Assembly (NCBI RefSeq): GCF_041154505.1
Contig: NZ_AP028672.1
Location: 3,388,501-3,452,500 of the forward strand
Source of the DNA: Acidovorax sp. A79
Lineage (GTDB): Bacteria; Pseudomonadota; Gammaproteobacteria; Burkholderiales; Burkholderiaceae_C
Direction of reading: 5' to 3'
DNA: 64,000 nucleotides
Part shown: positions 1 through 64,000 of the stretch, piece after piece
Numbering within the stretch: the stretch's first letter is position 1
Layout: every line of letters starts with the position of its first letter
Made by a program: the position numbers and the translations under genes
The notes under the pieces: generated by a model
Seen by the model: the letters and a program-made list of their open reading frames with translations, nothing else
What the model was told of the DNA's origin: nothing
The model's database searches: none

Positions 1-1770
1 GTGGTGCCCATCGTGCCCAACCGGGGCCTCATCCTGGACCGCAACGGCGTGGTGCTGGCCACCAACTATTCGGCCTATACGCTGGAGATCACGCCCTCGC
101 GGGCGGGAACGCTCGACGACACCATCGACGAGCTGTCCAAGGTGGTGGAGATCCAGAGCCGCGACCGCCGCCGCTTCAAGCGGCTCATGGAAGAGTCGCG
201 CAACTTCGAATCGCTGCCCATCCGCACGCGCCTGACCGACCAGGAAGTGGCCCGCTTCACGGCCCAGCGCTACCGCTTCCCGGGGGTGGACATCAAGGCG
301 CGCCTGTTTCGCAACTACCCGCTGGGCGACGTGGCCAGCCATGCCATCGGCTACATCGGCCGCATCAACCAGAGCGAGAAGGCGCGCATCCAGGATTCCG
401 AGGACGAGGCCAACTACCGGGGCACGGAATACATCGGCAAGCTGGGGATCGAGCAGAGCTTCGAGTCCGCGCTGCACGGCGCCACCGGGGTCGAGCAGAT
501 GGAGACCTCGGCGGGCGGGCGGGCGGTGCGCAAGCTCTCCAGCCACGCGGCCACGCCCGGCGACAGCGTGATGCTGTCCATCGACATCAAGCTGCAGAAA
601 CTCATCGAGGAGCTGTACGGCACCCGCCGTGGCGCGCTGGTTGCCATCGACCCGCGCAACGGCGAGATCCTGGCCCTGGTCAGCAAGCCCACGTTCGACC
701 CCAATCTTTTCGTCGAAGGCATCGATGTGGAGAACTGGACCGCGCTCAACGAATCCATCGACAAGCCGCTGCTGAACCGGGCCCTGCGGGGTACGTACCC
801 GCCAGGCTCCACCTACAAGCCCTTCATGGCGCTGGCCGCGCTGCAGCTGGGCAAGCGCTCGCCCAGCCTGGTGGTGAACGATCCGGGGTATTACACCTTC
901 GGCGGCCACACCTTCCGCAGCCACGAGGGCGGGCTGGGCGGTGTGGACATGCACCGCGCCATCCAGCAGTCGAGCAACACCTACTTCTACTCGCTGGCGG
1001 TGGACATGGGCGTCGATGCCATCCATGACTTCATGAAGCCGCTGGGCTTTGGGCAGTCCACCGGCATCGACCTCAATGGCGAAGTGCGGGGCACGCTGCC
1101 CAGCACCGAGTGGAAACGCAATGCCTACAAGCGCCCGGACATGAAGCGCTGGTTTCCCGGCGAGACCGTGTCCCTGGGCATCGGCCAGGGCTACAACAAC
1201 TTCACCATGCTGCAGCTCGCGCTGGCGCAGGGCACGCTGGCCAACGGCGGCATCCGCTACCGGCCGCACATGGCCAAGGCCGTGAAGAACGCGGTCACGG
1301 GCGTCGTCACCGAGATCGTGCAGCCGCCCGGCGAAGACCTGGGGTATCTGCCCCGGAACGTGGACATCGTGCGCAATGCCATGGTCGCCGTGAACAAGGG
1401 CGGCACCGGCACGCGCGTGTTTGCCGGGGCGCCGTACACCTCCGGCGGCAAGACCGGCACGGCGCAGGCGGTGACCATGGGCCAGAACGTGAAGTACAAC
1501 GCGAAGGCGCTGGAAGAGCACCAGCGCGACCACTCGCTGTATGCGGCGTTCGCCCCGGCAGAGCAGCCCACGATAGCGCTGGCGCTGATTGTCGAGAACG
1601 CCGGGTTTGGCGCGGCCCATGCGGCGCCCATCGCGCGCCGCGTATTCGACTACTGGCTGATGGGGGACTACCCGAGCGAGGAAGACATCGCGGCGGTGCA
1701 AAAGGGCCAGGCCGGCGCTCCCATTGGCAAGCCGCGCAAGGCGGCGGATGTGCCCGTGGCGGCGCCTTGA
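1..1770 (+). CDS. mrdA: Penicillin-binding protein 2 (peptidoglycan D,D-transpeptidase), 5' end missing
   Basis: Transpeptidase that cross-links peptidoglycan during rod-shape elongation, anchored in the inner membrane with its catalytic domain in the periplasm. The visible 589 residues begin at the conserved segment PNRGLILDRNG, which corresponds to about residue 60 of E. coli PBP2, so the cytoplasmic tail and membrane anchor lie outside the window and the GTG at base 1 is an internal codon. All three penicillin-binding motifs are present: STYK with the nucleophile near residue 270, SSN near 324, and KTG near 484 (GGKTGTAQ). The dimerisation domain precedes the transpeptidase domain in the usual order. 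The C-terminal 30 residues are a variable, Ala/Pro/Lys-rich tail. By analogy with other Burkholderiales it is probably part of an mreBCD-mrdA-rodA cluster, but this cannot be seen here. Confidence 0.97.
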   Translation: MVPIVPNRGLILDRNGVVLATNYSAYTLEITPSRAGTLDDTIDELSKVVEIQSRDRRRFKRLMEESRNFESLPIRTRLTDQEVARFTAQRYRFPGVDIKARLFRNYPLGDVASHAIGYIGRINQSEKARIQDSEDEANYRGTEYIGKLGIEQSFESALHGATGVEQMETSAGGRAVRKLSSHAATPGDSVMLSIDIKLQKLIEELYGTRRGALVAIDPRNGEILALVSKPTFDPNLFVEGIDVENWTALNESIDKPLLNRALRGTYPPGSTYKPFMALAALQLGKRSPSLVVNDPGYYTFGGHTFRSHEGGLGGVDMHRAIQQSSNTYFYSLAVDMGVDAIHDFMKPLGFGQSTGIDLNGEVRGTLPSTEWKRNAYKRPDMKRWFPGETVSLGIGQGYNNFTMLQLALAQGTLANGGIRYRPHMAKAVKNAVTGVVTEIVQPPGEDLGYLPRNVDIVRNAMVAVNKGGTGTRVFAGAPYTSGGKTGTAQAVTMGQNVKYNAKALEEHQRDHSLYAAFAPAEQPTIALALIVENAGFGAAHAAPIARRVFDYWLMGDYPSEEDIAAVQKGQAGAPIGKPRKAADVPVAAP

Positions 1771-1818
1771 TATAAAAACAATAGCTGTTAGCGCAATACA
1801 GATAAGCGCAGGAGCCCA
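1771..1818 (+). repeat. Repeat A copy 1 (dispersed palindromic element)
   Basis: The copy starts directly after the mrdA stop codon. It has an AT-rich lead, the TAGCTG box, and two GCGC half-sites around a short loop, followed by AGGAGCC. It belongs to the family whose best core reads AGCGCTTGATGGACAAGCGC. Its position suggests a transcript end or an mRNA 3' structure for mrdA. Confidence 0.7.
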
Positions 1819-1917
1819 ATCCGGCATCGAATCGCGGTGCCGGCCATTCTTGAAATGAACCCGCTGCCTGCGCCTGCGCCTGGGCGCTGCCCGATGCCGC
1901 GCCGGGCCGTGCCGCCC

Positions 1918-2808
1918 TCAGGCCGCCGCCGCCCGCGCTGGCGGTGGCTGAAGCTGGCTGAACACCAGCGCCGCCACGATCAGCGCCGCGCCGCCCAGGC
2001 CCGCCCATCCCAGCCGCTCGCCGAGCAGGGCCCAGGCGGTGAGCGCGGCGAATACCGGCTCCAGCCCGAACACGATGGCGCTGCGCATGGCGTCCACCCG
2101 CTGCTGGCCCCAGGCCTGCAGCGTGACCACCACCACGCTGGCCAGCAGGCCCAGGTACAGCAGCGCCACCCAGGCATCGGCGGGCAACTGCGCGGCGGTG
2201 TGCAGCCAGCCCATGCCGCCGCCCTGGCCCAGCAGCATGAACGTGGAAGCCAGCGCCATGACGGTCGCCTGCGCGGCCGCCATGCGCGTGGCCCGCGGCG
2301 GGCTTGCCGCCGTGCGGCGCGCGCACTCCTCCAGCGCCAGGATGTAGATGGCGTAGAACACCGTGCTCGCCAGCGTCAGCGTATCGCCCAGGTTCCAGGG
2401 CTCGTTCTCGTGGAACATCAGCGCCATGCCCGTGCAGGCCAGGGCGCACGCCGCCCACAGCGGCCAGCCGTAGCGGCGCCCCAGCGCCGCCATCGCAATC
2501 AATGGCACCACCAGCACATTGAGCCCGGTCACGAAGGCATTGCGGTTGCTGCTGGTGCGCGCCAGCCCCTCGATCTGCAGCCAGAACGCCAGGAACAGCA
2601 GGACCCCCAGCGCGCAGCCCCACCGCCGCTCGTGGCGCCGCATGCCCCACCACAGCGGGGCCAGCACCACCAGGGCGATCACGAACCGCAGCCAGATGAT
2701 CTGCAGCGCATCGAGGTGCGCGGACAACAGCTTCATGGCGGGGAAGGTGGTGCCCCACACCACGGTCACCACCAGCAGGGCAATCAGGCCCAGACGTTCG
2801 GGTTTCAT
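1918..2808 (-). CDS. EamA/DMT-family transporter
   Basis: Probable inner-membrane exporter of the drug/metabolite transporter superfamily, 296 residues, with the ten-helix, two-EamA-repeat hydrophobicity pattern. The first repeat opens with TVVWGTTFPAMKLL and the second includes FGLEPVFAALTAWALLGE, the typical EamA signature near the end of the second half. The ATG at 2808 is chosen because a TTTTGGAG ribosome site lies 5-6 bases upstream; the longer reading frame to 2853 has no such site. The substrate cannot be inferred; relatives export amino acids or metabolites. It stands alone, convergent with mrdA, with repeat A copy 1 between the two stop codons. Confidence 0.88.
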   Translation of the reverse strand: MKPERLGLIALLVVTVVWGTTFPAMKLLSAHLDALQIIWLRFVIALVVLAPLWWGMRRHERRWGCALGVLLFLAFWLQIEGLARTSSNRNAFVTGLNVLVVPLIAMAALGRRYGWPLWAACALACTGMALMFHENEPWNLGDTLTLASTVFYAIYILALEECARRTAASPPRATRMAAAQATVMALASTFMLLGQGGGMGWLHTAAQLPADAWVALLYLGLLASVVVVTLQAWGQQRVDAMRSAIVFGLEPVFAALTAWALLGERLGWAGLGGAALIVAALVFSQLQPPPARAAAA

Positions 2809-2958
2809 AGGCTCCAAAACAAGAAAGGGCTGGTCGGTTCCCCGGCCAGCCACTTGCAGAAGATTTCCTCGCAGCGCCTGCGCACGACCTGCTGCCGTCG
2901 CACTGGCGCGGCCTCAGCGAGGTAGCCGCGGAACTGGCTCTGCCAGGCCACCGGTGGC

Positions 2959-3021
2959 GTCCCCCTCCCTTGGCGCGCAGCGCGTAGAGAGAGGGGTGAA
3001 GGCGCGCAGCGCCTCAGGGGG
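2959..3021 (-). repeat. Repeat B copy 1
   Basis: Reverse-orientation copy of the second dispersed family. Read on the minus strand it runs CCCCCTGAGGCGCTGCGCGC and then a C/T-rich and a GGGGGAC segment. It directly abuts the stop codon of the porin gene, as do most copies of this family, so it would form the 3' end of that mRNA. Confidence 0.65.
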
Positions 3022-3023
3022 TG

Positions 3024-4319
3024 TCAATTAAAAAGATAGCGTGCCTGCAGGTTCAGGCGCAGCATCTCGCCCTGCTGGCCGTCGAACGTCGTGCGGCGGC
3101 CGCCGATCAGCTCGCCGCCCAGCTCCACGTTCTTGATGGGCAGGTAGTACATGCCGGCATGCCATTGGTACAGCTTGTGGTTGCCTTCGGCGCCGTAGGC
3201 GTCCACGTAGGCGTCGCCCAGCTTGTGGCGCGAGCGGACCATGCCCAGCGACACGGTGCCGCGCAGCTTCTCGCTGAACACGTTGGACAGGCCCAGCACC
3301 ACGCCGTGCGACTTGTCCAGGCGCACGGTGCCGCCGTCCAGCACGGGGTAGTTGGTGCCCACCAGGTAGGCGCCGTCGCCGTCGCCGTCCAGGCGCGTGT
3401 ACTGCGCCATCAGCGTGGTGGTGCCGGTGATCTTGTAGCCCGCGCCCAGGCCGAAGCCGGTGCCGCGCTTGCCGATGCCGTCCACGCGCTGCTCGTGCGA
3501 GAGCAGGCGGGCGTTGATGTTGCCCCAGTCGAAGGCCTTGTCCACGCGGGCCACGAAGTTCAGGCTCTTGGCGCCGTCGGTGGGCTCTTCCACCGCGAAC
3601 TGGAACTTGGCCAGGTCCGGGTTGTTGTAGGTGTAGCGCACCTGGGCCGGGCGGCGGAAGGTGGCGCCGGGCGGGCCGTTGAAGTCCACGGTCTCGGGCA
3701 GGTTGTCCACGTCCATGAAGGTCGACCAGGTCTGGCCGATCAGCCAGCCGGCGTACTCGCCGTAGGCGTGGCGCAGGCGCAGGCGGTTGCGGTTGCACTC
3801 GGCACCGCAGTAGGCGTAGAAGTCGGCCTCGATCTTGGTGTTGAAGGTGCCGATAGAGGTGGGCGTGGAGGTCTCGAAGCCGAAGCGCGAGGTCTGCGCC
3901 GTCAGGCTGCTCTTGCCGTGGCGGCTGTCGCCCAGGGGCTGCTCCATCAGGTTGGTGAAGGTGTCGCCGGGCGCCGTGCCCTTGAAGTCCTTGACCATGT
4001 TGGCCTCGGCAAAGCCGTACACGCGGATCGAGGTCTCGCTGCCCGGCAGGCGGAAGCTGCCCGGAATGTCGCCCAGCACCACGGCGTCCTTCTGCTTGAG
4101 TTCCACGGCCTCGATGCGGTCGTTCCAGGCCGATGCCGACGCGGCGGGCGCGGCAGGCGCCTGGGCCTGCTGGGCCTTGAGCTGGTTGAGCTCGGCGCGC
4201 AGGGCCTTGAGCTCGTTGCGCATCTCTTCGAAGTCCTTGGCGGACTGCGCGAACGCGGCGGGGGGCAGGCTGCACAGGCCGGCGGCCAGCAGGGCGAGGA
4301 ACGTGGGGTTCAGTTTCAT
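3024..4319 (-). CDS. DcaP-like outer-membrane porin
   Basis: Predicted outer-membrane channel of 431 residues. It has a Sec signal peptide (MKLNPTFLALLAAG, cleavage after AFAQ), then a short coiled coil (residues about 27-50, rich in E, L and K heptads) and the YGFAEANM entry to a beta barrel, the plan of DcaP-family trimeric porins, which carry a periplasmic N-terminal coiled coil. The ATG at 4319 has GGAG at a good distance. It follows the ABC ATPase gene by 46 bases on the same strand, so it is probably the last gene of that operon and supplies the outer-membrane step for the same solute. The chain ends RYLFN rather than in a terminal Phe; the stop lies at the edge of repeat B copy 1, which may have altered the end. 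Confidence 0.85.
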   Translation of the reverse strand: MKLNPTFLALLAAGLCSLPPAAFAQSAKDFEEMRNELKALRAELNQLKAQQAQAPAAPAASASAWNDRIEAVELKQKDAVVLGDIPGSFRLPGSETSIRVYGFAEANMVKDFKGTAPGDTFTNLMEQPLGDSRHGKSSLTAQTSRFGFETSTPTSIGTFNTKIEADFYAYCGAECNRNRLRLRHAYGEYAGWLIGQTWSTFMDVDNLPETVDFNGPPGATFRRPAQVRYTYNNPDLAKFQFAVEEPTDGAKSLNFVARVDKAFDWGNINARLLSHEQRVDGIGKRGTGFGLGAGYKITGTTTLMAQYTRLDGDGDGAYLVGTNYPVLDGGTVRLDKSHGVVLGLSNVFSEKLRGTVSLGMVRSRHKLGDAYVDAYGAEGNHKLYQWHAGMYYLPIKNVELGGELIGGRRTTFDGQQGEMLRLNLQARYLFN

Positions 4320-4365
4320 GGTCACTCCGGTAGGGGCTGGTAATGGCATTGCATGGGCCTGGATC

Positions 4366-5108
<743 letters not shown>

Positions 5109-5112
<4 letters not shown>

Positions 5113-5891
5113 TGGTTGCGGCCTTCCACGTCGAAGCGGTATTCCACCGCGTTCGAGATCTGCGTGACCAGGGTGGTCAGCAGCAGGTAGGTGATGGCCA
5201 CGGTGGACAGCGTGGCAATGGGCTGGAACGTGGCGGACTGGATGCGGTTGCCCACGTTGGTCAGCTCCACCACGCCAATGGCGTAGGCCAGCGACGAGTC
5301 CTTGAGCAGCGCCACGAAGTTGCTCACCAGCGGCGGCAGTGATATCTTGAAGGCCTGTGGAAACACCACGTCCAGGAACACATGCATGCGGCCCAGGCCC
5401 AGGGCCTTGGCGGCCTCGGTCTGGCCGCGCGGCACGGCCAGCAGCCCGGCGCGGATGGCCTCGGCGTTGTAGGCGCCCACGTTCAGGCCCAGCGCCAGCA
5501 CGGCGGCCGCGAAGTCGGGCAGGTTCAGGCCCGGCACCAGCACCGGCAGCGCGAAGTACACGAACAGGATCTGCACCAGCAGCGGCGTGCCGCGGATGAC
5601 CCAGATGTAGAAGCTGGCCACCCAGCGCACGGCGGCAAAGCGCGCGGTGCGGGCGAGCGCGGCGGCGGTTCCCAGCACCAGCCCGACGCTGCCGCTGATC
5701 AGCGTGAGCCACAGGGTGGTGCGCGCGCCGTCGGAGAACGCCTGGGCGTTGGGGCCGATGGGCTCGGGCAGGAAGGACAGCAGCTTGCCGAGCAGTGCCA
5801 GCACCAGCACCATCAGGATGACGGCCGAGACGAGCGTGGCGTTGCTGCGCTGCTGGCGGCTCCAGCGCTGCGGCCAAAAGGCGGTGAGCAT
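5109..5891 (-). CDS. Polar amino acid ABC transporter, permease
   Basis: Inner-membrane subunit of the PAAT importer, 260 residues. It contains the HisMQ-type pattern: an N-terminal hydrophobic segment, the RGTPLLVQI motif typical of this family, and the EAA-type loop [25 protein letters not shown] that contacts the ATPase. The ATG at 5891 is preceded by AGGGG; a longer frame to 5975 would overlap the upstream gene and lacks support. Only one permease gene is present, so the membrane domain is presumably a homodimer. It lies 34 bases after the binding-protein gene. Confidence 0.95.
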
Positions 5892-5925
5892 GAAAAAGAC
5901 CCCTGTGACTACAAGCGGGTCGTGC

Positions 5926-6690
5926 TTACTGGCAGCGGACGTCTTCGTTGAAATACTTCTTGGACAGCGCGGCATAGCTGCCGTCGGCCATCACTTCGGC
6001 CAGCGCCTTGTTCCAGCCGGCGGCCAGCGAGCTGTTGCCCTTGGCCACGGCGGCGGCGATGCGCTCGATGAACAGCATGTCGCCGAGCTTGAAGCCGGCG
6101 CCGGGGTTCTTTTCTGCCACGGCCTTGGCCACGAAGCGGTCGGTCACCCAGGCGTCCACGCGGCGCGAGTTCAGCGCGCTGCGGGCATCCACGTCGGTGG
6201 GGAAGTTCTTCATTTCCTTGATGGACGAGACCTTCTGCACGTTCTCGAGGTAGCTCGTGCCGGTCTGCACGGCCACCACCTTGCCCGCTAGGTCCTTGGC
6301 GCTCTTGATGGCGGGGTCCATGGCGATGATCATGCCGCCCGAGCAGTAGTGCGGGTCGGTGAAGGTGACGGCCTTGGCGCGCTCTTCGGTGATGCCGTGC
6401 GAGGCGATCACCAGGTCCCAGCGGTCCTGGCGCAGGCCGGTGAGCAGCGCATCGAAGCCCAGGGTCTTCCACTGGATCGCGAGGCCCATCTTCTTGGCCA
6501 CCAGTTCGGCCGTTTCCACCTCGAAGCCGGTCAGCGTGGTGCCGTTGAAGAAATTGAACGGAGCGAACTGCCCCTCGGTCGCGATGAGGATCTTGCCGTC
6601 CTTCTTGACCTCGTCCAGCGTGCGGGCCTGGGCAGAAGCGAAAGCGGCGCAGAGCGCGAGGGCGGTGGCAACAGCCTTGAACAATTTCAT
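5926..6690 (-). CDS. Polar amino acid ABC transporter, periplasmic substrate-binding protein
   Basis: Periplasmic binding protein of the SBP_bac_3 family, 254 residues, with a Sec signal peptide ending ASAQA. The mature domain starts with ILIATEGQFAPFNFFNG and includes the family hallmarks GFEVETAELVAKKMG and AVQTGTSYLENV. These proteins bind polar amino acids or related small solutes; the pocket residues do not let me name the ligand. It is the promoter-proximal gene of the importer-porin operon. An AT-rich patch about 120 bases upstream may hold the promoter. Confidence 0.95.
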   Translation of the reverse strand: MKLFKAVATALALCAAFASAQARTLDEVKKDGKILIATEGQFAPFNFFNGTTLTGFEVETAELVAKKMGLAIQWKTLGFDALLTGLRQDRWDLVIASHGITEERAKAVTFTDPHYCSGGMIIAMDPAIKSAKDLAGKVVAVQTGTSYLENVQKVSSIKEMKNFPTDVDARSALNSRRVDAWVTDRFVAKAVAEKNPGAGFKLGDMLFIERIAAAVAKGNSSLAAGWNKALAEVMADGSYAALSKKYFNEDVRCQ

Positions 6691-6967
6691 GGGATGGGTC
6701 CTGTCGGGGGTATTTCAGGTACAAAAAATCCGGCATGCGGGTAGCAGGCCGGAGGCTGGTGGATCGGATGCACAGGCATCGCGAAACGCGAAGCCTGCCG
6801 TCATCAAGTAGTAACGATTATAAATATGCGAATTTTTTCCTTGGGCCTGCGGACAACCCTCAAAGCCCCGTTGTGTGCCAATTCACAACAGGTTTAGAGC
6901 GGTGTCTCCAACCGGACGCAGGCGCTACGGCTCCGTCTACAGGGCGAGGTCGGCGCTACCGGTGCGA
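6691..6967. other. Intergenic region upstream of the ABC importer operon
   Basis: No gene is supported here. The only notable composition is an AT-rich patch at 6811-6840. It contains a perfect minus-strand TATAAT at 6817-6822, but the hexamer 17 bases upstream of it (CCCAAG) is a poor -35. It would give a leader of about 120 bases for the binding-protein gene. Confidence 0.35.
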
Positions 6968-7055
6968 GCCAGACCAGTGCCCCCGCGCAAGGGCCGCCCC
7001 GCCGCGCTGGGGGCGTCCCCCTTCAGGGGGAAGGCGCCGAAGGCGACTCAGGGGG
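6968..7055 (-). repeat. Repeat B copy 2
   Basis: Reverse-orientation copy that ends exactly at the tauE-like stop codon. On the minus strand it begins CCCCCTGAGTCGCCTTCGGC, followed by a CCCCCTGAAGGGGG hairpin and a GC-rich tail (GGGGCGGCCC). The pattern stop codon, then CCCCCTGAG, is shared with the other copies. Confidence 0.65.
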
Positions 7056-7814
7056 TTACCGAAGAAACGCGTCGTACCCCGTCTTGAGGATCAGCGTGCT
7101 CACCACCACGATGAAGATGCCGCGCACGAAACCCGTGCCGTGCTTGAGCGCCAGGTGCGTGCCCAGCAGGCTGCCCACGACGTTGGCCACGGCCAGCGTC
7201 ACCGCGAAGTGCCACCAGACGTGGCCCTTGGCGGCAAACAGCACGATGGCGGCGACATTGGTGGCGCAATTGAGCAGCTTGGCCGAGGCCGAGGCATTGA
7301 GAAAGTCGTAGCCGAGCAGCCGCACGAACAGGAAGACGAAGAAGCTGCCGGTGCCCGGGCCGAAGAACCCGTCGTAGAAACCGATCAGCACGCCGATCAG
7401 GCAGGCCGCCAGCACTTCGGCGCGGCCCGCGAAGCGCGGCGTATGGTGCCGCCCCAGTTCCTTCTTGGCCAGCGTGTAGGCCAGCACGCCCAGCAGCACC
7501 AGGGGCAGCAGCTTGCGCAGGAAGTCGGCCGACATCACCGTCACCGCCCAGGCGCCGGCGAACGAGCCGGCGAAACCGGCCGCCGCGGCCGGCAGCATCG
7601 CCGGCCAGCGGATCTGCACGCGGCGGCTGTACTGCCAGGTGGCCATGGCCGTGCCCCACACCGAGGCGGCCTTGTTGGTGCCCAGCAGCGTGGCCGGTGG
7701 CGCCCCCGGAAAAGCCGCGAACAGCGCCGGCACCATCACCAGCCCGCCGCCACCCACGATGGCGTCCACGAAGCCCGCGAGCAGCGAGGCCAGGGTAATA
7801 AAAATCCATTCCAT
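7056..7814 (-). CDS. TauE/SafE-family sulfite/organosulfonate exporter-like permease
   Basis: Integral membrane protein of 252 residues with 7-8 predicted helices and the TauE/SafE hallmarks: LAGFVDAIVGGGGLVMVPALF near the N-terminus, a GTNKAASVWGTAMA motif, and the repeat-half motif GFYDGFFGPGTGSF. Family members export sulfite, sulfoacetate or related anions, or serve as uptake routes; the substrate here is unknown. The start codon lacks a Shine-Dalgarno sequence. Instead the hexamer GAAAAT lies exactly six bases upstream of the ATG, the arrangement expected of a leaderless mRNA. It is a single gene, divergent from the ammonium transporter. Confidence 0.88.
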   Translation of the reverse strand: MEWIFITLASLLAGFVDAIVGGGGLVMVPALFAAFPGAPPATLLGTNKAASVWGTAMATWQYSRRVQIRWPAMLPAAAAGFAGSFAGAWAVTVMSADFLRKLLPLVLLGVLAYTLAKKELGRHHTPRFAGRAEVLAACLIGVLIGFYDGFFGPGTGSFFVFLFVRLLGYDFLNASASAKLLNCATNVAAIVLFAAKGHVWWHFAVTLAVANVVGSLLGTHLALKHGTGFVRGIFIVVVSTLILKTGYDAFLR

Positions 7815-7820
7815 CGCAGT

Positions 7821-7826
7821 ATTTTC
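7821..7826 (-). promoter_or_regulatory. Putative -10 box of a leaderless tauE-like mRNA
   Basis: The minus-strand hexamer GAAAAT is followed by six bases (ACTGCG) and the ATG, so transcription would start at the A of the start codon. No convincing -35 is seen. This is one of six such cases in the window. Confidence 0.4.
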
Positions 7827-7902
7827 GCACCCAGCCTGCTATGGATTTAGGAACAGATACAGAGACCAGCGCACCGGGCCCGGCGGCGAACGGGCAAGAA
7901 AA

Positions 7903-7925
7903 AGGCGCTGGGATCGCCAGCGCCT
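7903..7925 (-). terminator. Hairpin with minus-strand T-run in the amt upstream region
   Basis: A perfect 9-bp stem (AGGCGCTGG / CCAGCGCCT) with a 5-base loop. On the minus strand it is followed by five Ts, as in an intrinsic terminator. No minus-strand gene precedes it, so it may block antisense transcription, or it may be a decayed palindromic repeat. Confidence 0.4.
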
Positions 7926-8042
7926 GAAAAAAAACGCACCTCGTTGGGTGCTTGAAATTTGGTTATTGGTAGAAAGGATGTCTCCTCGGGCCCCTCGCTT
8001 GGCACACCGAAGCGCGCTTTCGAGTGCCGCAACTGTAACGGC

Positions 8043-8059
8043 TGCACCCCACTGGTGCA
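8043..8059 (+). promoter_or_regulatory. NtrC (NRI) binding site upstream of amt
   Basis: TGCACCCCACTGGTGCA is a perfect dyad with TGCAC arms separated by seven bases, the arrangement of the high-affinity NtrC sites upstream of E. coli glnA. Its centre is about 105 bases before the predicted sigma-54 start, a normal enhancer distance. Confidence 0.85.
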
Positions 8060-8066
8060 TTGGGGG

Positions 8067-8094
8067 TTTCCCGCCCCCGTTGTGGGGCGGGAAA
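8067..8094. other. GC-rich inverted repeat between the NtrC site and sigma-54 promoter
   Basis: A perfect 11-bp stem (TTTCCCGCCCC / GGGGCGGGAAA) with a 6-base loop, placed between the enhancer and the core promoter. It could be a terminator for stray transcription or a protein site. It has no T-run on either strand beyond the stem. Confidence 0.45.
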
Positions 8095-8129
8095 ACCGCG
8101 CGCGGGGCCACGAATCGGGGTTCGCGGGT

Positions 8130-8145
8130 TGGCACGGCTCATGCA
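8130..8145 (+). promoter_or_regulatory. Sigma-54 promoter of amt
   Basis: TGGCACGGCTCATGCA matches the -24/-12 consensus TGGCACG-N4-TTGCA with one mismatch and the obligatory spacing between GG and GC. Transcription would start near 8156, giving a leader of about 24 bases that contains the ribosome site AAAGGGAG. Confidence 0.85.
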
Positions 8146-8179
8146 ATGCGCTTGTAACAATTTGCGAAAGGGAGCCTTC

Positions 8180-9535
8180 ATGCGGGCAGTCAACCACCGG
8201 TTCATCGCGGTCGTGTCGTTGGGTCTGGGGCTGTGCGCCAGCGCGCTGGCGCAGGCCGTGCCCGAGGTGGCGGCGGCCCCCGCCGCGCCCCTGGCGCGCC
8301 CTGGCCTGGTGGCGCACGGCGCCGTCAGCGCGGCGGACACCGCCTGGATGATGACCTCCACGGCGCTCGTGCTGCTGATGACGCTGCCCGGCATTGCGCT
8401 GTTCTACGCGGGCATGGTGCGCAAGAAGAATGTGCTCAATACCATGGCCAGCGTGGTCGCCATCGCGGCGCTGGTCAGCCTGCTGTGGTTCGGGGCGGGC
8501 TACTCGCTGGCGTTCACGCCCGGCAACGCCTGGGTGGGCGGCTGGGAGCGCGCGGGGTTCACGGGGCTGGACTTCGACCTGGCGGGCGGCAAGCTCGCCG
8601 TGAGCCATGTCGCGCCGCACATTCCCGAATCGGTGTACGCCATGTTCCAGCTCACCTTCGCCATCATCACGGCCGCGCTCCTGGTGGGCGCGTTCGTCGA
8701 GCGCATGCGGTTTTCCGCCATGCTGATCTTCATCGGCCTGTGGACCTTGCTGGTCTATGCCCCGGTGGCGCACTGGGTGTGGGAGCCGGGGGGCTGGCTG
8801 GCGCGGATGGGCGCGCTGGATTTCGCCGGGGGCTCCGTGGTGCACGTGAACGCGGGCGTGGCGGGGCTGGTGTGCGCGTGGTTCCTGGGCCGCCGCACGG
8901 GCTATGGCCGCGAGCCCTTCGAGCCCTACAACCTGGGGCTCACCATGGCGGGCGCGGGCCTGCTGTGGGTGGGCTGGTTCGGCTTCAACGCGGGCTCGGC
9001 CGTGGCGGCCGATGGCCGGGCGGGCCTGGCCATGGCGGTCACGCACCTGGCCGCCGCCGCTGGTGCGCTGTCCTGGATGCTGGGCGAGTGGGTGGTGCGC
9101 GGGCGCCCTTCGCTGCTGGGGCTGTGCTCGGGTCTGGTCGCGGGGCTCGTGGCGATCACGCCCGCCGCAGGCTTCGTCACGCTGCGCTCGGCGGTGGTGA
9201 TTGGCCTGGTGGCCGGGCTGGCGTGCTACTGGGGGGCCACGGGGCTCAAGCGCCTGCTGCGTGCCGACGATTCGCTGGATGTGTTTGGCGTGCATGGCAT
9301 TGGCGGCATCGTGGGCTCGCTGCTCACGGGGGTGCTGGCTAGCAAGACCGTGGGGGGCGTGCAGGGCAGCCTGCTCACCCAGGCCATCGGGGTGGGCGCC
9401 GTGATGGCCTACAGCCTGGTGGTGACGGCCGCGCTGCTGTGGATCATCAATTTTGCGATGGGCGTGCGCGTGGATGCGCAGAGCGAGCAGACCGGGCTCG
9501 ACATCGCCCAGCACCGCGAACACCTGGGCGGCTGA
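8180..9535 (+). CDS. amt: Ammonium transporter (Amt family)
   Basis: Inner-membrane ammonium channel, 451 residues, with an N-terminal signal peptide and 11 predicted helices. The pore residues are all visible: the Asp of GALDFAGGSVVHVNAG, the first pore His in the same motif, and the second pore His in VFGVHGIGGIVG. AGMVRKKNVLNTM near the N-terminus is another family signature. The ATG at 8180 is supported by AAAGGGAG seven bases upstream. Regulation is readable from the DNA: an NtrC site and a sigma-54 promoter put it under nitrogen-limitation control. No glnK gene accompanies it on either side, unlike the common glnK-amtB pair, so the PII partner must be encoded elsewhere. Confidence 0.96.
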   Translation: MRAVNHRFIAVVSLGLGLCASALAQAVPEVAAAPAAPLARPGLVAHGAVSAADTAWMMTSTALVLLMTLPGIALFYAGMVRKKNVLNTMASVVAIAALVSLLWFGAGYSLAFTPGNAWVGGWERAGFTGLDFDLAGGKLAVSHVAPHIPESVYAMFQLTFAIITAALLVGAFVERMRFSAMLIFIGLWTLLVYAPVAHWVWEPGGWLARMGALDFAGGSVVHVNAGVAGLVCAWFLGRRTGYGREPFEPYNLGLTMAGAGLLWVGWFGFNAGSAVAADGRAGLAMAVTHLAAAAGALSWMLGEWVVRGRPSLLGLCSGLVAGLVAITPAAGFVTLRSAVVIGLVAGLACYWGATGLKRLLRADDSLDVFGVHGIGGIVGSLLTGVLASKTVGGVQGSLLTQAIGVGAVMAYSLVVTAALLWIINFAMGVRVDAQSEQTGLDIAQHREHLGG

Positions 9536-9543
9536 ATGAAGCC

Positions 9544-9655
9544 CGCTCTCCCGAGGCCCTGCGGGCCTTCCCCCGCTCTCGCACCGCCGCGCAATGCGGG
9601 CCGGGGGGCGCAGCCAGCGCGGCGGCCCGCGCCTGGGCCGCACCGGTTTCATTCG
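9544..9655 (+). repeat. Repeat B copy 3 (degenerate)
   Basis: It begins a few bases after the amt stop. It shows the palindrome GAGGCCCTGCGGGCCTTC, the CCCCC segment, a GGGGGGCGCAGCCAGCGCGG stretch and the GGGCCGC tail found in other copies, with several substitutions. Confidence 0.5.
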
Positions 9656-9708
9656 CCGCGGGTTGTGCGCAGCGCAATGGATGACTGAAATGCAGTAAGG
9701 AGCCGACC

Positions 9709-10041
9709 ATGCCCGATTCCGACAAGCTCGCCATTGCCGCCCACCTGCATGTGCTGCTGCGCCGCAAGACGGGGCGCGTGACCGACACCGAATGGATGGC
9801 GGCCAACGCCGAGTACGCGCTGGAGATCGTGCGGTTCGCGCGCCAGCGCGCGCAGGAGGACAACGCGCCCGAACTCACCGAATGGGCGGACCGCCTGGAC
9901 CAGGCCATCCATGCCGCGCCACCGGCCGCCCCGCGCCGCCCCTTGCTGGATGTGGCCACCCAGGCGGTGCGCCAGCGCATGGCGCCGCCCCCGCCGGAGC
10001 CCGCGCCCGAGGTGCCCCGGTATGTCGGGGGAATCCGCTGA
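9709..10041 (+). CDS. Hypothetical protein, 110 residues
   Basis: Not recognised. A short soluble protein, mostly helical in its first 75 residues (charged and alanine-rich, with ALEIVRFARQRAQED), ending in a Pro-rich tail that contains PPPPEPAPEVP. It has no signal peptide and no cysteine. It is likely real: TAAGGAG sits eight bases before the ATG, and coding-type GC skew holds throughout. It lies 173 bases after amt on the same strand but separated by a repeat B copy, so co-regulation with amt is uncertain. The downstream gene is convergent. Confidence 0.7.
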   Translation: MPDSDKLAIAAHLHVLLRRKTGRVTDTEWMAANAEYALEIVRFARQRAQEDNAPELTEWADRLDQAIHAAPPAAPRRPLLDVATQAVRQRMAPPPPEPAPEVPRYVGGIR

Positions 10042-10083
10042 CCGCGCCGCGGCCGTGGGGCCCGCGCGTGGGCGGGATCCATA

Positions 10084-10434
10084 TCAGTGCGCTGCCGCGC
10101 CCTGCACGAACAGGCCCGCCGTGGGCAGCAGCCCGGCCAGCTTGTCGTCGCCATAGGTGCGCAGCACCTGCGCAATCACGACCTGGTAGCCGTTGAGCCA
10201 CTGCGCTTGCGCCGCCTTGGCCTTCAGGTGGGCGGGGTGCTGCATCAATGCCTGCAGGGCCTCGAGCGACTGCCAGTAGTACACGTTGGACACCAGGCCC
10301 TTGCCCGTGTCCTCCCACGATTCCTCGCCCAGGTAGCCGTCGATGGAGCGGGCGGCGGTGGCAATCGCCTCGTCCAGGCGGTGGAAGGCGTCGTCGAACT
10401 GTTTGGTGGCGAAGATGAAGGTGGAGGAGTACAT
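10084..10434 (-). CDS. Antibiotic biosynthesis monooxygenase (ABM)-like small protein
   Basis: A 116-residue protein resembling the ferredoxin-like dimeric alpha/beta barrels of the ABM family. Supporting segments are the N-terminal strand YSSTFIFATKQ, the DGYLGEESWED loop, and VYYWQSLEALQALMQHPAHLKAK, where family members carry the W-x-S-x-EAL-x-x-W/H-x-x-HPEH pattern. Many such proteins are small monooxygenases or heme-binding proteins, and others have no known chemistry, so I do not assign a reaction. It lies 20 bases after the GMC oxidoreductase gene on the same strand and is probably co-transcribed with it. Confidence 0.75.
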   Translation of the reverse strand: MYSSTFIFATKQFDDAFHRLDEAIATAARSIDGYLGEESWEDTGKGLVSNVYYWQSLEALQALMQHPAHLKAKAAQAQWLNGYQVVIAQVLRTYGDDKLAGLLPTAGLFVQGAAAH

Positions 10435-10454
10435 GGGCGCGATGGTACCCACGC

Positions 10455-12134
10455 CTATGCCGTGCGCCGCGCCTGGATGATCCACTCCGCCGCCTTCTCG
10501 GCCAGCATCAGCGTGGGCGAGTTGGTGTTGCCGCTGGTGATGGTGGGCATGGCCCCCGCATCCACCACCCGCAGGCCCGCAATGCCGCGCACGCGCAGTT
10601 GCGAGTCCAGCACGGCCATCGGGTCATCATCCCGCCCCATCTTCGTCGTGCCCACGGGGTGGAAGATGGTGGTGGCGATGTCGCCGGCCAGGCGCGCCAG
10701 GTCCTCGTCGCTCTCGAACTGCACGCCGGGCTTCCATTCCTCGGGCCGGTACTTGGCCAGCGCGGGCTGGGCCACGATGCGGCGCGTGACGCGCAGGCTG
10801 TCGGCCGCCACCTGGCGGTCTTCGGCGGTGCTCAGGTAGTTGGGCGCGATGGCCGGTGCGGCCTTGAAGTCGGCGTTCTTGATGTTCACCGTGCCCCGGC
10901 TCGTGGGGTTGAGGTTGCACACGCTGGCCGTGAAGGCCGGAAAGCTGTGCAGCGGCTCGCCAAACGCGTCGAGCGACAGCGGCTGCACGTGGTACTCGAT
11001 GTTCGGCCAGGGCTGGTCGGCGCTGCTGCGCGTGAAGGCGCCCAGCTGCGAGGGCGCCATGCTCATGGGGCCGCTGCGTTTGGTCGCGTATTCGAGCCCG
11101 ATCTTGGCCTTGCCCCAGAGCGAGCTGGCCATGGTGTTGAGCGTGGGCACGCCGCCCACCTTGAACACCGCGCGGATCTGCAGGTGGTCCTGCAGGTTGG
11201 CGCCCACGCCGGGCAGGTCGTGCACCACGTCGATGCCGTGCTGGCGCAGCAGCGCGGAGGGGCCGATGCCCGAGAGCTGCAGCAGCTGCGGCGAGTTGAC
11301 GGCACCGGCGCTCAGGATGACCTCGCCCGTGGCGCGGGCCGTGACCATCTCATGCCCGTCCCACACCAACACGCCCGTGCAGCGCTTGCTGCCGTCGGGC
11401 TGCGTCTCGATGAGGAGCTTGGCGGCCTGCGCGCTGGTCCACATCTCGAAGTTGGGGCGGCCGTAGCAGGTGGGCCGCAGGAAGGCCTTGGCGGTGTTCC
11501 AGCGCCAGCCGCTTTTCTGGTTGACCTCGAAGTAGCCCACGCCTTCGTTGCTGCCGCCGTTGAAATCGTCGGTGGCGGGGATGCCGGCCTGCTGCGCGGC
11601 CTGGGCGAAGGCGTCCAGCACGTCCCAGCGCAGGCGCTGCTTTTCCACGCGCCATTCGCCGGAGCTGCCCGTGGCCTTGTTGCCGTGCAGGCGCTTGAAA
11701 TTTTCATTCACGCCATCGGGCTGGTCCAGGCGCCAGTGGTCCTCGTGGCGGCGGAAGTAGGGCAGGGCGTTCTCCCAGCGCCAGCTGGCGTCGCCCGTCA
11801 GCTCGGCCCACTGGTCGTAGTCGCGCGCCTGGCCGCGCATGTAGATCATGCCGTTGATGCTGCTGCAGCCGCCCAGCGTCTTGCCGCGCGGGTAGCGCAG
11901 GGTGCGGCCGTTCAGGCCCGCGTCGGGCTCGGTGTTGTAGAGCCAGTCGGTGCGCGGGTTGCCGATGCAGTAGAGATAGCCGACGGGGATATGGATCCAG
12001 TGGTAGTCGTCCTTGCGGCCTGCTTCGATCAGCAGCACGCGGTGGCGGCCGTCGGCGCTCAGGCGGTTGCACAGCAGGGCGCCGGCGGTGCCTCCGCCGA
12101 TGATGATGGTGTCAAACGTGGTGTGGTCGCTCAT
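10455..12134 (-). CDS. GMC-family FAD oxidoreductase (choline/alcohol dehydrogenase-like)
   Basis: FAD-dependent alcohol oxidoreductase of 559 residues. The ADP-binding motif IIIGGGTAGALLCNRL is at the N-terminus, followed by the GMC signatures PRGKTLGGCSSINGMIYMRG and GAVNSPQLLQLSGIGP. The C-terminal substrate domain holds the catalytic His in IFHPVGTTKMG and the Asn in SGNTNSPTLMLAEKAA. Related enzymes oxidise choline, polyethylene glycol or long-chain alcohols; the substrate is not evident. The ATG at 12134 begins MSDHTTFDTII, directly before the FAD fold; the upstream extension to 12191 is not supported. It is paired with the ABM-like gene. A repeat A copy lies 80 bases upstream. Confidence 0.93.
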   Translation of the reverse strand: MSDHTTFDTIIIGGGTAGALLCNRLSADGRHRVLLIEAGRKDDYHWIHIPVGYLYCIGNPRTDWLYNTEPDAGLNGRTLRYPRGKTLGGCSSINGMIYMRGQARDYDQWAELTGDASWRWENALPYFRRHEDHWRLDQPDGVNENFKRLHGNKATGSSGEWRVEKQRLRWDVLDAFAQAAQQAGIPATDDFNGGSNEGVGYFEVNQKSGWRWNTAKAFLRPTCYGRPNFEMWTSAQAAKLLIETQPDGSKRCTGVLVWDGHEMVTARATGEVILSAGAVNSPQLLQLSGIGPSALLRQHGIDVVHDLPGVGANLQDHLQIRAVFKVGGVPTLNTMASSLWGKAKIGLEYATKRSGPMSMAPSQLGAFTRSSADQPWPNIEYHVQPLSLDAFGEPLHSFPAFTASVCNLNPTSRGTVNIKNADFKAAPAIAPNYLSTAEDRQVAADSLRVTRRIVAQPALAKYRPEEWKPGVQFESDEDLARLAGDIATTIFHPVGTTKMGRDDDPMAVLDSQLRVRGIAGLRVVDAGAMPTITSGNTNSPTLMLAEKAAEWIIQARRTA

Positions 12135-12214
12135 GGGCAGGCGGTGCGGTGCAAGGGTTGGGACGGAGGGCCATTGTGCGGATGGCACCACGCGTGTCGA
12201 GAGGGTCAGTGCCT

Positions 12215-12273
12215 ATTGCTACTAAATATGTAGCTTGAAGCGCTTGATGCCAAAGCGCTGGAGGCCTGTTTGA
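12215..12273 (+). repeat. Repeat A copy 2
   Basis: Full-length copy: TTGCTACT, AT-rich spacer, TAGCT box, then GCGCTTGATGCCAAAGCGC and GGAGGCC. It sits between the divergent starts of the GMC oxidoreductase and the Mce operon. Confidence 0.8.
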
Positions 12274-12409
12274 TATTAATTTCACGCGGCCCCGGCCGGC
12301 CTGTGCTTGGCGGCCCGTGCGGGCGGGCGTAAATCCTACGCGCCGCCTGTGCGTGGCTCCGCTACCATGCACCCTCTCTTTCCCTCTTGGCGGCCGCGCC
12401 GCCCAGTCC

Positions 12410-13537
12410 ATGACCGACCACGCACCTCGCATTGTTCGCGCCGACACGCCCCAGGGGGCGAGTGCGCAACTGCATGGGCGCTGGGGCGCGGCCGAACTGG
12501 GCACACGGTCGCAGTGGGAGGCGGTCTGCGAGCAGCTGCGCGCCAGCCCCCCCGCGCCCGGGCTGGGCTGGGACCTGACGCAGCTGCAGTGGCTGGACCA
12601 CGTGGGCGCGCAGCTGGTGTGGAACCACTGGCAGCGGGCCTGGCCGGCGCAACTGGCCTGTACCGACGGCCAGCGCGACATGCTGGAGCGCGTGGCGGAG
12701 TTCACCACGGCCACCCCGCCGGCCCGGGAGCCCTGGCGCCTGGCCGAGCAGGCGGACCACCTGGGCGTGCTGGTGCTGCACGGCCTCAGCCATGCGCGGC
12801 ACATGCTCGAAATGGTGGGGCAGCTGCTGCTCGACCTGGGCCGCCTGGCGCGCGCGCCGCGCCGGGGGCCGTGGCGCGACGTGTCGGGCCACCTGTACCG
12901 CATGGGCGCCACGGCGCTGCCCATCACGGCGCTGGTGGGATTTCTGATCGGCGTGGTGCTGGCCTACCTGATGAGCCTGCAGCTGCGCCAGTTCGGGGCC
13001 GAGTCGTTCATCGTCAACATCCTGGGCATCTCGCTCATCCGCGAGCTGGGCCCCATGCTGGCGGCCATCCTGGTGGCGGGGCGCTCGGGCTCGGCCATCA
13101 CCGCGCAGATCGGCGTGATGCGCGTGACCGAGGAACTCGATGCCATGCGCGTCATGGGCATCCCGCACGGCTTTCGGCTGGTGATGCCGCGCACGCTGGC
13201 GCTGGCGCTGGCCATGCCGCTCATCAGCGTGTGGACCACGCTGGCCGCGCTGGCCGGGGGCATGCTGGCGGCCGACATCTCCATGGACATCTCGCCCGCG
13301 TATTTCGTGCAGGCGCTGCCCGCGGCGGTGAAGGTGGGCAACCTGGGACTCGCCATGGCCAAGTCGGTGGTGTTCGGCGCCTTCATCGCGCTCATCGGCT
13401 GCCACTGGGGGCTGCGCGTGAAACCCAACACCCAGAGCCTGGGCGAGGGCACCACGGCCTCGGTGGTCACGTCGATCACCATGGTCATCATCGTGGACGC
13501 CTTGTTCGCGGTGGCCTTCAAGAACATCGGAATATGA
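12410..13537 (+). CDS. MlaE-family lipid ABC transporter permease with N-terminal STAS domain
   Basis: Inner-membrane subunit of an Mce-type lipid transport system, 375 residues. Residues about 1-110 resemble a STAS/MlaB-like domain (WDLTQLQWLDHVGAQLVWNH), which in E. coli is the separate protein MlaB. From about residue 160 come the MlaE helices with the family signatures IRELGPMLAAILVAGRSGSA and EELDAMRVMGI. The fusion keeps the regulator attached to its permease. No Shine-Dalgarno is obvious; the ATG is chosen as the first codon before the STAS homology. It begins an operon with the ATPase, MlaD-like and lipoprotein genes. Confidence 0.9.
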   Translation: MTDHAPRIVRADTPQGASAQLHGRWGAAELGTRSQWEAVCEQLRASPPAPGLGWDLTQLQWLDHVGAQLVWNHWQRAWPAQLACTDGQRDMLERVAEFTTATPPAREPWRLAEQADHLGVLVLHGLSHARHMLEMVGQLLLDLGRLARAPRRGPWRDVSGHLYRMGATALPITALVGFLIGVVLAYLMSLQLRQFGAESFIVNILGISLIRELGPMLAAILVAGRSGSAITAQIGVMRVTEELDAMRVMGIPHGFRLVMPRTLALALAMPLISVWTTLAALAGGMLAADISMDISPAYFVQALPAAVKVGNLGLAMAKSVVFGAFIALIGCHWGLRVKPNTQSLGEGTTASVVTSITMVIIVDALFAVAFKNIGI

Positions 13538-13548
13538 AGATGAGGTGG

Positions 13549-13720
13549 CTTCCCCCTGAGCGGCTTCGCCGCTTCCCCCTTCTCCCGAACTGCTGCGCAG
13601 CTCGGGAAGGGGGACGCCACCAGCACCCGCATGTGAAGCCCCCCCTGAGCCGCTTCGCGTCTTCCCCCCAAGGGGGGACGCCACCCGTGGCCTGGCAAAG
13701 CCAGTTCCACGGTGGCACGG
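13549..13720 (+). repeat. Repeat B copy 4 (two units in tandem)
   Basis: Two successive units lie between the permease and ATPase genes. Unit one has GAGCGGCTTCGCCGCTTCCC, then a hairpin (CTCCCGA...TCGGGAAGGGGG), then ACGCCACCAGC. Unit two repeats CCCCCTGAGCCGCTTCGCG, CCCCCCAAGGGGGG, ACGCCACC, and adds a GGCAAAGCC palindrome. Confidence 0.75.
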
Positions 13721-13756
13721 GTATTGCGCCGCGCCAGTTTCTACCGGAGCGTGGCC

Positions 13757-14617
13757 ATGGCTGAGCGCATCGCCAAGCCCGAGCACATCGCAGTCGCGCC
13801 GGGCGAGCCGCCCATCGTGGACGTGCAGGGCCTGTGGACGGTGTTCGGCAAGGGCGACGAAGCCTTCACCGTGCACCAGGACCTGAACTTCACCGTGCAG
13901 CGCGGCGAGATGCTGTCGCTGGTGGGGGGCTCGGGCACGGGCAAGACGGTACTGCTGCGCCAGATCCTGGGGCTGGCCAGGCCGGCGCGCGGCACGGTCA
14001 CGGTGCTGGGGCGGCCGGCGTCCGAGATGGGGCGCGAGGGCGCGGCCAGCCGCGTGGGCATGCTGTTCCAGCACGGCGCGCTGTTCTCGGCCTTCAACGT
14101 GCTCGACAACGTGGCCTTCGCGCTGCGCGAGCAGGGCACCCTGCCCGACGACCTGGTGCGCGATGCCGCGCTGGTCAAGCTGCAGATGGTGGGCCTCAAG
14201 CCCGAGCACGCCAGCCGCATGCCGGCCGACCTGTCGGGCGGCATGGTCAAGCGCGTGGCGCTGGCGCGCGCGCTCATCATGGACCCGCCGCTGCTGCTGC
14301 TCGACGAACCCACCGCCGGGCTGGACCCGAGCAGCTCCGACGATTTCTGCGCGCTGCTGCGCGAGCTGCGCGCCGCGCTCGGGCTCACGGTGGTCATGGT
14401 CACGCACGATCTGGACACGCTGTTCGCGCTCAGCACCCGCGTGGCCGTGCTGGCCGACAAGAAGGTCATCGTCACCGGCCCGCCGCACGAGGTCGCGCAT
14501 TTCAGGCACCCCTTCATCGAGCACTTCTTCATGGGCGAACGCGGCCAGCGCGCCATGGCCCCGGTACCGGCGGCGGCGCGGCCGGCCGCCTCCCCGCCAG
14601 ACAAGGAACATCCCTGA
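13757..14617 (+). CDS. MlaF-like lipid ABC transporter ATP-binding protein
   Basis: Cytoplasmic ATPase of the Mce system, 286 residues. Walker A is VGGSGTGKTVLL, the signature LSGGMVKRVALARAL is the variant typical of MlaF/Ttg2A proteins, and Walker B is LLLDEPTAGLDP. A C-terminal extension of about 30 residues (after HFFMGERGQRA, where family members bind the STAS protein) is Ala/Pro-rich. GGAG precedes the ATG at 13757. Its TGA shares a base with the ATG of the MlaD-like gene, which indicates coupled translation. The gap to the permease gene (219 bases) is filled with repeat B, which may alter relative expression. Confidence 0.94.
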   Translation: MAERIAKPEHIAVAPGEPPIVDVQGLWTVFGKGDEAFTVHQDLNFTVQRGEMLSLVGGSGTGKTVLLRQILGLARPARGTVTVLGRPASEMGREGAASRVGMLFQHGALFSAFNVLDNVAFALREQGTLPDDLVRDAALVKLQMVGLKPEHASRMPADLSGGMVKRVALARALIMDPPLLLLDEPTAGLDPSSSDDFCALLRELRAALGLTVVMVTHDLDTLFALSTRVAVLADKKVIVTGPPHEVAHFRHPFIEHFFMGERGQRAMAPVPAAARPAASPPDKEHP

Positions 14618-15582
14618 TGGAAAACAAATCACACGCCCTCGCCGCAGGCATCTTCGTGCTGGTGGTGGCCGCCATGCTGGCGGGCCTGGCCATCTGGCTC
14701 ACGCGCGACAACGCCAACTACGAGCAGTACGAGCTGTCCACCAAGGACGGCGTGAGCGGCCTGCAGCCCCAGGCCACCGTCCGCTACAAGGGCGTGGCCG
14801 TGGGCAAGGTCACGCGCATCGGATTCGACCCCCAGGTCACCGGCAACGTGCTGATCCGCATCGCCGTCAACGAACAGGCGCCCATCAGCCCCACCACCTT
14901 CGCCGTGCTGGGCTACCAGGGCGTCACGGGCCTGGCCCATGTGCAGCTGGACGACGCCGACAAGCCCTATCCCGAACTGCCGCCCGGCCCCAGCGGGCTG
15001 CCCCGCCTGCCGCTCAAGCCCTCGCCGTTTGGCAAGCTCGCCGAGCAGGCGCCGGCCATCCTGGCGCAGGTGGAGGAGGCCACGCGCCGCATCAACCAGC
15101 TGCTGGGCGACACCAACCAGCAAAAGCTCACCGAAGCCCTCGCCAACATCGGCCAGGCCGCGGGCAGCGTCAACACCCTGACCCAGCGGCTCGATGCCAC
15201 CGTCGCGCAGCGGCTGGACCCGGCCCTGGCCGCGCTGCCGCCGCTGGCCAGCGACGCGCGCAAGACGCTGCAGTCGCTGCAGCAGGCCGGCGCCAGCGTG
15301 ACGTCCCTGGCCGCCGACGTCAGCAAGACCACCCAGCGCCTGGGCGCGGAGGGCGGCCCCATCGACCAGATCACCATCGGCACGCAGTCCCTCGCCCGCG
15401 CGGCCGACCAGTTCGGCGCCTCCACGCTGCCGCGCCTGAACCGCGCCGCCGACGACACGTCGCGCGCGGCCCGCCAGCTCGGCCGCACGGCGGGCGGCGT
15501 CACCGACAACCCGCAGCTGTTCATCTATGGGTCCGGCCGCATACCGCCCGGCCCCGGCGAGCCCGGCTTTGCGGCACCGTGA
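14617..15582 (+). CDS. MlaD/Mce-domain lipid-binding membrane protein
   Basis: Inner-membrane-anchored periplasmic protein, 321 residues. One N-terminal helix (residues 6-28) is followed by a single Mce domain at about 35-115, with the signature GLQPQATVRYKGVAVGKVTRI and the pore loop YQGVTGLAHVQLD. The remaining 200 residues form a long helical region of alanine, glutamine and leucine heptads, which in Mce proteins builds a tube or needle across the periplasm. This is longer than E. coli MlaD (183 residues) and closer to the PqiB/LetB or YrbD-long type. It is translationally coupled to the ATPase gene. Confidence 0.92.
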   Translation: MENKSHALAAGIFVLVVAAMLAGLAIWLTRDNANYEQYELSTKDGVSGLQPQATVRYKGVAVGKVTRIGFDPQVTGNVLIRIAVNEQAPISPTTFAVLGYQGVTGLAHVQLDDADKPYPELPPGPSGLPRLPLKPSPFGKLAEQAPAILAQVEEATRRINQLLGDTNQQKLTEALANIGQAAGSVNTLTQRLDATVAQRLDPALAALPPLASDARKTLQSLQQAGASVTSLAADVSKTTQRLGAEGGPIDQITIGTQSLARAADQFGASTLPRLNRAADDTSRAARQLGRTAGGVTDNPQLFIYGSGRIPPGPGEPGFAAP

Positions 15583-15591
15583 GGAGTGTTC

Positions 15592-16299
15592 ATGAAAAGT
15601 ACTATTAAAAACATAGCTGCCGGCGCCTTCCCGAAAAGCGCTGGCGGCCTGCTGGGCGGCATGGTTCTGGTGGTGGTGATCGGCCTGGCCGGCTGCTCGG
15701 CCCTGCCCAGCCCGCCCTCGCGCCCCGTGCTGTACGACTTTGGCCCCGGCCCGGTGGCCCCGGCGCCGGCCGACCGCCGGGCACCGCTGCAGCCCCTGGC
15801 CCTGGCCGACGTGGAGGCGCCCGGCCTGCCCGAGGGCAGCAATGCCGTGCTCTACCGCCTGGGCTATGCCGATGCCCAGCAGCTGCGCCCCTACAGCCAG
15901 GCCCGCTGGAGCCAGCCCCCCGCCCAGCTGCTGCAGCAGCGGCTGCGCGAGCAGCTGGGCCAGCGGCGCGCCATCCTCAAGGCCGACGACGGTGCGGCCC
16001 AGGCGCGCGACGCCAGCCAGGGCGGCCGGCTGCCCCCGGTGCTGCGCGTGGAGCTGGAGGAATTCAGCCACCTCTTCGCCAGCCCCACCGAAAGCGCTGG
16101 CGTGGTGCGCCTGCGTGCCACGGTGGTGGACCTGACGCTGGCGGGCGAGTCGCTGCGCGGCCAGCGTGTGTTCATCGTGCGCACCCCGGCGCCCAGCGCC
16201 GACGCGGCCGGCGGCGTGAAGGCCCTGGCGGAGGCCTCCACACAGGTCGCCCAGGAGCTGGCGGACTGGCTGGAACAGGTGACGCGGCGCACGAACTGA
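15592..16299 (+). CDS. PqiC-like ABC transporter auxiliary lipoprotein (ABC_trans_aux)
   Basis: Predicted outer-membrane lipoprotein, 235 residues, with lipobox LAGC (Cys 37) and a mature domain of the ABC_trans_aux (DUF330) family, recognised by its position in Mce operons and by segments such as RLGYADAQQLRPYSQARWSQPP and LRATVVDLTLAGESLRGQRVF. Family members dock Mce assemblies to the outer membrane. GAGGAG lies five bases before the ATG. The first 20 codons, upstream of the hydrophobic signal core, coincide with a copy of repeat A, so the start and n-region of the signal peptide appear to be repeat-derived. It is the last gene of the operon; no mlaC is present. Confidence 0.85.
   Translation: MKSTIKNIAAGAFPKSAGGLLGGMVLVVVIGLAGCSALPSPPSRPVLYDFGPGPVAPAPADRRAPLQPLALADVEAPGLPEGSNAVLYRLGYADAQQLRPYSQARWSQPPAQLLQQRLREQLGQRRAILKADDGAAQARDASQGGRLPPVLRVELEEFSHLFASPTESAGVVRLRATVVDLTLAGESLRGQRVFIVRTPAPSADAAGGVKALAEASTQVAQELADWLEQVTRRTN
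15596..15655 (+). repeat. Repeat A copy 3, inside the lipoprotein coding sequence
   Basis: ACTATTAAAAACATAGCTG, then GGCGCC...AGCGCTGGCGGCC: the AT-rich lead, TAGCTG box and palindromic arms of the family, here read as codons 2-22 of the lipoprotein. Confidence 0.7.
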
Positions 16300-16324
16300 G
16301 CTGCCGGGGGCACCACCGGTCCCC

Positions 16325-16420
16325 GCCCGTGCGCCCTCTCGCGGCGCGCGCGCTCCCGGGCCCCCCGGGCCATCCGCCCGCCGCAGCGGCGTTCGCCGCG
16401 CGGTGTGGTGCCTGGCCCGC
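16325..16420. repeat. Possible degenerate repeat B remnant
   Basis: This 120-base gap between convergent genes holds GC-rich palindromic pieces (GGGCCCCCCGGGCC, GCAGCGGCGTTCGCCGCGCG) that resemble the arms of repeat B. It is too diverged to be sure. Confidence 0.3.
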
Positions 16421-16421
16421 G

Positions 16422-17798
16422 TCAGGACCGCGGGGGCGGCGGGGCCGTGCCCGGCTCGATCCCCGTCACCACACGCGCATACCGTGCAAAGCTCCAGTAC
16501 GCCCAGGCCCAGTCGAGCAGCACCACCAGCCGGTTGCGGAAGCCGATCAGGAAATACACGTGCGCAAACAGCCAGAACAGCCAGGCAAAGTAGCCCGAGA
16601 ACCGCACCGGCCCCGCGGGCGAGGTGAGGTCCACCACGGCGGAGTTGCGGCCGATGGTGGCGAGGTTGCCGTAGTCGCGGTAGCGAAACGCTTGCGTGGC
16701 CTGGCCGCGCAGGCGGCGCAGGATGTTGGCGGCCGCCGCGCGGCCCATCTGCTTGGCGCCGGGCGAGACGCCGGGCACCGGCCGGGGAGGCTGGCCGGGC
16801 GCGTGGCTCTGGGCGGCGGCCAGGTCGCCGATCACGCTGATCTCCGGGTGGCCGGGCAGCGTGAGGTCGGGCGCCACGACCACGCGGCCCGCGCGGTCGA
16901 TCGTGCAGCCGGTGGCCTCGGCCAGATGGCGGCCCAGCGGGGAGGCCGCCACCCCGGCCGCCCAGATGATGCATTTGCTCTTGATTTGATAGCTGCCTGC
17001 GCTTGATGAATCAGCGTCAGGGGGCGATTCGACCCTCAGGCCGTCATCGTCGATGGTGGTGACGCGGGCTTGCAGGCGCACTTCCACGCCCAGTTTTTCC
17101 AGCTGCTCCCTGGCGCGCTGGCTCAGTGCTTCCGGCATGGCCTGCAGCACCCGCGTGCCGCCTTCGAGCAGGATGATCCTGGCGCTGGCCGGGTCGATGT
17201 GGCGGAATTCGCCGGGCAGTGTGTGGCGCGCGATCTCGGCCAGGGTGCCCGCCATCTCCACGCCGGTGGGCCCGGCGCCCACGACCACGAAGTTGAGCCA
17301 GTCGGCGCGGCGGACGGGGTCGGGCTCCTTCTCGGCGGCCTCGAAGGCCAGCAGGATGCGGCGGCGGATCTCGAAGGCATCGTCCAGCGTCTTGAGCCCG
17401 GGCGCGTGCGTGGCCCATGCATCCTGGCCGAAGTAGCTGTGCGTGGCGCCGGCCGCGACGACGAGGTGGTCGTACGGCAGGGGGGCGGAGGGATGGGGGC
17501 CGTCCTTCAGATACACGGCGCGCGCCGCCACGTCGATGCGCGTGACCTCCCCGAGCAAGGTGGTGGCGTTGGGCTGCTGGCGGAACAGGTGGCGGATGGG
17601 GGCCGCGATGGCGGGGGCCGACAGACCGGCGGTGGCCACCTGGTACAGCAGCGGCTGGAAGAGGTGGTGGTTGGTCTTGTCGACCAGGGTGATGTCCACG
17701 GCCGCGCCGCGCAGCGCCCGGGCGGCTTCCAGGCCGCCGAAGCCGCAGCCGATGATGACGATGCGGGGGCGGGACGAAGGGGTGGAGGCTGGGGTCAT
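16422..17798 (-). CDS. NAD(P)/FAD-dependent oxidoreductase, type II NADH dehydrogenase-like
   Basis: Peripheral membrane flavoprotein of 458 residues that probably passes electrons from NADH to quinone. The FAD motif is IVIIGCGFGGLEAARAL near residue 13, NDH-2 marks follow (KTNHHLFQPLLYQVATAGLS), then the second dinucleotide fold FVVVGAGPTGVEMAGTL, and the FAD-closing ISVIGDLAAA. The C-terminus is amphipathic (YFAWLFWLFAHVYFLIGFRNR), as in membrane-bound NDH-2. About 15 residues (DADSSSAGSYQIKSK) before the conserved IIWAAGV are encoded by a copy of repeat A. There is no Shine-Dalgarno; AATAAT lies exactly six bases before the ATG. Confidence 0.92.
   Translation of the reverse strand: MTPASTPSSRPRIVIIGCGFGGLEAARALRGAAVDITLVDKTNHHLFQPLLYQVATAGLSAPAIAAPIRHLFRQQPNATTLLGEVTRIDVAARAVYLKDGPHPSAPLPYDHLVVAAGATHSYFGQDAWATHAPGLKTLDDAFEIRRRILLAFEAAEKEPDPVRRADWLNFVVVGAGPTGVEMAGTLAEIARHTLPGEFRHIDPASARIILLEGGTRVLQAMPEALSQRAREQLEKLGVEVRLQARVTTIDDDGLRVESPPDADSSSAGSYQIKSKCIIWAAGVAASPLGRHLAEATGCTIDRAGRVVVAPDLTLPGHPEISVIGDLAAAQSHAPGQPPRPVPGVSPGAKQMGRAAAANILRRLRGQATQAFRYRDYGNLATIGRNSAVVDLTSPAGPVRFSGYFAWLFWLFAHVYFLIGFRNRLVVLLDWAWAYWSFARYARVVTGIEPGTAPPPPRS
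16974..17031 (+). repeat. Repeat A copy 4, in-frame inside the NDH-2-like gene
   Basis: TTGCTCTTGATTTGATAGCT, then GCGCTTGATGAATCAGCG and GGGGC, reading on the plus strand through the minus-strand gene. It keeps the open frame and falls in a loop between two conserved strands. Confidence 0.75.
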
Positions 17799-17804
17799 GC
17801 CCCC

Positions 17805-17810
17805 ATTATT
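17805..17810 (-). promoter_or_regulatory. Putative -10 box of a leaderless NDH-2 mRNA
   Basis: Minus-strand AATAAT, six bases (GGGGGC), then ATG. There is no recognisable -35 in the preceding region. Confidence 0.4.
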
Positions 17811-17830
17811 GGGGCACCGCCCGCGCCGCT

Positions 17831-19270
17831 TCAGGGAGGGCCCATGAACCCCATGTCCACCGGATAGTCGGGCCGGCCGGCGGCGGCGCCGAAGTGCGTG
17901 ATGTTGGGCAGCACGCCGGCCATTTCGCTGTCGGCCACGCCAAACCACCTGGCCAGGGTGGCCGCGTACTGGTCCACCGAGGTGGTGGGCAGCAGGCGGC
18001 CCTGGCCCACGTGCCACTGGTCCTCGGGGGCCGCGGTGTTGGTGATGCTCACGGGCGGTGCGCTGCCGTAGAACGCCTTGCCCTTGACGGCGCCGCCCAC
18101 CACCAGGTGGTGGCTGCCCCAGCCGTGGTCCGAGCCGTCGCCGTTGGAGCTCAGCGTGCGGCCGAAGTCCGACGCGGTGAACGCGGTCACCTTGTCGGCC
18201 ACGCCCAGTTCCACCGTGGCGCTGTGGAAGGCCGTCAGGGCGTCGCTCACGCGCTGCATCAGCAAGGGCTGCTGCGAGATCAGGTTGTCGTGCAGGTCGA
18301 ACCCGCCCAGCGACACCATGAACACCTGGCGCTTGCTGCCCAGCGCGTTGCGCGAGCCGATGAGGCGGGCCACCATCTTGAGCTGGTCGGCCAGCGAATT
18401 GTTGGCGGGGAACGGCGTGCCCAGCGTGGTGCCGGCCAGCGCGCCGGTGATCTGGCTTTCGGACGTGACCGCGCGGGTGGTCACGCGGGTGTACTCGTTC
18501 TCCAGCGTGTGCGCGCTGGGCTGCTGGATGAGCGCCGACAGCGCGCCGCGCACCGCGCTGGACCCGTAGACATTGTTCTTCACGCCGTTGATGGCCACGG
18601 CGCCGTTCGTGCTGACCTGGTATTGCAGGGCCGAGTCGCCCGAGAGGAACACCGCGTTGCCGGTGACGGCGATGCAGGTGAACAGCGAGTTGCCGTTGGA
18701 CGAGAGTGCCAGGTCGCCGATGTTGCCGCCCCAGCCCACGGTGGAGCCCTCGGGCGAGGACGACTGCCACACCGACTGCTGGTCGTTGTGCGAGAACAGC
18801 TTGGGCGGGACGGGGTAGGCCTTGCGGTCGGGGCTGTTGTACTGCGCGCGCGTCAGGGGCACGACCAGCGGGCCGACGTTCAGCTGCACGGCGGCCTTGC
18901 CGCTGTTGAACAGGCCCGCCAGCCCGGTCATGGCGGGGTGCAGCGCGTATTGGCGCCCGTCGGGCAGCGGCGTGGAGGGGTTGAGCAGCGTGGGCGTGAG
19001 CGAGGCCTTGGGCAGCGCGATGCTGCCGCGGATGGCGCTGTAGCGGCCGTGGCTGGCGTCGTCGTAGGTGACCACGGTGTTGGCGTAGTCGTTGCCGCCA
19101 TAGAGGAACACGCAGACCAGGGCCTTGTAGTCGTTGGCCGCGAAGGCGGCTGCCTCGCCCATCGCGGCGAGGTTCATCGCGAAGGGCAGGGCCGTGCCCG
19201 CCAGGCCCAGCTGGGTGGAGCGGCGCAGGAACGCGCGGCGGGTGTGGAGTTCGGGTTGAAGCAGGTGCAT
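17831..19270 (-). CDS. DUF1501 protein with Tat signal
   Basis: Exported protein of 479 residues. The N-terminus RRAFLRRSTQLGLAGTALPF is a twin-arginine signal, so the protein is probably folded before export. The mature part shows the DUF1501 marks: LVCVFLYGGNDYANTVV, VSLGGFDLHDN, and SDFGRTLSSNGDGSDHGWG with the metal-binding-like D/H residues reminiscent of the alkaline phosphatase/sulfatase fold. The biochemical function of the family is not established. It follows the DUF1800 gene by 35 bases, the pairing seen throughout bacteria, so the two products probably act together. Confidence 0.92.
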   Translation of the reverse strand: MHLLQPELHTRRAFLRRSTQLGLAGTALPFAMNLAAMGEAAAFAANDYKALVCVFLYGGNDYANTVVTYDDASHGRYSAIRGSIALPKASLTPTLLNPSTPLPDGRQYALHPAMTGLAGLFNSGKAAVQLNVGPLVVPLTRAQYNSPDRKAYPVPPKLFSHNDQQSVWQSSSPEGSTVGWGGNIGDLALSSNGNSLFTCIAVTGNAVFLSGDSALQYQVSTNGAVAINGVKNNVYGSSAVRGALSALIQQPSAHTLENEYTRVTTRAVTSESQITGALAGTTLGTPFPANNSLADQLKMVARLIGSRNALGSKRQVFMVSLGGFDLHDNLISQQPLLMQRVSDALTAFHSATVELGVADKVTAFTASDFGRTLSSNGDGSDHGWGSHHLVVGGAVKGKAFYGSAPPVSITNTAAPEDQWHVGQGRLLPTTSVDQYAATLARWFGVADSEMAGVLPNITHFGAAAGRPDYPVDMGFMGPP

Positions 19271-19305
19271 GGCGTGGCTTCTCGGGTGCGGTCCGGGCTT
19301 GTTGC

Positions 19306-21180
19306 TTATTTCTGGATGAGGTACTCGGCCGAGGCCATGACCAGGAAGACGGCGGCCGCCACGCGGTCGCGCCGGACGTTGTCCGCGCTGGCCGCGGTGA
19401 CGTTGGTGGCCTTGAGCGCATCGGTGATGAGCTTGACGGTGCCGGCCGAGAGCTGGCCCGCGCACATGAGCAGGTTGATGCGCGCGACGAGCGCGTCCGC
19501 GTCGGCGACCAGCGCCAGTTCCTGCGCGTAGCTGGCCTTCAGGTCGAAGCCGTTGTTGGCGGTGCTGGCGTTGTGGGGCAGCTCCGGCGCGTTCACGAAG
19601 ATGCCGTTGCGGATCACGCCCTGCATGAAGTTGAGGTAGCCGCCCACGCTGCTTTCGTTGACCAGCTGGAACTCGGGCGCCACCGCGCCATTGGCCGCCA
19701 GCGCGGTGGACGGCGGGATGTAGCCAGGCCGAAAGAAGTTGAACACCGAGGGCGAGCGCAGCGGGCTTTGCCCCAGCCGCGAGCCCGGGTCGCTGAAGTT
19801 GCCGATCTTCCAGCTGCCCTGGGCCGACTCCAGCCCGAAGGTGCGGCCCCACTGGACAAAGCGCAGCATGGGCTCGCGCAGCTTGCCAAACCCGGGCTGG
19901 GCGAGGCCGGCGGGCGCGCGCGCCTCGTCGTCGAGCAGGATGGCGCGGACCACCGCGCGCATGTCGCCGCGCACGCCGGCACCGTTGTTGTTGAAGGCGG
20001 CGGTCACGCGCGCCACGTAGGCGGGCGAGGGGTTGCTGGTGACCAGCCGCTGGATGAGCTGCTTGCCGATGAACGGGCCCACGTTGGGGTGGTTGAACAG
20101 GGTGTCCAGCGCCGTCTTGAGGGCCGCCGCGCCCGGCGTGTTGGCCGGGATGGTGGTGCCCAGGAAGGAGGCCGCCAGCGTGGAATGGCGCGACTCGGTG
20201 AGCGCCATCGGCAGGCGCGCGAAGGTGGTGCCGGGCACGACGCGCGTGGTTCCCGGCACGGTGGTCGGCGTGTTCTGCGACTGGTCGTAGTCGTAGCCGG
20301 TGAACACGCGCGCCAGGTTGGTCACGTCGCTTTGCGTGTAGCTGTCGATGGGCTTGCCCGCGCTGTCGCGCTGGGGCGTGCCATCGGGGTTGAGCAGCAC
20401 CAGGCCGATCGACATGAGCTGCATCACCTCGCGCGCGTAGTTCTCGTCGGGCTGTCGGCCGGTGGCGGCGTTTTCCTTCTGGTTGCCGCGCGTATTGAGG
20501 TAGTAGCCCATGGCCGCGTTGAGCGTCACGTCCTGCAGCAGGTTGCGGTAGTTGCCGAACGCGTTGGCCACCAGCTGGTCCCAGTACCACGCGAGGGCAT
20601 GGCTGCGCCAGCTCAGGTCCAGGCCCGAGAGCGACACCACGCAGATCTCCGACAGCGCGAGCGCCACCCGCTTGCGCACCCCGTCGCTGGACTGCAGGAG
20701 CTGGTGCCAGATCATGTAGTCGCCCGGGTAGGTGTTGTCGTAGTAGGCCGTGTCCTTGTTGACGTCGGCGTAGCCGCGCTGGTTCAGCCAGTCCCAGCCG
20801 CTCAGCGACGGGGGGGCGCTGAACTGGCTCTCCAGCCAGCTGGCGTAGGTGGTGGAGCGCAGGGCGGCGATGTCCGCGGTGGAGGCGGAGAACTGGGCCT
20901 GCAGCAGGAAGCGCGCGGCCTCCGCGTCCGTCAGCGGCGCCGTGTGGGTTGCGCCGGGCAGCGCGGAACCGGCGCCCGGGCTGGCTGTCGTGCCCTCTTC
21001 CCCGCCACCTCCGCCACCGCCGCAGGCCGCCAGCGCCGCGGATGCGGCCAGCCCGGCCAGCAGGGGAAGGGGGTTCTTCGTGTCTTGGGAAGAAACGGCG
21101 GCCGGCGCGGGGTGTCGCGGGCTGTCTTGTGCCTCGCCCGCAGTCTGCGTTGCGGGAGGCGCCTCGGAGGTGGTGTGCAT
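19306..21180 (-). CDS. DUF1800 lipoprotein
   Basis: Predicted lipoprotein, 624 residues from the ATG at 21180 (a TTG at 21210 is an alternative; neither has a ribosome site). The lipobox LAAC is followed by a run of seven glycines, a flexible tether. The DUF1800 domain fills the rest, with WLESQFSAPP, LSEICVVS, NYAREVMQLMSIG, the repeated marker LARVFTGY, and the C-terminal NNGFDLKASYAQELALV. Function is unknown; family members in Bacteroidetes and Proteobacteria are envelope or secreted proteins encoded next to a DUF1501 partner, as here. A TTRVVPGTT-type direct repeat (VPGTT twice) occurs mid-protein. Confidence 0.9.
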   Translation of the reverse strand: MHTTSEAPPATQTAGEAQDSPRHPAPAAVSSQDTKNPLPLLAGLAASAALAACGGGGGGGEEGTTASPGAGSALPGATHTAPLTDAEAARFLLQAQFSASTADIAALRSTTYASWLESQFSAPPSLSGWDWLNQRGYADVNKDTAYYDNTYPGDYMIWHQLLQSSDGVRKRVALALSEICVVSLSGLDLSWRSHALAWYWDQLVANAFGNYRNLLQDVTLNAAMGYYLNTRGNQKENAATGRQPDENYAREVMQLMSIGLVLLNPDGTPQRDSAGKPIDSYTQSDVTNLARVFTGYDYDQSQNTPTTVPGTTRVVPGTTFARLPMALTESRHSTLAASFLGTTIPANTPGAAALKTALDTLFNHPNVGPFIGKQLIQRLVTSNPSPAYVARVTAAFNNNGAGVRGDMRAVVRAILLDDEARAPAGLAQPGFGKLREPMLRFVQWGRTFGLESAQGSWKIGNFSDPGSRLGQSPLRSPSVFNFFRPGYIPPSTALAANGAVAPEFQLVNESSVGGYLNFMQGVIRNGIFVNAPELPHNASTANNGFDLKASYAQELALVADADALVARINLLMCAGQLSAGTVKLITDALKATNVTAASADNVRRDRVAAAVFLVMASAEYLIQK

Positions 21181-21540
21181 GGATCGTGGGGGGTGAAGGT
21201 GCGCGTTCAAAACCAGCGCATTTCAGGACTTCACCACATGCCGTTGCGGCGTGGAAACACAAGCGTTACCAAACGAAACAGCTTGCTGGGAAGGGGCCGC
21301 GCGTAACAGTGGAGCAGTGATGGCAAATTGCAACACTTTGTTGGCCGCTGGCGAGGGGCGCCGCCCTCGCCGCCGCGCCCTGTCCTTCAGCCGCCGTAGT
21401 CCTGTGCTGACGCGTGCTGCGTGGCATGGCCTACGGTCCCCGCGGCGAATCATTTCTAGAGTCAATCCCATCGCATCACGCACCTGTTCCACGCATTCCG
21501 GGTGGATGGCTGACGCGAAATCTTTTCGAGGATGCACGCC
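21181..21540. other. Intergenic region between the DUF1800 and csbD genes
   Basis: A 360-base divergent promoter region with no supported gene. It includes an AT-richer stretch at 21300-21345 (GGCAAATTGCAACACTTTG) and the sequence CATTTCTAGAGTCAATC about 80 bases before csbD. I found no promoter with acceptable hexamers and spacing on either strand, and no repeat A or B copy. Confidence 0.4.
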
Positions 21541-21759
21541 ATGAATGAAGACACCGTCAAGGGCAACTGGAAGCAGTTCAAGGGAAAAATGATCGAGCAG
21601 TGGGGCAAGCTCACGAATGACGATTTCGACGTCATCGATGGCAAGCGCGAACAGTTCCTGGGCAAGCTGCAGGAACGCCAGGGCATCGCCCGCGACGTGG
21701 CCGAGAAGCAGCTCAGCGACTGGCAGGCCCGCCACCCCGATTTCCGCTTCAACGACTGA
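21541..21759 (+). CDS. CsbD-family stress protein
   Basis: Small soluble protein, 72 residues, of the CsbD family: it begins MNEDTVKGNWKQFKGKMIEQ, the family's conserved opening, and continues WGKLTNDDFDVIDGKREQFLGKL. CsbD proteins are induced by general stress in many bacteria, and their molecular role is unclear. The ATG at 21541 has GAGG upstream; the other ATG at 21532 in frame is less well placed. The next gene follows after 69 bases on the same strand and then a strong terminator, so the two probably form a stress operon. Confidence 0.93.
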   Translation: MNEDTVKGNWKQFKGKMIEQWGKLTNDDFDVIDGKREQFLGKLQERQGIARDVAEKQLSDWQARHPDFRFND

Positions 21760-21828
21760 GGCCAAGGCCCCTTCGTTTCCCGGCCCCTCCCTTCCTATTT
21801 CTATCCATTACCGATCGAGGAGAAACCC

Positions 21829-22410
21829 ATGAAATTCACCCGCACCCTGATGGCTTCTGTCGCAGCCGGCCTGCTGGCCACTTCCGCCTTCGCGCTGACG
21901 GACGCCGAATACAAGGCTGGCAAGGAACGCATTTCCGCCGACTACAAGGCCAGCAAGCAAAAGTGCGATGGCCTGCAAGGCAACGCCAAGGACATCTGTG
22001 TGAAGGAGGCCAAGGGCGCCGAGGACGTGGCCAAGGCCGAGCTCGACGCGCAGCACAAGCCCAGCCCCAAGGCCACGCGCAAGGTCGCCGACGCGCGGGC
22101 GGATGCGGCCTACGGCGTCGCCAAGGAAAAGTGCGACGACCTCAAGGGCAATGACAAGGACGTGTGCGAGAAGGATGCGAAGGCAGCCCGCGTGAAGGCC
22201 AAGGAAGATGCCAAGGTGGCCGAGACCCAGGCCAAGCCCGCGGACAACGCCGCCGAGAAGAACGCGGCGGTGGCCGAGGCCCGCAAGGATGCCAACGCCG
22301 AAAAGAACGATGCCGCCTACAAGGCCGCCAAGGAGCGCTGCGACGCGATGTCCGGCGACCTGAAGTCCAAGTGCGTGGATGACATGAAGCGCATGTACGG
22401 CAAGAGCTGA
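21829..22410 (+). CDS. Exported lysine/alanine-rich protein with three CX10C repeats
   Basis: Not recognised as a named family. 193 residues with a Sec signal peptide (cleavage after SAFA, about residue 22). The mature chain is Lys/Ala/Asp-rich and helical. It contains three copies of a unit of about 25 residues: residues 39-63 (SKQKCDGLQGNAKDIC), 95-119 (AKEKCDDLKGNDKDVC) and 164-188 (AKERCDAMSGDLKSKC). Each unit holds two cysteines separated by ten residues, which suggests three intramolecular disulfides stapling helical hairpins in the periplasm. The linkers between units 2 and 3 are Ala/Lys/Glu-rich. GAGGAG precedes the ATG. It sits downstream of csbD and ends at a strong intrinsic terminator. 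Confidence 0.85.
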   Translation: MKFTRTLMASVAAGLLATSAFALTDAEYKAGKERISADYKASKQKCDGLQGNAKDICVKEAKGAEDVAKAELDAQHKPSPKATRKVADARADAAYGVAKEKCDDLKGNDKDVCEKDAKAARVKAKEDAKVAETQAKPADNAAEKNAAVAEARKDANAEKNDAAYKAAKERCDAMSGDLKSKCVDDMKRMYGKS

Positions 22411-22442
22411 GCGCGCAGGGCCCCGGCCCGCGCCCACCCAGG

Positions 22443-22468
22443 AGCCCCGCCCCGTGCGGGGCTTTTTT
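22443..22468 (+). terminator. Intrinsic terminator of the csbD operon
   Basis: AGCCCCGC, a 5-base loop, GCGGGGCT, then a T-run of six. The stem is a perfect 8 bp. It lies 33 bases after the stop codon of the CX10C-repeat gene. Confidence 0.92.
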
Positions 22469-22500
22469 CATGGGGATGGCCGCGGCCCTGGGGCGGAACC

Positions 22501-22514
22501 CTGACCTGCATCAA
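22501..22514 (+). promoter_or_regulatory. FNR/DNR-like site upstream of the hemerythrin gene
   Basis: CTGACCTGCATCAA resembles the TTGAT-N4-ATCAA consensus of FNR/DNR regulators with two mismatches, both in the left half-site. Its centre is 41-42 bases before a start site predicted from TAACCT at 22537-22542, the class II activator position. Confidence 0.5.
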
Positions 22515-22581
22515 TATGCGGGCCGCCGCGAAAAACTAACCTCGCTCCCCTGTCTTTGACTTGGTGCACAAGGGTATTTGC

Positions 22582-23109
22582 ATGGCTCAACTCGAATGGT
22601 CCGACGCCCTGGCCCTGGACCTGGCCCTGATGGACGACACCCACCGTGAGTTCGTCGACCTGCTGGCCGCCGTCGATGGCGCGGACGACGCGCGCCTGCT
22701 GGCTGCCTGGCAGGCGCTGGTGGAGCACACCGACCACCATTTCGCGCAGGAGGACGCCTGGATGGCCTCCACGCGCTTCGCATCGGGCAACTGCCACAGC
22801 ATGCAGCACCGGGTGGTGCTGCAGGTGATGCGTGAAGGCACCGCGCGTGCGCAGCAGGGCGACCTCGCGGTGCTGCGCGTGATGGCCAGCGAACTGGCCC
22901 TGTGGTTTCCGCAGCATGCGCAGAGCATGGATGCCGCGCTGGCCCTGCACTTGCGCCGCGTGGGATTCGACCCCGTCTCGGGCGTGGTGCACGCCCCCGG
23001 GGCGCTGCCGGGCGAGCTGATCCACGGATGCGGCGGTGCGACCTGCTCGGAGGACGCGGGGGCTCCATCGCCCGCCGCCGCCTGCGCACCGCAGGAAGCG
23101 GTGGCCTGA
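22582..23109 (+). CDS. Bacteriohemerythrin-like protein
   Basis: Cytoplasmic di-iron oxygen-binding protein of 175 residues. Likely iron ligands are His21 in LMDDTHREF, His53 and Glu57 in DHHFAQEDAWM, His72 and His76 in NCHSMQHRV, and the His/Asp of FPQHAQSMDAAL, matching the hemerythrin four-helix pattern. The last 45 residues are an unusual tail with three cysteines (HGCGGATC, AAAC) not seen in typical bacteriohemerythrins, perhaps for redox or metal sensing. The ATG at 22582 begins the conserved N-terminal LEWSDAL. An FNR-like box upstream fits a role in oxygen or nitric oxide physiology. Confidence 0.88.
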   Translation: MAQLEWSDALALDLALMDDTHREFVDLLAAVDGADDARLLAAWQALVEHTDHHFAQEDAWMASTRFASGNCHSMQHRVVLQVMREGTARAQQGDLAVLRVMASELALWFPQHAQSMDAALALHLRRVGFDPVSGVVHAPGALPGELIHGCGGATCSEDAGAPSPAAACAPQEAVA

Positions 23110-23170
23110 CCTTTCTCCCGCCTGCCGGTGCGCCAGGCCCGGCCAGCCGCAATGGCCGGGATGGGCAATG

Positions 23171-23230
23171 CGCTTCTGTTTTGATAGCTGCCAGCGCTTG
23201 CCAATCAAGCGTTGGCGGCTATTTTCATCA
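23171..23230 (+). repeat. Repeat A copy 5, overlapping a minus-strand gene end
   Basis: GCTTCTGTTTTGATAGCTG, then CCAGCGCTTGCCAATCAAGC and GGCGGCTATTTT. The minus-strand hypothetical gene terminates inside it, so its last eight codons are repeat-derived. Confidence 0.75.
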
Positions 23231-23573
23231 AGAACCCGGCGCCGGGCACACAGTGCCGCGGGCTGCGCGGCAGCAGCAGGCCCGCCATGCGCCATGACAG
23301 GTCGCGCAGCGCCCTGCGCAAGGCGGGGGAGTCGGTGGGGTCGCAGGCCGCATCGGGGGCGCCGCACGGGTGGTAGGCCGCTTCCAGCACGTGCTGCTTG
23401 GCGCTGAGCAGCGCCGCCCGGTCCTGCGCCCGCAGGGCCGCCGTCAGCTGGTCGCGGTGGCGCTGCACGCGCTCGGCTTCCGCCGGGGTCAGCGTGGGCA
23501 CGGGTGCGCCGGTGCATGCCGCCGGGTCCGCCAGGTGCTGCGCCCAGGCTGTCGGCGCGGTGTGCGTTCTCAT
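23205..23573 (-). CDS. Hypothetical protein coupled to creD, 122 residues
   Basis: Not recognised. A soluble protein with an Ala/Arg-rich helical pattern: it includes LTPAEAERVQRHRDQLTAALRAQDRAALL, then a possible Cys-containing loop (YHPCGAPDAACDP) and ALRRALRDLSWRMAGLLLPRSPRHC. The ATG overlaps the creD stop in ATGA, so it is likely co-translated with creD. Its reading frame ends inside a copy of repeat A (final residues MKIAANA). The conserved-looking CX6C and terminal Cys could bind metal, but this is speculation. Confidence 0.65.
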   Translation of the reverse strand: MRTHTAPTAWAQHLADPAACTGAPVPTLTPAEAERVQRHRDQLTAALRAQDRAALLSAKQHVLEAAYHPCGAPDAACDPTDSPALRRALRDLSWRMAGLLLPRSPRHCVPGAGFLMKIAANA

Positions 23574-25024
23574 GCGGCCTCCGCGCGGGGTGCGGTGGGG
23601 CGGGCGGCGGGCGGGGTGGGGCGGCTTGGCGCGCCGCCTTGCGACAGCCCGTACCAGTTCACCTTGCGCGTGAGCACCATCACGGCCGCCAGCACCAGGA
23701 AGAGCGCGATGGCACCGACGACCAGCGCCGTCTGCTCCAGCTGCAGCAGCAGGTACAGCAGGCCATACAGCAGCGCGATGCCGGCCCCCAGGGGAATGCC
23801 GCGCGCCAGGCTGCCCAGCATGTGGCTGGCGTAGTAGGCCAGCAGCAGCACGCAGGCGGTCGCCGCCACGGCGTAGGAGGCGCCGAACGGCAGGTGCTCC
23901 GACAGGCTCACGAGCAGCAGAAAGAAGCTGCACAGCGCGCTGCCCACCAGCAGGTACTGCACGGGGTGCACGCGCAGCTTTTTCATCAGCTCGAACAGGC
24001 CCACGGCCACGAAGGTGAGTGCGATGAACAGCACGCCGTACTTGGTGGCGCGGTCGGAGAGGGAGTAGGGGTTCACCGGGTCGACGAAGGCCACGCTGAA
24101 GCTGTCCGCGCAGTCGCCCGGCGTGGCGCCGGAGGGCGCGTCGTCGCCGCGGGCACCGTCGTCCGCGCCCCCCAGGCAGATGCGCTTGCCGTGGGCGACA
24201 TCGGCCTGCGCCGTGGTGGCCAGCGACGACAGCCGCCATTGCGCCGAGAAGCCGGTCTTCTTGACCTCCCGCTCCGACGGCAGGAAGCGCCCCGCGAACG
24301 AGGGGTGCGGCCAGCTGCTGGTCATCACCACCTCGGTGCTGCCCCCCAGGGGCACGATGGCCAGGCGCTCGGTGCCCACCAGTTCCAGGTCCAGCGTGGC
24401 GGTCAGGCCATCGGCCTTGCCGCGCACCGATTCGGGCAGCACGGCGTGCAGGCCCCGGCTGTAGGTGGGGTGGAAGGTGCCGGGCTTGAGGGCCAGGGCC
24501 TGGTCCGCCAGCGTGAGCTGCGCCGTGCGGATGCCGCGCGCGTCGCCCACGGCCATCATCGCGATGGGCGCGCCGCAGTGCATGCGCGAGTTCTTCATGG
24601 TGCTTTGCGGCTCGAGGCTGGCCAGCGACCCCCACTGCGCCGTGACGTGGGCCTTGAGGTTGTAGGTGTTCACCTTGTGCAGGCCGCGCGCGCGCTCCTC
24701 CATCGCCGCGCCCGTGCTCAGCTTGAGCTGCTCGGGCATGGCTGTGAGCAGGAACTCGCGGCGCTGCTCCACCATGCGGCGCTCGTCGCCCTTGCCGGTT
24801 TCCACGTCCCAGGTCTCCACGCAGGCGCTGTGGATCATGGGGCCCATCAGCGTCTGCGGCCCGGCCAGGCTGTCGGCCACGCTCTGCGCGGTGAGGCTGC
24901 GGTAGCGCTGGCGGTCGCGCACCACGTTGTCGATCATGCCCAGGCCAAGGAGCAGCAGCAGGGTGACGGCAGCGAGCGCGGCCAGTTTGGTGAACAGGGG
25001 GTGCTTGAACAAGAGGTCCTCCAC
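23570..25024 (-). CDS. creD: Inner-membrane protein CreD
   Basis: Membrane protein of about 484 residues. One N-terminal helix is followed by a periplasmic domain of about 270 residues and then six C-terminal helices (from ATKYGVLFIALTF to ALFLVLAAVMVLTRKVNWY). VDPVNPYSLSDRATKYGVLFI and HPVQYLLVGSALCSFFLLLVSLSEHLPF are CreD hallmarks. In enteric bacteria and Aeromonas, CreD belongs to the CreBC regulon, linked to envelope stress and beta-lactam response. The start is uncertain: GTG at 25024, or a TTG at 25012 that has GGAGG five bases upstream. A CreB-type box lies about 55 bases upstream. Confidence 0.92.
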   Translation of the reverse strand: MEDLLFKHPLFTKLAALAAVTLLLLLGLGMIDNVVRDRQRYRSLTAQSVADSLAGPQTLMGPMIHSACVETWDVETGKGDERRMVEQRREFLLTAMPEQLKLSTGAAMEERARGLHKVNTYNLKAHVTAQWGSLASLEPQSTMKNSRMHCGAPIAMMAVGDARGIRTAQLTLADQALALKPGTFHPTYSRGLHAVLPESVRGKADGLTATLDLELVGTERLAIVPLGGSTEVVMTSSWPHPSFAGRFLPSEREVKKTGFSAQWRLSSLATTAQADVAHGKRICLGGADDGARGDDAPSGATPGDCADSFSVAFVDPVNPYSLSDRATKYGVLFIALTFVAVGLFELMKKLRVHPVQYLLVGSALCSFFLLLVSLSEHLPFGASYAVAATACVLLLAYYASHMLGSLARGIPLGAGIALLYGLLYLLLQLEQTALVVGAIALFLVLAAVMVLTRKVNWYGLSQGGAPSRPTPPAARPTAPRAEAA

Positions 25025-25079
25025 AAGTGAATGTTGTGGAGGCAGTGTTGTGGGCCGGTGTGAGGGCGCTATGAAGTTT

Positions 25080-25095
25080 GTGAGGCCAGTGTGAA
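25080..25095 (-). promoter_or_regulatory. CreB box (cre tag) upstream of creD
   Basis: On the minus strand TTCAC-ACTGGC-CTCAC matches the direct-repeat cre tag TTCAC-N6-TTCAC with one mismatch. Additional half-sites (GTGAA at 25027-25031, GTGAG at 25060-25064 on the plus strand) occur nearby. It fits control of creD by the adjacent CreB. Confidence 0.75.
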
Positions 25096-25113
25096 GTCTG
25101 GTGCCGCGCCGCC

Positions 25114-25130
25114 ATGACCTGCCAGGTCAT
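25114..25130. promoter_or_regulatory. Perfect palindrome in the creD/25185 divergent region
   Basis: ATGACCTGCCAGGTCAT is an uninterrupted inverted repeat (8-bp arms, one central base), about 35 bases from the CreB box and 55 bases before the divergent membrane-protein gene. It is a likely operator for a dimeric regulator that I cannot name. Confidence 0.5.
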
Positions 25131-25184
25131 CGACGGCCGCGCCCCTTGCGCCTACAACCACCGCTTCACAACAAAGGGGCTGGC

Positions 25185-25565
25185 ATGCGCCATGTGGTCG
25201 CGGTGATTCTGGGGGTGGTGGCGGTGGTCCACGCCCTGCCCGTGGTGGGGGTGCTGGGGGCGGGCAGGCTGGCGCAGCTATACGGCACCCCGGTGCCGGA
25301 TGCGGGGCTGGAGCTGCTGCTGCGGCACCGGGCCGTCCTGTTCGGGCTGCTGGCCGCCTTCATGGGGTATGCCGCCATGCGCCCCGGACTCCATCGGCTG
25401 GCCCTGGTGGCGGGGCTGGTGAGCGTGGTGTCCTTTCTGCTCCTGGCGTGGCTGCAGCGGGGCAGCGGCCTGGGCGCCCCGCTGGCCGTGGTCGTGCGGG
25501 TGGACGCGGTGGCGCTGGCCCTGCTGGTGGCGGGGGTGGCCGTGCACCTGCGCCAGCGGAGCTAG
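25185..25565 (+). CDS. Small four-helix membrane protein of unknown function
   Basis: A 126-residue protein, very hydrophobic, with four predicted membrane helices (residues about 3-22, 45-65, 70-90, 97-120) and short charged loops such as LLRHRAVLFGLLAAFMGYAAMRPGLHRLAL. The ATG at 25185 has AAAGGGGC upstream. It is transcribed divergently from creD and convergently into the 3' end of creC, overlapping it by four bases, so it splits the usual creC-creD arrangement. I recognise no functional residues; similar small proteins occur in related genomes as hypotheticals. Confidence 0.75.
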   Translation: MRHVVAVILGVVAVVHALPVVGVLGAGRLAQLYGTPVPDAGLELLLRHRAVLFGLLAAFMGYAAMRPGLHRLALVAGLVSVVSFLLLAWLQRGSGLGAPLAVVVRVDAVALALLVAGVAVHLRQRS

Positions 25566-27022
25566 GCCGCGGCAAAGTCCAGCGTGGCGCGCAGCCCCGG
25601 TGCGGTGTTGCGCACCACCAGCTGCCCCCCGTGCAGCGCCATGACGCGCCGCACGATGGCCAGGCCCAGGCCCGAGCCGCTGCGCTCGCCCCCCGGGCGC
25701 GCCGTGGTGAAGAAGCGCTCGCCCAGGCGCGGCAGCGCGTAGTCGGGCACGCCCGGGCCGCTGTCCTGCACGGCCACGCAGCTGCCTTCCAGCTCCACCT
25801 GCACGGTGCTGCCCTGCGGGGCAAAGTCGATGGCGTTGTCCAGCAGGTTGGTGAGCGCCAGCGTCACCAGTTCGGCTTCCCAGGGGCCGCTGCTTCCCGT
25901 GCCGGCCAGCGCGAGCGTGATGCCGCGCTGAGCCGCGCGCGCGCGGGTCTGGCCGATGGCGGCGCGGGCGCAATCGTGCAGGGCCACGGGCGCACGGCCC
26001 TCGGCGTGGTGGCGCTGCTCCAGCTTGGACAGTTCCAGCAGCCGGTCGATGATGCGCTGCAGGCGCTCGCTCTGCTGCACCACCTGGGTGGCGAATTCGG
26101 CGCGGTCCGCGGCGGGCAGGTCGTCCTGCAGGAGTTCGCCCGCGCCCCGGATGGCGGCCACGGGGCTCTTGAGCTCGTGCGTGAGGGCGCGCACGTAGCC
26201 CTCGATGTAGTCGCGCCCTTCCAGCCGGGCGCGCATGCGGTCCATGGCGCGGGCCAGGTCGCCCAGCTCGCCGGGCACCTGGGGCACGGCCAGGGCCGCC
26301 ATGGGCGGGGTGTCGGGGTCGCGGTGTTCGCCGTCGGCCGGCCCCTGCACACTCAGGGCGTAGTCGCGCAGGCGGCGCACGTTCCACACCATCCACAGCG
26401 TCACGGCCACGCCCACGGCGGCCGAGAGCGCCAGCAGCAGCAGCCCGCCCATGAACACCTTGCGCTCGGCGCGGTCGATGAAGCGCTGCACGGTGCGCGT
26501 GGGCTTGGCCACGGTCAACACGCCGGCGATCTCATTGTTCACATAGATGGGGGCCGCCACGTGCATCACGCCGCTGGTGTCGTCGCCCTCCACGTCGCGC
26601 GTGGAGCGCGCGCCGTACTCGCCGCGCAGCGTGCGGGCCACGTCGCGCCACCGCGAATAGTCAGCGCCGATGGCGCGGTTTTCGGAGTCGAACAGCACGC
26701 GCCCCGTGGTGTCGGTCACGTAGATGCGGTAGTCCAGCGACTGCTTGGAGAAACCCCAGATCGCGGCGTCGATGGGCCGGCTCGCATAGCGGCGCACGTG
26801 CTGCGCGAACGGGCTGTGCTGGCCCGTGCCGTCGGACAGCCGGCCGGCCGCCAGGTCCTCGCTGGCCAGCTCGGCCAGGATGTTGGCCGTGTCCACCATC
26901 ATGTCCTCCATCACCTCGCGCACGCTGGGCTTGATCTCGGCCATGAACACGCGCAGCACGAAGAACGCGGCGATGCCGTTGATGAGGAAAAACGCAAAGA
27001 GCAGGCGGATGCCGAGGCGCAT
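25562..27022 (-). CDS. creC: Sensor histidine kinase CreC
   Basis: Inner-membrane sensor kinase of 486 residues. Order: an N-terminal helix (residues 5-25), a periplasmic domain of about 160 residues (CreC-like, with FSKQSLDYRIYVTDTTGRVLFDS and YGARSTRD), a second helix at 191-213, a HAMP-like region, the phosphorylated His282 in RALTHELKSPVAAIRG, then the ATPase domain with LTNLLDNAIDFAP (N box), DSGPGVPD (G1), and GSGLGLAIVRRV (G2). In E. coli CreC responds to growth on fermentable carbon; its ligand here is unknown. It lies 73 bases after creB, with a repeat A copy in the gap. Confidence 0.95.
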   Translation of the reverse strand: MRLGIRLLFAFFLINGIAAFFVLRVFMAEIKPSVREVMEDMMVDTANILAELASEDLAAGRLSDGTGQHSPFAQHVRRYASRPIDAAIWGFSKQSLDYRIYVTDTTGRVLFDSENRAIGADYSRWRDVARTLRGEYGARSTRDVEGDDTSGVMHVAAPIYVNNEIAGVLTVAKPTRTVQRFIDRAERKVFMGGLLLLALSAAVGVAVTLWMVWNVRRLRDYALSVQGPADGEHRDPDTPPMAALAVPQVPGELGDLARAMDRMRARLEGRDYIEGYVRALTHELKSPVAAIRGAGELLQDDLPAADRAEFATQVVQQSERLQRIIDRLLELSKLEQRHHAEGRAPVALHDCARAAIGQTRARAAQRGITLALAGTGSSGPWEAELVTLALTNLLDNAIDFAPQGSTVQVELEGSCVAVQDSGPGVPDYALPRLGERFFTTARPGGERSGSGLGLAIVRRVMALHGGQLVVRNTAPGLRATLDFAAA

Positions 27023-27039
27023 GGATCTGTGGGGTCTGC

Positions 27040-27095
27040 TTCAAGAACAATATCTGTCAGCGCTTGATGGACAAGCGCCAGTGGCCCATTTGGTT
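27040..27095 (+). repeat. Repeat A copy 6
   Basis: Near-consensus copy: the AT-rich lead ACAATATCTGTC, the core AGCGCTTGATGGACAAGCGC, then CAGTGGCCCATTTGG. It fills the creB-creC gap up to the creB stop codon and could affect the creB:creC expression ratio. Confidence 0.85.
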
Positions 27096-27785
27096 TCAGA
27101 CGTCAAGGCAGTAGCCCATGCCGCGGTGCGTGCTGATGTACTCGCGCGCCGGGTCCACTTCGCGCAGCTTGGCGCGCAGGGTCTTGATGTGCGTGTCCAC
27201 CGTGCGGTCGGTGCTGTCGCTGTCGTCGCCCCAGGCGGCGGCCAGCAGCGCGTCGCGCGAGTGGATGCGGCCCGCGCCGCGCAGCAGGCACGACAGGAGG
27301 CGGTATTCGCGCCGCGTCAGCGGCAGGGCCTGGCCGTGCAGGCTGATGCGCTGCCCGGCCTCGTCGTCATGGAACAGGCTGGCCGTGGCGGTGGGCGCCG
27401 CGGCAAGGCGGGTGCCCGCGCGCCGCAGCAGGGCCTTCACGCGGGCCGCCAGCTCGCGCGGGCTGAAGGGCTTGGCCAGGTAGTCGTCGGCGCCCAGCTC
27501 CAGGCCCAGCACGCGGTCGATCTCCTCGCCATGGGCGCTGAGCATGAGCACGGGAACGGCCGCGGTCTGCGGGGCGCCGCGCACATCGCGCAGCAGGTCG
27601 AGCCCGCTGCCGTCGGGCAGGCCCACGTCCAGCACCAGGAGGTCAAAGCGGTGCGAGAGCATCTGCTGGCGCGCGTCGTGCACCAGCAGGCTGTGCGTCA
27701 CGGACAGCCCGTCGCGTTCCAGCGCGTACGCCACGGTGCGGGCGATGGCGGGGTCGTCCTCCAGCAGCAGAAGCCTTGCAGACAT
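27096..27785 (-). CDS. creB: Response regulator CreB
   Basis: DNA-binding response regulator of the OmpR class, 229 residues. The receiver domain has the acidic pair Asp10/Asp11, the phosphorylated Asp53 in LLVLDVGLPDGSG, a Ser at position 83, and Lys105 in YLAKPFSPRE. The C-terminal winged helix ends in the usual LRAKLREVDPAREYISTHRGMGYCL. A linker of about 25 residues is Ala/Thr-rich. It probably binds TTCAC direct repeats, one of which occurs upstream of creD. It is the first gene of the creBC transcription unit. Confidence 0.94.
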   Translation of the reverse strand: MSARLLLLEDDPAIARTVAYALERDGLSVTHSLLVHDARQQMLSHRFDLLVLDVGLPDGSGLDLLRDVRGAPQTAAVPVLMLSAHGEEIDRVLGLELGADDYLAKPFSPRELAARVKALLRRAGTRLAAAPTATASLFHDDEAGQRISLHGQALPLTRREYRLLSCLLRGAGRIHSRDALLAAAWGDDSDSTDRTVDTHIKTLRAKLREVDPAREYISTHRGMGYCLDV

Positions 27786-27842
27786 GCCTAGTCGCCCCTC
27801 GTGCTGCGAGACACCCGCCGCATACGAAACTGGCACGGTCCC

Positions 27843-27882
27843 GGCCGGGAAGGCCGCCGAAGGCGATTCAGGGGGTGCTCCA
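27843..27882 (-). repeat. Repeat B copy 5 (short)
   Basis: On the minus strand it reads CCCCCTGAATCGCCTTCGGC, then GGCCTTCCCGGCCGGG, and begins immediately after the marC stop codon. Only the first arm is present. Confidence 0.5.
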
Positions 27883-27884
27883 TC

Positions 27885-28520
27885 TCAGCGGGAGATGAGG
27901 ATGGGAAAGAGCTTGCCCAGCCCGTCGGCCATCACTTCCACGGCCAGCGCGGCCAGGATCAGGCCCATCAGCCGGGTCATCACGTTGATGCCGGTCTTGC
28001 CCAGCACGCGCGCGATCGGGTCGGCCAGCGCGAAGCACACGGCCGTGGCCAGGGCGATCACCACGCCGTAGCCCACCAGGGCGGCATGCTGCCAGAAGGT
28101 CTGCGCGCGGTCGGCGTAGATCACCACGGTGGACATGCTGGCCGGCCCGGTGAGCAGCGGGATGGTCAGGGGCACCACGGCGATGCTGCTGCCCGCGGCG
28201 GCCTTCTCGGCGCCTTCCTCGTATTCGTTGGTGCTGGGCTTGGCCTCGGCGGGCTGGGCGTTGAGCATGTTCATCGCGCTGATGAGCAGCAGCATGCCCC
28301 CGCCCACCTGGAAGCTCTGCAGCGAGATGTTGAAGAAGTCCAGGATCTGCAGGCCCAGCAGGGCGCAGGCGGCGATCACGCAGAACACGCTGAAGCTCGC
28401 CACCTGGATGGTGCGCCGCCGCTGGGGGTACGAGAAACCCTGCGTGTAGTGGATGAAAAAGGGAACGATGGCCAGCGGGTTGACGATGGCCAGCAGGGTG
28501 ATCAGGGGTTTGAGGTCCAT
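27885..28520 (-). CDS. MarC/YhgN-family integral membrane protein
   Basis: Six-helix inner-membrane protein of 211 residues in the UPF0056 (MarC) family: ITLLAIVNPLAIVPFFIHYTQG near the N-terminus and IAVVPLTIPLLTGPASMSTVVIYAD in the middle are its two most conserved segments. Despite the name, MarC is not part of multiple antibiotic resistance; its function is unknown, although relatives have been linked to amino acid or peptide export. The ATG at 28520 is chosen from the family start (MDLKPLITLL) and CGGAG upstream. It is a single gene. Confidence 0.9.
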   Translation of the reverse strand: MDLKPLITLLAIVNPLAIVPFFIHYTQGFSYPQRRRTIQVASFSVFCVIAACALLGLQILDFFNISLQSFQVGGGMLLLISAMNMLNAQPAEAKPSTNEYEEGAEKAAAGSSIAVVPLTIPLLTGPASMSTVVIYADRAQTFWQHAALVGYGVVIALATAVCFALADPIARVLGKTGINVMTRLMGLILAALAVEVMADGLGKLFPILISR

Positions 28521-28667
28521 CAGGGCGCTCCGGGAGGCAGGGGGCAGGGCGGTGGATCGGGCTGGGCCCGGCAAGGCAGCGCACAGGCGCCGCCGCCGGG
28601 CTGCTGTGCGCGAGTATGCGGTGTTTTTGGCGCGGTTTGGCGCCCGCGCATGCTGCACCGCAGCGCT

Positions 28668-29423
28668 CTAGCGCCCGCCCGAGACGTCCATCAGCGTGGC
28701 GGTGGTGTAGCTGGCGGCGGGCGACATCAGCCACACGATGGCCTCGGCCACCTCCTCGGCCGTGCCGCCGCGCAGCATGGGCACCTGGTGCGAGAGGTCG
28801 CGCACGCGGTCGGGCAGGCCGCCGCTGGCGTGGATGTCGGTCTCGATCAGGCCGGGGCGCACGGCGTTCACGCGGATGCCGTCGGCGGCCACCTCGCGCG
28901 CCAGCCCCAGGGTCATGGTGTCGATCGCGCCCTTGGCGGCCGCGTAGTCCACGTACTGGCCCGCCGCCCCCAGCCGCGCGGCGGCGCTGGACACGTTGAC
29001 GATGCTGCCGCCGGCCCCGCCGTGGCGCGTGCCCATGCGCAGCACGGCCTCGCGCGCGCAGACGAAGCTGCCGATCACGTTGATGTCGAACATGCGCTTG
29101 AGGCGCGCCACGCCCATCGCCTCCACCCGCGCGGGCACGTCCACCACGCCGGCGTTGTTCACCAGGGCCGAGAGGCGGCCCAGCTGCGCGTCCACCGTGC
29201 GGAACATGGCCATCACCTGCGCCTCGTCGGCCACGTCGGCCTGCACCGCCAGGGCGCGGCCGCCCTGGGCGGCGATGGCGGCGACCACGGCCTCGGCGGC
29301 GCGCGCGTCGCGGGCGTAGTTGACGGCCACGGCCCACCCCTGGCGCGCCGCCAGCCGGGCGGTGGCCGCGCCGATGCCGCGCGACCCTCCGGTGATCAGT
29401 GCTACTTTGTGGGTGTGGGTCAC
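28668..29423 (-). CDS. SDR-family NAD(P)-dependent oxidoreductase
   Basis: Classical short-chain dehydrogenase of 251 residues: cofactor motif TGGSRGIG, NNAG in LVNNAGVVD, catalytic Ser in IVNVSSAAARLG, Tyr and Lys in YVDYAAAKG, and RPGLIETDIH in the substrate loop. The sequence is close to 3-oxoacyl-ACP reductase or glucose dehydrogenase-type SDRs, but the substrate cannot be assigned. The GTG at 29423 is preferred because GAGGAG lies nine bases upstream and the Rossmann fold starts directly after it; the ATG at 29453 would add ten poorly supported residues. It is divergent from the dienelactone hydrolase gene. Confidence 0.9.
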   Translation of the reverse strand: MTHTHKVALITGGSRGIGAATARLAARQGWAVAVNYARDARAAEAVVAAIAAQGGRALAVQADVADEAQVMAMFRTVDAQLGRLSALVNNAGVVDVPARVEAMGVARLKRMFDINVIGSFVCAREAVLRMGTRHGGAGGSIVNVSSAAARLGAAGQYVDYAAAKGAIDTMTLGLAREVAADGIRVNAVRPGLIETDIHASGGLPDRVRDLSHQVPMLRGGTAEEVAEAIVWLMSPAASYTTATLMDVSGGR

Positions 29424-29594
29424 TGCAAGGACTCCTCTGAAAATGGCCCGCATTTGAACAGAGGTCCGCTCAGCGGCCAGAATGGCGCGTTCAGCGGGCG
29501 CCGGGACCGGCGCGTGGGGGAGCCCCGGCACCCGCGCTGGCCGCATGCCCCCGAGTCACACATCAGTCCATCAACGCAGCAAGGAGTCAATACC

Positions 29595-30284
29595 ATGGGT
29601 CAATTCGTCAATCTGACATCAAGCGATGGTCTCGCCGTGCCCGCCTGGGTGGCGCAGCCCGATGCGGCGCCGCGCGGTGCGATTGTGGTGCTGCAGGAAA
29701 TTTTTGGCGTGAACTCGCACATCCGCGCGGTGGCCGACCGGTTTGCCGCGCGCGGCTACCTGGCCGTCGCACCATCGACGTTTCACCGCGTGCAGCAGGA
29801 TGTGGACATGGGCTACACCGGCGACGACATGAAGGCCGGCATGGGTCTGAAGGCCGCAGTCGAGGCCTTGCCCGCGCCAGGCGTGATGCCCGACATCCAG
29901 GCCGCCATCGACTACGCCGCGCAGCAAAGCGGCCGCAAGGTCGGCATCGTGGGCTTTTGCTGGGGCGGCCTGTTGACCTGGCGCGCGGCCTGCACGCTGA
30001 GCGGGCTGTCGGCGGCCGTGCCTTATTACGGCGGCGGCATGACCTCAGCCGACGAAGCAGCGCGCCACCCGCAGGTGCCGGTGCTGGCGCACTTCGGCCA
30101 GCGCGACCACTACATCCCGCTCGACACCGTGCAGGCATTTGCCCGCGCCCATCCCGAGGTCGAGGTCCACATCTACGACGCCGACCACGGCTTCAACTGC
30201 GACCAGCGCGGCAGCTACGACGAGCCTTCGGCCATGGCCGCGCGCGACCGCACGCTGGCGTTCTTCGACAAACATCTCGCCTGA
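29595..30284 (+). CDS. Dienelactone hydrolase-family protein
   Basis: Alpha/beta hydrolase of 229 residues. The nucleophile is Cys122 in GFCWGG; Glu35 (LQEIFGVN) and the C-terminal His in DADHGF complete the dienelactone hydrolase plan (E-C-D-H). Carboxymethylenebutenolidase-type enzymes open dienelactones in chloroaromatic breakdown, but many members of the family act on other esters and no catabolic genes surround it here. AAGGAG sits nine bases before the ATG. The amidohydrolase gene follows after 11 bases, so the two are probably co-transcribed. Confidence 0.93.
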
Positions 30285-30295
30285 GGGGCGGCACC

Positions 30296-31225
30296 ATGGC
30301 CGCCCCGCTTCAGAGCGTGAAGCCTTTTTGGCATCTGGCGCTTGCTGGTAAGGCGCTGGTAGCTATCGGTTTGATAGCGTTCGGGGTCCAGCCTCATGCG
30401 GCCGACTATCCCGGGCCGCTGTTCGACGCCCACCTGCACTACAACGAAGAGGCGTGGGACGGCAAGAACGGCCCGCACCCGCCGACCGACGTGCTGGGCC
30501 GCATGCAGAAAAGCGGCGTGCGGGCCATCGTGGCCAACTCCCGGCCCAACACCGGCTCGCTCACGCTGGCCGGCCTGCGCGAGACGCGCGAGGCCGGCGT
30601 CGCCGTGGTGCCCTTCGTGCGGCTGTACCGCAGCCGCGCCGACTACACCGGCTGGTTCGCCGACGAGAGCATCTACGCCATGGTGCAGGCCGAGCTGGCG
30701 CGCGGCACGGCGGCCGGGCCGTACCGGGGCATCGGCGAGTTCCACCTGTACGACAGCGCCAATGCCGACGGCCCGGTGGCCAGGAAGCTCATGGCGCTGG
30801 CCGAGGAGCGCGACCTGGTGGTGCTGGCCCATGTGGACGACGTGGCCATCGACAAGCTTATGGCGCACACTCCCACGCAAGGGCGCAAGCTGCGCCTGAT
30901 CTGGGCGCACACGGGCATCGGCGGCGCGCCGGCCGAGCGGGTGGACGCGCTGCTCGCGCGCTACCCCGGCCTCGTGGGCGAACTCTCGTACCGGCCGGGC
31001 CTGGTGTGTGACGACGACCAGCTGTGCCCCGCGTGGCGCGCGCTGCTGCTCAAGTACCCCACGCGTTTTGTCGTGGGCTCCGACACCTGGGTGAACCAGC
31101 GCTGGCAGCACTATGAAAGCCTCATGCAGGGCTACCGCACCTGGCTGGGCGGCCTGCCCGCCGATGTGGCGCGCAAGGTCGCGTGGGACAACGGCGCCGG
31201 CCTGTTCGGCGTGGCGCGGCCCTGA
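30296..31225 (+). CDS. Amidohydrolase-family (TIM-barrel) protein, exported
   Basis: Predicted periplasmic metal-dependent hydrolase, 309 residues. After an N-terminal hydrophobic segment come FDAHLHYN (the HxH metal motif), a His in [19 protein letters not shown] and the Asp of FVVGSDTW, the order seen in amidohydrolase_2/TatD-like barrels. The hydrophobic leader [17 protein letters not shown] coincides with a reverse copy of repeat A, so the export signal appears to come from the repeat. GAGGGGCGG is upstream of the ATG. The substrate is unknown; it is co-oriented with the dienelactone hydrolase gene. Confidence 0.85.
30321..30379 (-). repeat. Repeat A copy 7, inside the amidohydrolase signal sequence
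   Basis: On the minus strand: CTATCAAACCGATAGCTACC, then AGCGCCTTACCAGCAAGCGC and CAGATGCCAAAAAGG. It is read in frame as residues 9-28 of the amidohydrolase. Confidence 0.75.
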
Positions 31226-31291
31226 TCGATCCCCGCGCGGTCCGCGCATCCTCCTCTTTTTCAGGCCACCGGTCCCCTCCCGCACAACACC

Positions 31292-31945
31292 ATGCTCGAG
31301 CTTCACCACGCCCCCAGCAGCGCCGCCATGGTGCCGCACATCCTGCTTGAAGAGCTGGGCACGCCCTACGCGCGCGTGCCCGTGGACATCGGCCAGCGTG
31401 CCCACCAGGCGCCCGCCTATCTGCGGCTCAACCCCAACGGGCTGGTGCCCGTGCTCACCGACGGGGACCTGGTGCTCTACGAGACGGCCGCCATCACCCT
31501 GCACCTGTGCGACACCCACCCCGCCGCGGCCCTGGCGCCCGCGCTGGGCACGGCGCAGCGCGCGCAGTTCTACAAGTGGCTGATGTGGCTCACCAACACG
31601 CTGCAGGCGACGCTCATCGTGTACTTCTATCCCCACCGCTGGGTGGACGAGGGCCATGAGGCCGGCATGCTGGAGCTGCAGCGCCACGCGGAGCTGCGCA
31701 TCGACGGCCTGCTGGCGCAGCTCGACGCCGAGCTGGCCCGCCACGGCGGCCCGTGGTTCCTGGGCGCGGGCTACAGCGCGCTCGACGCCTACGTGTTCAC
31801 GCTGTGCCGCTGGACCCGCAACTTCCAGCGCACCGCGCCGGCCCGCAGCCGCCTCCACCTGGGGCCGTACCTGCGGCGCATGCTGGAGCGCCCCGCCGTG
31901 CAGCGGGTGCTGTTCAACGAGGCGCTGGCCGAACCCTTCGTCTGA
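31292..31945 (+). CDS. Glutathione S-transferase family protein
   Basis: Cytosolic GST-fold protein of 217 residues. The N-terminal thioredoxin-like domain has the cis-proline segment LNPNGLVPVL and the glutathione gamma-glutamyl contact LYETAAITLHL. The all-helical C-terminal domain includes WFLGAGYSALDAYVFTLCRW, the N-capping box of GSTs. The catalytic Ser/Cys/Tyr position near residue 9-10 reads APSSAAM, so a serine-type (beta/theta-like) enzyme is possible. No ribosome site is clear. It sits alone between the amidohydrolase and the convergent corA gene. Confidence 0.92.
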   Translation: MLELHHAPSSAAMVPHILLEELGTPYARVPVDIGQRAHQAPAYLRLNPNGLVPVLTDGDLVLYETAAITLHLCDTHPAAALAPALGTAQRAQFYKWLMWLTNTLQATLIVYFYPHRWVDEGHEAGMLELQRHAELRIDGLLAQLDAELARHGGPWFLGAGYSALDAYVFTLCRWTRNFQRTAPARSRLHLGPYLRRMLERPAVQRVLFNEALAEPFV

Positions 31946-31968
31946 CGGCGGCGGGCAGGCGCGCTCCC

Positions 31969-33102
31969 TTACCTGCTCGTGCGCGCCAGATAGCGCTTGC
32001 GCCAGAACACCAGCACCAGCGCCACGGCGATGAACGCCATCGAGCCCATCGCCCACCAGAAGCCGTTGGCCTTGTGGATCAGCGGAATGAACTCGAAATT
32101 CATGCCGAAGATGCCGGCGATGAGGTTCAGCGGCAGGAACACGGCGGTGAGCGCCGTGAGGGTGCGCATGATGTCGTTGGTGCGGTTGCTCTGCACGGAA
32201 AAGTGCATCTGCACGGCGGTCTCCGTGCTCTGCTCCAGCCGCCGCACGTGGTGCACCACGCGCTCGATGTGCTCCAGCACGTCGCGGCTGCGCACCTTGA
32301 GCAGGTCCAGCTCGCGCAGGCCGGCGGGGGTGTCGGGCAGGGCCCAGGTTTCGAGGGCGTCGATCCAGTCCTGCACGGCGGTGCGCTGGTCCTCGCAGAT
32401 TTCATCGAGCTTGTGCAGCGCCAGTCGCGCCTCGAGCAGCGAGCTCCAGTTCACGTAGCGGGCGCGGGGCTTGAGCAGTTCGGTCTGCCAGTGGTCCAGC
32501 TGGCGCGTGAGTTCGCGGCGCAGGTCCAGGTAGCCGTCCACCATGAGGTTGACCACGCGCAGCATCAGGTCGGCCGGGCTGGTGGGCCGGCGCGCCCCGG
32601 GCACGGGGCTGCTGCGGCCCTCGCTCGCGGGGGCGGGCGTGGCGGCCAGCAGGCGCGCGGCATACGCATCGCGCACGGCGCAGTCCGTGGGGTGCACCGT
32701 CAGCAGCAGCTGGTCGAACACCGCGAAGCCCACGGGGCTGGTGTCGATGCGGCGCAGCACCGGCGGGCCGGCCCGCCTGAGCGGGGAGGCGGCGTCGCCG
32801 GGCTGCCCCGCCTCGGCCTCCGGGCCGCCGCCCTGCGCGGTGGCCAGCCGGCGGAACACGAGCAGGTCGTACTGGGAGGTGTAGTCGTAGTGCGAGGGAA
32901 GCTGCGCGTTCAGCAGGTCGGAGACATGCAGGTCCACCAGCTGCAGCCCCACCAGGGCCTGCAGGCTCGCCTGGATCTCGGCCAGCCGCGCCTGGAAGGC
33001 CGGGCGCGCGCAGGCGATCCAGACAAAGCCCTGGGCAGGCATCTGCGTGGGCAGCTCGGCCAGCTCCTGCACGCTGCCGCTGTGGATGTGAAAAATGCGC
33101 AT
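31969..33102 (-). CDS. CorA-family magnesium/divalent metal transporter
   Basis: Inner-membrane channel of 377 residues. A long N-terminal cytoplasmic domain (to about residue 310) is followed by two C-terminal helices with the invariant GMN selectivity motif in LIAGIFGMNFEFIPL and the charged tail FWRKRYLA. A low-complexity insert of about 40 residues at 92-160 (GGGPEAEAGQPGDAASP and PASEGRSSPVPG) is not typical of CorA. Family members carry Mg2+, Co2+ or Zn2+ (ZntB branch). It lies 60 bases after hemB on the same strand, with repeat A copy 8 between. Confidence 0.92.
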   Translation of the reverse strand: MRIFHIHSGSVQELAELPTQMPAQGFVWIACARPAFQARLAEIQASLQALVGLQLVDLHVSDLLNAQLPSHYDYTSQYDLLVFRRLATAQGGGPEAEAGQPGDAASPLRRAGPPVLRRIDTSPVGFAVFDQLLLTVHPTDCAVRDAYAARLLAATPAPASEGRSSPVPGARRPTSPADLMLRVVNLMVDGYLDLRRELTRQLDHWQTELLKPRARYVNWSSLLEARLALHKLDEICEDQRTAVQDWIDALETWALPDTPAGLRELDLLKVRSRDVLEHIERVVHHVRRLEQSTETAVQMHFSVQSNRTNDIMRTLTALTAVFLPLNLIAGIFGMNFEFIPLIHKANGFWWAMGSMAFIAVALVLVFWRKRYLARTSR

Positions 33103-33116
33103 GCGACCCCGGGTGG

Positions 33117-34931
<1,815 letters not shown>

Positions 34932-35085
34932 AGTGGGCAGCTCCCTGCGGCGCCGCGCGCCTTCTCCCTGGTCCCTTCTACCGGCCCGCTGCGGTGGCCG
35001 GGCCCCGCGCGGCGCCCCTGCCCTGTACCGCGCCCGTGCTTGCGGGGCATGGGTGATGCATGGCGCCATGGATGGCTGAGACGGC

Positions 35086-36183
35086 ATGCACAAGACCTCC
35101 GCCTGGCCTCTGGCGCTGATCTACACGGCGCTGATCGTCTTCGCCAGCCTGTTCCCGTTCGACGGGTGGCGCGCGCAGGGCATCGATCCCCTGGTGTTCT
35201 TGCTGGCGCCGTTGCCGCCGCCGTACTGGACGGGCTTCGACATCGCCACCAATGTCGTGGGCTATGCGCCGCTGGGCTTTCTGCTGGTGCTGGCCATGCT
35301 GCGCTCGGGCTGGCGGCGCGGCGCGGTGCTGCTGTCCACGCTGGTGGGCGTGCTGCTGTCGCTGGCCATGGAGTTTCTGCAGATCTACCTGCCCCGGCGC
35401 GTGCCCTCCAACCTGGACCTGCTGCTCAACGCGGCGGGGGCGCTGGCGGGGGCGCTGAGTGCCGCGCTGCTGGAGCGCGCGGGCGCCATCGACCGCTGGA
35501 GCGACTTCAGGGGGCGCTGGTTTGTCGCCGATGCCAGCGGCGCCATCGTGCTGCTGGCGCTGTGGCCCCTGGCGCTGCTGTTCCCGGCGGCCGTGCCGTT
35601 CGGGCTGGGCCAGGTGCTCGAGCGGCTGGAGGCCGCGCTCATCGAGCTGCTGGCCGATACCCCGTTCCTGGAATGGCTTCCGCTGCGCGACGCCGCGTTC
35701 GACCCGCTCTCGCCCAGCGGCGAGCTCCTGTGCGTGACGCTGGGCCTGCTGACCCCCTGCCTGCTGGGCTACTGCGTGATCCGCTCCGTGGGCCGGCGCG
35801 CGCTGTTTGCCCTGGGGGTCGTGGCCGTGGGCGTCACGCTCACCGCGCTGTCGGCCGCCCTGAGCTGGGGGCCCGTGCATGCCTGGGAGTGGATGGGCCT
35901 GCCCACGCGCGTGGGCGTGTGGGGTGCGCTGGCGCTGGCGCTGCTGCTGCTGGCGCTGCCCCGGCGTGCCTGCGCGGCCGTGCTGCTGGTCGCGCTGGTC
36001 TGGCACCTTGCGCTGCTCAACCAGGCGCCCACCAGCGCCTACTTCGCGCAGACGCTGCAGATCTGGGAGCAGGGCCGGTTCATCCGTTTTTACGGCCTGG
36101 GCCAGTGGCTGGGCTGGCTGTGGCCCTATGCCACGCTGCTGTATGTGCTGTTGCGCGTGTCCCGGCGCGAGTCGCAAACCTAA
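35086..36183 (+). CDS. VanZ-family membrane protein with long C-terminal membrane region
   Basis: Integral membrane protein, 365 residues, about nine helices. Residues 8-125 form the VanZ-like domain (SLFPFDGWR, DIATNVVGYAPLGFLLVLAM, SLAMEFLQIYLPRRVPSNLDLLLNAAGALAG), where the acidic and asparagine residues are typical. In enterococci VanZ gives low-level teicoplanin resistance, but most bacterial VanZ-domain proteins have no known role. The remaining 220 residues hold a soluble segment (WFVADASG; DFRGRW) and five more helices not found in short VanZ proteins. The ferredoxin-like gene begins ten bases after the stop, its -10-like box overlapping this stop codon. Confidence 0.85.
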   Translation: MHKTSAWPLALIYTALIVFASLFPFDGWRAQGIDPLVFLLAPLPPPYWTGFDIATNVVGYAPLGFLLVLAMLRSGWRRGAVLLSTLVGVLLSLAMEFLQIYLPRRVPSNLDLLLNAAGALAGALSAALLERAGAIDRWSDFRGRWFVADASGAIVLLALWPLALLFPAAVPFGLGQVLERLEAALIELLADTPFLEWLPLRDAAFDPLSPSGELLCVTLGLLTPCLLGYCVIRSVGRRALFALGVVAVGVTLTALSAALSWGPVHAWEWMGLPTRVGVWGALALALLLLALPRRACAAVLLVALVWHLALLNQAPTSAYFAQTLQIWEQGRFIRFYGLGQWLGWLWPYATLLYVLLRVSRRESQT

Positions 36184-36186
36184 AAT
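36181..36186 (+). promoter_or_regulatory. Putative -10 box of a leaderless ferredoxin mRNA
   Basis: TAAAAT, whose first three bases are the VanZ stop codon, then six bases (GGGTGG) and the ATG at 36193. No -35 at the expected distance. Confidence 0.4.
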
Positions 36187-36192
36187 GGGTGG

Positions 36193-36552
36193 ATGAGCGA
36201 CACCAACCCCTCGCCGGCCGCAGCGCCCGGCTACTACCAGCGCCACATCTTTTTCTGCCTGAACGACCGGACCAACGGCGAAGACAGCTGCGCCCACCAC
36301 AACGCGCAGGCGGGCTTTGACCGCTGCAAGGCGCAGGTCAAGGCGGCCGGCCTGGCGGGCGCCGGCAAGGTGCGCGTGAACAAGGCGGGCTGCCTGGACC
36401 GCTGCGCGGCCGGCCCCGTCGCGGTGGTCTACCCCGAAGGCACCTGGTACACCTATGTCGACGATGCCGACATCGACGAGATCGTCGAGTCGCACCTCAA
36501 GAATGGCCAGATCGTGGAACGCCTGGTGCCACCGGCGGAACTCGGGCGCTGA
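36193..36552 (+). CDS. Thioredoxin-like [2Fe-2S] ferredoxin
   Basis: Small cytosolic iron-sulfur protein, 119 residues. Cys22, Cys33, Cys67 and Cys71 follow the C-x10-C-x33-C-x3-C pattern of thioredoxin-fold [2Fe-2S] ferredoxins, with FFCLNDRTNGEDSC and KAGCLDRC as the ligand segments; Cys45 is extra. The N-terminal YYQRHIFFC and the C-terminal GTWYTYVDDADIDEIVESHL are also typical of stand-alone members annotated as (2Fe-2S) ferredoxin domain proteins. Its electron partner is not evident. A -10-like TAAAAT six bases before the ATG suggests it can be transcribed on its own although it follows VanZ closely. Confidence 0.9.
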   Translation: MSDTNPSPAAAPGYYQRHIFFCLNDRTNGEDSCAHHNAQAGFDRCKAQVKAAGLAGAGKVRVNKAGCLDRCAAGPVAVVYPEGTWYTYVDDADIDEIVESHLKNGQIVERLVPPAELGR

Positions 36553-36571
36553 AAGCGCCTCCATCCTGGAC

Positions 36572-36638
36572 TTTGGAATGATTTCAGCCGCTGGCGCACG
36601 ACTGCCGTGCGCTAACAGCTATTGATTGAGTAGCAATT
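36572..36638 (-). repeat. Repeat A copy 9 (diverged)
   Basis: Minus strand: GAATTGCTACTCAATCAATA, AGCTGTTAGCGCACGG, loop, GTGCGCCAGCGGCTG. It ends at the GTG start codon of the next gene, so it forms that gene's entire leader. Confidence 0.65.
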
Positions 36639-36639
36639 C

Positions 36640-37293
36640 GTGAATGCCCAAACCGAACGCCTGAGCTTGTCCGGCGCCGCTGGCGCCATCGAGGCCGTGC
36701 GCGATGCCGCCGCGCCCGACGGCGGTGCGCCTCCCCGGGGCGTGGCCATCATCGCGCACCCCCATCCCCTCTTTGGCGGCACCATGGACAACAAGGTGGT
36801 GCAGACGCTGGCGCGCGCCTTCGTGCAGTGCGGCTGGACGGCGGTGCGCTTCAACTTCCGGGGCGTGGGCGGCAGCGAAGGCGTGCACGACGAAGGCCGG
36901 GGCGAACTGCAGGACCTGCTGGCCGTGGTGGAACAGGTGGCGCCCGCGGGCGACGCGGGGCCGCGCATCGCGCTGGCGGGTTTTTCGTTCGGCGCATTCG
37001 TCACCAGCCACGCGCTGGCCGCCCTCTGGCCGCAGGGCCGCGTGGACCACGCGGTGCTGGTGGGCACCGCAGCCAGCCGCTTCACCGTCGCCCCGGTGCC
37101 CCCCGACGCCCATCTGCAGACCCTGGTCGTGCATGGCGAGCAGGACGACACCGTGCCGCTTTCCGCCGTGATGGACTGGGCGCGGCCCCAGATACTGCCT
37201 GTCACAGTCATTCCCGCGGGCGGCCATTTCTTTCACGGACAATTGCCGCTTTTGAAAAATCTGGTGGTGCGCCACCTGCGGTCGGGGGGCTGA
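36640..37293 (+). CDS. Alpha/beta hydrolase (CocE/YdjP-like small hydrolase)
   Basis: Cytosolic alpha/beta-hydrolase of 217 residues. HPHPLFGGTMDNKVV near residue 40 carries the oxyanion-hole region and typical of this group, FNFRGVGGSEG follows, the nucleophile Ser116 is in GFSFGAF, and the acid/His pair is in VVHGEQDDTVPL and AGGHFFHGQL. Close relatives are uncharacterised. The start is a GTG with no Shine-Dalgarno, immediately after repeat A copy 9. It is followed by a D,D-carboxypeptidase gene 100 bases later, but a shared role is not evident. Confidence 0.88.
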   Translation: MNAQTERLSLSGAAGAIEAVRDAAAPDGGAPPRGVAIIAHPHPLFGGTMDNKVVQTLARAFVQCGWTAVRFNFRGVGGSEGVHDEGRGELQDLLAVVEQVAPAGDAGPRIALAGFSFGAFVTSHALAALWPQGRVDHAVLVGTAASRFTVAPVPPDAHLQTLVVHGEQDDTVPLSAVMDWARPQILPVTVIPAGGHFFHGQLPLLKNLVVRHLRSGG

Positions 37294-37393
37294 AACGCCC
37301 CGGCCGCGGCAGGCCACGCCGCCGCGCCTTCCTGTCCCGTCTTTCTTCTTCATTCCCTTTTTTCCTCGAGCCTTTCCAGCCCCCTATTGCCCC

Positions 37394-38563
37394 ATGAAAC
37401 GAATCCTGTCCGCGCTGCGATCCCTGGCCGTCCTTGCTGCGGTGGCCCCTGCCGCCTTCGGGGCCTTTGCCCAGGCGCCACAACCTCCCGAAATCGCCGC
37501 GCGCACATACCTGCTGGTGGATGTCACCGCCAACCAGGTGCTCGCGGCCAAGGACATCGATGCTCCCGTCGAGCAGGCCTCGCTCACCAAGCTCATGACC
37601 GGCTACCTGGTGTTTGATGCGTTGCGCGCCAAGAAGATATCCCTGGAGCAGAAGCTGCCCGTGAGCGTGCGCGCCTGGAAGATGCCCGGCTCGCGCATGT
37701 TCATCGACCCCAAGATGCAGGTGCCGGTGGAAGACCTCATCAAGGGCATGATCGTGCAGTCGGGCAACGACGCCACCATGGCGCTGGCCGAAGGCGTGGG
37801 CGGCACGGCCGAGAACTTCGTCAAGCTCATGAACGACCAGGCCCAGGCACTGGGCATGAAGGGCACGAGCTACAAGAACCCCGAAGGCCTCACCGAACCC
37901 GGCCACACCACCACCGCGCGCGACCTTTCCGTGCTGGCCATGCGCCTGATGAAGGACTTCCCGGAGTACATGCACTACTACTCCACCAAGCAGTACAGCT
38001 ACCCCGGCACCCCCGCGTCGAACGGCAGCAACCGCAATTCGCTGCTGTTCCGCGACCCGACGGTGGACGGGCTCAAGACCGGCCATACCGCTGCCGCGGG
38101 CTACTGCCTGGTGGCCACGTCCAAGCGTGAATTCCCCGGCGTGGGCCAGCGCCGCCTGCTGTCCATCGTGCTCGGGGCCGCCAGCGAAAATGCGCGTGCG
38201 AATGAAAGCCAGAAGCTGTTGAACTGGGGCTATACCGCGTTCGAGGCCGTCAAGCTGTTCGAGGCCGGCAAGCCCGTGGCCACGCCCGCCGTCTGGAAGG
38301 GCACGGAAAACACCCTCAAGATCGGCCGCGAGGAAGCCATCGTCGTGGCGGTGCCCTCGGGCAGCGCAGGCAAGATCACCACGCAGATCGCACGGCCCGA
38401 CCCGCTGGTGGCACCGTTCACCAAGGGCCAGTCCGTCGGCCACCTCAAGGTGATGCTGGGCGAGCAGGCCCTGGCCGAGGTGCCCCTCATCGCGCTCGAA
38501 GGCGTGGAGCAGGCGGGGATCCTGGGCCGGGCCTGGGATGCGATCCGGCTGTGGATCAAGTAG
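37394..38563 (+). CDS. dacA: D-alanyl-D-alanine carboxypeptidase (PBP5/6-like)
   Basis: Periplasmic, membrane-attached enzyme that trims the fifth D-Ala from peptidoglycan stem peptides. 389 residues: signal peptide cleaved after FAQA (residue 28), then Ser63-x-x-Lys66 (SLTK), Ser123-Gly-Asn (SGN), and Lys228-Thr-Gly (KTG). The peptidase_S11 domain is followed by the all-beta PBP5_C domain (from about residue 290) and an amphipathic C-terminal helix (ILGRAWDAIRLWIK) that anchors class C PBPs to the inner membrane. The paralogue (dacA, dacC or dacD type) cannot be decided from one sequence. Confidence 0.93.
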   Translation: MKRILSALRSLAVLAAVAPAAFGAFAQAPQPPEIAARTYLLVDVTANQVLAAKDIDAPVEQASLTKLMTGYLVFDALRAKKISLEQKLPVSVRAWKMPGSRMFIDPKMQVPVEDLIKGMIVQSGNDATMALAEGVGGTAENFVKLMNDQAQALGMKGTSYKNPEGLTEPGHTTTARDLSVLAMRLMKDFPEYMHYYSTKQYSYPGTPASNGSNRNSLLFRDPTVDGLKTGHTAAAGYCLVATSKREFPGVGQRRLLSIVLGAASENARANESQKLLNWGYTAFEAVKLFEAGKPVATPAVWKGTENTLKIGREEAIVVAVPSGSAGKITTQIARPDPLVAPFTKGQSVGHLKVMLGEQALAEVPLIALEGVEQAGILGRAWDAIRLWIK

Positions 38564-38571
38564 CAGGACCA

Positions 38572-38715
38572 TCCCCCTGAGGCGCTGCCGCGCCTTCACC
38601 CCTTCTCCCGAATGGCTGCGCCATTCGGGAAGGGGCGCGCAGCCAGTGCAGCGGGGCGGCCCTTGCACGGCTGCTCTGGCATGGGCCGCACGCTTTCAAG
38701 AGCGGCGGGCAATGT
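38572..38715 (+). repeat. Repeat B copy 7 (long form)
   Basis: It begins eight bases after the dacA-like stop: CCCCCTGAGGCGCTGCCGCG, CTTCTCCCGAATGGCTGCGC, a matching CCATTCGGGAAGGGG arm, then GCGCGCAGCCAGTGCAGCGG and a GGGCCGC tail. It contains three nested hairpins and would be the 3' end of the dacA mRNA. Confidence 0.8.
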
Positions 38716-38757
38716 TGGCGTAGCGGGATGGGTTTTAAGGGGAACGCCCCACGGCAC

Positions 38758-38786
38758 TTGCCCGTTGGGGTCCATGCTGCTACATT
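38758..38786 (+). promoter_or_regulatory. Promoter of the str operon (rpsL)
   Basis: TTGCCC at 38758-38763, 17-base spacer, TACATT at 38781-38786; transcription would start near 38793, about 60 bases before rpsL. A TTCGGAATTTCCGAA palindrome lies just after the start. Confidence 0.75.
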
Positions 38787-38851
38787 AGAAGGCTTTTCGG
38801 AATTTCCGAAGGGTTTCACGTTTTCGTTTTTTACGTTTAGGGACGTATTTC

Positions 38852-39229
38852 ATGCCAACCATCAATCAACTAGTCCGTCAGGGGCGCGAGGTCGAAAAGA
38901 TCAAGTCCAAGAGCCCTGCGATGGAGAACTCCCCCCAGCGCCGCGGCGTGTGCACCCGTGTGTACACCACGACGCCAAAGAAGCCTAACTCCGCTCTGCG
39001 GAAGGTCGCCAAGGTTCGCCTGACCAACGGTTTCGAAGTGATTTCCTACATCGGCGGTGAAGGCCACAACCTGCAGGAACACAGCGTGGTACTGGTTCGC
39101 GGCGGTCGTGTCAAGGACTTGCCCGGTGTGCGTTACCACATCGTGCGCGGTTCGCTCGACTTGCAAGGCGTGAAAGACCGCAAGCAATCGCGCTCCAAGT
39201 ACGGTGCCAAGAAGCCCAAGGCCAAGTAA
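38852..39229 (+). CDS. rpsL: 30S ribosomal protein S12
   Basis: Decoding-centre protein of the small subunit, 125 residues. The conserved segments [13 protein letters not shown], the streptomycin-region motif [19 protein letters not shown] (with the critical lysine) and the second loop [22 protein letters not shown] are all intact, with the wild-type Lys of TPKKPNS and the Lys of [15 protein letters not shown] lies upstream of the ATG. First gene of the str operon, expressed from a good promoter. Codon use is visibly biased to a few codons compared with neighbouring genes, as expected for highly expressed genes. Confidence 0.99.
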
Positions 39230-39400
39230 GCCCTGCGCTTTTGCACAACAGAATTTTCGGTGCTGTCTCCCGCGTGGCGCGGTGATGCAGCGTAGTGACC
39301 CCAAACGCAGGTGTTCTGCGCGGGTCGAGTAAGTGGGAGTCCTGATTGGCTCTCGCGGTGTCTGAAAAGATGCCAACTGAAGCAAAGATAGAGGTGAAAA

Positions 39401-39874
39401 ATGCCACGTCGTCGCGAAGTCCCCAAACGTGAAATCCTGCCGGATCCCAAGTTCGGCAATGTAGAGCTGTCCAAATTCATGAACGTGATCATGGAAGGCG
39501 GCAAGAAGGCAGTTGCAGAGCGCATCATTTACGGCGCCCTGGAACTGATCGAGAAGAAGCACCCTGACAAGGACCCTCTGGAAGCGTTCACCGTTGCCAT
39601 CAACAACGTGAAGCCCATGGTCGAAGTGAAGTCCCGCCGCGTGGGCGGTGCCAACTACCAGGTGCCCGTCGAAGTGCGCCCTGTCCGTCGCCTGGCCCTG
39701 TCCATGCGCTGGATCAAGGAAGCCGCCCGCAAGCGCGGCGAGAAGTCGATGGCCCAGCGTCTGGCCAACGAGCTGCTCGAAGCCACCGAAGGCCGTGGCG
39801 GCGCCATGAAGAAGCGTGACGAAGTGCACCGCATGGCCGAAGCCAACAAGGCATTCAGCCACTTCCGCTTCTAA
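39401..39874 (+). CDS. rpsG: 30S ribosomal protein S7
   Basis: Primary binder of the 16S rRNA 3' domain, 157 residues. It starts [19 protein letters not shown] and holds the conserved [17 protein letters not shown] and [24 protein letters not shown] segments. The family is typically 155-157 residues, so it is complete. GAGGTG is placed seven bases before the ATG. The 171-base rpsL-rpsG spacer is longer than in most genomes and may carry the S7 autoregulatory site known from E. coli, although I could not identify its structure. Confidence 0.99.
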
Positions 39875-39892
39875 ATCGACGAACTGCCCTCG

Positions 39893-39940
39893 TCGCCAAG
39901 CGCAAGGCTGCCGGCATTCTTGCCTGCAGCCTTGTGGCGA
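39893..39940 (+). promoter_or_regulatory. Stem-loop in the rpsG-fusA spacer
   Basis: TCGCCA and AAGGCTGC pair with GCAGCCTT and TGGCGA around a 14-base loop, with a five-base bulge on the left. There is no T-run, so it is more likely an mRNA-processing or translational-control structure than a terminator. Confidence 0.4.
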
Positions 39941-40025
39941 TTGAGGCGGTCACAAAATTGACGGGTCGCAGCGCCACAATGCTGGGCCCTTCCCCTGAAT
40001 AACACGACCCATCCAAGGATCCACC

Positions 40026-42128
40026 ATGGCTCGCAAGACTCCCATCGAGCGCTACCGCAATATCGGTATCTCGGCCCACATTGACGCTGGCAAGACCACG
40101 ACCACCGAACGTATCCTGTTCTACACGGGCGTGAGCCACAAGATTGGTGAAGTGCACGACGGCGCTGCCACCATGGACTGGATGGAGCAGGAACAAGAGC
40201 GCGGCATCACGATCACCTCGGCTGCCACGACCTGCTTCTGGAAGGGCATGGACAACTCCTACGAAGAGCACCGCTTCAACATCATCGACACCCCCGGTCA
40301 CGTGGACTTCACGATCGAAGTGGAACGTTCGATGCGCGTGCTCGACGGCGCCTGCATGGTGTACTGCGCCGTGGGTGGCGTGCAGCCCCAGTCGGAAACC
40401 GTCTGGCGCCAGGCCAACAAGTACAAGGTGCCCCGTCTGGCCTTCGTGAACAAGATGGACCGTACCGGTGCCAACTTCTTCAAGGTCTACGAGCAGATGA
40501 AGCTGCGCCTGAAGGCAAACCCCGTGCCCGTGGTGATCCCGATCGGCGCCGAAGACAAGTTCACCGGCGTGGTCGACCTGCTCAAGATGAAGGCCATCCT
40601 GTGGGATGAAGCCTCGCAGGGCATGAAGTTCACCTACGAAGAAATTCCAGCCGACCTGGTCGCATCCGCCAAGGAATGGCGCGAGAAGATGGTGGAAGCC
40701 GCTGCCGAAGCCTCCGAAGAGCTGATGAACAAGTACCTGGAAGAGGGCGACCTCTCCGAAGCCGAGATCAAGTTCGGCCTGCGTACGCGTACCATCGCCA
40801 CGGAAATCCACCCGATGCTGTGCGGTACCGCTTTCAAGAACAAGGGTGTGCAGCGCATGCTGGACGCCGTGATCGACTACCTGCCAGCACCGACGGACAT
40901 TCCTGACGTGACCGGCACGGACGAAGACGAAAAGCCTGTCACCCGCAAGGCGGATGACAACGAGAAGTTCTCGGCCCTGGCATTCAAGCTGATGACCGAC
41001 CCGTTCGTGGGCCAGCTGACCTTCGTGCGCGTGTACTCCGGCGTTCTGAGCAAGGGCGACACCGTCTACAACCCCATCAAGGGCAAGAAGGAACGTATCG
41101 GCCGTATCGTGCAGATGCACGCCAACGAGCGTCAGGAAGTCGAAGAAATCCGCGCCGGCGACATCGCTGCCTGCGTGGGCCTGAAGGACGTGACGACCGG
41201 TGAAACGCTGAGCGACATCGACTCCCAGATCATTCTGGAGCGCATGGTGTTCCCTGAGCCCGTGATCACGCAGGCCGTGGAACCCAAGACCAAGGCCGAC
41301 CAGGAAAAGATGGGCATCGCGCTGCAGCGCCTGGCTGCGGAAGATCCATCCTTCCGCGTGAAGACCGACGAAGAATCGGGCCAGACGCTGATCGCCGGCA
41401 TGGGCGAGCTGCACCTGGAAATCATCGTGGACCGCATGAAGCGTGAATTCGGCGTGGAAGCCAACGTGGGCAAGCCCCAGGTGGCCTACCGCGAAACCAT
41501 CCGCAAGACGGTGGAAGAAGCCGAAGGCAAGTTCGTGCGCCAGTCCGGCGGCAAGGGCCAGTACGGTCACGTCGTGCTCAAGATCGAACCCAACGAAGCC
41601 GGCAAGGGCATCGAGTTCGTCGACGCGATCAAGGGTGGTGTGGTTCCTCGCGAATTCATCCCGGCCGTGGAAAAGGGTATCAACGAAGCCGTCACGCAAG
41701 GCGTGCTGGCCGGCTACCCCGTGGTGGACGTCAAGGTCACGCTGCACTTCGGTTCGTACCACGATGTGGACTCGAACGAACTGGCGTTCAAGATGGCTGC
41801 CATCTTCGGTTTCAAGGAAGGCTGCCGCAAGGCCAACCCCGTCATCCTGGAACCCATGATGGCCGTGGAAGTGGAAACGCCTGAAGACTACGCCGGCACG
41901 GTGATGGGCGATCTGTCCTCCCGCCGTGGCATGGTCCAGGGCATGGACGACATCCCGGGCGGTGGCAAGGCCATCCGCGCCGAAGTGCCGCTGTCGGAAA
42001 TGTTCGGCTACTCGACCTCGCTGCGTTCCGCGACGCAAGGCCGCGCCACGTACTCGATGGAATTCAAGCACTACAGCGAAGCGCCTCGCAACGTGTCCGA
42101 AGCCATCATGGCTGCACGCGCCAAGTAA
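40026..42128 (+). CDS. fusA: Elongation factor G
   Basis: Ribosomal translocase, 700 residues, full length. G-domain motifs: [19 protein letters not shown] (G1), [10 protein letters not shown] (G2), DTPGHVDFT (G3), [10 protein letters not shown] (G4), then domains II-V with the characteristic [11 protein letters not shown], the domain IV segment [12 protein letters not shown], and RGMVQGMDD at the domain V loop. The bacterial fusA1 type is clear. The ATG follows a weak GGATCC-type site. It is the third gene of the str operon, and a terminator-like hairpin after it separates it from tuf. Confidence 0.99.
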
Positions 42129-42140
42129 GCGCGTCGAGTG

Positions 42141-42176
42141 AAAGGTCTGCCCTGGGCAGCCTTTCCTCTTTTTTTG
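42141..42176 (+). terminator. Terminator-like hairpin after fusA
   Basis: AAAGG, one unpaired T, CTGCCC, then GGGCAG and CCTTT, followed by CCTCTTTTTTTG. It lies 12 bases after the fusA stop. If efficient, tuf needs its own promoter. Confidence 0.7.
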
Positions 42177-42179
42177 AGT

Positions 42180-42240
42180 CAAATTGGCTGCTGGCGCTTG
42201 TCTATAAAGCGCTAGCAGCTATTAAAACAGTAGCAAAATT
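42180..42240 (-). repeat. Repeat A copy 10
   Basis: Minus strand: AATTTTGCTACTGTTTTAAT, AGCTGCTAGCGCTTTATAGA, CAAGCGCCAGCAGCC. This is one of the best copies, with almost complete palindromy across the whole element. It lies between the fusA terminator and the tuf leader. Confidence 0.85.
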
Positions 42241-42347
42241 CTTGCAATCTGCGACCCGGTGCCGTCCTGTTGCCCTGTGCGGGACGAACCAGCAATCGGG
42301 TGCAGACGTTAAACCCCAACACAGGCATTGCTCTTTGGAGATTCAAA

Positions 42348-43538
<1,191 letters not shown>

Positions 43539-43564
43539 TTCATAAGCAGAACAAGGAACTTGCC

Positions 43565-43876
43565 ATGTCCAAGCAAAAAATCCGCATCCGCCTGAAGGCG
43601 TTTGACTACAAGCTGATCGACCAGTCCGCTGCCGAGATCGTTGACACCGCCAAGCGCACCGGCGCCATCGTCAAGGGCCCCGTGCCCCTGCCGACGCGCA
43701 TGAAGCGTTTCGACATCCTGCGCTCGCCGCACGTCAACAAGACCAGCCGCGACCAGCTCGAAATCCGCACGCACCAGCGCCTGATGGACATCGTGGACCC
43801 TACGGACAAGACCGTGGACGCCCTGATGAAGCTCGACCTGCCCGCGGGCGTGGACGTCGAAATCAAGCTGCAGTAA
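43565..43876 (+). CDS. rpsJ: 30S ribosomal protein S10
   Basis: Small-subunit protein and transcription antitermination factor NusE, 103 residues. It starts [20 protein letters not shown] and has the conserved [22 protein letters not shown] loop and the [25 protein letters not shown] end. It follows tuf by 26 bases with AAGGAAC as ribosome site, so it is co-transcribed with tuf. Unlike E. coli, where it leads the S10 operon, here a hairpin and a new promoter separate it from rplC. Confidence 0.99.
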
Positions 43877-43882
43877 TGGCTT

Positions 43883-43910
43883 TTGCGGGGTGGGTTCGCC
43901 CACCCCGCAA
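43883..43910 (+). other. Stable UUCG-tetraloop hairpin after rpsJ
   Basis: A perfect 12-bp stem (TTGCGGGGTGGG / CCCACCCCGCAA) closed by a TTCG tetraloop, seven bases after the rpsJ stop. There is no T-run after it, so it more likely stabilises the tuf-rpsJ mRNA 3' end or marks a processing point than acts as a classical terminator. Confidence 0.7.
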
Positions 43911-43920
43911 GGTCCGAAAT

Positions 43921-43953
43921 AACGCGAACTTGCTTGCGAAAGCAGTTCGCGTT
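43921..43953. promoter_or_regulatory. Inverted repeat overlapping the rplC promoter
   Basis: AACGCGAACT and AGTTCGCGTT form perfect 10-base arms around a 13-base centre that itself contains GCTT/AAGC. The repeat covers the -35 box and reaches the first base of the -10 box, so it could be an operator, or a hairpin terminating incoming transcription. Confidence 0.55.
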
Positions 43954-43958
43954 ATACT
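43930..43958 (+). promoter_or_regulatory. Promoter of the rplC-rpsQ ribosomal operon
   Basis: TTGCTT at 43930-43935, 17-base spacer, TATACT at 43953-43958. Transcription would start near 43965, giving a leader of about 137 bases before rplC, the place where E. coli L4 acts on its own operon. Confidence 0.8.
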
Positions 43959-44101
43959 TTAGGGCTTCGCTCGATTTGCGCCTTTGAAAAGGTGCCGGCC
44001 GTGCGGAGTTTTATTAACCTTCTTTCATGCACGCAGGCGAGAGCTTGCGGAAACGCCGTAGCCAATTGAAGTTGCGGCGGTGAGAGTTTTGGAGAAAACC
44101 A

Positions 44102-44776
44102 ATGAGTCTGAGCAACTCCCTCGGGTTGCTGGGTCGCAAAGTGGGCATGATGCGTCTGTTCACCGATGATGGGGACGCAGTGCCTGTCACGGTGGTGGAT
44201 GTGTCCAACAACCGCGTTACCCAGATCAAAACCCAAGAGAACGATGGCTACGTGGCCCTGCAGGTCACGTTCGGTTCGCGCAAAGCATCGCGCGTGACCA
44301 AGCCAGAAGCCGGCCACCTTGCCAAGGCAGGTGTGGAAGCCGGTGAAATCATCCAGGAATTCCGCGTGACCGCCGATACCGCAGCCCAGTACCAAGCTGG
44401 CGCTTCGGTGGCTGTGACGTCCGTGTTCTCCGTGGGTCAGAAGGTCGACGTGCAAGGCACCTCGATCGGTAAAGGCTACGCCGGTACCATCAAGCGCCAC
44501 AACATGAGCTCGCAGCGCGCGTCGCACGGCAACAGCCGTTCGCACAACGTGCCTGGCTCGATCGGTATGGCACAAGACCCAGGTCGCGTGTTCCCCGGCA
44601 AGCGCATGACGGGCCACCTCGGCGATGTCACCAAGACCACGCAAAACCTCGATGTGATCCGCATCGACGAAGCGCGTCAACTGCTCTTGATCAAGGGCGC
44701 TATTCCGGGCTCCAAGGGTGGGTTCGTGACGGTGCGTCCAGCGGTCAAGGCCAAAGCCTCCAAAGGAGCGAACTAA
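44102..44776 (+). CDS. rplC: 50S ribosomal protein L3
   Basis: Early-assembly large-subunit protein, 224 residues. It has the start [21 protein letters not shown] and the conserved loop [31 protein letters not shown], where the glutamine methylated by PrmB in E. coli is preserved. GGAG lies seven bases upstream. Its TAA shares a base with the rplD start. It begins the second ribosomal transcription unit, downstream of its own promoter. Confidence 0.99.
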
Positions 44777-45396
44777 TGCAGCTCGAACTCCTGAATGACC
44801 AAGGCCAGGGCGCATCCAAGCTGGATGTTCCTGAAACCGTGTTCGGTCGTGAATACAACGAAGATCTGGTGCACCAGATCGTGGTGGCCTATCAGGCCAA
44901 CGCACGCCAAGGCACTCGCGCCCAGAAGGACCGCGAGCAAGTCCGTCACTCGACCAAGAAGCCTTTCAAGCAAAAGGGTACGGGTAACGCACGTGCAGGT
45001 ATGACTTCCTCGCCTCTGTGGCGCGGGGGCGGTCGGATTTTCCCGAACATGCCTGACGAAAATTTCACGCAGAAGATCAACAAGAAGATGTACCGCGCCG
45101 GTATGTCTGCCATCTTGTCGCAGCTGGCCCGCGAAGGCCGTCTGGCTGTGGTCGACTCCCTGAAGCTTGATTCGCCCAAGACCAAGGTCCTGGCCGACAA
45201 GTTCAAGGCGATGAACCTGCAATCGGTGATGGTGATCGCCGATGAAGTGGACGAAAACCTGTACCTGGCTTCGCGCAATCTGGTGAACGTGCTCGTCGTC
45301 GAGCCCCGTTACGCAGATCCCGTGTCGCTGGTCCGTTTCAAGAAAGTGCTCGTCACCAAGGGTGCAATCGACAAACTCAAGGAGATGTTCGCATGA
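44776..45396 (+). CDS. rplD: 50S ribosomal protein L4
   Basis: Large-subunit protein and, in E. coli, autogenous repressor of its operon. 206 residues; the tunnel loop [19 protein letters not shown] and the GGGRIFPN segment are conserved. Its start overlaps the rplC stop by one base (TAATG) and its stop overlaps the rplW start (ATGA), so translation is coupled through three genes. The L4-binding leader, if conserved, would be in the region 43965-44101. Confidence 0.99.
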
Positions 45397-45707
45397 GCAC
45401 ACTCAAGTTTGACGAAGGTCGTCTGATGCAAGTGCTGGTCGCTCCCATCGTGTCCGAAAAGGCCACCATGGTTGCCGAGAAGTCCAATGCTGTGACGTTC
45501 AAGGTGCTGCAGAACGCTACCAAGCCAGAAATCAAGGCCGCTGTGGAATTGATGTTCAAGGTCGAGGTCAAGGGCGTTTCTGTGGTGAACACCAAAGGCA
45601 AGACCAAGCGCTTCGGCAAGACCGTCGGCCGCCGCGACAACGTTCGCAAGGCATACGTCACGCTGCAGCCAGGTCAAGAGCTGAACCTCTCCGGGGAGGC
45701 CGCGTAA
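45393..45707 (+). CDS. rplW: 50S ribosomal protein L23
   Basis: Tunnel-exit protein that docks trigger factor and SRP. 104 residues, family length, with [25 protein letters not shown] and the C-terminal [22 protein letters not shown]. The conserved trigger-factor contact glutamate lies in [10 protein letters not shown]. It overlaps rplD by four bases. Confidence 0.99.
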
Positions 45708-45709
45708 TC

Positions 45710-46534
45710 ATGGCTGTCATCAAGATGAAACCCACTTCGCCCGGCCAACGTGCCGTGGTGAAGGTCACGCGTGACCACCTGTACAAGGGTGAAGCGTACG
45801 CCCCCCTGCTGGAACCACAATTCCAGAAGGCCGGCCGTAACAACAACGGTCACATCACCACCCGCCACAAGGGCGGTGGTCACAAGCACCACTACCGCGT
45901 GGTGGACTTCAAGCGCAACAAGGACGGCATTCCGGCCAAGGTTGAGCGCATCGAGTACGACCCCAACCGTACGGCCCACATCGCTCTGGTGTGCTATGCC
46001 GATGGCGAGCGCCGCTACATCATCGCTCCCCGCAACCTGGAAGTGGGCGCAACCCTGCTGTCCGGTTCGGAAGCCCCGATCCGCGCTGGCAACACGCTGC
46101 CGATCCGCAACATCCCCGTGGGTTCGACCATCCACTGCATCGAGCTCAAGCCCGGTGCCGGTGCGCAGATCGCCCGCTCGGCAGGTGCTTCGGCAACGCT
46201 GCTGGCCCGCGAAGGCGTTTACGCCCAGGTGCGCATGCGCTCGGGTGAAGTTCGCAAGATCCACATCGAATGCCGCGCCACCATTGGCGAAGTGGCCAAC
46301 GAAGAACACAGCCTGCGCCAACTGGGCAAGGCCGGTGTGAAGCGCTGGATGGGTATTCGTCCCACGGTTCGCGGCGTTGCCATGAACCCGGTGGATCACC
46401 CTCACGGTGGTGGCGAAGGCCGCACCGGCGAAGGCCGCCATGCAGTCGATCCTTGGGGCAATCTGACCAAGGGTTATCGCACCCGTAACAACAAGCGCAC
46501 ACAGATCATGATCGTGTCGCGTCGCAAGAAGTAA
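45710..46534 (+). CDS. rplB: 50S ribosomal protein L2
   Basis: Peptidyl-transferase-centre protein, 274 residues. [30 protein letters not shown] and the universally conserved His-containing loop [20 protein letters not shown] are intact. It follows rplW by two bases, in the standard order, and uses the highly biased codon set of this cluster. Confidence 0.99.
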
Positions 46535-46544
46535 GGGGTAACAG

Positions 46545-46820
46545 ATGACTCGCTCTCTTAAAAAGGGTCCATTTGTTGACCATCACTTGCTGGCCAAGGT
46601 CGAAAAGGCCGTTGCCACCAAGGACAAGAAACCAGTCAAGACCTGGTCGCGTCGCTCCATGGTTCTGCCCGAGTTCATCGGTCTGACCATTGCCGTGCAC
46701 AACGGCAAGCAGCACGTACCTGTCTATGTCACCGACCAGATGGTGGGCCACAAGCTGGGCGAATTCGCCCTGACGCGCACCTTCAAGGGTCACCCCGCTG
46801 ACAAAAAAGCGAAGAAGTAA
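46545..46820 (+). CDS. rpsS: 30S ribosomal protein S19
   Basis: Small-subunit head protein, 91 residues. It starts [22 protein letters not shown] and includes [43 protein letters not shown], the conserved core that contacts S13 and A-site tRNA. It stands in standard order between rplB and rplV. Confidence 0.99.
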
Positions 46821-46829
46821 GGAACGACC

Positions 46830-47162
46830 ATGTCTGAAACACGTGCAGTCCTCCGGGGCGTCCGTCTGTCGGTCGACAAGGGCCGTCTGGTCGCCGATCT
46901 GATCCGCGGCAAGAAGGTGGACCAGGCTCTGAACATCCTGAACTTCACGCAGAAAAAAGCTGCGGGAATCGTCAAGAAGGTTCTGGAGTCGGCCATCGCC
47001 AACGCCGAACACAACGATGGCGCCGACATCGACGAACTGAAGGTCAAGACCATCTACGTCGAACAAGGCACCACGCTCAAGCGCTTCACCGCGCGCGCCA
47101 AAGGCCGCGGCAATCGCATCAGCAAGCCCACGTGCCATGTGTACGTGACGGTTGGCAACTAA
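46830..47162 (+). CDS. rplV: 50S ribosomal protein L22
   Basis: Exit-tunnel protein, 110 residues. It has the start [25 protein letters not shown] and the tunnel hairpin [31 protein letters not shown], the macrolide-sensitive loop, without unusual insertions. AAGGAACG precedes the ATG. Confidence 0.99.
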
Positions 47163-47177
47163 AGGCTCGGGAAGACT

Positions 47178-48059
47178 ATGGGACAGAAAATCCATCCTAC
47201 CGGCTTCCGCCTTGCGGTCAGCCGCAACTGGTCCAGCCGTTGGTACGCCAGCAACCGCGATTTCGCGGGCATGCTGGCCGAAGACATCAAGGTGCGTGAG
47301 TACCTGAAGGCCAAGTTGAAGAACGCCGCCGTGTCGCGCATCCTGATCGAGCGTCCTGCCAAGAACGCCCGCATCACCATTTACTCGGCTCGTCCTGGTG
47401 TGGTGATCGGCAAGAAGGGTGAAGACATCGAGAACCTGAAGAAGGAACTCGCTGCTCGCCTGGGCGTGCCCGTCGCAGTGAACATCGAAGAAGTGCGCAA
47501 GCCTGAAATCGATGCCAAGCTGATCGCCGACAGCATCACGCAACAGCTCGAAAAGCGGATCATGTTCCGCCGCGCCATGAAGCGCGCCATGCAGAACGCC
47601 ATGCGTCTGGGTGCCCAGGGCATCAAGATCATGTCGTCCGGCCGTCTGAACGGTATCGAAATCGCTCGCTGCGAGTGGTACCGCGAAGGCCGCGTGCCAC
47701 TTCACACGCTGCGTGCGGACATCGACTACGGTACCTCTGAAGCCAAGACCACCTACGGTGTGATCGGCGTCAAGGTCTGGGTCTACAAGGGTGACACGCT
47801 GGGCCGCAATGACCTGCCCGCCGTGGAAACGCCTCGTCCAGACGAAGAGCGCCGCCCACGCGGTCCACGCCGTGATGGCCGCCCAGGTGGCGACCGTCCA
47901 GGCGCAGGCCGTGGCCCACGTCGTCCTGTCGGTGGCAACACCGCTCCGGCCGACGGCAGCGACAAGCCAGCGGAAGCTGGTGGCGCTGATAACACCGCCG
48001 TTAAGCGCGTACGCAAAGTCGCCGCGCCCGCTACAGCAGCGGACGGTAAAGGAGAATAA
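47178..48059 (+). CDS. rpsC: 30S ribosomal protein S3 with long C-terminal extension
   Basis: mRNA-entry protein with helicase activity, 293 residues, against 233 in E. coli. The KH domain ([22 protein letters not shown]) and the core to about residue 210 ([20 protein letters not shown]) are standard. The last 75-80 residues are an unusual low-complexity tail: first Arg/Gly/Pro-rich ([20 protein letters not shown]), then Ala/Lys-rich ([19 protein letters not shown]). Such extensions occur in Burkholderiales; the basic RG part could bind RNA. Confidence 0.98.
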
Positions 48060-48061
48060 CT

Positions 48062-48478
48062 ATGCTGCAACCTGCTCGCCGCAAATACCGCAAGGAGCAA
48101 AAGGGCCGTAACACTGGTGTCGCAACGCGGGGTTCCTCCGTTGCGTTCGGTGATTTCGGTCTGAAGTGCACCGACCGTGGCCGTCTGACGGCCCGTCAGA
48201 TCGAGGCTGCACGCCGTGCAATCTCCCGTCACGTCAAGCGTGGCGGCCGTATCTGGATCCGCGTGTTCCCGGACAAGCCAATCTCTACCAAGCCCGCAGA
48301 AGTGCGTATGGGTAACGGTAAGGGCAACCCCGAGTACTACGTGGCCGAAATCCAGCCCGGCAAGATCGTTTTCGAGATCGTCGGTGTGCCCGAAGAACTG
48401 GCCCGTGAAGCGTTCCGCCTGGCTGCCGCCAAGCTGCCGCTGCGCACCACGTTCGTCAGCCGCCTGATCGGCGCGTAA
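48062..48478 (+). CDS. rplP: 50S ribosomal protein L16
   Basis: Large-subunit protein at the A-site, 138 residues. The conserved start [17 protein letters not shown], the segment [34 protein letters not shown] and the basic loop with the hydroxylation-target arginine are present. It begins two bases after the rpsC stop. Confidence 0.99.
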
Positions 48479-48494
48479 TTCAGGAGAACAAGCA

Positions 48495-48689
48495 ATGAAG
48501 ACTACTGAACTGCGCCAAAAAGACGTCGCCGGCATCGAAGCCGAAATCAAGGCGCTGCAAAAGGCCCATTTCGGCCTGCGCATGCAAAAGGCCACGCAGC
48601 AACTGGGTAACACCAACACGCTGCGCACCACCCGCCGCGATATCGCCCGTGCCAAGACCATTCTTGCTGAAAAGCAAGCCGCCAAGTAA
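48495..48689 (+). CDS. rpmC: 50S ribosomal protein L29
   Basis: Small helical protein near the tunnel exit, 64 residues: [31 protein letters not shown] and the conserved [28 protein letters not shown] gives a good ribosome site. Confidence 0.98.
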
Positions 48690-48698
48690 GGAGCCCAC

Positions 48699-48968
48699 AT
48701 GACGGAACCTAAAAAATCCCTCAAGCGCACCTTGGTTGGCAAGGTGGTCAGCGACAAGCGTCAAAAGACCGTGACCGTGCTGGTCGAGCGCCGTGTGAAG
48801 CACGAGCTCTACGGCAAGATCGTTGCGAAGTCGAGCAAGTACCACGCCCATGACGAAAAGGGCGAGTACAAGCTGGGCGATGTGATCGAAATCACCGAGA
48901 GCCGTCCGCTCTCCAAGACCAAGAACTGGGTTGCCACCCGCTTGGTGCAAAAGGCCGGCCTGCTCTAA
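48699..48968 (+). CDS. rpsQ: 30S ribosomal protein S17
   Basis: Primary 16S-binding protein, 89 residues: [34 protein letters not shown] and the S17 signature [18 protein letters not shown]. It is the last gene of this operon; a bidirectional hairpin terminator follows 32 bases later. In E. coli the spc operon (rplN, rplX and others) begins next; here it does not, so it is elsewhere in the genome. Confidence 0.99.
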
Positions 48969-49000
48969 GCCCTCCCGGCTTCCAGGCAGCACAGCCCCTC

Positions 49001-49027
49001 AAAACGACCCACAATGTGGGTCGTTTT
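49001..49027 (+). terminator. Terminator after rpsQ
   Basis: AAAACGACCCAC, a 3-base loop, GTGGGTCGTTTT: a perfect 12-bp stem with A- and T-runs at its ends, so it can act on both strands. It ends the S10 cluster transcript. Confidence 0.92.
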
Positions 49028-49103
49028 GTTTTGTGGGCCGCGTTTTTTTTGCAGGCCTGCAGGCGAATGTGTTCAATACCCCCAGCAACCCAAGGAGAGA
49101 TCA

Positions 49104-49610
49104 ATGATCAAAATCGGTGACACCCTGCCAGCCAGCACCCTGATGGAATACTCGGAAGTCGAGGGCGAAGGCTGCTCCATCGGCCCGAATCCCGTGCCGG
49201 TGGACAAGGCCACGGCAGGCAAGACGATTGCCCTGTTCGCGCTGCCTGGCGCCTTCACGCCCACCTGCTCGGCCAAGCATGTGCCTGGCTACGTGGAAAA
49301 GGCAGCCGAATTCAAGGCCGCCGGCGTGGATGAGATCTGGTGCGTGAGCGTGAACGATGCCTTCGTGATGGGCGCCTGGGCGCGCGACCAGAAGACCGAC
49401 GGCAAGGTGCGCATGCTGGGCGACGGTGATGCCACCTTCGCCAAGGCGACCGGCCTGACGCTGGACCTGAACGGCAAGGGCCTGGGCCTGCGCAGCAACC
49501 GCTATTCGATGCTGGTGCGCGATGGCAAGGTGGTCACGCTCAACGTGGAGGCCCCTGGCAAGTTCGAGGTGAGCGACGCCGACACCCTGCTGGCCCAGGC
49601 CAGGGCGTGA
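49104..49610 (+). CDS. Peroxiredoxin (Prx5/AhpE-like)
   Basis: Thiol peroxidase of 168 residues in the Prx5 group. The peroxidatic Cys55 is in LPGAFTPTCSAKHVPGY, the universal PxxxTxxC motif, and a second Cys is in IWCVSVNDAFVMGAWA, typical of the one-Cys or glutaredoxin-reduced subgroup. The C-terminal RSNRYSMLVRDGKVVTLNVEAPGKFEVSDA is characteristic. The ATG at 49104 has AAGGAGA five bases upstream; the earlier frame starting at 49014 has none. It stands alone after the ribosomal cluster. Confidence 0.95.
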   Translation: MIKIGDTLPASTLMEYSEVEGEGCSIGPNPVPVDKATAGKTIALFALPGAFTPTCSAKHVPGYVEKAAEFKAAGVDEIWCVSVNDAFVMGAWARDQKTDGKVRMLGDGDATFAKATGLTLDLNGKGLGLRSNRYSMLVRDGKVVTLNVEAPGKFEVSDADTLLAQARA

Positions 49611-49618
49611 TGCCCTGA

Positions 49619-49677
49619 TTTGCTATCCAATTGGTAGCTTCTGGCGCTTGTGAACCAGGCGCCAGCGCCCAAAAACC
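49619..49677 (+). repeat. Repeat A copy 11
   Basis: TTTGCTATCCAATTGGTAGC, TTCTGGCGCTTGTGAACC, AGGCGCCAGCGCCCAAAAAC. It sits between the convergent peroxiredoxin and acetyltransferase genes, so it could serve as a bidirectional transcript end. Confidence 0.8.
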
Positions 49678-50169
49678 TCAGAAGATATCGACCTTGAGGT
49701 AGTGGGCCCCCGCAATGGGGTTGTGGTAGTAGGGCGGAATCTCCTCGAAGCCCAGGTCGGTGTACAGCGCGCGCGCCGACTCCATGTCGTCAAGGGTATC
49801 GAGCAGCACACAGGCATAGCCTGCCTGCCGCGCGAGGTCGAGCATGGCTTCGGCCAGCTCGCGGCCCAGGCCGAATCCACGGAACGCCTTGCGCACGTAC
49901 AGGCGTTTCATCTCGCTCGCATTGGGGTAGTCGGCCGCATCCAGCGGCCGCAGGGCGCAGCAGCCCGCTATCGCGCCCTCTACCTCGGCCAGCAGCAGGG
50001 CACCGCGCGGCGCGGCATAGTCGCCGGGCAGGTGGGCAAGCTCGCTCTCGAAGTCCTGAAAGCACAGATCGACGCCCAGGGTGTCGGCGTATTCGCGGAA
50101 GATGTCGCGGACCGCCTGAAGCTCGGCAGGCGAGGAGGGGATCCGCAGGGTGACGGCAGGCTTGTCCAA
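49678..50169 (-). CDS. GNAT-family N-acetyltransferase
   Basis: Cytosolic acetyltransferase of 163 residues. The acetyl-CoA motif A is in EMKRLYVRKAFRGFGLGRELAEAM (with RGFGLG), and the C-terminal beta-strand region is LYTDLGFEEIPPYY. The substrate is unknown. The predicted start is TTG at 50169; no ATG or good Shine-Dalgarno is available in the first 85 codons, so the start is uncertain. The ADP-ribose-like partner genes typical of toxin GNATs are absent. Confidence 0.88.
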   Translation of the reverse strand: MDKPAVTLRIPSSPAELQAVRDIFREYADTLGVDLCFQDFESELAHLPGDYAAPRGALLLAEVEGAIAGCCALRPLDAADYPNASEMKRLYVRKAFRGFGLGRELAEAMLDLARQAGYACVLLDTLDDMESARALYTDLGFEEIPPYYHNPIAGAHYLKVDIF

Positions 50170-50218
50170 GGCACAAAGTGGTGTGAAACGACGGAAGCCG
50201 CAGTGTAGCCAGTTCGGT

Positions 50219-50902
50219 TCAGAACCCGGGCGCCGCCGCCAGTGTCGACACCCACCAGGCCAGCCCGAAGCTCAGTCCCAGCACCACCAGCGCGACCACC
50301 CGGGTGGCCAGATCGTCGCGCGATGCAGGCGCGGGCGCCGCCAGCAGCTTGTCGCCGTGCAGCATGGGCTTGACCAGGCGCTGCTTGCGCACCAGCACGT
50401 AGAACACGATGGCCAGCAGGTGCAAGGCCACCAGCGCCAGCACCAGGTACTGCCCGATTTCCTTGTGGTAGCCCGTGGCCTGGCCCACCACCGCATTGGG
50501 CACGAACCGGGTGAGCGGGCCGGCAAAGGCGATCTCGTCATCGCTGAGCAGGCCGGTTGCCACCTGCGCGGCCAGCACGGCCAGCAGCGCGAACACGGAC
50601 AGCGCCCCCAGGGGGCTGTGGCCGATGCTGTCCTCGGCGTGCGCCGCGCCGCGCACATAACGCAGCAGCCGGGCGGGGGAGTACAGGAAGCTCGCGAAAC
50701 GCGACCAGCGCCCGCCGATCAGTCCCCAGACGGCGCGGAACACCAGCAGCGCCAGCACCACGTGGCCCAGCCGGAAATGCCACTCCATGGCGTTGCCGCC
50801 CACCTTGGCCGTGACCACCAGTGCCACGACGCAGGCGGCCAGGGTCCAGTGGAAGATGCGGGTGGGAAGGTCCCAGATGCGTACGGTGTGCTGCTGCGTC
50901 AT
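50219..50902 (-). CDS. Cytochrome b561-family protein
   Basis: Inner-membrane diheme cytochrome b of 227 residues with four core helices. Likely heme-ligand histidines are in RIFHWTLAACVVALV, WHFRLGHVVLALLV, YHKEIGQYLVLALVALHLLAI; these patterns match bacterial cytochrome b561 (Ni-hydrogenase b-type). The C-terminus is a fifth hydrophobic segment. It probably donates electrons to a soluble cytochrome; the divergently transcribed cytochrome c' gene 170 bases away is the obvious partner, an arrangement found in many Burkholderiales. Confidence 0.93.
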   Translation of the reverse strand: MTQQHTVRIWDLPTRIFHWTLAACVVALVVTAKVGGNAMEWHFRLGHVVLALLVFRAVWGLIGGRWSRFASFLYSPARLLRYVRGAAHAEDSIGHSPLGALSVFALLAVLAAQVATGLLSDDEIAFAGPLTRFVPNAVVGQATGYHKEIGQYLVLALVALHLLAIVFYVLVRKQRLVKPMLHGDKLLAAPAPASRDDLATRVVALVVLGLSFGLAWWVSTLAAAPGF

Positions 50903-51071
50903 GGTGGCGGTGGGCTGGGTGTTGAGGAGGAGGAGAATGGCCGCATTGTGAAGGAGGCGGGGTAAACCCGGAAGGAGGGCGCCGCTGCGAAACCCGTGGT
51001 AAACCGGCATACTCCCTGCGGGTCAAAAGGTTTTTGCATTTACCCCCCCCACGAAAAAAGGAAATACCCCC

Positions 51072-51527
51072 ATGAAAGCACTTGCCGCGTTCGCCCTTGC
51101 CGCTGCCACGCTGACCGTGTCGGCACCGGCCTCCGCCCAGTTCGCCAAGGCCGAGGACGCCATCAAATACCGCCAGAGCGCACTCTTCGTGATGGGCCAG
51201 CACTTTGGCCGGCTCGGTGCCATGGCCAACGGGCGCATTCCGTTCGATGCCAAGGCGGCGCAGGAGAACGCGGATGTGGTGGCCCACATGGCCAAGCTGC
51301 CCTGGGCGGGCTTCGGGGCGGGCACGGACAAGGGCGCTCCCACCAAGGCGCTGCCCGAGATCTGGACCGAGCAGGCCAAGTTCAAGGAACACTCCGAGAA
51401 GCTCGAGGCCGAATCCGTCAAGCTGGCCGCCGCGGCCAAGACCGGCAGCCTGGACAACCTGAAGACGGCTTTTGGCGCTGCCGCGGGCACCTGCAAGGCC
51501 TGCCACGACAACTACCGCGCCAAGTAA
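51072..51527 (+). CDS. Cytochrome c' (class II c-type cytochrome)
   Basis: Periplasmic four-helix-bundle cytochrome, 151 residues. Sec signal peptide cleaved after ASA (residue 22). The heme c attachment motif CKACH is at the C-terminus (GTCKACHDNYRAK), the place diagnostic of class II cytochromes, and the N-terminal helix has the AEDAIKYRQSALFVMGQHFGRL segment near the vacant distal side. Cytochromes c' bind NO and CO; this one is paired with a divergent cytochrome b561 gene, which suggests electron transfer between them. Confidence 0.95.
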   Translation: MKALAAFALAAATLTVSAPASAQFAKAEDAIKYRQSALFVMGQHFGRLGAMANGRIPFDAKAAQENADVVAHMAKLPWAGFGAGTDKGAPTKALPEIWTEQAKFKEHSEKLEAESVKLAAAAKTGSLDNLKTAFGAAAGTCKACHDNYRAK

Positions 51528-51532
51528 AGTGC

Positions 51533-51655
51533 GTCGCCCTGAGCGGCGTTGCCGCTTCTCCCTTCTCTCTGCGCGCTGCGCGCTCCGGGAGGGGGGACGA
51601 CGCCAGCGCGGCGGGGCAGCCCTTGTGCGGCGTTCGCTGGCCGGGGCCGCGCGCG
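51533..51655 (+). repeat. Repeat B copy 8
   Basis: It starts just after the cytochrome c' stop codon: CCCTGAGCGGCGTTGCCGCT, CTCTGCGCGCTGCGCGCTCC, GGGAGGGGGGACGACGCCAG, CGCGGCGGGGCAGCCCTTG, ending GGGGCCGC. This is the full long form of the family. Confidence 0.8.
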
Positions 51656-51667
51656 CTCAATGCGCAT

Positions 51668-51716
51668 GCTATTAAAGTGGTAGCTGTTTGCGCTGAATCC
51701 ATAAGCGACAAAGGCC
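51668..51716 (+). repeat. Repeat A copy 12 (right arm merged with terminator)
   Basis: TGCTATTAAAGTGGTAGCTG, TTTGCGCTGAATCCATAAGC, GACAAAGGCC. The right end forms the left arm of the terminator hairpin that follows, so a repeat appears to have been co-opted as a terminator. Confidence 0.7.
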
Positions 51717-51742
51717 GATTTCGCATGAAATCGGCCTTTTGC
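51710..51742. terminator. Bidirectional terminator between cytochrome c' and tlpA-like genes
   Basis: AAAGGCCGATTTC, GCAT loop, GAAATCGGCCTTT: a perfect 13-bp stem with a T-run on the plus strand and A-run before it, and the reverse on the minus strand. It serves both convergent genes. Confidence 0.9.
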
Positions 51743-51763
51743 CTTTGAAGGTGCCGTAGCGGC

Positions 51764-52267
51764 TCAGGTCTCGGCCAGCAGCTTTTCGATGAGCTGGTGC
51801 AGCTCGGGGAAGTTGGGTGCACCCACGTAGGTCTTCACGATCTCGCCGCGCTTGTTCACGATGAAGGTCGAGGGCGTGAGCCGCACATCGCCCCAGGCCT
51901 GGGCCACCTTGCCGGTGTTGTCGATGGCGACCTGGAAGGGCAGCTTGCGGGTTTCGGCAAAGTTCACCACGTAGCTGGGCGGGTCGTAGCTCATGGCCAC
52001 GGCCAGGGTGTCGAAGCCCTTGGCGTGGTACTTGTTGTAGGTCGCCACGATCTCGGGCATCTCGGCCACGCAGGTGGTGCAGCTCGTGGCCCAGAAATTC
52101 ACCAGCGTGACCTTGCCGCGCAGATCGGCGGTGGACTTGCTGGAGCCGTCCAGCAGCACGAAGTTCGACTCCGGCGCCACGGAGCGGCCCGTATCCAGGT
52201 ACACATAGGCGCCCACGGCCGCGAACGCCGCCACCGCCACACCTGCTGCCCAATGCTTGATCGCCAT
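51764..52267 (-). CDS. TlpA-family thiol-disulfide oxidoreductase
   Basis: Periplasmic thioredoxin-fold protein, membrane-anchored by an N-terminal helix (residues 7-23), 167 residues. The redox motif is Cys63-Thr-Thr-Cys66 in NFWATSCTTCVAEMPEI, and the cis-proline strand is in RLTPSTFIVNKRGEIV. TlpA-like proteins keep target cysteines reduced, for example in cytochrome c or cytochrome oxidase assembly; the CTTC dipeptide is unusual compared with CxPC of CcmG/TlpA. It is co-located with cytochrome c' but is convergent with it. Confidence 0.92.
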   Translation of the reverse strand: MAIKHWAAGVAVAAFAAVGAYVYLDTGRSVAPESNFVLLDGSSKSTADLRGKVTLVNFWATSCTTCVAEMPEIVATYNKYHAKGFDTLAVAMSYDPPSYVVNFAETRKLPFQVAIDNTGKVAQAWGDVRLTPSTFIVNKRGEIVKTYVGAPNFPELHQLIEKLLAET

Positions 52268-52415
52268 GACTTCCTATCCATCCAGAACTGTGGGCCGGGC
52301 CCGCGCCGAAACCCGGCCGCAGCCGGTGCCCCGATTGTCGCAGCTTGGGTGGAGTCGTGTGCTGCGCAAAAGTTCGCGCAAAACGGCGCACGCGGCCCGC
52401 GCTGCGTGCTGTGCC

Positions 52416-52421
52416 GATAAT
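52416..52421 (+). promoter_or_regulatory. Putative -10 box of a leaderless lipoprotein-MFS-PTS mRNA
   Basis: GATAAT, six bases (CGGCCC), then the ATG at 52428. No Shine-Dalgarno and no recognisable -35. Confidence 0.45.
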
Positions 52422-52427
52422 CGGCCC

Positions 52428-52982
52428 ATGAACCGAACACCAACCCGCGCGGCCGCCCTGCCGCCCATGCTCCTGCTGGCGTGGCTGGCAGGCTGCAGCC
52501 CCGCGCTGAACTGGCGCAGCGTGCCGCTGCCCGAGGCGGCCATCACCATCACGCTGCCCTGCAAGCCCGACCAGGCCGTGCGCCCGGTGGAGCTGGCGGG
52601 CTCGCCCGTCGAGCTGGCCATGGCGGGCTGCGATGCGGATGGCGCGACCTTTGCGGTGTCGCATGCCGCGCTGGCCGACCCCGCGCAGGTGGGCACGGCG
52701 CTCACGCACTGGCGGGCGGCCGCGATCGCCAACCTGGGCAGCGGCGCGGCCGCCCGCGCGGTCGACACGCCGTACGCGCCGCCGGGCGTGCTGCCCCTGC
52801 CCCAGTCGGTGCGCACCGTGGTCCAGGGCCAGCGCCCGGATGGCAGCGCCGTCACGGCCCAGGCCGTGTGGTTCGCGCGCGCCGTGGGCCCGCAGGTGCG
52901 GCTGTACCACGCGGTGGTCTACACCCCCAAGCCCCGCCCCGAGGTGGCCGACCAGTTCTTTGCCGGGCTCACGCTCCAATGA
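52428..52982 (+). CDS. Hypothetical lipoprotein, 184 residues
   Basis: Not recognised as a named family. The lipobox LAGC at residues about 20-23 predicts a lipoprotein. The mature part has the segment RSVPLPEAAITITLPCKPDQAVRPV, two further cysteines that could form a disulfide, and a C-terminal RLYHAVVYTPKPRPEVADQFFAGLTL, a beta-rich fold often seen in small periplasmic lipoproteins. Its stop overlaps the MFS start (ATGA), so it is the first gene of a coupled string running through to EI. The start lacks a Shine-Dalgarno and follows a -10-like box at six bases. Confidence 0.8.
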   Translation: MNRTPTRAAALPPMLLLAWLAGCSPALNWRSVPLPEAAITITLPCKPDQAVRPVELAGSPVELAMAGCDADGATFAVSHAALADPAQVGTALTHWRAAAIANLGSGAAARAVDTPYAPPGVLPLPQSVRTVVQGQRPDGSAVTAQAVWFARAVGPQVRLYHAVVYTPKPRPEVADQFFAGLTLQ

Positions 52983-54250
52983 CGGCCCCCGGCGTGCTGC
53001 CGCGGCGGGCCGCGGTGATTGTCTTCCTGGCGTTTGCCTTCGCGTATTTCCTGTCGGCCCTGGTGCGGGCGGTGACGGCCACCCTGGCGCCCACGCTGTC
53101 GCAGGAGTTCTCGCTGCACGCCAGCGACCTGGGGCTGCTGGCCGGGGGGTACTTCCTGGGGTTCGCGGCCACGCAGCTGCCGCTGGGCACCTGGCTGGAC
53201 CGGCACGGGCCCAAGAAGGTCGCCCTCGGCTTCCTGGGCGTGGCCGTGGTGGGCAGCCTGGTGTTCTCGGTGGCGACGGGGTTCTCGGGCCTGCTGGCCG
53301 GCCGCGTGCTGTGCGGCGCCGGCGTCAGTGCCTGCCTGATGGCGCCCCTCACCGGCTACCGGCGCTGGTTCGAGCCCACCCTGCAGATGCGGGCGAACTC
53401 GTGGATGCTGATGACCGGCTCGCTGGGCATGGTGGCGTCCACGCTGCCGGTGCAGTGGGCGCTGCCGCTGGTGGGATGGCGGCCCCTGTTCTGGGTCCTG
53501 GCCGCGCTGATCGCGGTATCGATGGTGGTGATTGCCGTCTGGGTGCCGGCCTGGGGCGCCGCCACCCCGCGGGCAGACGGACCGGTGTCTCCTGCCGGGG
53601 CCACCGAGGGCGCGCAACACGGCTACGCCATGGTGTGGCGCCATCCCTACTTCCAGCGCCTGGCGCCCCTGGGGTTCTTCGTGTACGGCGGCATGGTGGC
53701 CATGCAGACCCTGTGGGCCGGGCCCTGGATGCAGCGCGTGGCGGGCTACACGCCGCTGGAGGCCGCCACGGGCCTCTTCTGGATCAATGTCTCCATGCTG
53801 TGCACGTTCTGGACCTGGGGCATGCTCAACCCCTGGCTGCTGCGAAAAGGGCTGGGGGCTGACCGCCTGATGGCGGCGGGCCTCCCGCTGTGCCTGGTGG
53901 TGCTGCTGGGCACCATCGTGGCGGGGCCCCGGGCCGGGGGCGGGGCGTGGGCGCTGTTCTGCATGTCGTGCACGTTCGTATCGCTGTCGCAGCCCGCGGT
54001 GGCCATGGCGTTCCCGCAGGCGCTCGCGGGGCGGGCCTTGTCGGCCTACAACCTCGTGATTTTTGCGGGGGTGTTCGTGGTGCAGTGGGGCATCGGCCTG
54101 GCGGTGGACGCCTTCGCCGCCGCGGGCCTGTCCGCGGTGCAGTCCTTCCAGGCCGCGATGGCGGTGTACCTCGCGTGCAACGCGGGCGCCTACGCGTGGT
54201 TCCTGCTGCGGGGGCGGCGCCATAATGTGCTGCAAACCACCGCGCCATGA
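52979..54250 (+). CDS. MFS transporter
   Basis: Twelve-helix major facilitator, 423 residues. LAGGYFLGFAATQLPLGTWLDRHGPKKVALG is the motif A region between helices 2 and 3, with the D/R pair of the family, and FFVYGGMVAMQTLWAGPWM starts the second half. The sequence resembles nitrate/oxalate-type or cyanate permeases but no specific substrate is evident. Its start and stop both overlap neighbouring genes by four bases (lipoprotein and EIIA), so expression is tightly tied to the PTS genes. Confidence 0.9.
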   Translation: MTAPGVLPRRAAVIVFLAFAFAYFLSALVRAVTATLAPTLSQEFSLHASDLGLLAGGYFLGFAATQLPLGTWLDRHGPKKVALGFLGVAVVGSLVFSVATGFSGLLAGRVLCGAGVSACLMAPLTGYRRWFEPTLQMRANSWMLMTGSLGMVASTLPVQWALPLVGWRPLFWVLAALIAVSMVVIAVWVPAWGAATPRADGPVSPAGATEGAQHGYAMVWRHPYFQRLAPLGFFVYGGMVAMQTLWAGPWMQRVAGYTPLEAATGLFWINVSMLCTFWTWGMLNPWLLRKGLGADRLMAAGLPLCLVVLLGTIVAGPRAGGGAWALFCMSCTFVSLSQPAVAMAFPQALAGRALSAYNLVIFAGVFVVQWGIGLAVDAFAAAGLSAVQSFQAAMAVYLACNAGAYAWFLLRGRRHNVLQTTAP

Positions 54251-54699
54251 GCACCACCAGCATCCTCATCATCGCCCACGCCCCGCTGGCCCATGCGCTG
54301 CGCGAATGCGCGCTGCATGTGTTCCCCGACTGCGGGGGCAGCGTGTCCGCGCTCGACGTGCAGCCCAACCAGCCGCCCGAGGAGTCGCTGGCGCAGGCCC
54401 GCATCATGCTCGATCAACTGGGCGCGGATTCGACGCTGGTGCTCACCGACGTGTTCGGCGCCACGCCCTGCAACATTGCGCAGCGCCTCATCGGCAACGT
54501 GCGCTCGCGCCTGGTGACGGGCGCCAACCTGCCCATGCTGCTGCGGGCCGTGAGCTACCGCCACGAGCCCCTTGATTCGGTGGTCACCCGCGCCGTGGTG
54601 GGAGGCACCCAGGGCGTCATGCAGGTGGCCATCTCCGCACCGCAGAACCAGAATACCCGCAACCGACATGATCAAGACCCGTACGACCATCAACAATAA
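54247..54699 (+). CDS. PTS EIIA component, mannose family (EIIA-Man-like)
   Basis: Cytosolic phosphocarrier, 150 residues. The phosphorylated residue is His11 in SILIIAHAPLAHALREC, matching His10 of E. coli EIIA-Man. LVLTDVFGATPCNIAQRL and the PMLLRAV segment are family hallmarks. No EIIB, EIIC or EIID gene follows, so it cannot transport sugar by itself and is probably regulatory, as in other betaproteobacteria. Its C-terminus overlaps the HPr gene start by 32 bases in another frame. Confidence 0.93.
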   Translation: MSTTSILIIAHAPLAHALRECALHVFPDCGGSVSALDVQPNQPPEESLAQARIMLDQLGADSTLVLTDVFGATPCNIAQRLIGNVRSRLVTGANLPMLLRAVSYRHEPLDSVVTRAVVGGTQGVMQVAISAPQNQNTRNRHDQDPYDHQQ

Positions 54700-54937
54700 A
54701 CTGGGCCTGCATGCCCGCGCGTCGGCCAAGCTCACCAAGCTGGCCGGCAGCTTTCCCTGCGATGTCTTCATGAGCCGTGGCGACCGGCGCATCAACGCCA
54801 AGAGCATCATGGGCGTGATGATGCTGGCCGCCGGCATGGGCACCGAGGTGGAGATCGAAACCAGCGGCGAGCGCGAACAGGAGGCCATGGACGGGCTCCT
54901 GGCCCTGATTGCCGACAAGTTTGGCGAGGGTGAATGA
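54668..54937 (+). CDS. ptsH: Phosphocarrier protein HPr
   Basis: Cytosolic phosphocarrier of the PTS, 89 residues. His15 in NKLGLHARASAKL receives the phosphate from EI, and Ser46 in INAKSIMGVMMLA is the position phosphorylated by HPr kinase in bacteria that have one (betaproteobacteria commonly do). The start ATG at 54668 lies inside the EIIA gene, and its stop overlaps the EI start (ATGA). Confidence 0.95.
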   Translation: MIKTRTTINNKLGLHARASAKLTKLAGSFPCDVFMSRGDRRINAKSIMGVMMLAAGMGTEVEIETSGEREQEAMDGLLALIADKFGEGE

Positions 54938-56691
54938 CCTTCTCCGTCCACGGTCTCGCAGTCGCCCGCGGCATCGCCATCGGCCGTGCGGTGCTGGTGG
55001 CGTCCAGCCGGGTGGACGTGGCGCACTATTTCGTCAAGCCCGAGCAGATCGAGGGCGAGATCGAGCGGGTGCGCAACGGGCGCAATGCCGTGGTCGAGGA
55101 ACTGCAGCGCCTGCAGGTGGAGATGCCCGCCGATGCGCCGCATGAACTGACCGCGCTGCTCGACGTGCACCTGATGCTGCTGCAGGACGAGGCCCTCACG
55201 GGCGGGGTCAAGCACTGGATCACCGAGCGCCTGTACAACGCCGAGTGGGCGCTCACCACCCAGCTCGAAGTCATCGCGCGCCAGTTCGACGAGATGGAGG
55301 ACGAATACCTGCGCGAGCGCAAGGCCGACCTGGAACAGGTGGTCGAGCGCATCCTGCGCTACATGAAGGGCGTGGCCAGCCCCGTGGCGCCGCCCGCCAG
55401 CAGCCCGCGCCGCAAGACCCAGCAGGACCTGCTGCTCGACGACACGGTGGACGTGCCCCTGGTGCTGGTCGCGCACGACCTCTCGCCCGCCGACATGCTG
55501 CAGTTCAAGCAGAGCGTGTTCGCGGGCTTCGTGACCGACGTGGGCGGCAAGACCAGCCACACCGCCATCGTGGCGCGCAGCATGGACATTCCGGCCGTGG
55601 TGGGCGCGCGCGCGGCCAGCCAGCTGGTGCGCCAGGACGACTGGGTCATCATCGACGGCGATGCGGGCGTGGTCATCGTGGACCCGTCGCCCATCATCCT
55701 GGCCGAGTATGGCTTTCGCCAGCGCCAGGTGGAGTTGGAACGCGAGCGCCTGGCCCGGCTGCGCCACACCCCGGCCATCACGCTCGACGGCCACAAGATC
55801 GAGCTTCTGGCCAACATCGAGCAACCGGGCGACGCCGCCGCCGCCGTGCGCGCCGGCGCCGTGGGCGTGGGCCTGTTCCGCAGCGAGTTCCTGTTCATGG
55901 GCAAGAGCGGCAACCTGCCCGGCGAGGACGAGCAGTACCGCGCCTACTGCGAAGCCATCGACGGCATGCAGGGCCTGCCCGTCACCATCCGCACCATCGA
56001 CGTGGGCGCCGACAAGCCGCTGGACCACAAGAGCCACAAGGACAGCTACCTGAACCCGGCCCTGGGCCTGCGCGCCATCCGCTGGAGCCTGGCCGACCCG
56101 GCCATGTTCCGCACCCAGCTGCGCGCCGTGCTGCGCGCGGCGGCGCATGGCAAGGTCAACCTGCTGTTCCCGATGCTGGCGCACACGCACGAGATCCAGC
56201 AGACCATCGCGCAGGTGGACCTGGCCCGCGCCGAGCTGGATGCGCGCGGCGTGCCCTACGGCCCGGTGCAGCTGGGCGCGATGATCGAGGTGCCTGCGGC
56301 GGCGCTCATGGTGCGCACCTTCCTGCGGTATTTCGATTTCCTCTCCATCGGCACCAACGACCTGATCCAGTACACGCTGGCCATCGACCGCGCGGACGAG
56401 GCGGTGGCGCACCTGTACGACCCGCTGCACCCCGCCGTGCTGCGCCTGGTGGGCGATGTGATCGCCGAGGGCGAACGCCAGGGCAAGAGCGTCTGCGTGT
56501 GCGGCGAAACGGCCGGCGACGTGACCATGACGCGCCTGCTGCTGGGCCTGGGCCTGCGCAGCTTTTCCATGCACCCCGCGCAGATCCTGGCCATCAAGCA
56601 GGAGGTGCTGCGCGCCGACACGCGCAAGCTCGCGCCGTGGGCGCGCCAGGTGCTGGAGGGGGATGAACCCGCGGCCGCGCTGGCGCCGTAG
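54934..56691 (+). CDS. ptsI: Phosphoenolpyruvate-protein phosphotransferase (enzyme I)
   Basis: Transfers phosphate from PEP to HPr; 585 residues, complete. The active His209 is in TDVGGKTSHTAIVARS, PEP binding is in GVGLFRSEFLFMG and the C-terminal dimer region has FLSIGTNDLIQYTLAIDR and the active-site VCVCGETAGD. N-terminal HPr-binding helices precede the His domain. It lacks the GAF domain of PtsP and is a standard EI. A repeat A copy lies just after the stop. The EIIA-HPr-EI trio without permease is a regulatory PTS likely linked to HPr kinase. Confidence 0.96.
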   Translation: MTFSVHGLAVARGIAIGRAVLVASSRVDVAHYFVKPEQIEGEIERVRNGRNAVVEELQRLQVEMPADAPHELTALLDVHLMLLQDEALTGGVKHWITERLYNAEWALTTQLEVIARQFDEMEDEYLRERKADLEQVVERILRYMKGVASPVAPPASSPRRKTQQDLLLDDTVDVPLVLVAHDLSPADMLQFKQSVFAGFVTDVGGKTSHTAIVARSMDIPAVVGARAASQLVRQDDWVIIDGDAGVVIVDPSPIILAEYGFRQRQVELERERLARLRHTPAITLDGHKIELLANIEQPGDAAAAVRAGAVGVGLFRSEFLFMGKSGNLPGEDEQYRAYCEAIDGMQGLPVTIRTIDVGADKPLDHKSHKDSYLNPALGLRAIRWSLADPAMFRTQLRAVLRAAAHGKVNLLFPMLAHTHEIQQTIAQVDLARAELDARGVPYGPVQLGAMIEVPAAALMVRTFLRYFDFLSIGTNDLIQYTLAIDRADEAVAHLYDPLHPAVLRLVGDVIAEGERQGKSVCVCGETAGDVTMTRLLLGLGLRSFSMHPAQILAIKQEVLRADTRKLAPWARQVLEGDEPAAALAP

Positions 56692-56703
56692 GGTGGTGCT
56701 GAA

Positions 56704-56762
56704 ATGCTCCTTAATTGATAGCTTTCTGCGCTTGATGGACCGGCGCCAGGGGCCGGTTTCGC
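56704..56762 (+). repeat. Repeat A copy 13
   Basis: ATGCTCCTTAATTGATAGCT, TTCTGCGCTTGATGGACCGG, CGCCAGGGGCCGGTTTCG. It follows the EI stop by 12 bases. Confidence 0.75.
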
Positions 56763-56867
56763 CAGATTTTTTTGAAAAGTGAAGCGCGGCGTCCGCCAGC
56801 CTGCAAGGCCGGCGGATGCACTTCTCCCCGCCCGTTCTGATGGCCTGCGCTGCATCCAGAAAAACCC

Positions 56868-58121
56868 ATGCCTCCCATGCAGCTTGCCCACGCAGACCCG
56901 TCCCTCATCGACTCGCCCCAGGCCCTGCGGCGGCTTCTTGCGACCCTGGGCCTCGTCGTGCTGGGGAACAGCAGCATGTACGTGGTGTCGGTGGTGCTTC
57001 CGGCGGTGCAGAGCGAGTTCGGAATCGGCCGCGCCAGCGCCTCGCTGCCCTATACCCTGATGATGGTCTGCCTGGGCCTGGGCGGGCTATGGACAGGGCG
57101 GCTGGCGGACCGCCACGGCCTGATGCCCGTGCTCTGGCTGGGTGCCCTGGCGGTGTTTGGCGGCTTCATGGGGGCGAGCCTGTCGGGCAGCATCTGGGCT
57201 TTCGGCTTGGCGCACGCGGTGATGGGGTTCATTGGCGGCTCCGCGACGTTCGCGCCCTTGCTGGCCGATACGGCGCTTTGGTGGAATCGCCGGCGGGGCA
57301 TCGCGGTGGCGGTGTGCGCCAGCGGCAACTACGTGGCGGGCGCGGTCTGGCCGCCCATCGTGCAATACGGCGTCGACTCCATCGGCTGGCGGCCTACCTA
57401 CATGGTGCTGGGCAGCATCTGCGGCGTGGGTATGCTCGCGCTGTCCCTGCGCATGCGCCAGCGCCCTCCCGCGATTCCGGCGTCTGCGGCAGCGGGCGCG
57501 AACCGGGCGGCGCCGGACCGTGCCCGCCCTTTCGGCCTGGCTCCGAACCACGCGATGGCGCTGCTGTGCCTGGCAGGCATCGCGTGCTGCGTCGCCATGG
57601 CCATGCCGCAGGTCCACATCGTGGCCTACTGCACGGACCTGGGCTTCGGCGCCGCCCAGGGCGCCCAGATGCTGTCGCTCATGCTGGCCTGCGGCATCGT
57701 GAGCCGCCTGGTCTTCGGGCTGATCTGCGACCGCATCGGCGGCATCCGCACCCTGTTGCTGGGATCGGCGCTGCAGGGCATCGCCCTCGTGCTTTTCCTT
57801 CCCTACGACGGCCTGGTGCCGCTGTACGTCATCTCGGGGCTATTCGGGCTGTTCCAGGGCGGCATCGTGCCCACCTACGCCATCATCGTGCGCGAGTACT
57901 TCCCGCCCGGCCAGGCGAGCGTGCGGGTGGGGGGCGTCATCATGGCCACGCTCGTCGGCATGGCGCTGGGCGGCTGGCTTTCCGGCTGGATATTCGACGC
58001 CACGGGAAGCTACCACGCCGCCTTTCTCAACGGCATCGGCTGGAACCTGCTGAACCTCTCCATCACCGGCTGGCTCTACCTGCGCGTGCGCCGGGAGCGC
58101 GCGGACCCGCGCATGCCGTGA
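56868..58121 (+). CDS. MFS transporter, possibly monocarboxylate-type
   Basis: Twelve-helix permease, 417 residues, with the motif A region GLGGLWTGRLADRHGLMPVLW, the second-half start NHAMALLCLAGIACCVAMAMPQVHIV and GLICDRIGGIRTLLLGS. The overall arrangement resembles bacterial OFA/MCT-like permeases of organic acids, but this is only a family-level call. An alternative start two codons later exists. No ribosome site is clear. It stands alone, with repeat A copies on both sides. Confidence 0.88.
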   Translation: MPPMQLAHADPSLIDSPQALRRLLATLGLVVLGNSSMYVVSVVLPAVQSEFGIGRASASLPYTLMMVCLGLGGLWTGRLADRHGLMPVLWLGALAVFGGFMGASLSGSIWAFGLAHAVMGFIGGSATFAPLLADTALWWNRRRGIAVAVCASGNYVAGAVWPPIVQYGVDSIGWRPTYMVLGSICGVGMLALSLRMRQRPPAIPASAAAGANRAAPDRARPFGLAPNHAMALLCLAGIACCVAMAMPQVHIVAYCTDLGFGAAQGAQMLSLMLACGIVSRLVFGLICDRIGGIRTLLLGSALQGIALVLFLPYDGLVPLYVISGLFGLFQGGIVPTYAIIVREYFPPGQASVRVGGVIMATLVGMALGGWLSGWIFDATGSYHAAFLNGIGWNLLNLSITGWLYLRVRRERADPRMP

Positions 58122-58122
58122 A

Positions 58123-58177
58123 TTGCTCCTGAATAGATAGCACTCCGCGCTTGCCGGACAAGCACGGGAGGCCCGCT
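58123..58177 (+). repeat. Repeat A copy 14
   Basis: TTGCTCCTGAATAGATAGCA, CTCCGCGCTTGCCGGACAAG, CACGGGAGGCCCGC. It lies between the convergent MFS and methyltransferase genes. Confidence 0.75.
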
Positions 58178-58187
58178 GGATGCAGAT

Positions 58188-58793
58188 TCACACGGGCCGC
58201 CGCAGGGCCAGCACGCTCCAGCGCACGTCCGGCCGCCCCTGGGCGTCGTCCCGCGTTCCGCTGTGCGCGGTGGCCAGCCCGTGCCGTGCGCCCAGCGCCG
58301 CCGTTTCCTGCATCGACACGTCGAACATGCGCCGCCCCCGGGGCACGGGGCCATGGCGCAGCGACATCACCACCAGCGCGCCCGGCGCGAGCAGGTCCGC
58401 CACGGCCCGCATGGCGGCGGCGCGTTCCGCGGCGTCCAGATGCATCCACACGGCGGTCAGCAGCACCAGGTCGAACTGGCGGCCCCGCAGGCCGGTGAGC
58501 GCGGGCAGGTGGTCGTCCACCCACTCGATGGGCAGCCCCGCGTGGATGCGCTGCCCCTCCTGCCGCAAGGCCGCCGTGGGCTCGGCGGCCACCACATGGT
58601 GGCCCGCGCGCACCAGCGCGGCAGCGTCCCGTCCCGAGCCCGCGCCGATGTCGAGCACCCGGCTGGGCGCGCGCGGGAACAGGTGCAGCGTGCTGCGGTG
58701 CACATCGGCGAACGCGATGCTTTCATACTGCGCCGCCAGCGCGGCGGCGTGCGTGCCATAGCCCGCCGTGCCGGGGATGGGGAGGGTGTCCAT
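58188..58793 (-). CDS. Class I SAM-dependent methyltransferase
   Basis: Cytosolic methyltransferase of 201 residues. Motif I is VLDIGAGSGRDAAAL, motif II/acidic loop is VVAAEPTAALRQEGQ, and the post-motif region is FDLVLLTAVWMHLDAAERAAAMRAV, the Methyltransf_11/25 pattern. The substrate is not evident. The ATG at 58793 starts MDTLPIPGTAGYGTHAA. It follows the EamA gene on the same strand by 75 bases, separated by repeat A copy 15; the two may be co-transcribed. Confidence 0.9.
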   Translation of the reverse strand: MDTLPIPGTAGYGTHAAALAAQYESIAFADVHRSTLHLFPRAPSRVLDIGAGSGRDAAALVRAGHHVVAAEPTAALRQEGQRIHAGLPIEWVDDHLPALTGLRGRQFDLVLLTAVWMHLDAAERAAAMRAVADLLAPGALVVMSLRHGPVPRGRRMFDVSMQETAALGARHGLATAHSGTRDDAQGRPDVRWSVLALRRPV

Positions 58794-58807
58794 GCGAGGA
58801 TCGGGTT

Positions 58808-58866
58808 TGCTATCGGATAAATAGCTATCAGCGCTTGATGGGCAAGCGCCTGGGCCATTTTGATTG
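58808..58866 (+). repeat. Repeat A copy 15
   Basis: TTTGCTATCGGATAAATAGC, TATCAGCGCTTGATGGGCAA, GCGCCTGGGCCATTTTG: the closest copy in this window to my consensus. It fills the gap between the EamA gene and the methyltransferase gene. Confidence 0.9.
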
Positions 58867-58868
58867 AA

Positions 58869-59702
58869 TCAGCGCGCCCGCATGCCCATCACGGCCGCGC
58901 CGATGATCATCACCGTGGCCAGCGCGATGCTCCAGGTGAACGGGCGGCCGCTCACCGCGATCAGCAGCGCGGTGGACGCCAGCGGCGTGACGTAGCTCAG
59001 GATGCCGATGTGCCGCGCGTCGCCCAGCTTGAGTGCCTTGTCCCATAGAAAGAACGAGGCGCCCAGCGGGCCCAGGCCCAGCACGGCCAGCAGCGCCCAG
59101 TCGCGCGGCTGCAGCGCCACGGCGGGCTCCAGCAGCGCGTGGCACAGCAGCGACAGCACGCCCGACACCAGCCCGAACAGGCCGATGGCGGTGGTGGGGA
59201 ACGCCGCCACCCGCTTGGTCATGAGCGAATAGGTGGCCCAGATGAAGGCCGCCGCCAGCGCCGGCAGGTAGCCCCAGGCGAGGGTGCCGCTCAGCGCGCG
59301 CCCGCCCGCGATGGCGATGGCGGCCCCGCCAAAGCCCAGCAGTGCCGCCAGCACATGCGGCGTGCGCAGCGACACGCCGGGCAGCACCACGGGCGAGAGC
59401 ACGACGATGAACAGCGGCCACAGGTAGTTGACCAGGTTGGCCTCGACCGGCGGCGCGTGGCGCAGCGCGATGAACAGCAGGAAGTGGTAGGCGAACAGGC
59501 CGTACACCCCCAGCGCCAGCGTGCGCGCCGGAATGCGCCACTGCGACGGATCGCGCAGCACGAAGGGCCAGGCCGGCACGCTGCCGATGATGAGCGCGAT
59601 GCCCGTGAGCAGGAACGGCGGAATGTGGGTGAGCGACACGCCCAGCGAGGCGAGCGAGGCCCACAGGGCGATGGCACCGAGGGCATAGAGATTGGCTTGC
59701 AT
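58869..59702 (-). CDS. EamA/DMT-family transporter
   Basis: Ten-helix exporter of the drug/metabolite superfamily, 277 residues. The first EamA repeat contains LYALGAIALWASLASLGVSLTHIPPFLLTGIAL and NLVNYLWPLFIVVLSP, characteristic of the YdcZ/RarD-like or threonine exporter-like branch. The ATG at 59702 starts MQANLYALGA; the longer frame to 59789 is Arg/Ala-rich and unlikely. It lies downstream of an AraC-type regulator on the same strand, a frequent pairing. Confidence 0.88.
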   Translation of the reverse strand: MQANLYALGAIALWASLASLGVSLTHIPPFLLTGIALIIGSVPAWPFVLRDPSQWRIPARTLALGVYGLFAYHFLLFIALRHAPPVEANLVNYLWPLFIVVLSPVVLPGVSLRTPHVLAALLGFGGAAIAIAGGRALSGTLAWGYLPALAAAFIWATYSLMTKRVAAFPTTAIGLFGLVSGVLSLLCHALLEPAVALQPRDWALLAVLGLGPLGASFFLWDKALKLGDARHIGILSYVTPLASTALLIAVSGRPFTWSIALATVMIIGAAVMGMRAR

Positions 59703-59779
59703 GGGCTTGACTGTATGCGCGAGCGGCGGCCCGCATCGTCGCGCAACGGCGGCAGCTCGTCGCGCAGCGGCGGTGCGGC

Positions 59780-59848
59780 GGCGCCGCACCGGTCATTCCC
59801 TCACCGATCCATGCATCCATTCATTTGCTCACTCACCCATTCGCCGGT
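59780..59848. repeat. Low-complexity ATTC/CAC-rich tract
   Basis: Short degenerate tandem pattern (CATCCATTCATTTGCTCACT and further CATTC/TTCACC units) directly after the AraC-type gene's stop. It has a distinct composition (AT-rich and purine/pyrimidine-skewed) compared with the surrounding coding sequence. Confidence 0.4.
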
Positions 59849-60595
59849 TCATTCACCGGGGCCCGGGCTCCCCGCCGCGCCCGCCTGGCGCCGCAGCGCC
59901 GCGGTCAGCGCCGAGGGTGAACGGTAGCCCGTGCGCTGCGCCACTTCGGCCACGGCCATCCCGCCGCCGCGCAGCAGCCGGGCCTGTGCCAGCCGCTGGC
60001 CGCGCAGCCAGGCCATGGGGCCCAGGCCCTGCTCGTCGCGGCAGCGGGCCGCGAACTGGCTGGGGCTCAGGTGCACGCGCGCGGCCAGGTCGGCGACCGA
60101 GAGCGCCCCGTCCCACTGCTGCGCGGCCCACTGCCGCAGCGCGGCCCAGTCGATCGGCCGCTGGCGCGAGGGTGCCAGGCCGGGGGGCCAGGCGCGGGGG
60201 CCGGAGCCTGCCAGCCACGCCTCCAGCAACAGCGCCGGGCCGTGGGCCTGCGCCAGGGGGCGGCCTTGCTGCAGTGCGCCCGCCAGGTAGTGCGCCAGCG
60301 GCAGGGCCTCGGCGGGGGGCGCGCTGGCGCCCTGGCCGTGCGGCCGCAGGCAGCGCGCCCATCCGGGCTGCGCACTGTCGAGCACCAGGCACAGGCTGCC
60401 GCGCGCCGACTCGAAGTCATGGCGGTCGCCCGGGGCGATCACGCACCCCCCGCCGGGGCTGACGCGCACGCCGCGCCCCTCGACTTCGAGGTCGAGGGCG
60501 CCGGACAGCCCCAGCAGGACCTGGAAGTGGTCATGGCTGTGGCTGCCGGGAGAAGCACCGTAGCGGCGCAGCGAAAGCTGTTCGGAGGAGGGCAT
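59849..60595 (-). CDS. AraC-family transcriptional regulator
   Basis: DNA-binding protein of 248 residues. The N-terminal half is a cupin (HSHDHFQVLLGLSGALDLEVEG, with the two-His motif) that binds a small molecule, and the C-terminal half has two helix-turn-helix motifs (LSVADLAARVHLSPSQFAARCRDEQG and AVAEVAQRTGYRSPSALTAALRR). The start is ATG at 60595 or GTG at 60601. It probably controls the EamA gene downstream; effector and operator are unknown. Confidence 0.92.
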   Translation of the reverse strand: MPSSEQLSLRRYGASPGSHSHDHFQVLLGLSGALDLEVEGRGVRVSPGGGCVIAPGDRHDFESARGSLCLVLDSAQPGWARCLRPHGQGASAPPAEALPLAHYLAGALQQGRPLAQAHGPALLLEAWLAGSGPRAWPPGLAPSRQRPIDWAALRQWAAQQWDGALSVADLAARVHLSPSQFAARCRDEQGLGPMAWLRGQRLAQARLLRGGGMAVAEVAQRTGYRSPSALTAALRRQAGAAGSPGPGE

Positions 60596-60731
60596 GTGCA
60601 CCGTGGATTTTGCTGCAACCGCACACGGACCACCAGCCGGGCGGGCGCGCGCCGGGGTGGCGATTTTTTCCTTCGCGCTTTGAATTTATGTTGCTAGAGT
60701 GAATTTCAACAAGTGGCAACAAGGAATTCAT

Positions 60732-62894
60732 ATGGTTTCAAGTGCGGGCTTGGCGCAGCCTGCAGAACTTTCAGGCAGCGGTTCCGACGAGCTGTTGGCG
60801 TGCCTGCTCATTGTTGCCAAGGCCCACGGCCTGCCTTCGACGCCCGAGGCGGTGATGGCCGGGTTGCCTGCTGAAAACCACCGGCTGACCCCCGGCCTCT
60901 TTGCCCGTGCGGCCCAGCGCGCGCACATGAGCAGCCGTCTCGTGCGGGAGCCGCTGACCCGCGTCAAGGACGCCTTGCTCCCGGCGGTCCTGCTGCTGCA
61001 GGGCGAGCGCGCGTGCGTGCTCCTGGGCTGGAGCGACGGCCGCAGCGAAGCGCGTGTCGTGCTGCCCGAACTGGGGGACGCGCCCATCCAGGTGTCGCGC
61101 GCGGCGCTGGAGGCGGACTACCTGGGCACCACGGTGTATGTGCGCCCTTCCCAGCGTTTCGATGCGCGTGCCCCGCAGGTCAGGGCGGGCCGCCATGGGC
61201 ACTGGTTCTGGACCGTGCTGGCCGAAAACCACGGGCTGTACCGCGACGTGCTCATGGCCGCCTTCCTGGCCAACCTGTTCGCCCTGGGCATGCCCATCTT
61301 CACGATGAATGTCTATGACCGGGTGGTGCCCAACAACGCCATCGACACCCTGTGGGTGCTGGCGCTGGGGCTGTCCATCATGCTCGTGGGCGACCTGGTG
61401 CTGCGCACGCTGCGCGGGCGCTTCGTGGACCTGGCCAGCAGCCGTGCCGACGTGAAGCTGTCGGCCTACATCATGGAAAAGGTGCTGGGCACGCGCATGG
61501 AGCAGCGGCCGGCCTCGGCGGGCTCGTTCGCGTCGAACCTGCGCTCGTTCGAGTCGGTGCGGGACTTCATCAGCTCGGCCTCCGTCGTGGCGTTCATCGA
61601 CCTGCCGTTCGGCCTGATCTTCATCGTGGTGATCGGCTGGATCTCGTGGCCGATGCTGATCCCGCTGCTGTGCGGCGCGGCGGTGATGCTGCTCTACGCC
61701 CTGGCCGTGCAGGGGCGCATGCACGCGCTGTCCGAAACCACCTACCGCGCGGGCGCGCAGCGCAATGCCACGCTGGTGGAGGCGCTGGTGGGCTTCGAGA
61801 CCGTGAAGGCGCTGGGCGCGGAGGCGCCCCTGCAGCGCAAGTGGGAGCGCAGCACGGCGCTGCTGGCCCGCGTGGGCGTGCAGCTGCGCCTTCTGTCGGC
61901 CACGGCCAGCAACACCTCGGCCTTCCTGCAGCAGCTCATCAACCTGGTGATCGTGATCGTGGGCGTGCACATGATCGGCGAGCGCCAGCTCACCATGGGG
62001 GGGCTGATCGCATGCACCATGCTCGCGTCGCGGGCCATGGCGCCGGTGGGGCAGGTGGCGGGCCTGCTCGTGCAGTACCACACGGCATCGACGGCCCTGA
62101 CCTCGCTCAACGAGATGATGAAGCGCGAGGTGGACCGCCCCGAGGGCGCCAGCTTCATCAGCCGGGGGCGGCTGCAGGGCGCGATCGAGTTCAGGGATGT
62201 CGGCTTCACCTACCCGGGCCAGCAGACGGCCTCGCTGCGCAACGTGACGCTGTCCATCAAGCCCGGCGAGCGGGTGGCCATCCTCGGGCGCATCGGCTCG
62301 GGCAAGACCACGCTGCAAAAGCTGATGCTGGGGCTGTACCGGCCGACCTCGGGCGCGGTGCTCATCGACGGCATCGACCAGCGCCAGCTGGACCCCGCCG
62401 AGCTGCGCCGCCAGGTGGGCTACGTGCAGCAGGACGTGGTGCTTTTCTATGGCTCGCTGCGCGAGAACATCACGCTGGGCGCCCCGCTGGCCGACGACGC
62501 GGCCGTGGTGCGGGCGGCCGAGATCGGCGGCATCCTGCCGCTCGTGAATGCGCACCCGCAGGGCTTCGACATGCTGGTGGGGGAGCGGGGCGAGTCGCTG
62601 TCGGGCGGGCAGCGGCAGGGCGTGTCCATCGCGCGCGCCGTCATCAACGATCCCGTGGTGCTGCTGCTGGACGAACCCACCTCGTCCATGGACCATTCCA
62701 GCGAGGAGGACATCAAGCGCAGGCTGGCCGATTTCTCGAAGGGGCGCACGCTGGTGCTCATCAGCCACAGGACCTCGCTGCTGGCCCTGGTGGATCGCAT
62801 CATCGTGATGGACGCGGGCCGCATCGTGGCCGATGGCCCCAAGGAGCAGGTGGTGCAGGCCCTGCGCCAGGGCCGCATCGGAAAGGCGGTGTGA
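60732..62894 (+). CDS. Type I secretion ABC permease/ATPase (LapB/HlyB-like)
   Basis: Inner-membrane exporter of 720 residues that would push an unfolded protein through a type I channel. Residues about 10-130 form a C39-like domain lacking the catalytic cysteine, as in HlyB, where it only chaperones the substrate (ELLACLLIVAKAHGLPSTP). Residues 150-450 hold the six-helix ABC membrane domain (DRVVPNNAIDTLW, LRSFESVRDFISSASVVAFIDLPF, typical of LapB). The ATPase domain has Walker A GRIGSGKTTL (Lys525), signature LSGGQRQ near 623, and Walker B LLLDEPTSSMD. AAGGA lies six bases before the ATG. Confidence 0.95.
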   Translation: MVSSAGLAQPAELSGSGSDELLACLLIVAKAHGLPSTPEAVMAGLPAENHRLTPGLFARAAQRAHMSSRLVREPLTRVKDALLPAVLLLQGERACVLLGWSDGRSEARVVLPELGDAPIQVSRAALEADYLGTTVYVRPSQRFDARAPQVRAGRHGHWFWTVLAENHGLYRDVLMAAFLANLFALGMPIFTMNVYDRVVPNNAIDTLWVLALGLSIMLVGDLVLRTLRGRFVDLASSRADVKLSAYIMEKVLGTRMEQRPASAGSFASNLRSFESVRDFISSASVVAFIDLPFGLIFIVVIGWISWPMLIPLLCGAAVMLLYALAVQGRMHALSETTYRAGAQRNATLVEALVGFETVKALGAEAPLQRKWERSTALLARVGVQLRLLSATASNTSAFLQQLINLVIVIVGVHMIGERQLTMGGLIACTMLASRAMAPVGQVAGLLVQYHTASTALTSLNEMMKREVDRPEGASFISRGRLQGAIEFRDVGFTYPGQQTASLRNVTLSIKPGERVAILGRIGSGKTTLQKLMLGLYRPTSGAVLIDGIDQRQLDPAELRRQVGYVQQDVVLFYGSLRENITLGAPLADDAAVVRAAEIGGILPLVNAHPQGFDMLVGERGESLSGGQRQGVSIARAVINDPVVLLLDEPTSSMDHSSEEDIKRRLADFSKGRTLVLISHRTSLLALVDRIIVMDAGRIVADGPKEQVVQALRQGRIGKAV

Positions 62895-62895
62895 G

Positions 62896-64000
62896 ATGGC
62901 CGAACTCAACGAGAAAGCCTTCGAGCAGATCGGCCGTGCCGTCAGGACGGGCGGGGCGGCCAGCGAATCCGTCTTCGGGCGCATGGTCCGGCGCCTGACG
63001 CCCACGGGCGCGGCCGACACGCTGGACTGGGCGGACGATGCCGACTGGGCGCGGCTGCAGCAGGAGCCCCTGCGCGCCCGGGTCCTGCTGCGCCTGGCGG
63101 TGCTCTTTCTGCTGCTGCTGGTGCTCTGGGCCGCGTATGCGGAGCTCGACGAAGTCACGCGGGGCGACGGCAAGGTGGTGCCCACGAGCCAGGTGCAGGT
63201 CATCCAGAGCGTGGATGGCGGCGTCGTGGAAGTGCTGCCGGTGCGGGAGGGGCAGATCGTCGAAGCGGGCCAGTTGCTGCTGCGCGTGGACTCCACCCGG
63301 TTCATGTCGAACATGCTGGAAAGCCGGGCGAGCCTGCTCGCGCTGCAGGCCAAGGCCCTGCGCCTGCAGGCACTGACGCAGGGCGGCACATTCATTCCTC
63401 CGCCGGACCTCCTGCGGGACGCGCCGGACATCGTTGCGCAGGAGATGCGCCTGTACCGCTCGCGGCGCGAGGAGATCAGCGCGCAGGTGTCCATCTCGCA
63501 GAACCAGCTCCTGCAGCGCCAGCAGGAGCTCAATGAGGTGCGTGCCCGCAAGGAGCAGGCCGAGCGTGGCCTGGAGTTGATGCTCAAGGAGCTGAACGCC
63601 ACGCGGCCCATGGTGGCCACGGGCGCGGTGTCCGAGGTGGAGGTGCTGCGGCTGGACCGCGAGGTGGCGCGCCTGCGCGGCGACCGCGAGCAGGCGGATG
63701 CGCAGATCTCCCGCGTGCAGGCCGCGATCCAGGAGGCCTCGCGGCGCATCGAGGAGGTGCAGCTCACGGCCCGCAACCAGATGAGCGCCGAGCTGTCGGA
63801 GACCATGAGCAAGCTCTCAAGCCTTTCCGAAGGCGGTCGGGCGCTGGCCGACAAGGTCAAGCACGCGGACATCCGCTCGCCGGTGCGGGGCACCGTCAAG
63901 CGCCTCCTGGTCAACACCGTGGGCGGCGTGGTGCAGCCGGGCAAGGAGGTGGTGGAGATCGTGCCGCTGGACGATGCGCTCATCCTGGAGGCGCAGGTCA
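62896..64000 (+). CDS. Type I secretion membrane-fusion protein (HlyD/LapC-like), cut by window end
   Basis: Adaptor linking the ABC exporter to an outer-membrane TolC-type channel. The first 368 residues are visible. A cytoplasmic start (about 60 residues), one membrane helix at residues 62-81, then the HlyD lipoyl-like fold (SVDGGVVEVLPVREGQIVEAGQLLLRVD), a long coiled coil (residues 190-330, with QNQLLQRQQELNEVRARKEQAERGLE), and the return strand IRSPVRGTVKRLLVNTVGGVVQPGKEVVEIVPLDDAL, after which the window ends. It begins one base after the exporter stop, so the two are in one operon. The cargo and outer-membrane genes should be just outside. Confidence 0.95.
   Translation, partial: MAELNEKAFEQIGRAVRTGGAASESVFGRMVRRLTPTGAADTLDWADDADWARLQQEPLRARVLLRLAVLFLLLLVLWAAYAELDEVTRGDGKVVPTSQVQVIQSVDGGVVEVLPVREGQIVEAGQLLLRVDSTRFMSNMLESRASLLALQAKALRLQALTQGGTFIPPPDLLRDAPDIVAQEMRLYRSRREEISAQVSISQNQLLQRQQELNEVRARKEQAERGLELMLKELNATRPMVATGAVSEVEVLRLDREVARLRGDREQADAQISRVQAAIQEASRRIEEVQLTARNQMSAELSETMSKLSSLSEGGRALADKVKHADIRSPVRGTVKRLLVNTVGGVVQPGKEVVEIVPLDDALILEAQV

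Follow-up and report, generated by a model that had tools for sequence, protein, structure and literature searches.

A 59-nt palindromic element of Acidovorax sp. A79 that keeps its sites across genera and varies by lineage in its interior

Palindromic sequences of a common plan recur throughout a 64,000-nt stretch of the Acidovorax sp. A79 genome (hereafter the window). Are they a mobile repeat family of the REP/MITE type, as a sequence-only reading of the window had proposed, or sites that are kept in place for another reason?

Structure and abundance of the element

In a refined 59-nt profile, each copy is a palindromic DNA element of 59 nt. Its outer frame consists of TTGCTAT, an AT-rich spacer, ATAGCT and, beyond the interior, GGCC followed by ATTT. 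The frame encloses a dyad-symmetric interior, which in Acidovorax sp. A79 is GCGCTTG-N5-CAAGCGC. Columns 15-18 are A/G, T, A and G at 82/17, 92, 100 and 99%, respectively. The profile, whose training copies include the 15 first noted in the window, confirmed all 15 of them with 44-78 bits. A covariance model (R1) for which 10 of them served as input recovered the whole set at E up to 1, with the lowest score, 21.4 bits, for the copy at 1767. The profile also gave a weak hit at 7798 (25 bits), which is probably false. The copies, with profile scores and the other genomes in which the site was seen occupied, are as follows.

1767..1825, + strand: element copy that overlaps the mrdA (PBP2) stop codon; 55 bits; matched in G262, site and orientation alike
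12216..12274, + strand: element copy between divergent GMC-type oxidoreductase and MlaE-type permease genes; 63 bits; copy in G262, weak ones of 28 bits in G072 and about 25 bits in G226
15599..15657, + strand: element copy at the start of an ABC_trans_aux lipoprotein gene or just before it; 52 bits; also in G262, G072, G004 and G226
16975..17033, + strand: element copy within an NAD(P)/FAD oxidoreductase CDS (16422-17798, - strand); 64 bits; G262 has one in the same place
23170..23228, + strand: element copy flanked by a gene that ends at 23109 and by predicted genes downstream of creD; 68 bits; the corresponding G262 site scores 31 bits
27036..27094, + strand: element copy in the creB-creC gap; 57 bits; also at the G262 site
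30322..30380, - strand: element copy following the gene of a YghX-like hydrolase; 55 bits; also in G262, G072, G004 and G187
33119..33177, - strand: element copy at the hemB 3' end, enclosing the last hemB codons and the stop codon; 64 bits
36578..36636, - strand: element copy flanked by two genes that match no family; 53 bits
42178..42236, - strand: element copy in the fusA-tuf gap; 78 bits
49620..49678, + strand: element copy between convergent redoxin and GNAT genes; 50 bits; also in G262, G072, G004 and G226
51666..51724, + strand: element copy in a convergent gap adjoining a ResA-like gene; 59 bits; also in G262, G283 and G226
56704..56762, + strand: element copy following a ptsI-like gene for a PEP-utilising enzyme; 61 bits; copies directly after the same gene in G262, G072, G283 and G004
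58123..58181, + strand: element copy between convergent MFS and methyltransferase genes; 44 bits
58807..58865, + strand: element copy upstream of a methyltransferase gene; 60 bits

The genes flanking the last two copies were not found in the G262 stretch. As had been noticed from the letters, both orientations occur in the window (11 copies on the + strand and four on the - strand). An intergenic location holds for 13 of the 15 copies but fails for that at 16975, which lies within a coding gene, and for that at 15599, at a gene start. The in-gene copy did not appear as a clean insert in a protein alignment (20 homologues aligned of 120 listed): at its position some oxidoreductase homologues lack 7-9 residues and others have similar residues. 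Gene calls for site contexts, orthologous gaps and within-species rates were made with a simple gene finder based on GC by codon position.

The copies are far above chance: a 604 kb sample of the genome has 78 that score at least 18 bits, whereas a single Markov-1 shuffle of equal length has none, and stayed at zero at all thresholds from 14 to 24 bits. A strict sequence pattern matched 283+290 times genome-wide, where some copies may count on both strands because the pattern is palindromic, versus 0+4 times for the reversed pattern. Extrapolation gives roughly 760 copies per genome. The earlier view of a dispersed palindromic family of major size is supported by these counts. The density of one copy per 4.3 kb stands for the window, but the 604 kb sample is sparser (one per 7.7 kb). 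Copies in this sample are singlets, the closest neighbours within the window being 684 nt apart. A second, 166 kb contig of Acidovorax sp. A79 also bears copies, and its 60-80 kb stretch had no megablast match in PLSDB. The strict pattern is tuned to the Acidovorax sp. A79 dialect and undercounts others: it found 6 copies in G071 and 9 in G217, versus 100 and 121 with the model, which scores no more than 150 candidates per genome.

Conservation of sites and drift of the interior

Positional conservation across genera, named beforehand as an observation that would speak against mobility, is what was found, and a currently mobile REP/MITE family is not supported: both site and orientation are conserved. 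G262, of the same genus, retains 12 of the 13 window sites that could be compared (12 hand-typed pairs) and lacks the fusA-tuf copy. The hemB site scores at least 24 bits in 17 of 21 syntenic genomes and the 36578 site at least 25 bits in 15 of 20, each in a single orientation. The fusA-tuf site is occupied in 16 of 29 scored fusA loci, with a 17th, in G015, at 21.5 bits; outside these loci, G190 has a 61-bit copy in the fusA-tuf gap. Each of these three sites near hemB and fusA-tuf is occupied, in one orientation, in 15-17 genomes under 10-12 genus labels. A table of orthologous gaps, whose entries are not independent, holds 824 entries in the same orientation, 2 in the opposite one and 543 without a copy. 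Recent mobility was rejected, since all 23 own copies compared persist in the same-species genome G085. The G085 copy C1 159243, in a segment without alignment to own DNA, was not counted as a mobility test, and two further G085 copies fall past the compared own stretch and provide none.

Past spread by insertion is likely, because only full 59-nt modules are enriched, g16 carries genus-specific copies and copies occur on the 166 kb contig. Filled and empty gaps of G015 and G230 were too diverged for insertion boundaries to be read. With one copy as query, a plasmid collection gave only one partial match (a Comamonas odontotermitis plasmid) and a phage collection none, a single 59-nt query being insensitive in both cases. 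Strand polarity between the halves of the chromosome contig was rejected (37+/30- vs 44+/35-, p = 1; 146 chromosomal matches among the 150 best); these are halves of the contig, the replication origin not having been located.

At conserved sites, the flanks hold site-specific sequence and the hairpin interior follows lineage-specific dialects. Site memory of the flanks was 0.70 vs 0.41 for the pairs with G262 (p = 0.0001) and 0.50 vs 0.40 between G015 and G230 (p = 0.0088); together with the shared sites and orientation this shows that copies are inherited in place, not re-inserted. The G015-G230 comparison used 15 of 18 shared gaps, after two with opposite orientation and one with two copies were dropped. 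For the interior, identity within a genome exceeded identity between genomes at the same sites in both genera (p = 0.0005, the smallest value possible with 2000 swaps), and a slight memory of the site is retained in interiors too (p 0.02-0.03). Most dialects have a symmetric interior; in G262 pairing at the apex is gone.

Within the species, changed positions were fewer in high-information columns (5/483) than in low-information columns (25/756; p = 0.013), excluding a diverged 95% region; with this region the counts were 6/529 and 37/828. The changes were scattered, with 0-4 per copy over 21 copies and no bursts. At 1.04%, high-information columns did not change more slowly than intergenic DNA elsewhere (about 0.8%; p = 0.6). 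Therefore, constraint is shown only relative to the rest of the element. Low-information columns changed faster than intergenic DNA (odds ratio 4.2, p = 2e-8) and also outpaced third codon positions, with an odds ratio of 2.0 (p = 0.0025).

Candidate explanations

Dispersed bacterial palindromes are usually accounted for as transposition products that turn over slowly. Here, sites are fixed across genera, interiors change together within lineages and some species lack the whole set, a combination that points to selection through a shared partner. We propose, with a probability of slightly below one half (about 0.47), that the copies are an old insertion family now kept in position as recognition sites of a putative trans-acting factor that varies by lineage. 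Copies would have spread by insertion in an ancestor of the present Comamonadaceae branch and would then have been retained as DNA sites for a sequence-specific, probably dimeric, factor. The specificity of this factor may drift by lineage, and where the factor is lost all sites would decay. Copy number, fixed positions, concerted interiors, constraint on the box columns and concerted loss count for this proposal. Against it count covariation that is not absent everywhere (G015; G039 core pairs, which slightly lowered our confidence), the unpaired apex of G262, the slight site memory of interiors, and high-information columns no slower than intergenic DNA.

Dyads are known from transcription-factor sites, and a symmetric interior in most dialects together with weak copy-by-copy covariation fits a protein dyad. 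Putatively bound sites seem most likely to mark or insulate gene ends, or to organise the nucleoid. A broader claim appears to us somewhat unlikely: Comamonadaceae would have a global recognition system not described before, in which the elements are the DNA part and a probably dimeric protein that changes its specificity is the reader. If true, such a system would comprise several hundred position-locked sites per genome and a protein that organises the nucleoid or insulates gene boundaries; its dialects would differ by lineage, and some lineages would have lost it altogether.

As for such losses, G265 gave no match (0+0 with the pattern, and no copy in the 150 candidates that the model scored), while two genomes sharing its genus label have 136 and 346 pattern matches. 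At the hemB site of G214 a decayed remnant is still readable. A fusA tree, whose resolution is too poor for counting losses, needed four changes between rich and poor labels, without significant clustering (117 of 500 shuffles were as low). Element-free species could have lost their copies for reasons other than loss of a factor. Such natural pairs with and without the element among close relatives make the function of REP-like repeats testable.

It is unlikely that the copies are a non-autonomous REP family, once spread by RAYT (HUH Y1) and now old and slowly turning over with it. Hundreds of imperfect intergenic palindromes with [A/G]TAG directly before the stem, the genus-specific copies in g16 and the one RAYT-like gene of Acidovorax sp. 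A79 (65.9 bits to NF047646, below the cut-off of 80) would suit this origin. However, the presence of the element does not track Y1_Tnp, and dependence on RAYT was rejected, as RAYT-type genes are equally common in element-free and rich genomes. Y1_Tnp was found in 33 of 37 element-rich genomes vs 14 of 15 genomes with at most four model matches (31 of 33 in the entire non-rich set, in which at least six genomes bear variant copies), and the three g95 genomes examined are element-rich without Y1_Tnp. Nor are RAYT-type genes regularly flanked by the element, an association that the sequence-only reading had suggested looking for. Of 31 Y1_Tnp loci, searched with about 1.5 kb flanks, four had the element at E up to 0.01 (4/16 from rich genomes, 0/15 from others), close to the expectation from element density, and the 16 kb around the own RAYT-like gene held no copy. 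REPs turn over by duplicate-and-lose. Here, positions persist while sequence drifts, and own-sample copies lack close inverted doublets. Conserved families would be compatible with a REP origin in so far as RAYTs are reported to occur in single copy and to pass on vertically (PMC8049555).

A per-site function as a 3'-end or intercistronic RNA hairpin (stability, processing or termination) is quite improbable. The element can form a hairpin, its dialects are symmetric, and single orthologues have compensated arms (e.g. G004 at hemB and fusA-tuf). Among 78 copies, in a tally that retains the weak 7798 call, 21 lie in convergent gaps and only 6 in divergent ones; however, orientations are equal in co-directional gaps (19 sense, 20 antisense). 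Covariation, tested in seven genomes, is weak. For the whole stem, G015 gave z 2.5 (p = 0.012), Acidovorax sp. A79 was borderline (z 1.6, p = 0.058, a slid control giving the same z) and G230 showed none over and above column composition (z -0.3). With 21 copies, G039 gave p = 0.007 for the core pairs and z 3.0 for pair 29-39. Furthermore, A17 is fixed although its supposed partner mismatches (A.C in 44/78 copies).

Gene conversion, or an enzyme, rewriting the hairpin interiors of fixed copies in blocks would account for concerted interiors between fixed flanks and for the fast low-information columns, but 59 nt at such divergence are a poor substrate for RecA and the scattered changes in 21 copies include no block replacement, making it very unlikely. 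Least probable of all is a DNA uptake sequence (DUS) or other drive-maintained exchange signal. DUS share high copy number and lineage dialects with the element but are much shorter than 59 nt, and the uptake model was rejected as enrichment resides in the full module. Outside it most short sub-motifs are not enriched (AGCGCTTG, 46 seen and 51 expected; ATAGCTG, 20 vs 19.5), with the mild exceptions of TAGCTGCC (14 vs 6.2), GCCATTTT (15 vs 9.1) and GGCCATTT (18 vs 13.3). The resemblance is to the DUS dialects of Neisseriaceae (PMC3630211).

Comparison with known elements

A known Rfam family was rejected: no copy reached a gathering score in the window, where only 34371-34459 (RF02837) matched, or in four element loci, where two matches appeared at an E-value limit of 1. 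The BRE is described as a GC-rich betaproteobacterial intergenic repeat of about 90 bp (Hot et al. 2011, PMC3110155); BRE and RF02837 being the same family is our guess. The BRE, or anti-hemB repeat, resembles the element in kind, and RF02837 is matched in the window, but the BRE differs in length and GC content, and RF02837 matches no element copy.

The absence of an established name was borne out in the open-access literature, where six 13-letter element pieces had no match, save for two motif fragments (PMC5217627). Tong et al. (2017) list GCTTAT(N)5AAGCG from Acidovorax ebreus (114 copies; 44 convergent, 4 divergent, 59 co-oriented) and ATAGCT(N)22CAAAAG from Polaromonas naphthalenivorans (125 copies) as unrelated, potential novel and unexplained motifs (PMC5217627). 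The first coincides in letters and spacing with element columns 27-42, and its gene context is alike; in the second, ATAGCT corresponds to columns 15-20, with a partial fit to columns 43-48. We identify both as fragments of the element, the second more weakly. The motif section of that paper presents them without the full element, positional conservation, dialects or losses.

REP/REPIN sequences are alike in their hundreds of scattered, imperfectly palindromic intergenic copies and possibly in [A/G]TAG before the stem, which resembles the GTAG at the start of sequences in REP tables (PMC3686654). The element is unlike them in neither tracking nor regularly flanking RAYT genes, in its singlet copies, in its long conserved AT-rich 5' arm, and in combining a drifting interior with sites that persist from genus to genus.

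Abundance, anatomy and range of the element

All 15 copies of the palindromic element placed in the window by the sequence-only reading were confirmed. An ungapped alignment of 10 copies gave a length of 59 nt, and a position-weight profile seeded with these copies yielded, after iteration, the consensus tTGCTAttaAtTtnATAGCTgCcaGCGCTTgacngacAAGCGCtaGaGGCcnaTTtnac. Across 604 kb of the Acidovorax sp. A79 genome the profile detected 78 copies, against none in one Markov-1 shuffle at every threshold from 14 to 24 bits, a frequency well clear of that in shuffled DNA. This extrapolates to about 760 copies in the genome (5.87 Mb, two contigs). A strict core pattern matched 283 times forward and 290 times in reverse, some copies being expected to be counted twice; the same pattern reversed, as a control, matched 0 and 4 times. 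Copies were also found on the second contig (166 kb), which is probably a plasmid.

Columns A17, G18 and C19 and most of the GCGC bases are nearly fixed, while the loop and the spacer are variable. Convergent gaps hold 21 of the 78 copies and divergent gaps 6; a further 39 are in co-directional gaps (19 in sense and 20 in antisense orientation) and 12 within predicted genes. Background gaps of at least 60 nt number 50 convergent, 223 co-directional and 77 divergent. Copies of the window that overlap coding sequence include the following.

Element copies overlapping coding sequence
33163-33177: final codons and stop codon of hemB, included in the hemB copy
16975-17033: in-frame copy within an oxidoreductase gene (16422-17798, minus strand), encoding a SYQIKSKC-like stretch beside which homologues differ by 7-9 residues

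The closest relatives of a protein encoded in the window come from Acidovorax (98% to Acidovorax sp. sif1233). Among 299 genomes of the bacterial family, 37 had 46-909 strict-pattern matches, eight had 12-30 and the remainder at most 10, although the pattern undercounts lineages with interiors other than that of A79 (model matches were 100 in G071, 121 in G217 and 128 in G039). In an order-wide set of 300 genomes, non-family members had at most 8 strict-pattern matches each. Among the matches listed for 80 named hemB loci, the element occurred anywhere in at least seven and at the hemB site in at least five (Comamonas testosteroni, Polaromonas sp. CG9_12, and Rhodoferax, Giesbergeria and Betaproteobacteria MAGs); no listed match fell in the loci of Delftia tsuruhatensis, Variovorax, Hydrogenophaga sp. 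2FB, Ramlibacter alkalitolerans and Polaromonas JS666.

Conservation of position and loss

The family is real, large, ancient and locked in position. All 23 comparable A79 copies are kept in the same-species genome G085 (about 99.2% identity over most of the stretch), in which one further copy sits in DNA not alignable to A79. The same-genus genome G262 keeps the element at 12 of 13 comparable window sites, fusA-tuf being the exception. Comparison of syntenic loci across genera showed the element retained, in one orientation in every genome with a copy, at three sites: the 3′ end of hemB (17 of 21 genomes, at least 24 bits), a second site nearby at 36578-36636 (15 of 20, at least 25 bits; a 16th, G117, at 18 bits) and the fusA-tuf gap (16 of 29; a 17th, G015, at 21.5 bits). 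Absences in element-rich genomes are also real: among others, G187 lacks the copy at hemB, G023 that of the second site, and G121, G243, G135, G117, G003 and G128 that at fusA-tuf. In G190 (C1:1042551-1044651) fusA is broken into two frames that overlap (residues 1-553 and 549-700), through either a frameshift or an assembly error.

A table of orthologous gaps in 40 regions held 824 entries of the same orientation, 2 opposite and 543 absent, the entries being non-independent ordered pairs dominated by three sites. Of 73 syntenic gaps compared between G015 and G230, of another genus, 18 held the element in both genomes (2 of them in opposite orientation), 4 and 2 in one genome alone and 49 in neither. 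In the G015/G230 gap at 137711 of the G015 stretch, the two congeners carry the element in opposite orientations at one site; ATCAAAT/ATTTGAT stands at both ends of the element, so its orientation may be able to flip through changed end boxes.

Where the element is missing, the hemB gap measures 3-19 nt in five named relatives and 67 nt in Delftia, and at two other sites the gap is 1-4 nt in Polaromonas JS666 and Hydrogenophaga versus 66-107 nt with the element. These lengths fit insertion or deletion of a unit, although they rest on our own gene calling and some element-bearing gaps measure only 22 nt. In G265, G214 and G145 none of the 150 candidates scored per genome matched the model, whereas relatives of the same genus label carry 27 to 346 copies. 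A remnant is still readable at the hemB site of G214, and G128 and G117, which retain copies elsewhere, show decayed ones at the second site. Joint absence from hundreds of sites suggests a single shared cause.

Interior dialects and the nature of the sites

Consensus frames (outer boxes and spacer) are alike across lineages and interiors differ: GCGCTTG/CAAGCGC in A79, AGCTTG/CAAGCT in G287 (only 5 copies), different arms in G039 and G071, and lost apex pairing in G262. In same-site comparisons, site memory was significant for the outer flanks (p = 0.0001 and 0.0088), for which dialect was not (p = 0.92 and 0.55). For the interior, dialect was clear (p = 0.0005 in both genera) and site memory slight (p = 0.034 and 0.023). 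Interiors evolve in concert within lineages.

Between A79 (C1 786957-946956) and G085 (C1), changes numbered 25/756 in low-information and 5/483 in high-information columns (p = 0.013), 145/17,975 in other intergenic DNA and 783/46,551 at third codon positions. The boxes are thus under constraint when measured against the remaining element columns, but they change no more slowly than ordinary intergenic DNA; the low-information remainder changes fast (odds ratio 4.2 against intergenic DNA, 2.0 against third codon positions).

A hairpin and a dyad bound by a dimer would both be expected to give symmetric dialects. Stem pairing within one genome little exceeded expectation from column composition. 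Whole-stem covariation reached z = 1.6 in A79 (slid control also 1.6), 2.5 in G015 (slid at most 0.8) and -0.3 in G230; among smaller sets, G039 gave a signal both in the core pairs (p = 0.007) and in the middle ones (p = 0.047), and G262, G121 and G217 gave none. Single orthologues do have compensated arms (e.g. G004 at hemB and fusA-tuf). Because copy-by-copy compensation is missing from most genomes, we lean towards the dyad and rate hairpin function as unlikely. The most economical account, to which we give a probability a little under one half, is that the copies would be DNA sites kept in place by a putative trans-acting factor that varies among lineages.

Comparison with known repeats

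The sequence-only reading had likened the element to REP/MITE families; the REP-like shape stands, but the defining link to a REP-associated transposase (RAYT) is missing. A79 has one RAYT-like gene. The Y1_Tnp domain occurred in 33 of 37 element-rich genomes versus 14 of 15 with at most 4 model matches, independently of element richness, and was not found in three examined g95 genomes or in G141, all four element-rich. Of the 31 Y1_Tnp loci examined, 4 had the element at E ≤ 0.01, and these 4 belonged to the 16 loci taken from rich genomes. G015, with the highest pattern count (909), had 20 Y1_Tnp matches; several scored equally and some were divided between two frames, a picture resembling an IS200-like expansion.

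A second dispersed palindromic family, GC-rich and perhaps BRE-like, is also present, as is an Rfam match.

Other repeat features in the window
2926-3019: GC-rich repeat
6962-7024: GC-rich repeat
9570-9634: GC-rich repeat
13548-13712: GC-rich repeat
34212-34252: GC-rich repeat
34371-34459, plus strand: RF02837 (anti-hemB, Burkholderia RNA 7), 57.3 bits, adjoining hemB
38599-38691: GC-rich repeat where G262 carries the 59-nt element
51531-51630: GC-rich repeat

A GC-rich, repeat-like stretch lies in the fusA-tuf gap of G265, a genome in which no element copy was found. The RF02837 match is possibly related to the BRE repeat of Hot et al. 2011 (PMC3110155).

Parts of the element appear to have been in print. 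Tong et al. 2017 (PMC5217627) listed two spaced pairs as potential novel motifs whose role is unknown. In Acidovorax ebreus, GCTTAT(N)5AAGCG had 114 copies, with 44 in convergent, 4 in divergent and 59 in co-oriented gene contexts; in Polaromonas naphthalenivorans, ATAGCT(N)22CAAAAG had 125 copies. By our identification, the former fits element columns 27-42 exactly and the latter fits columns 15-48 less completely.
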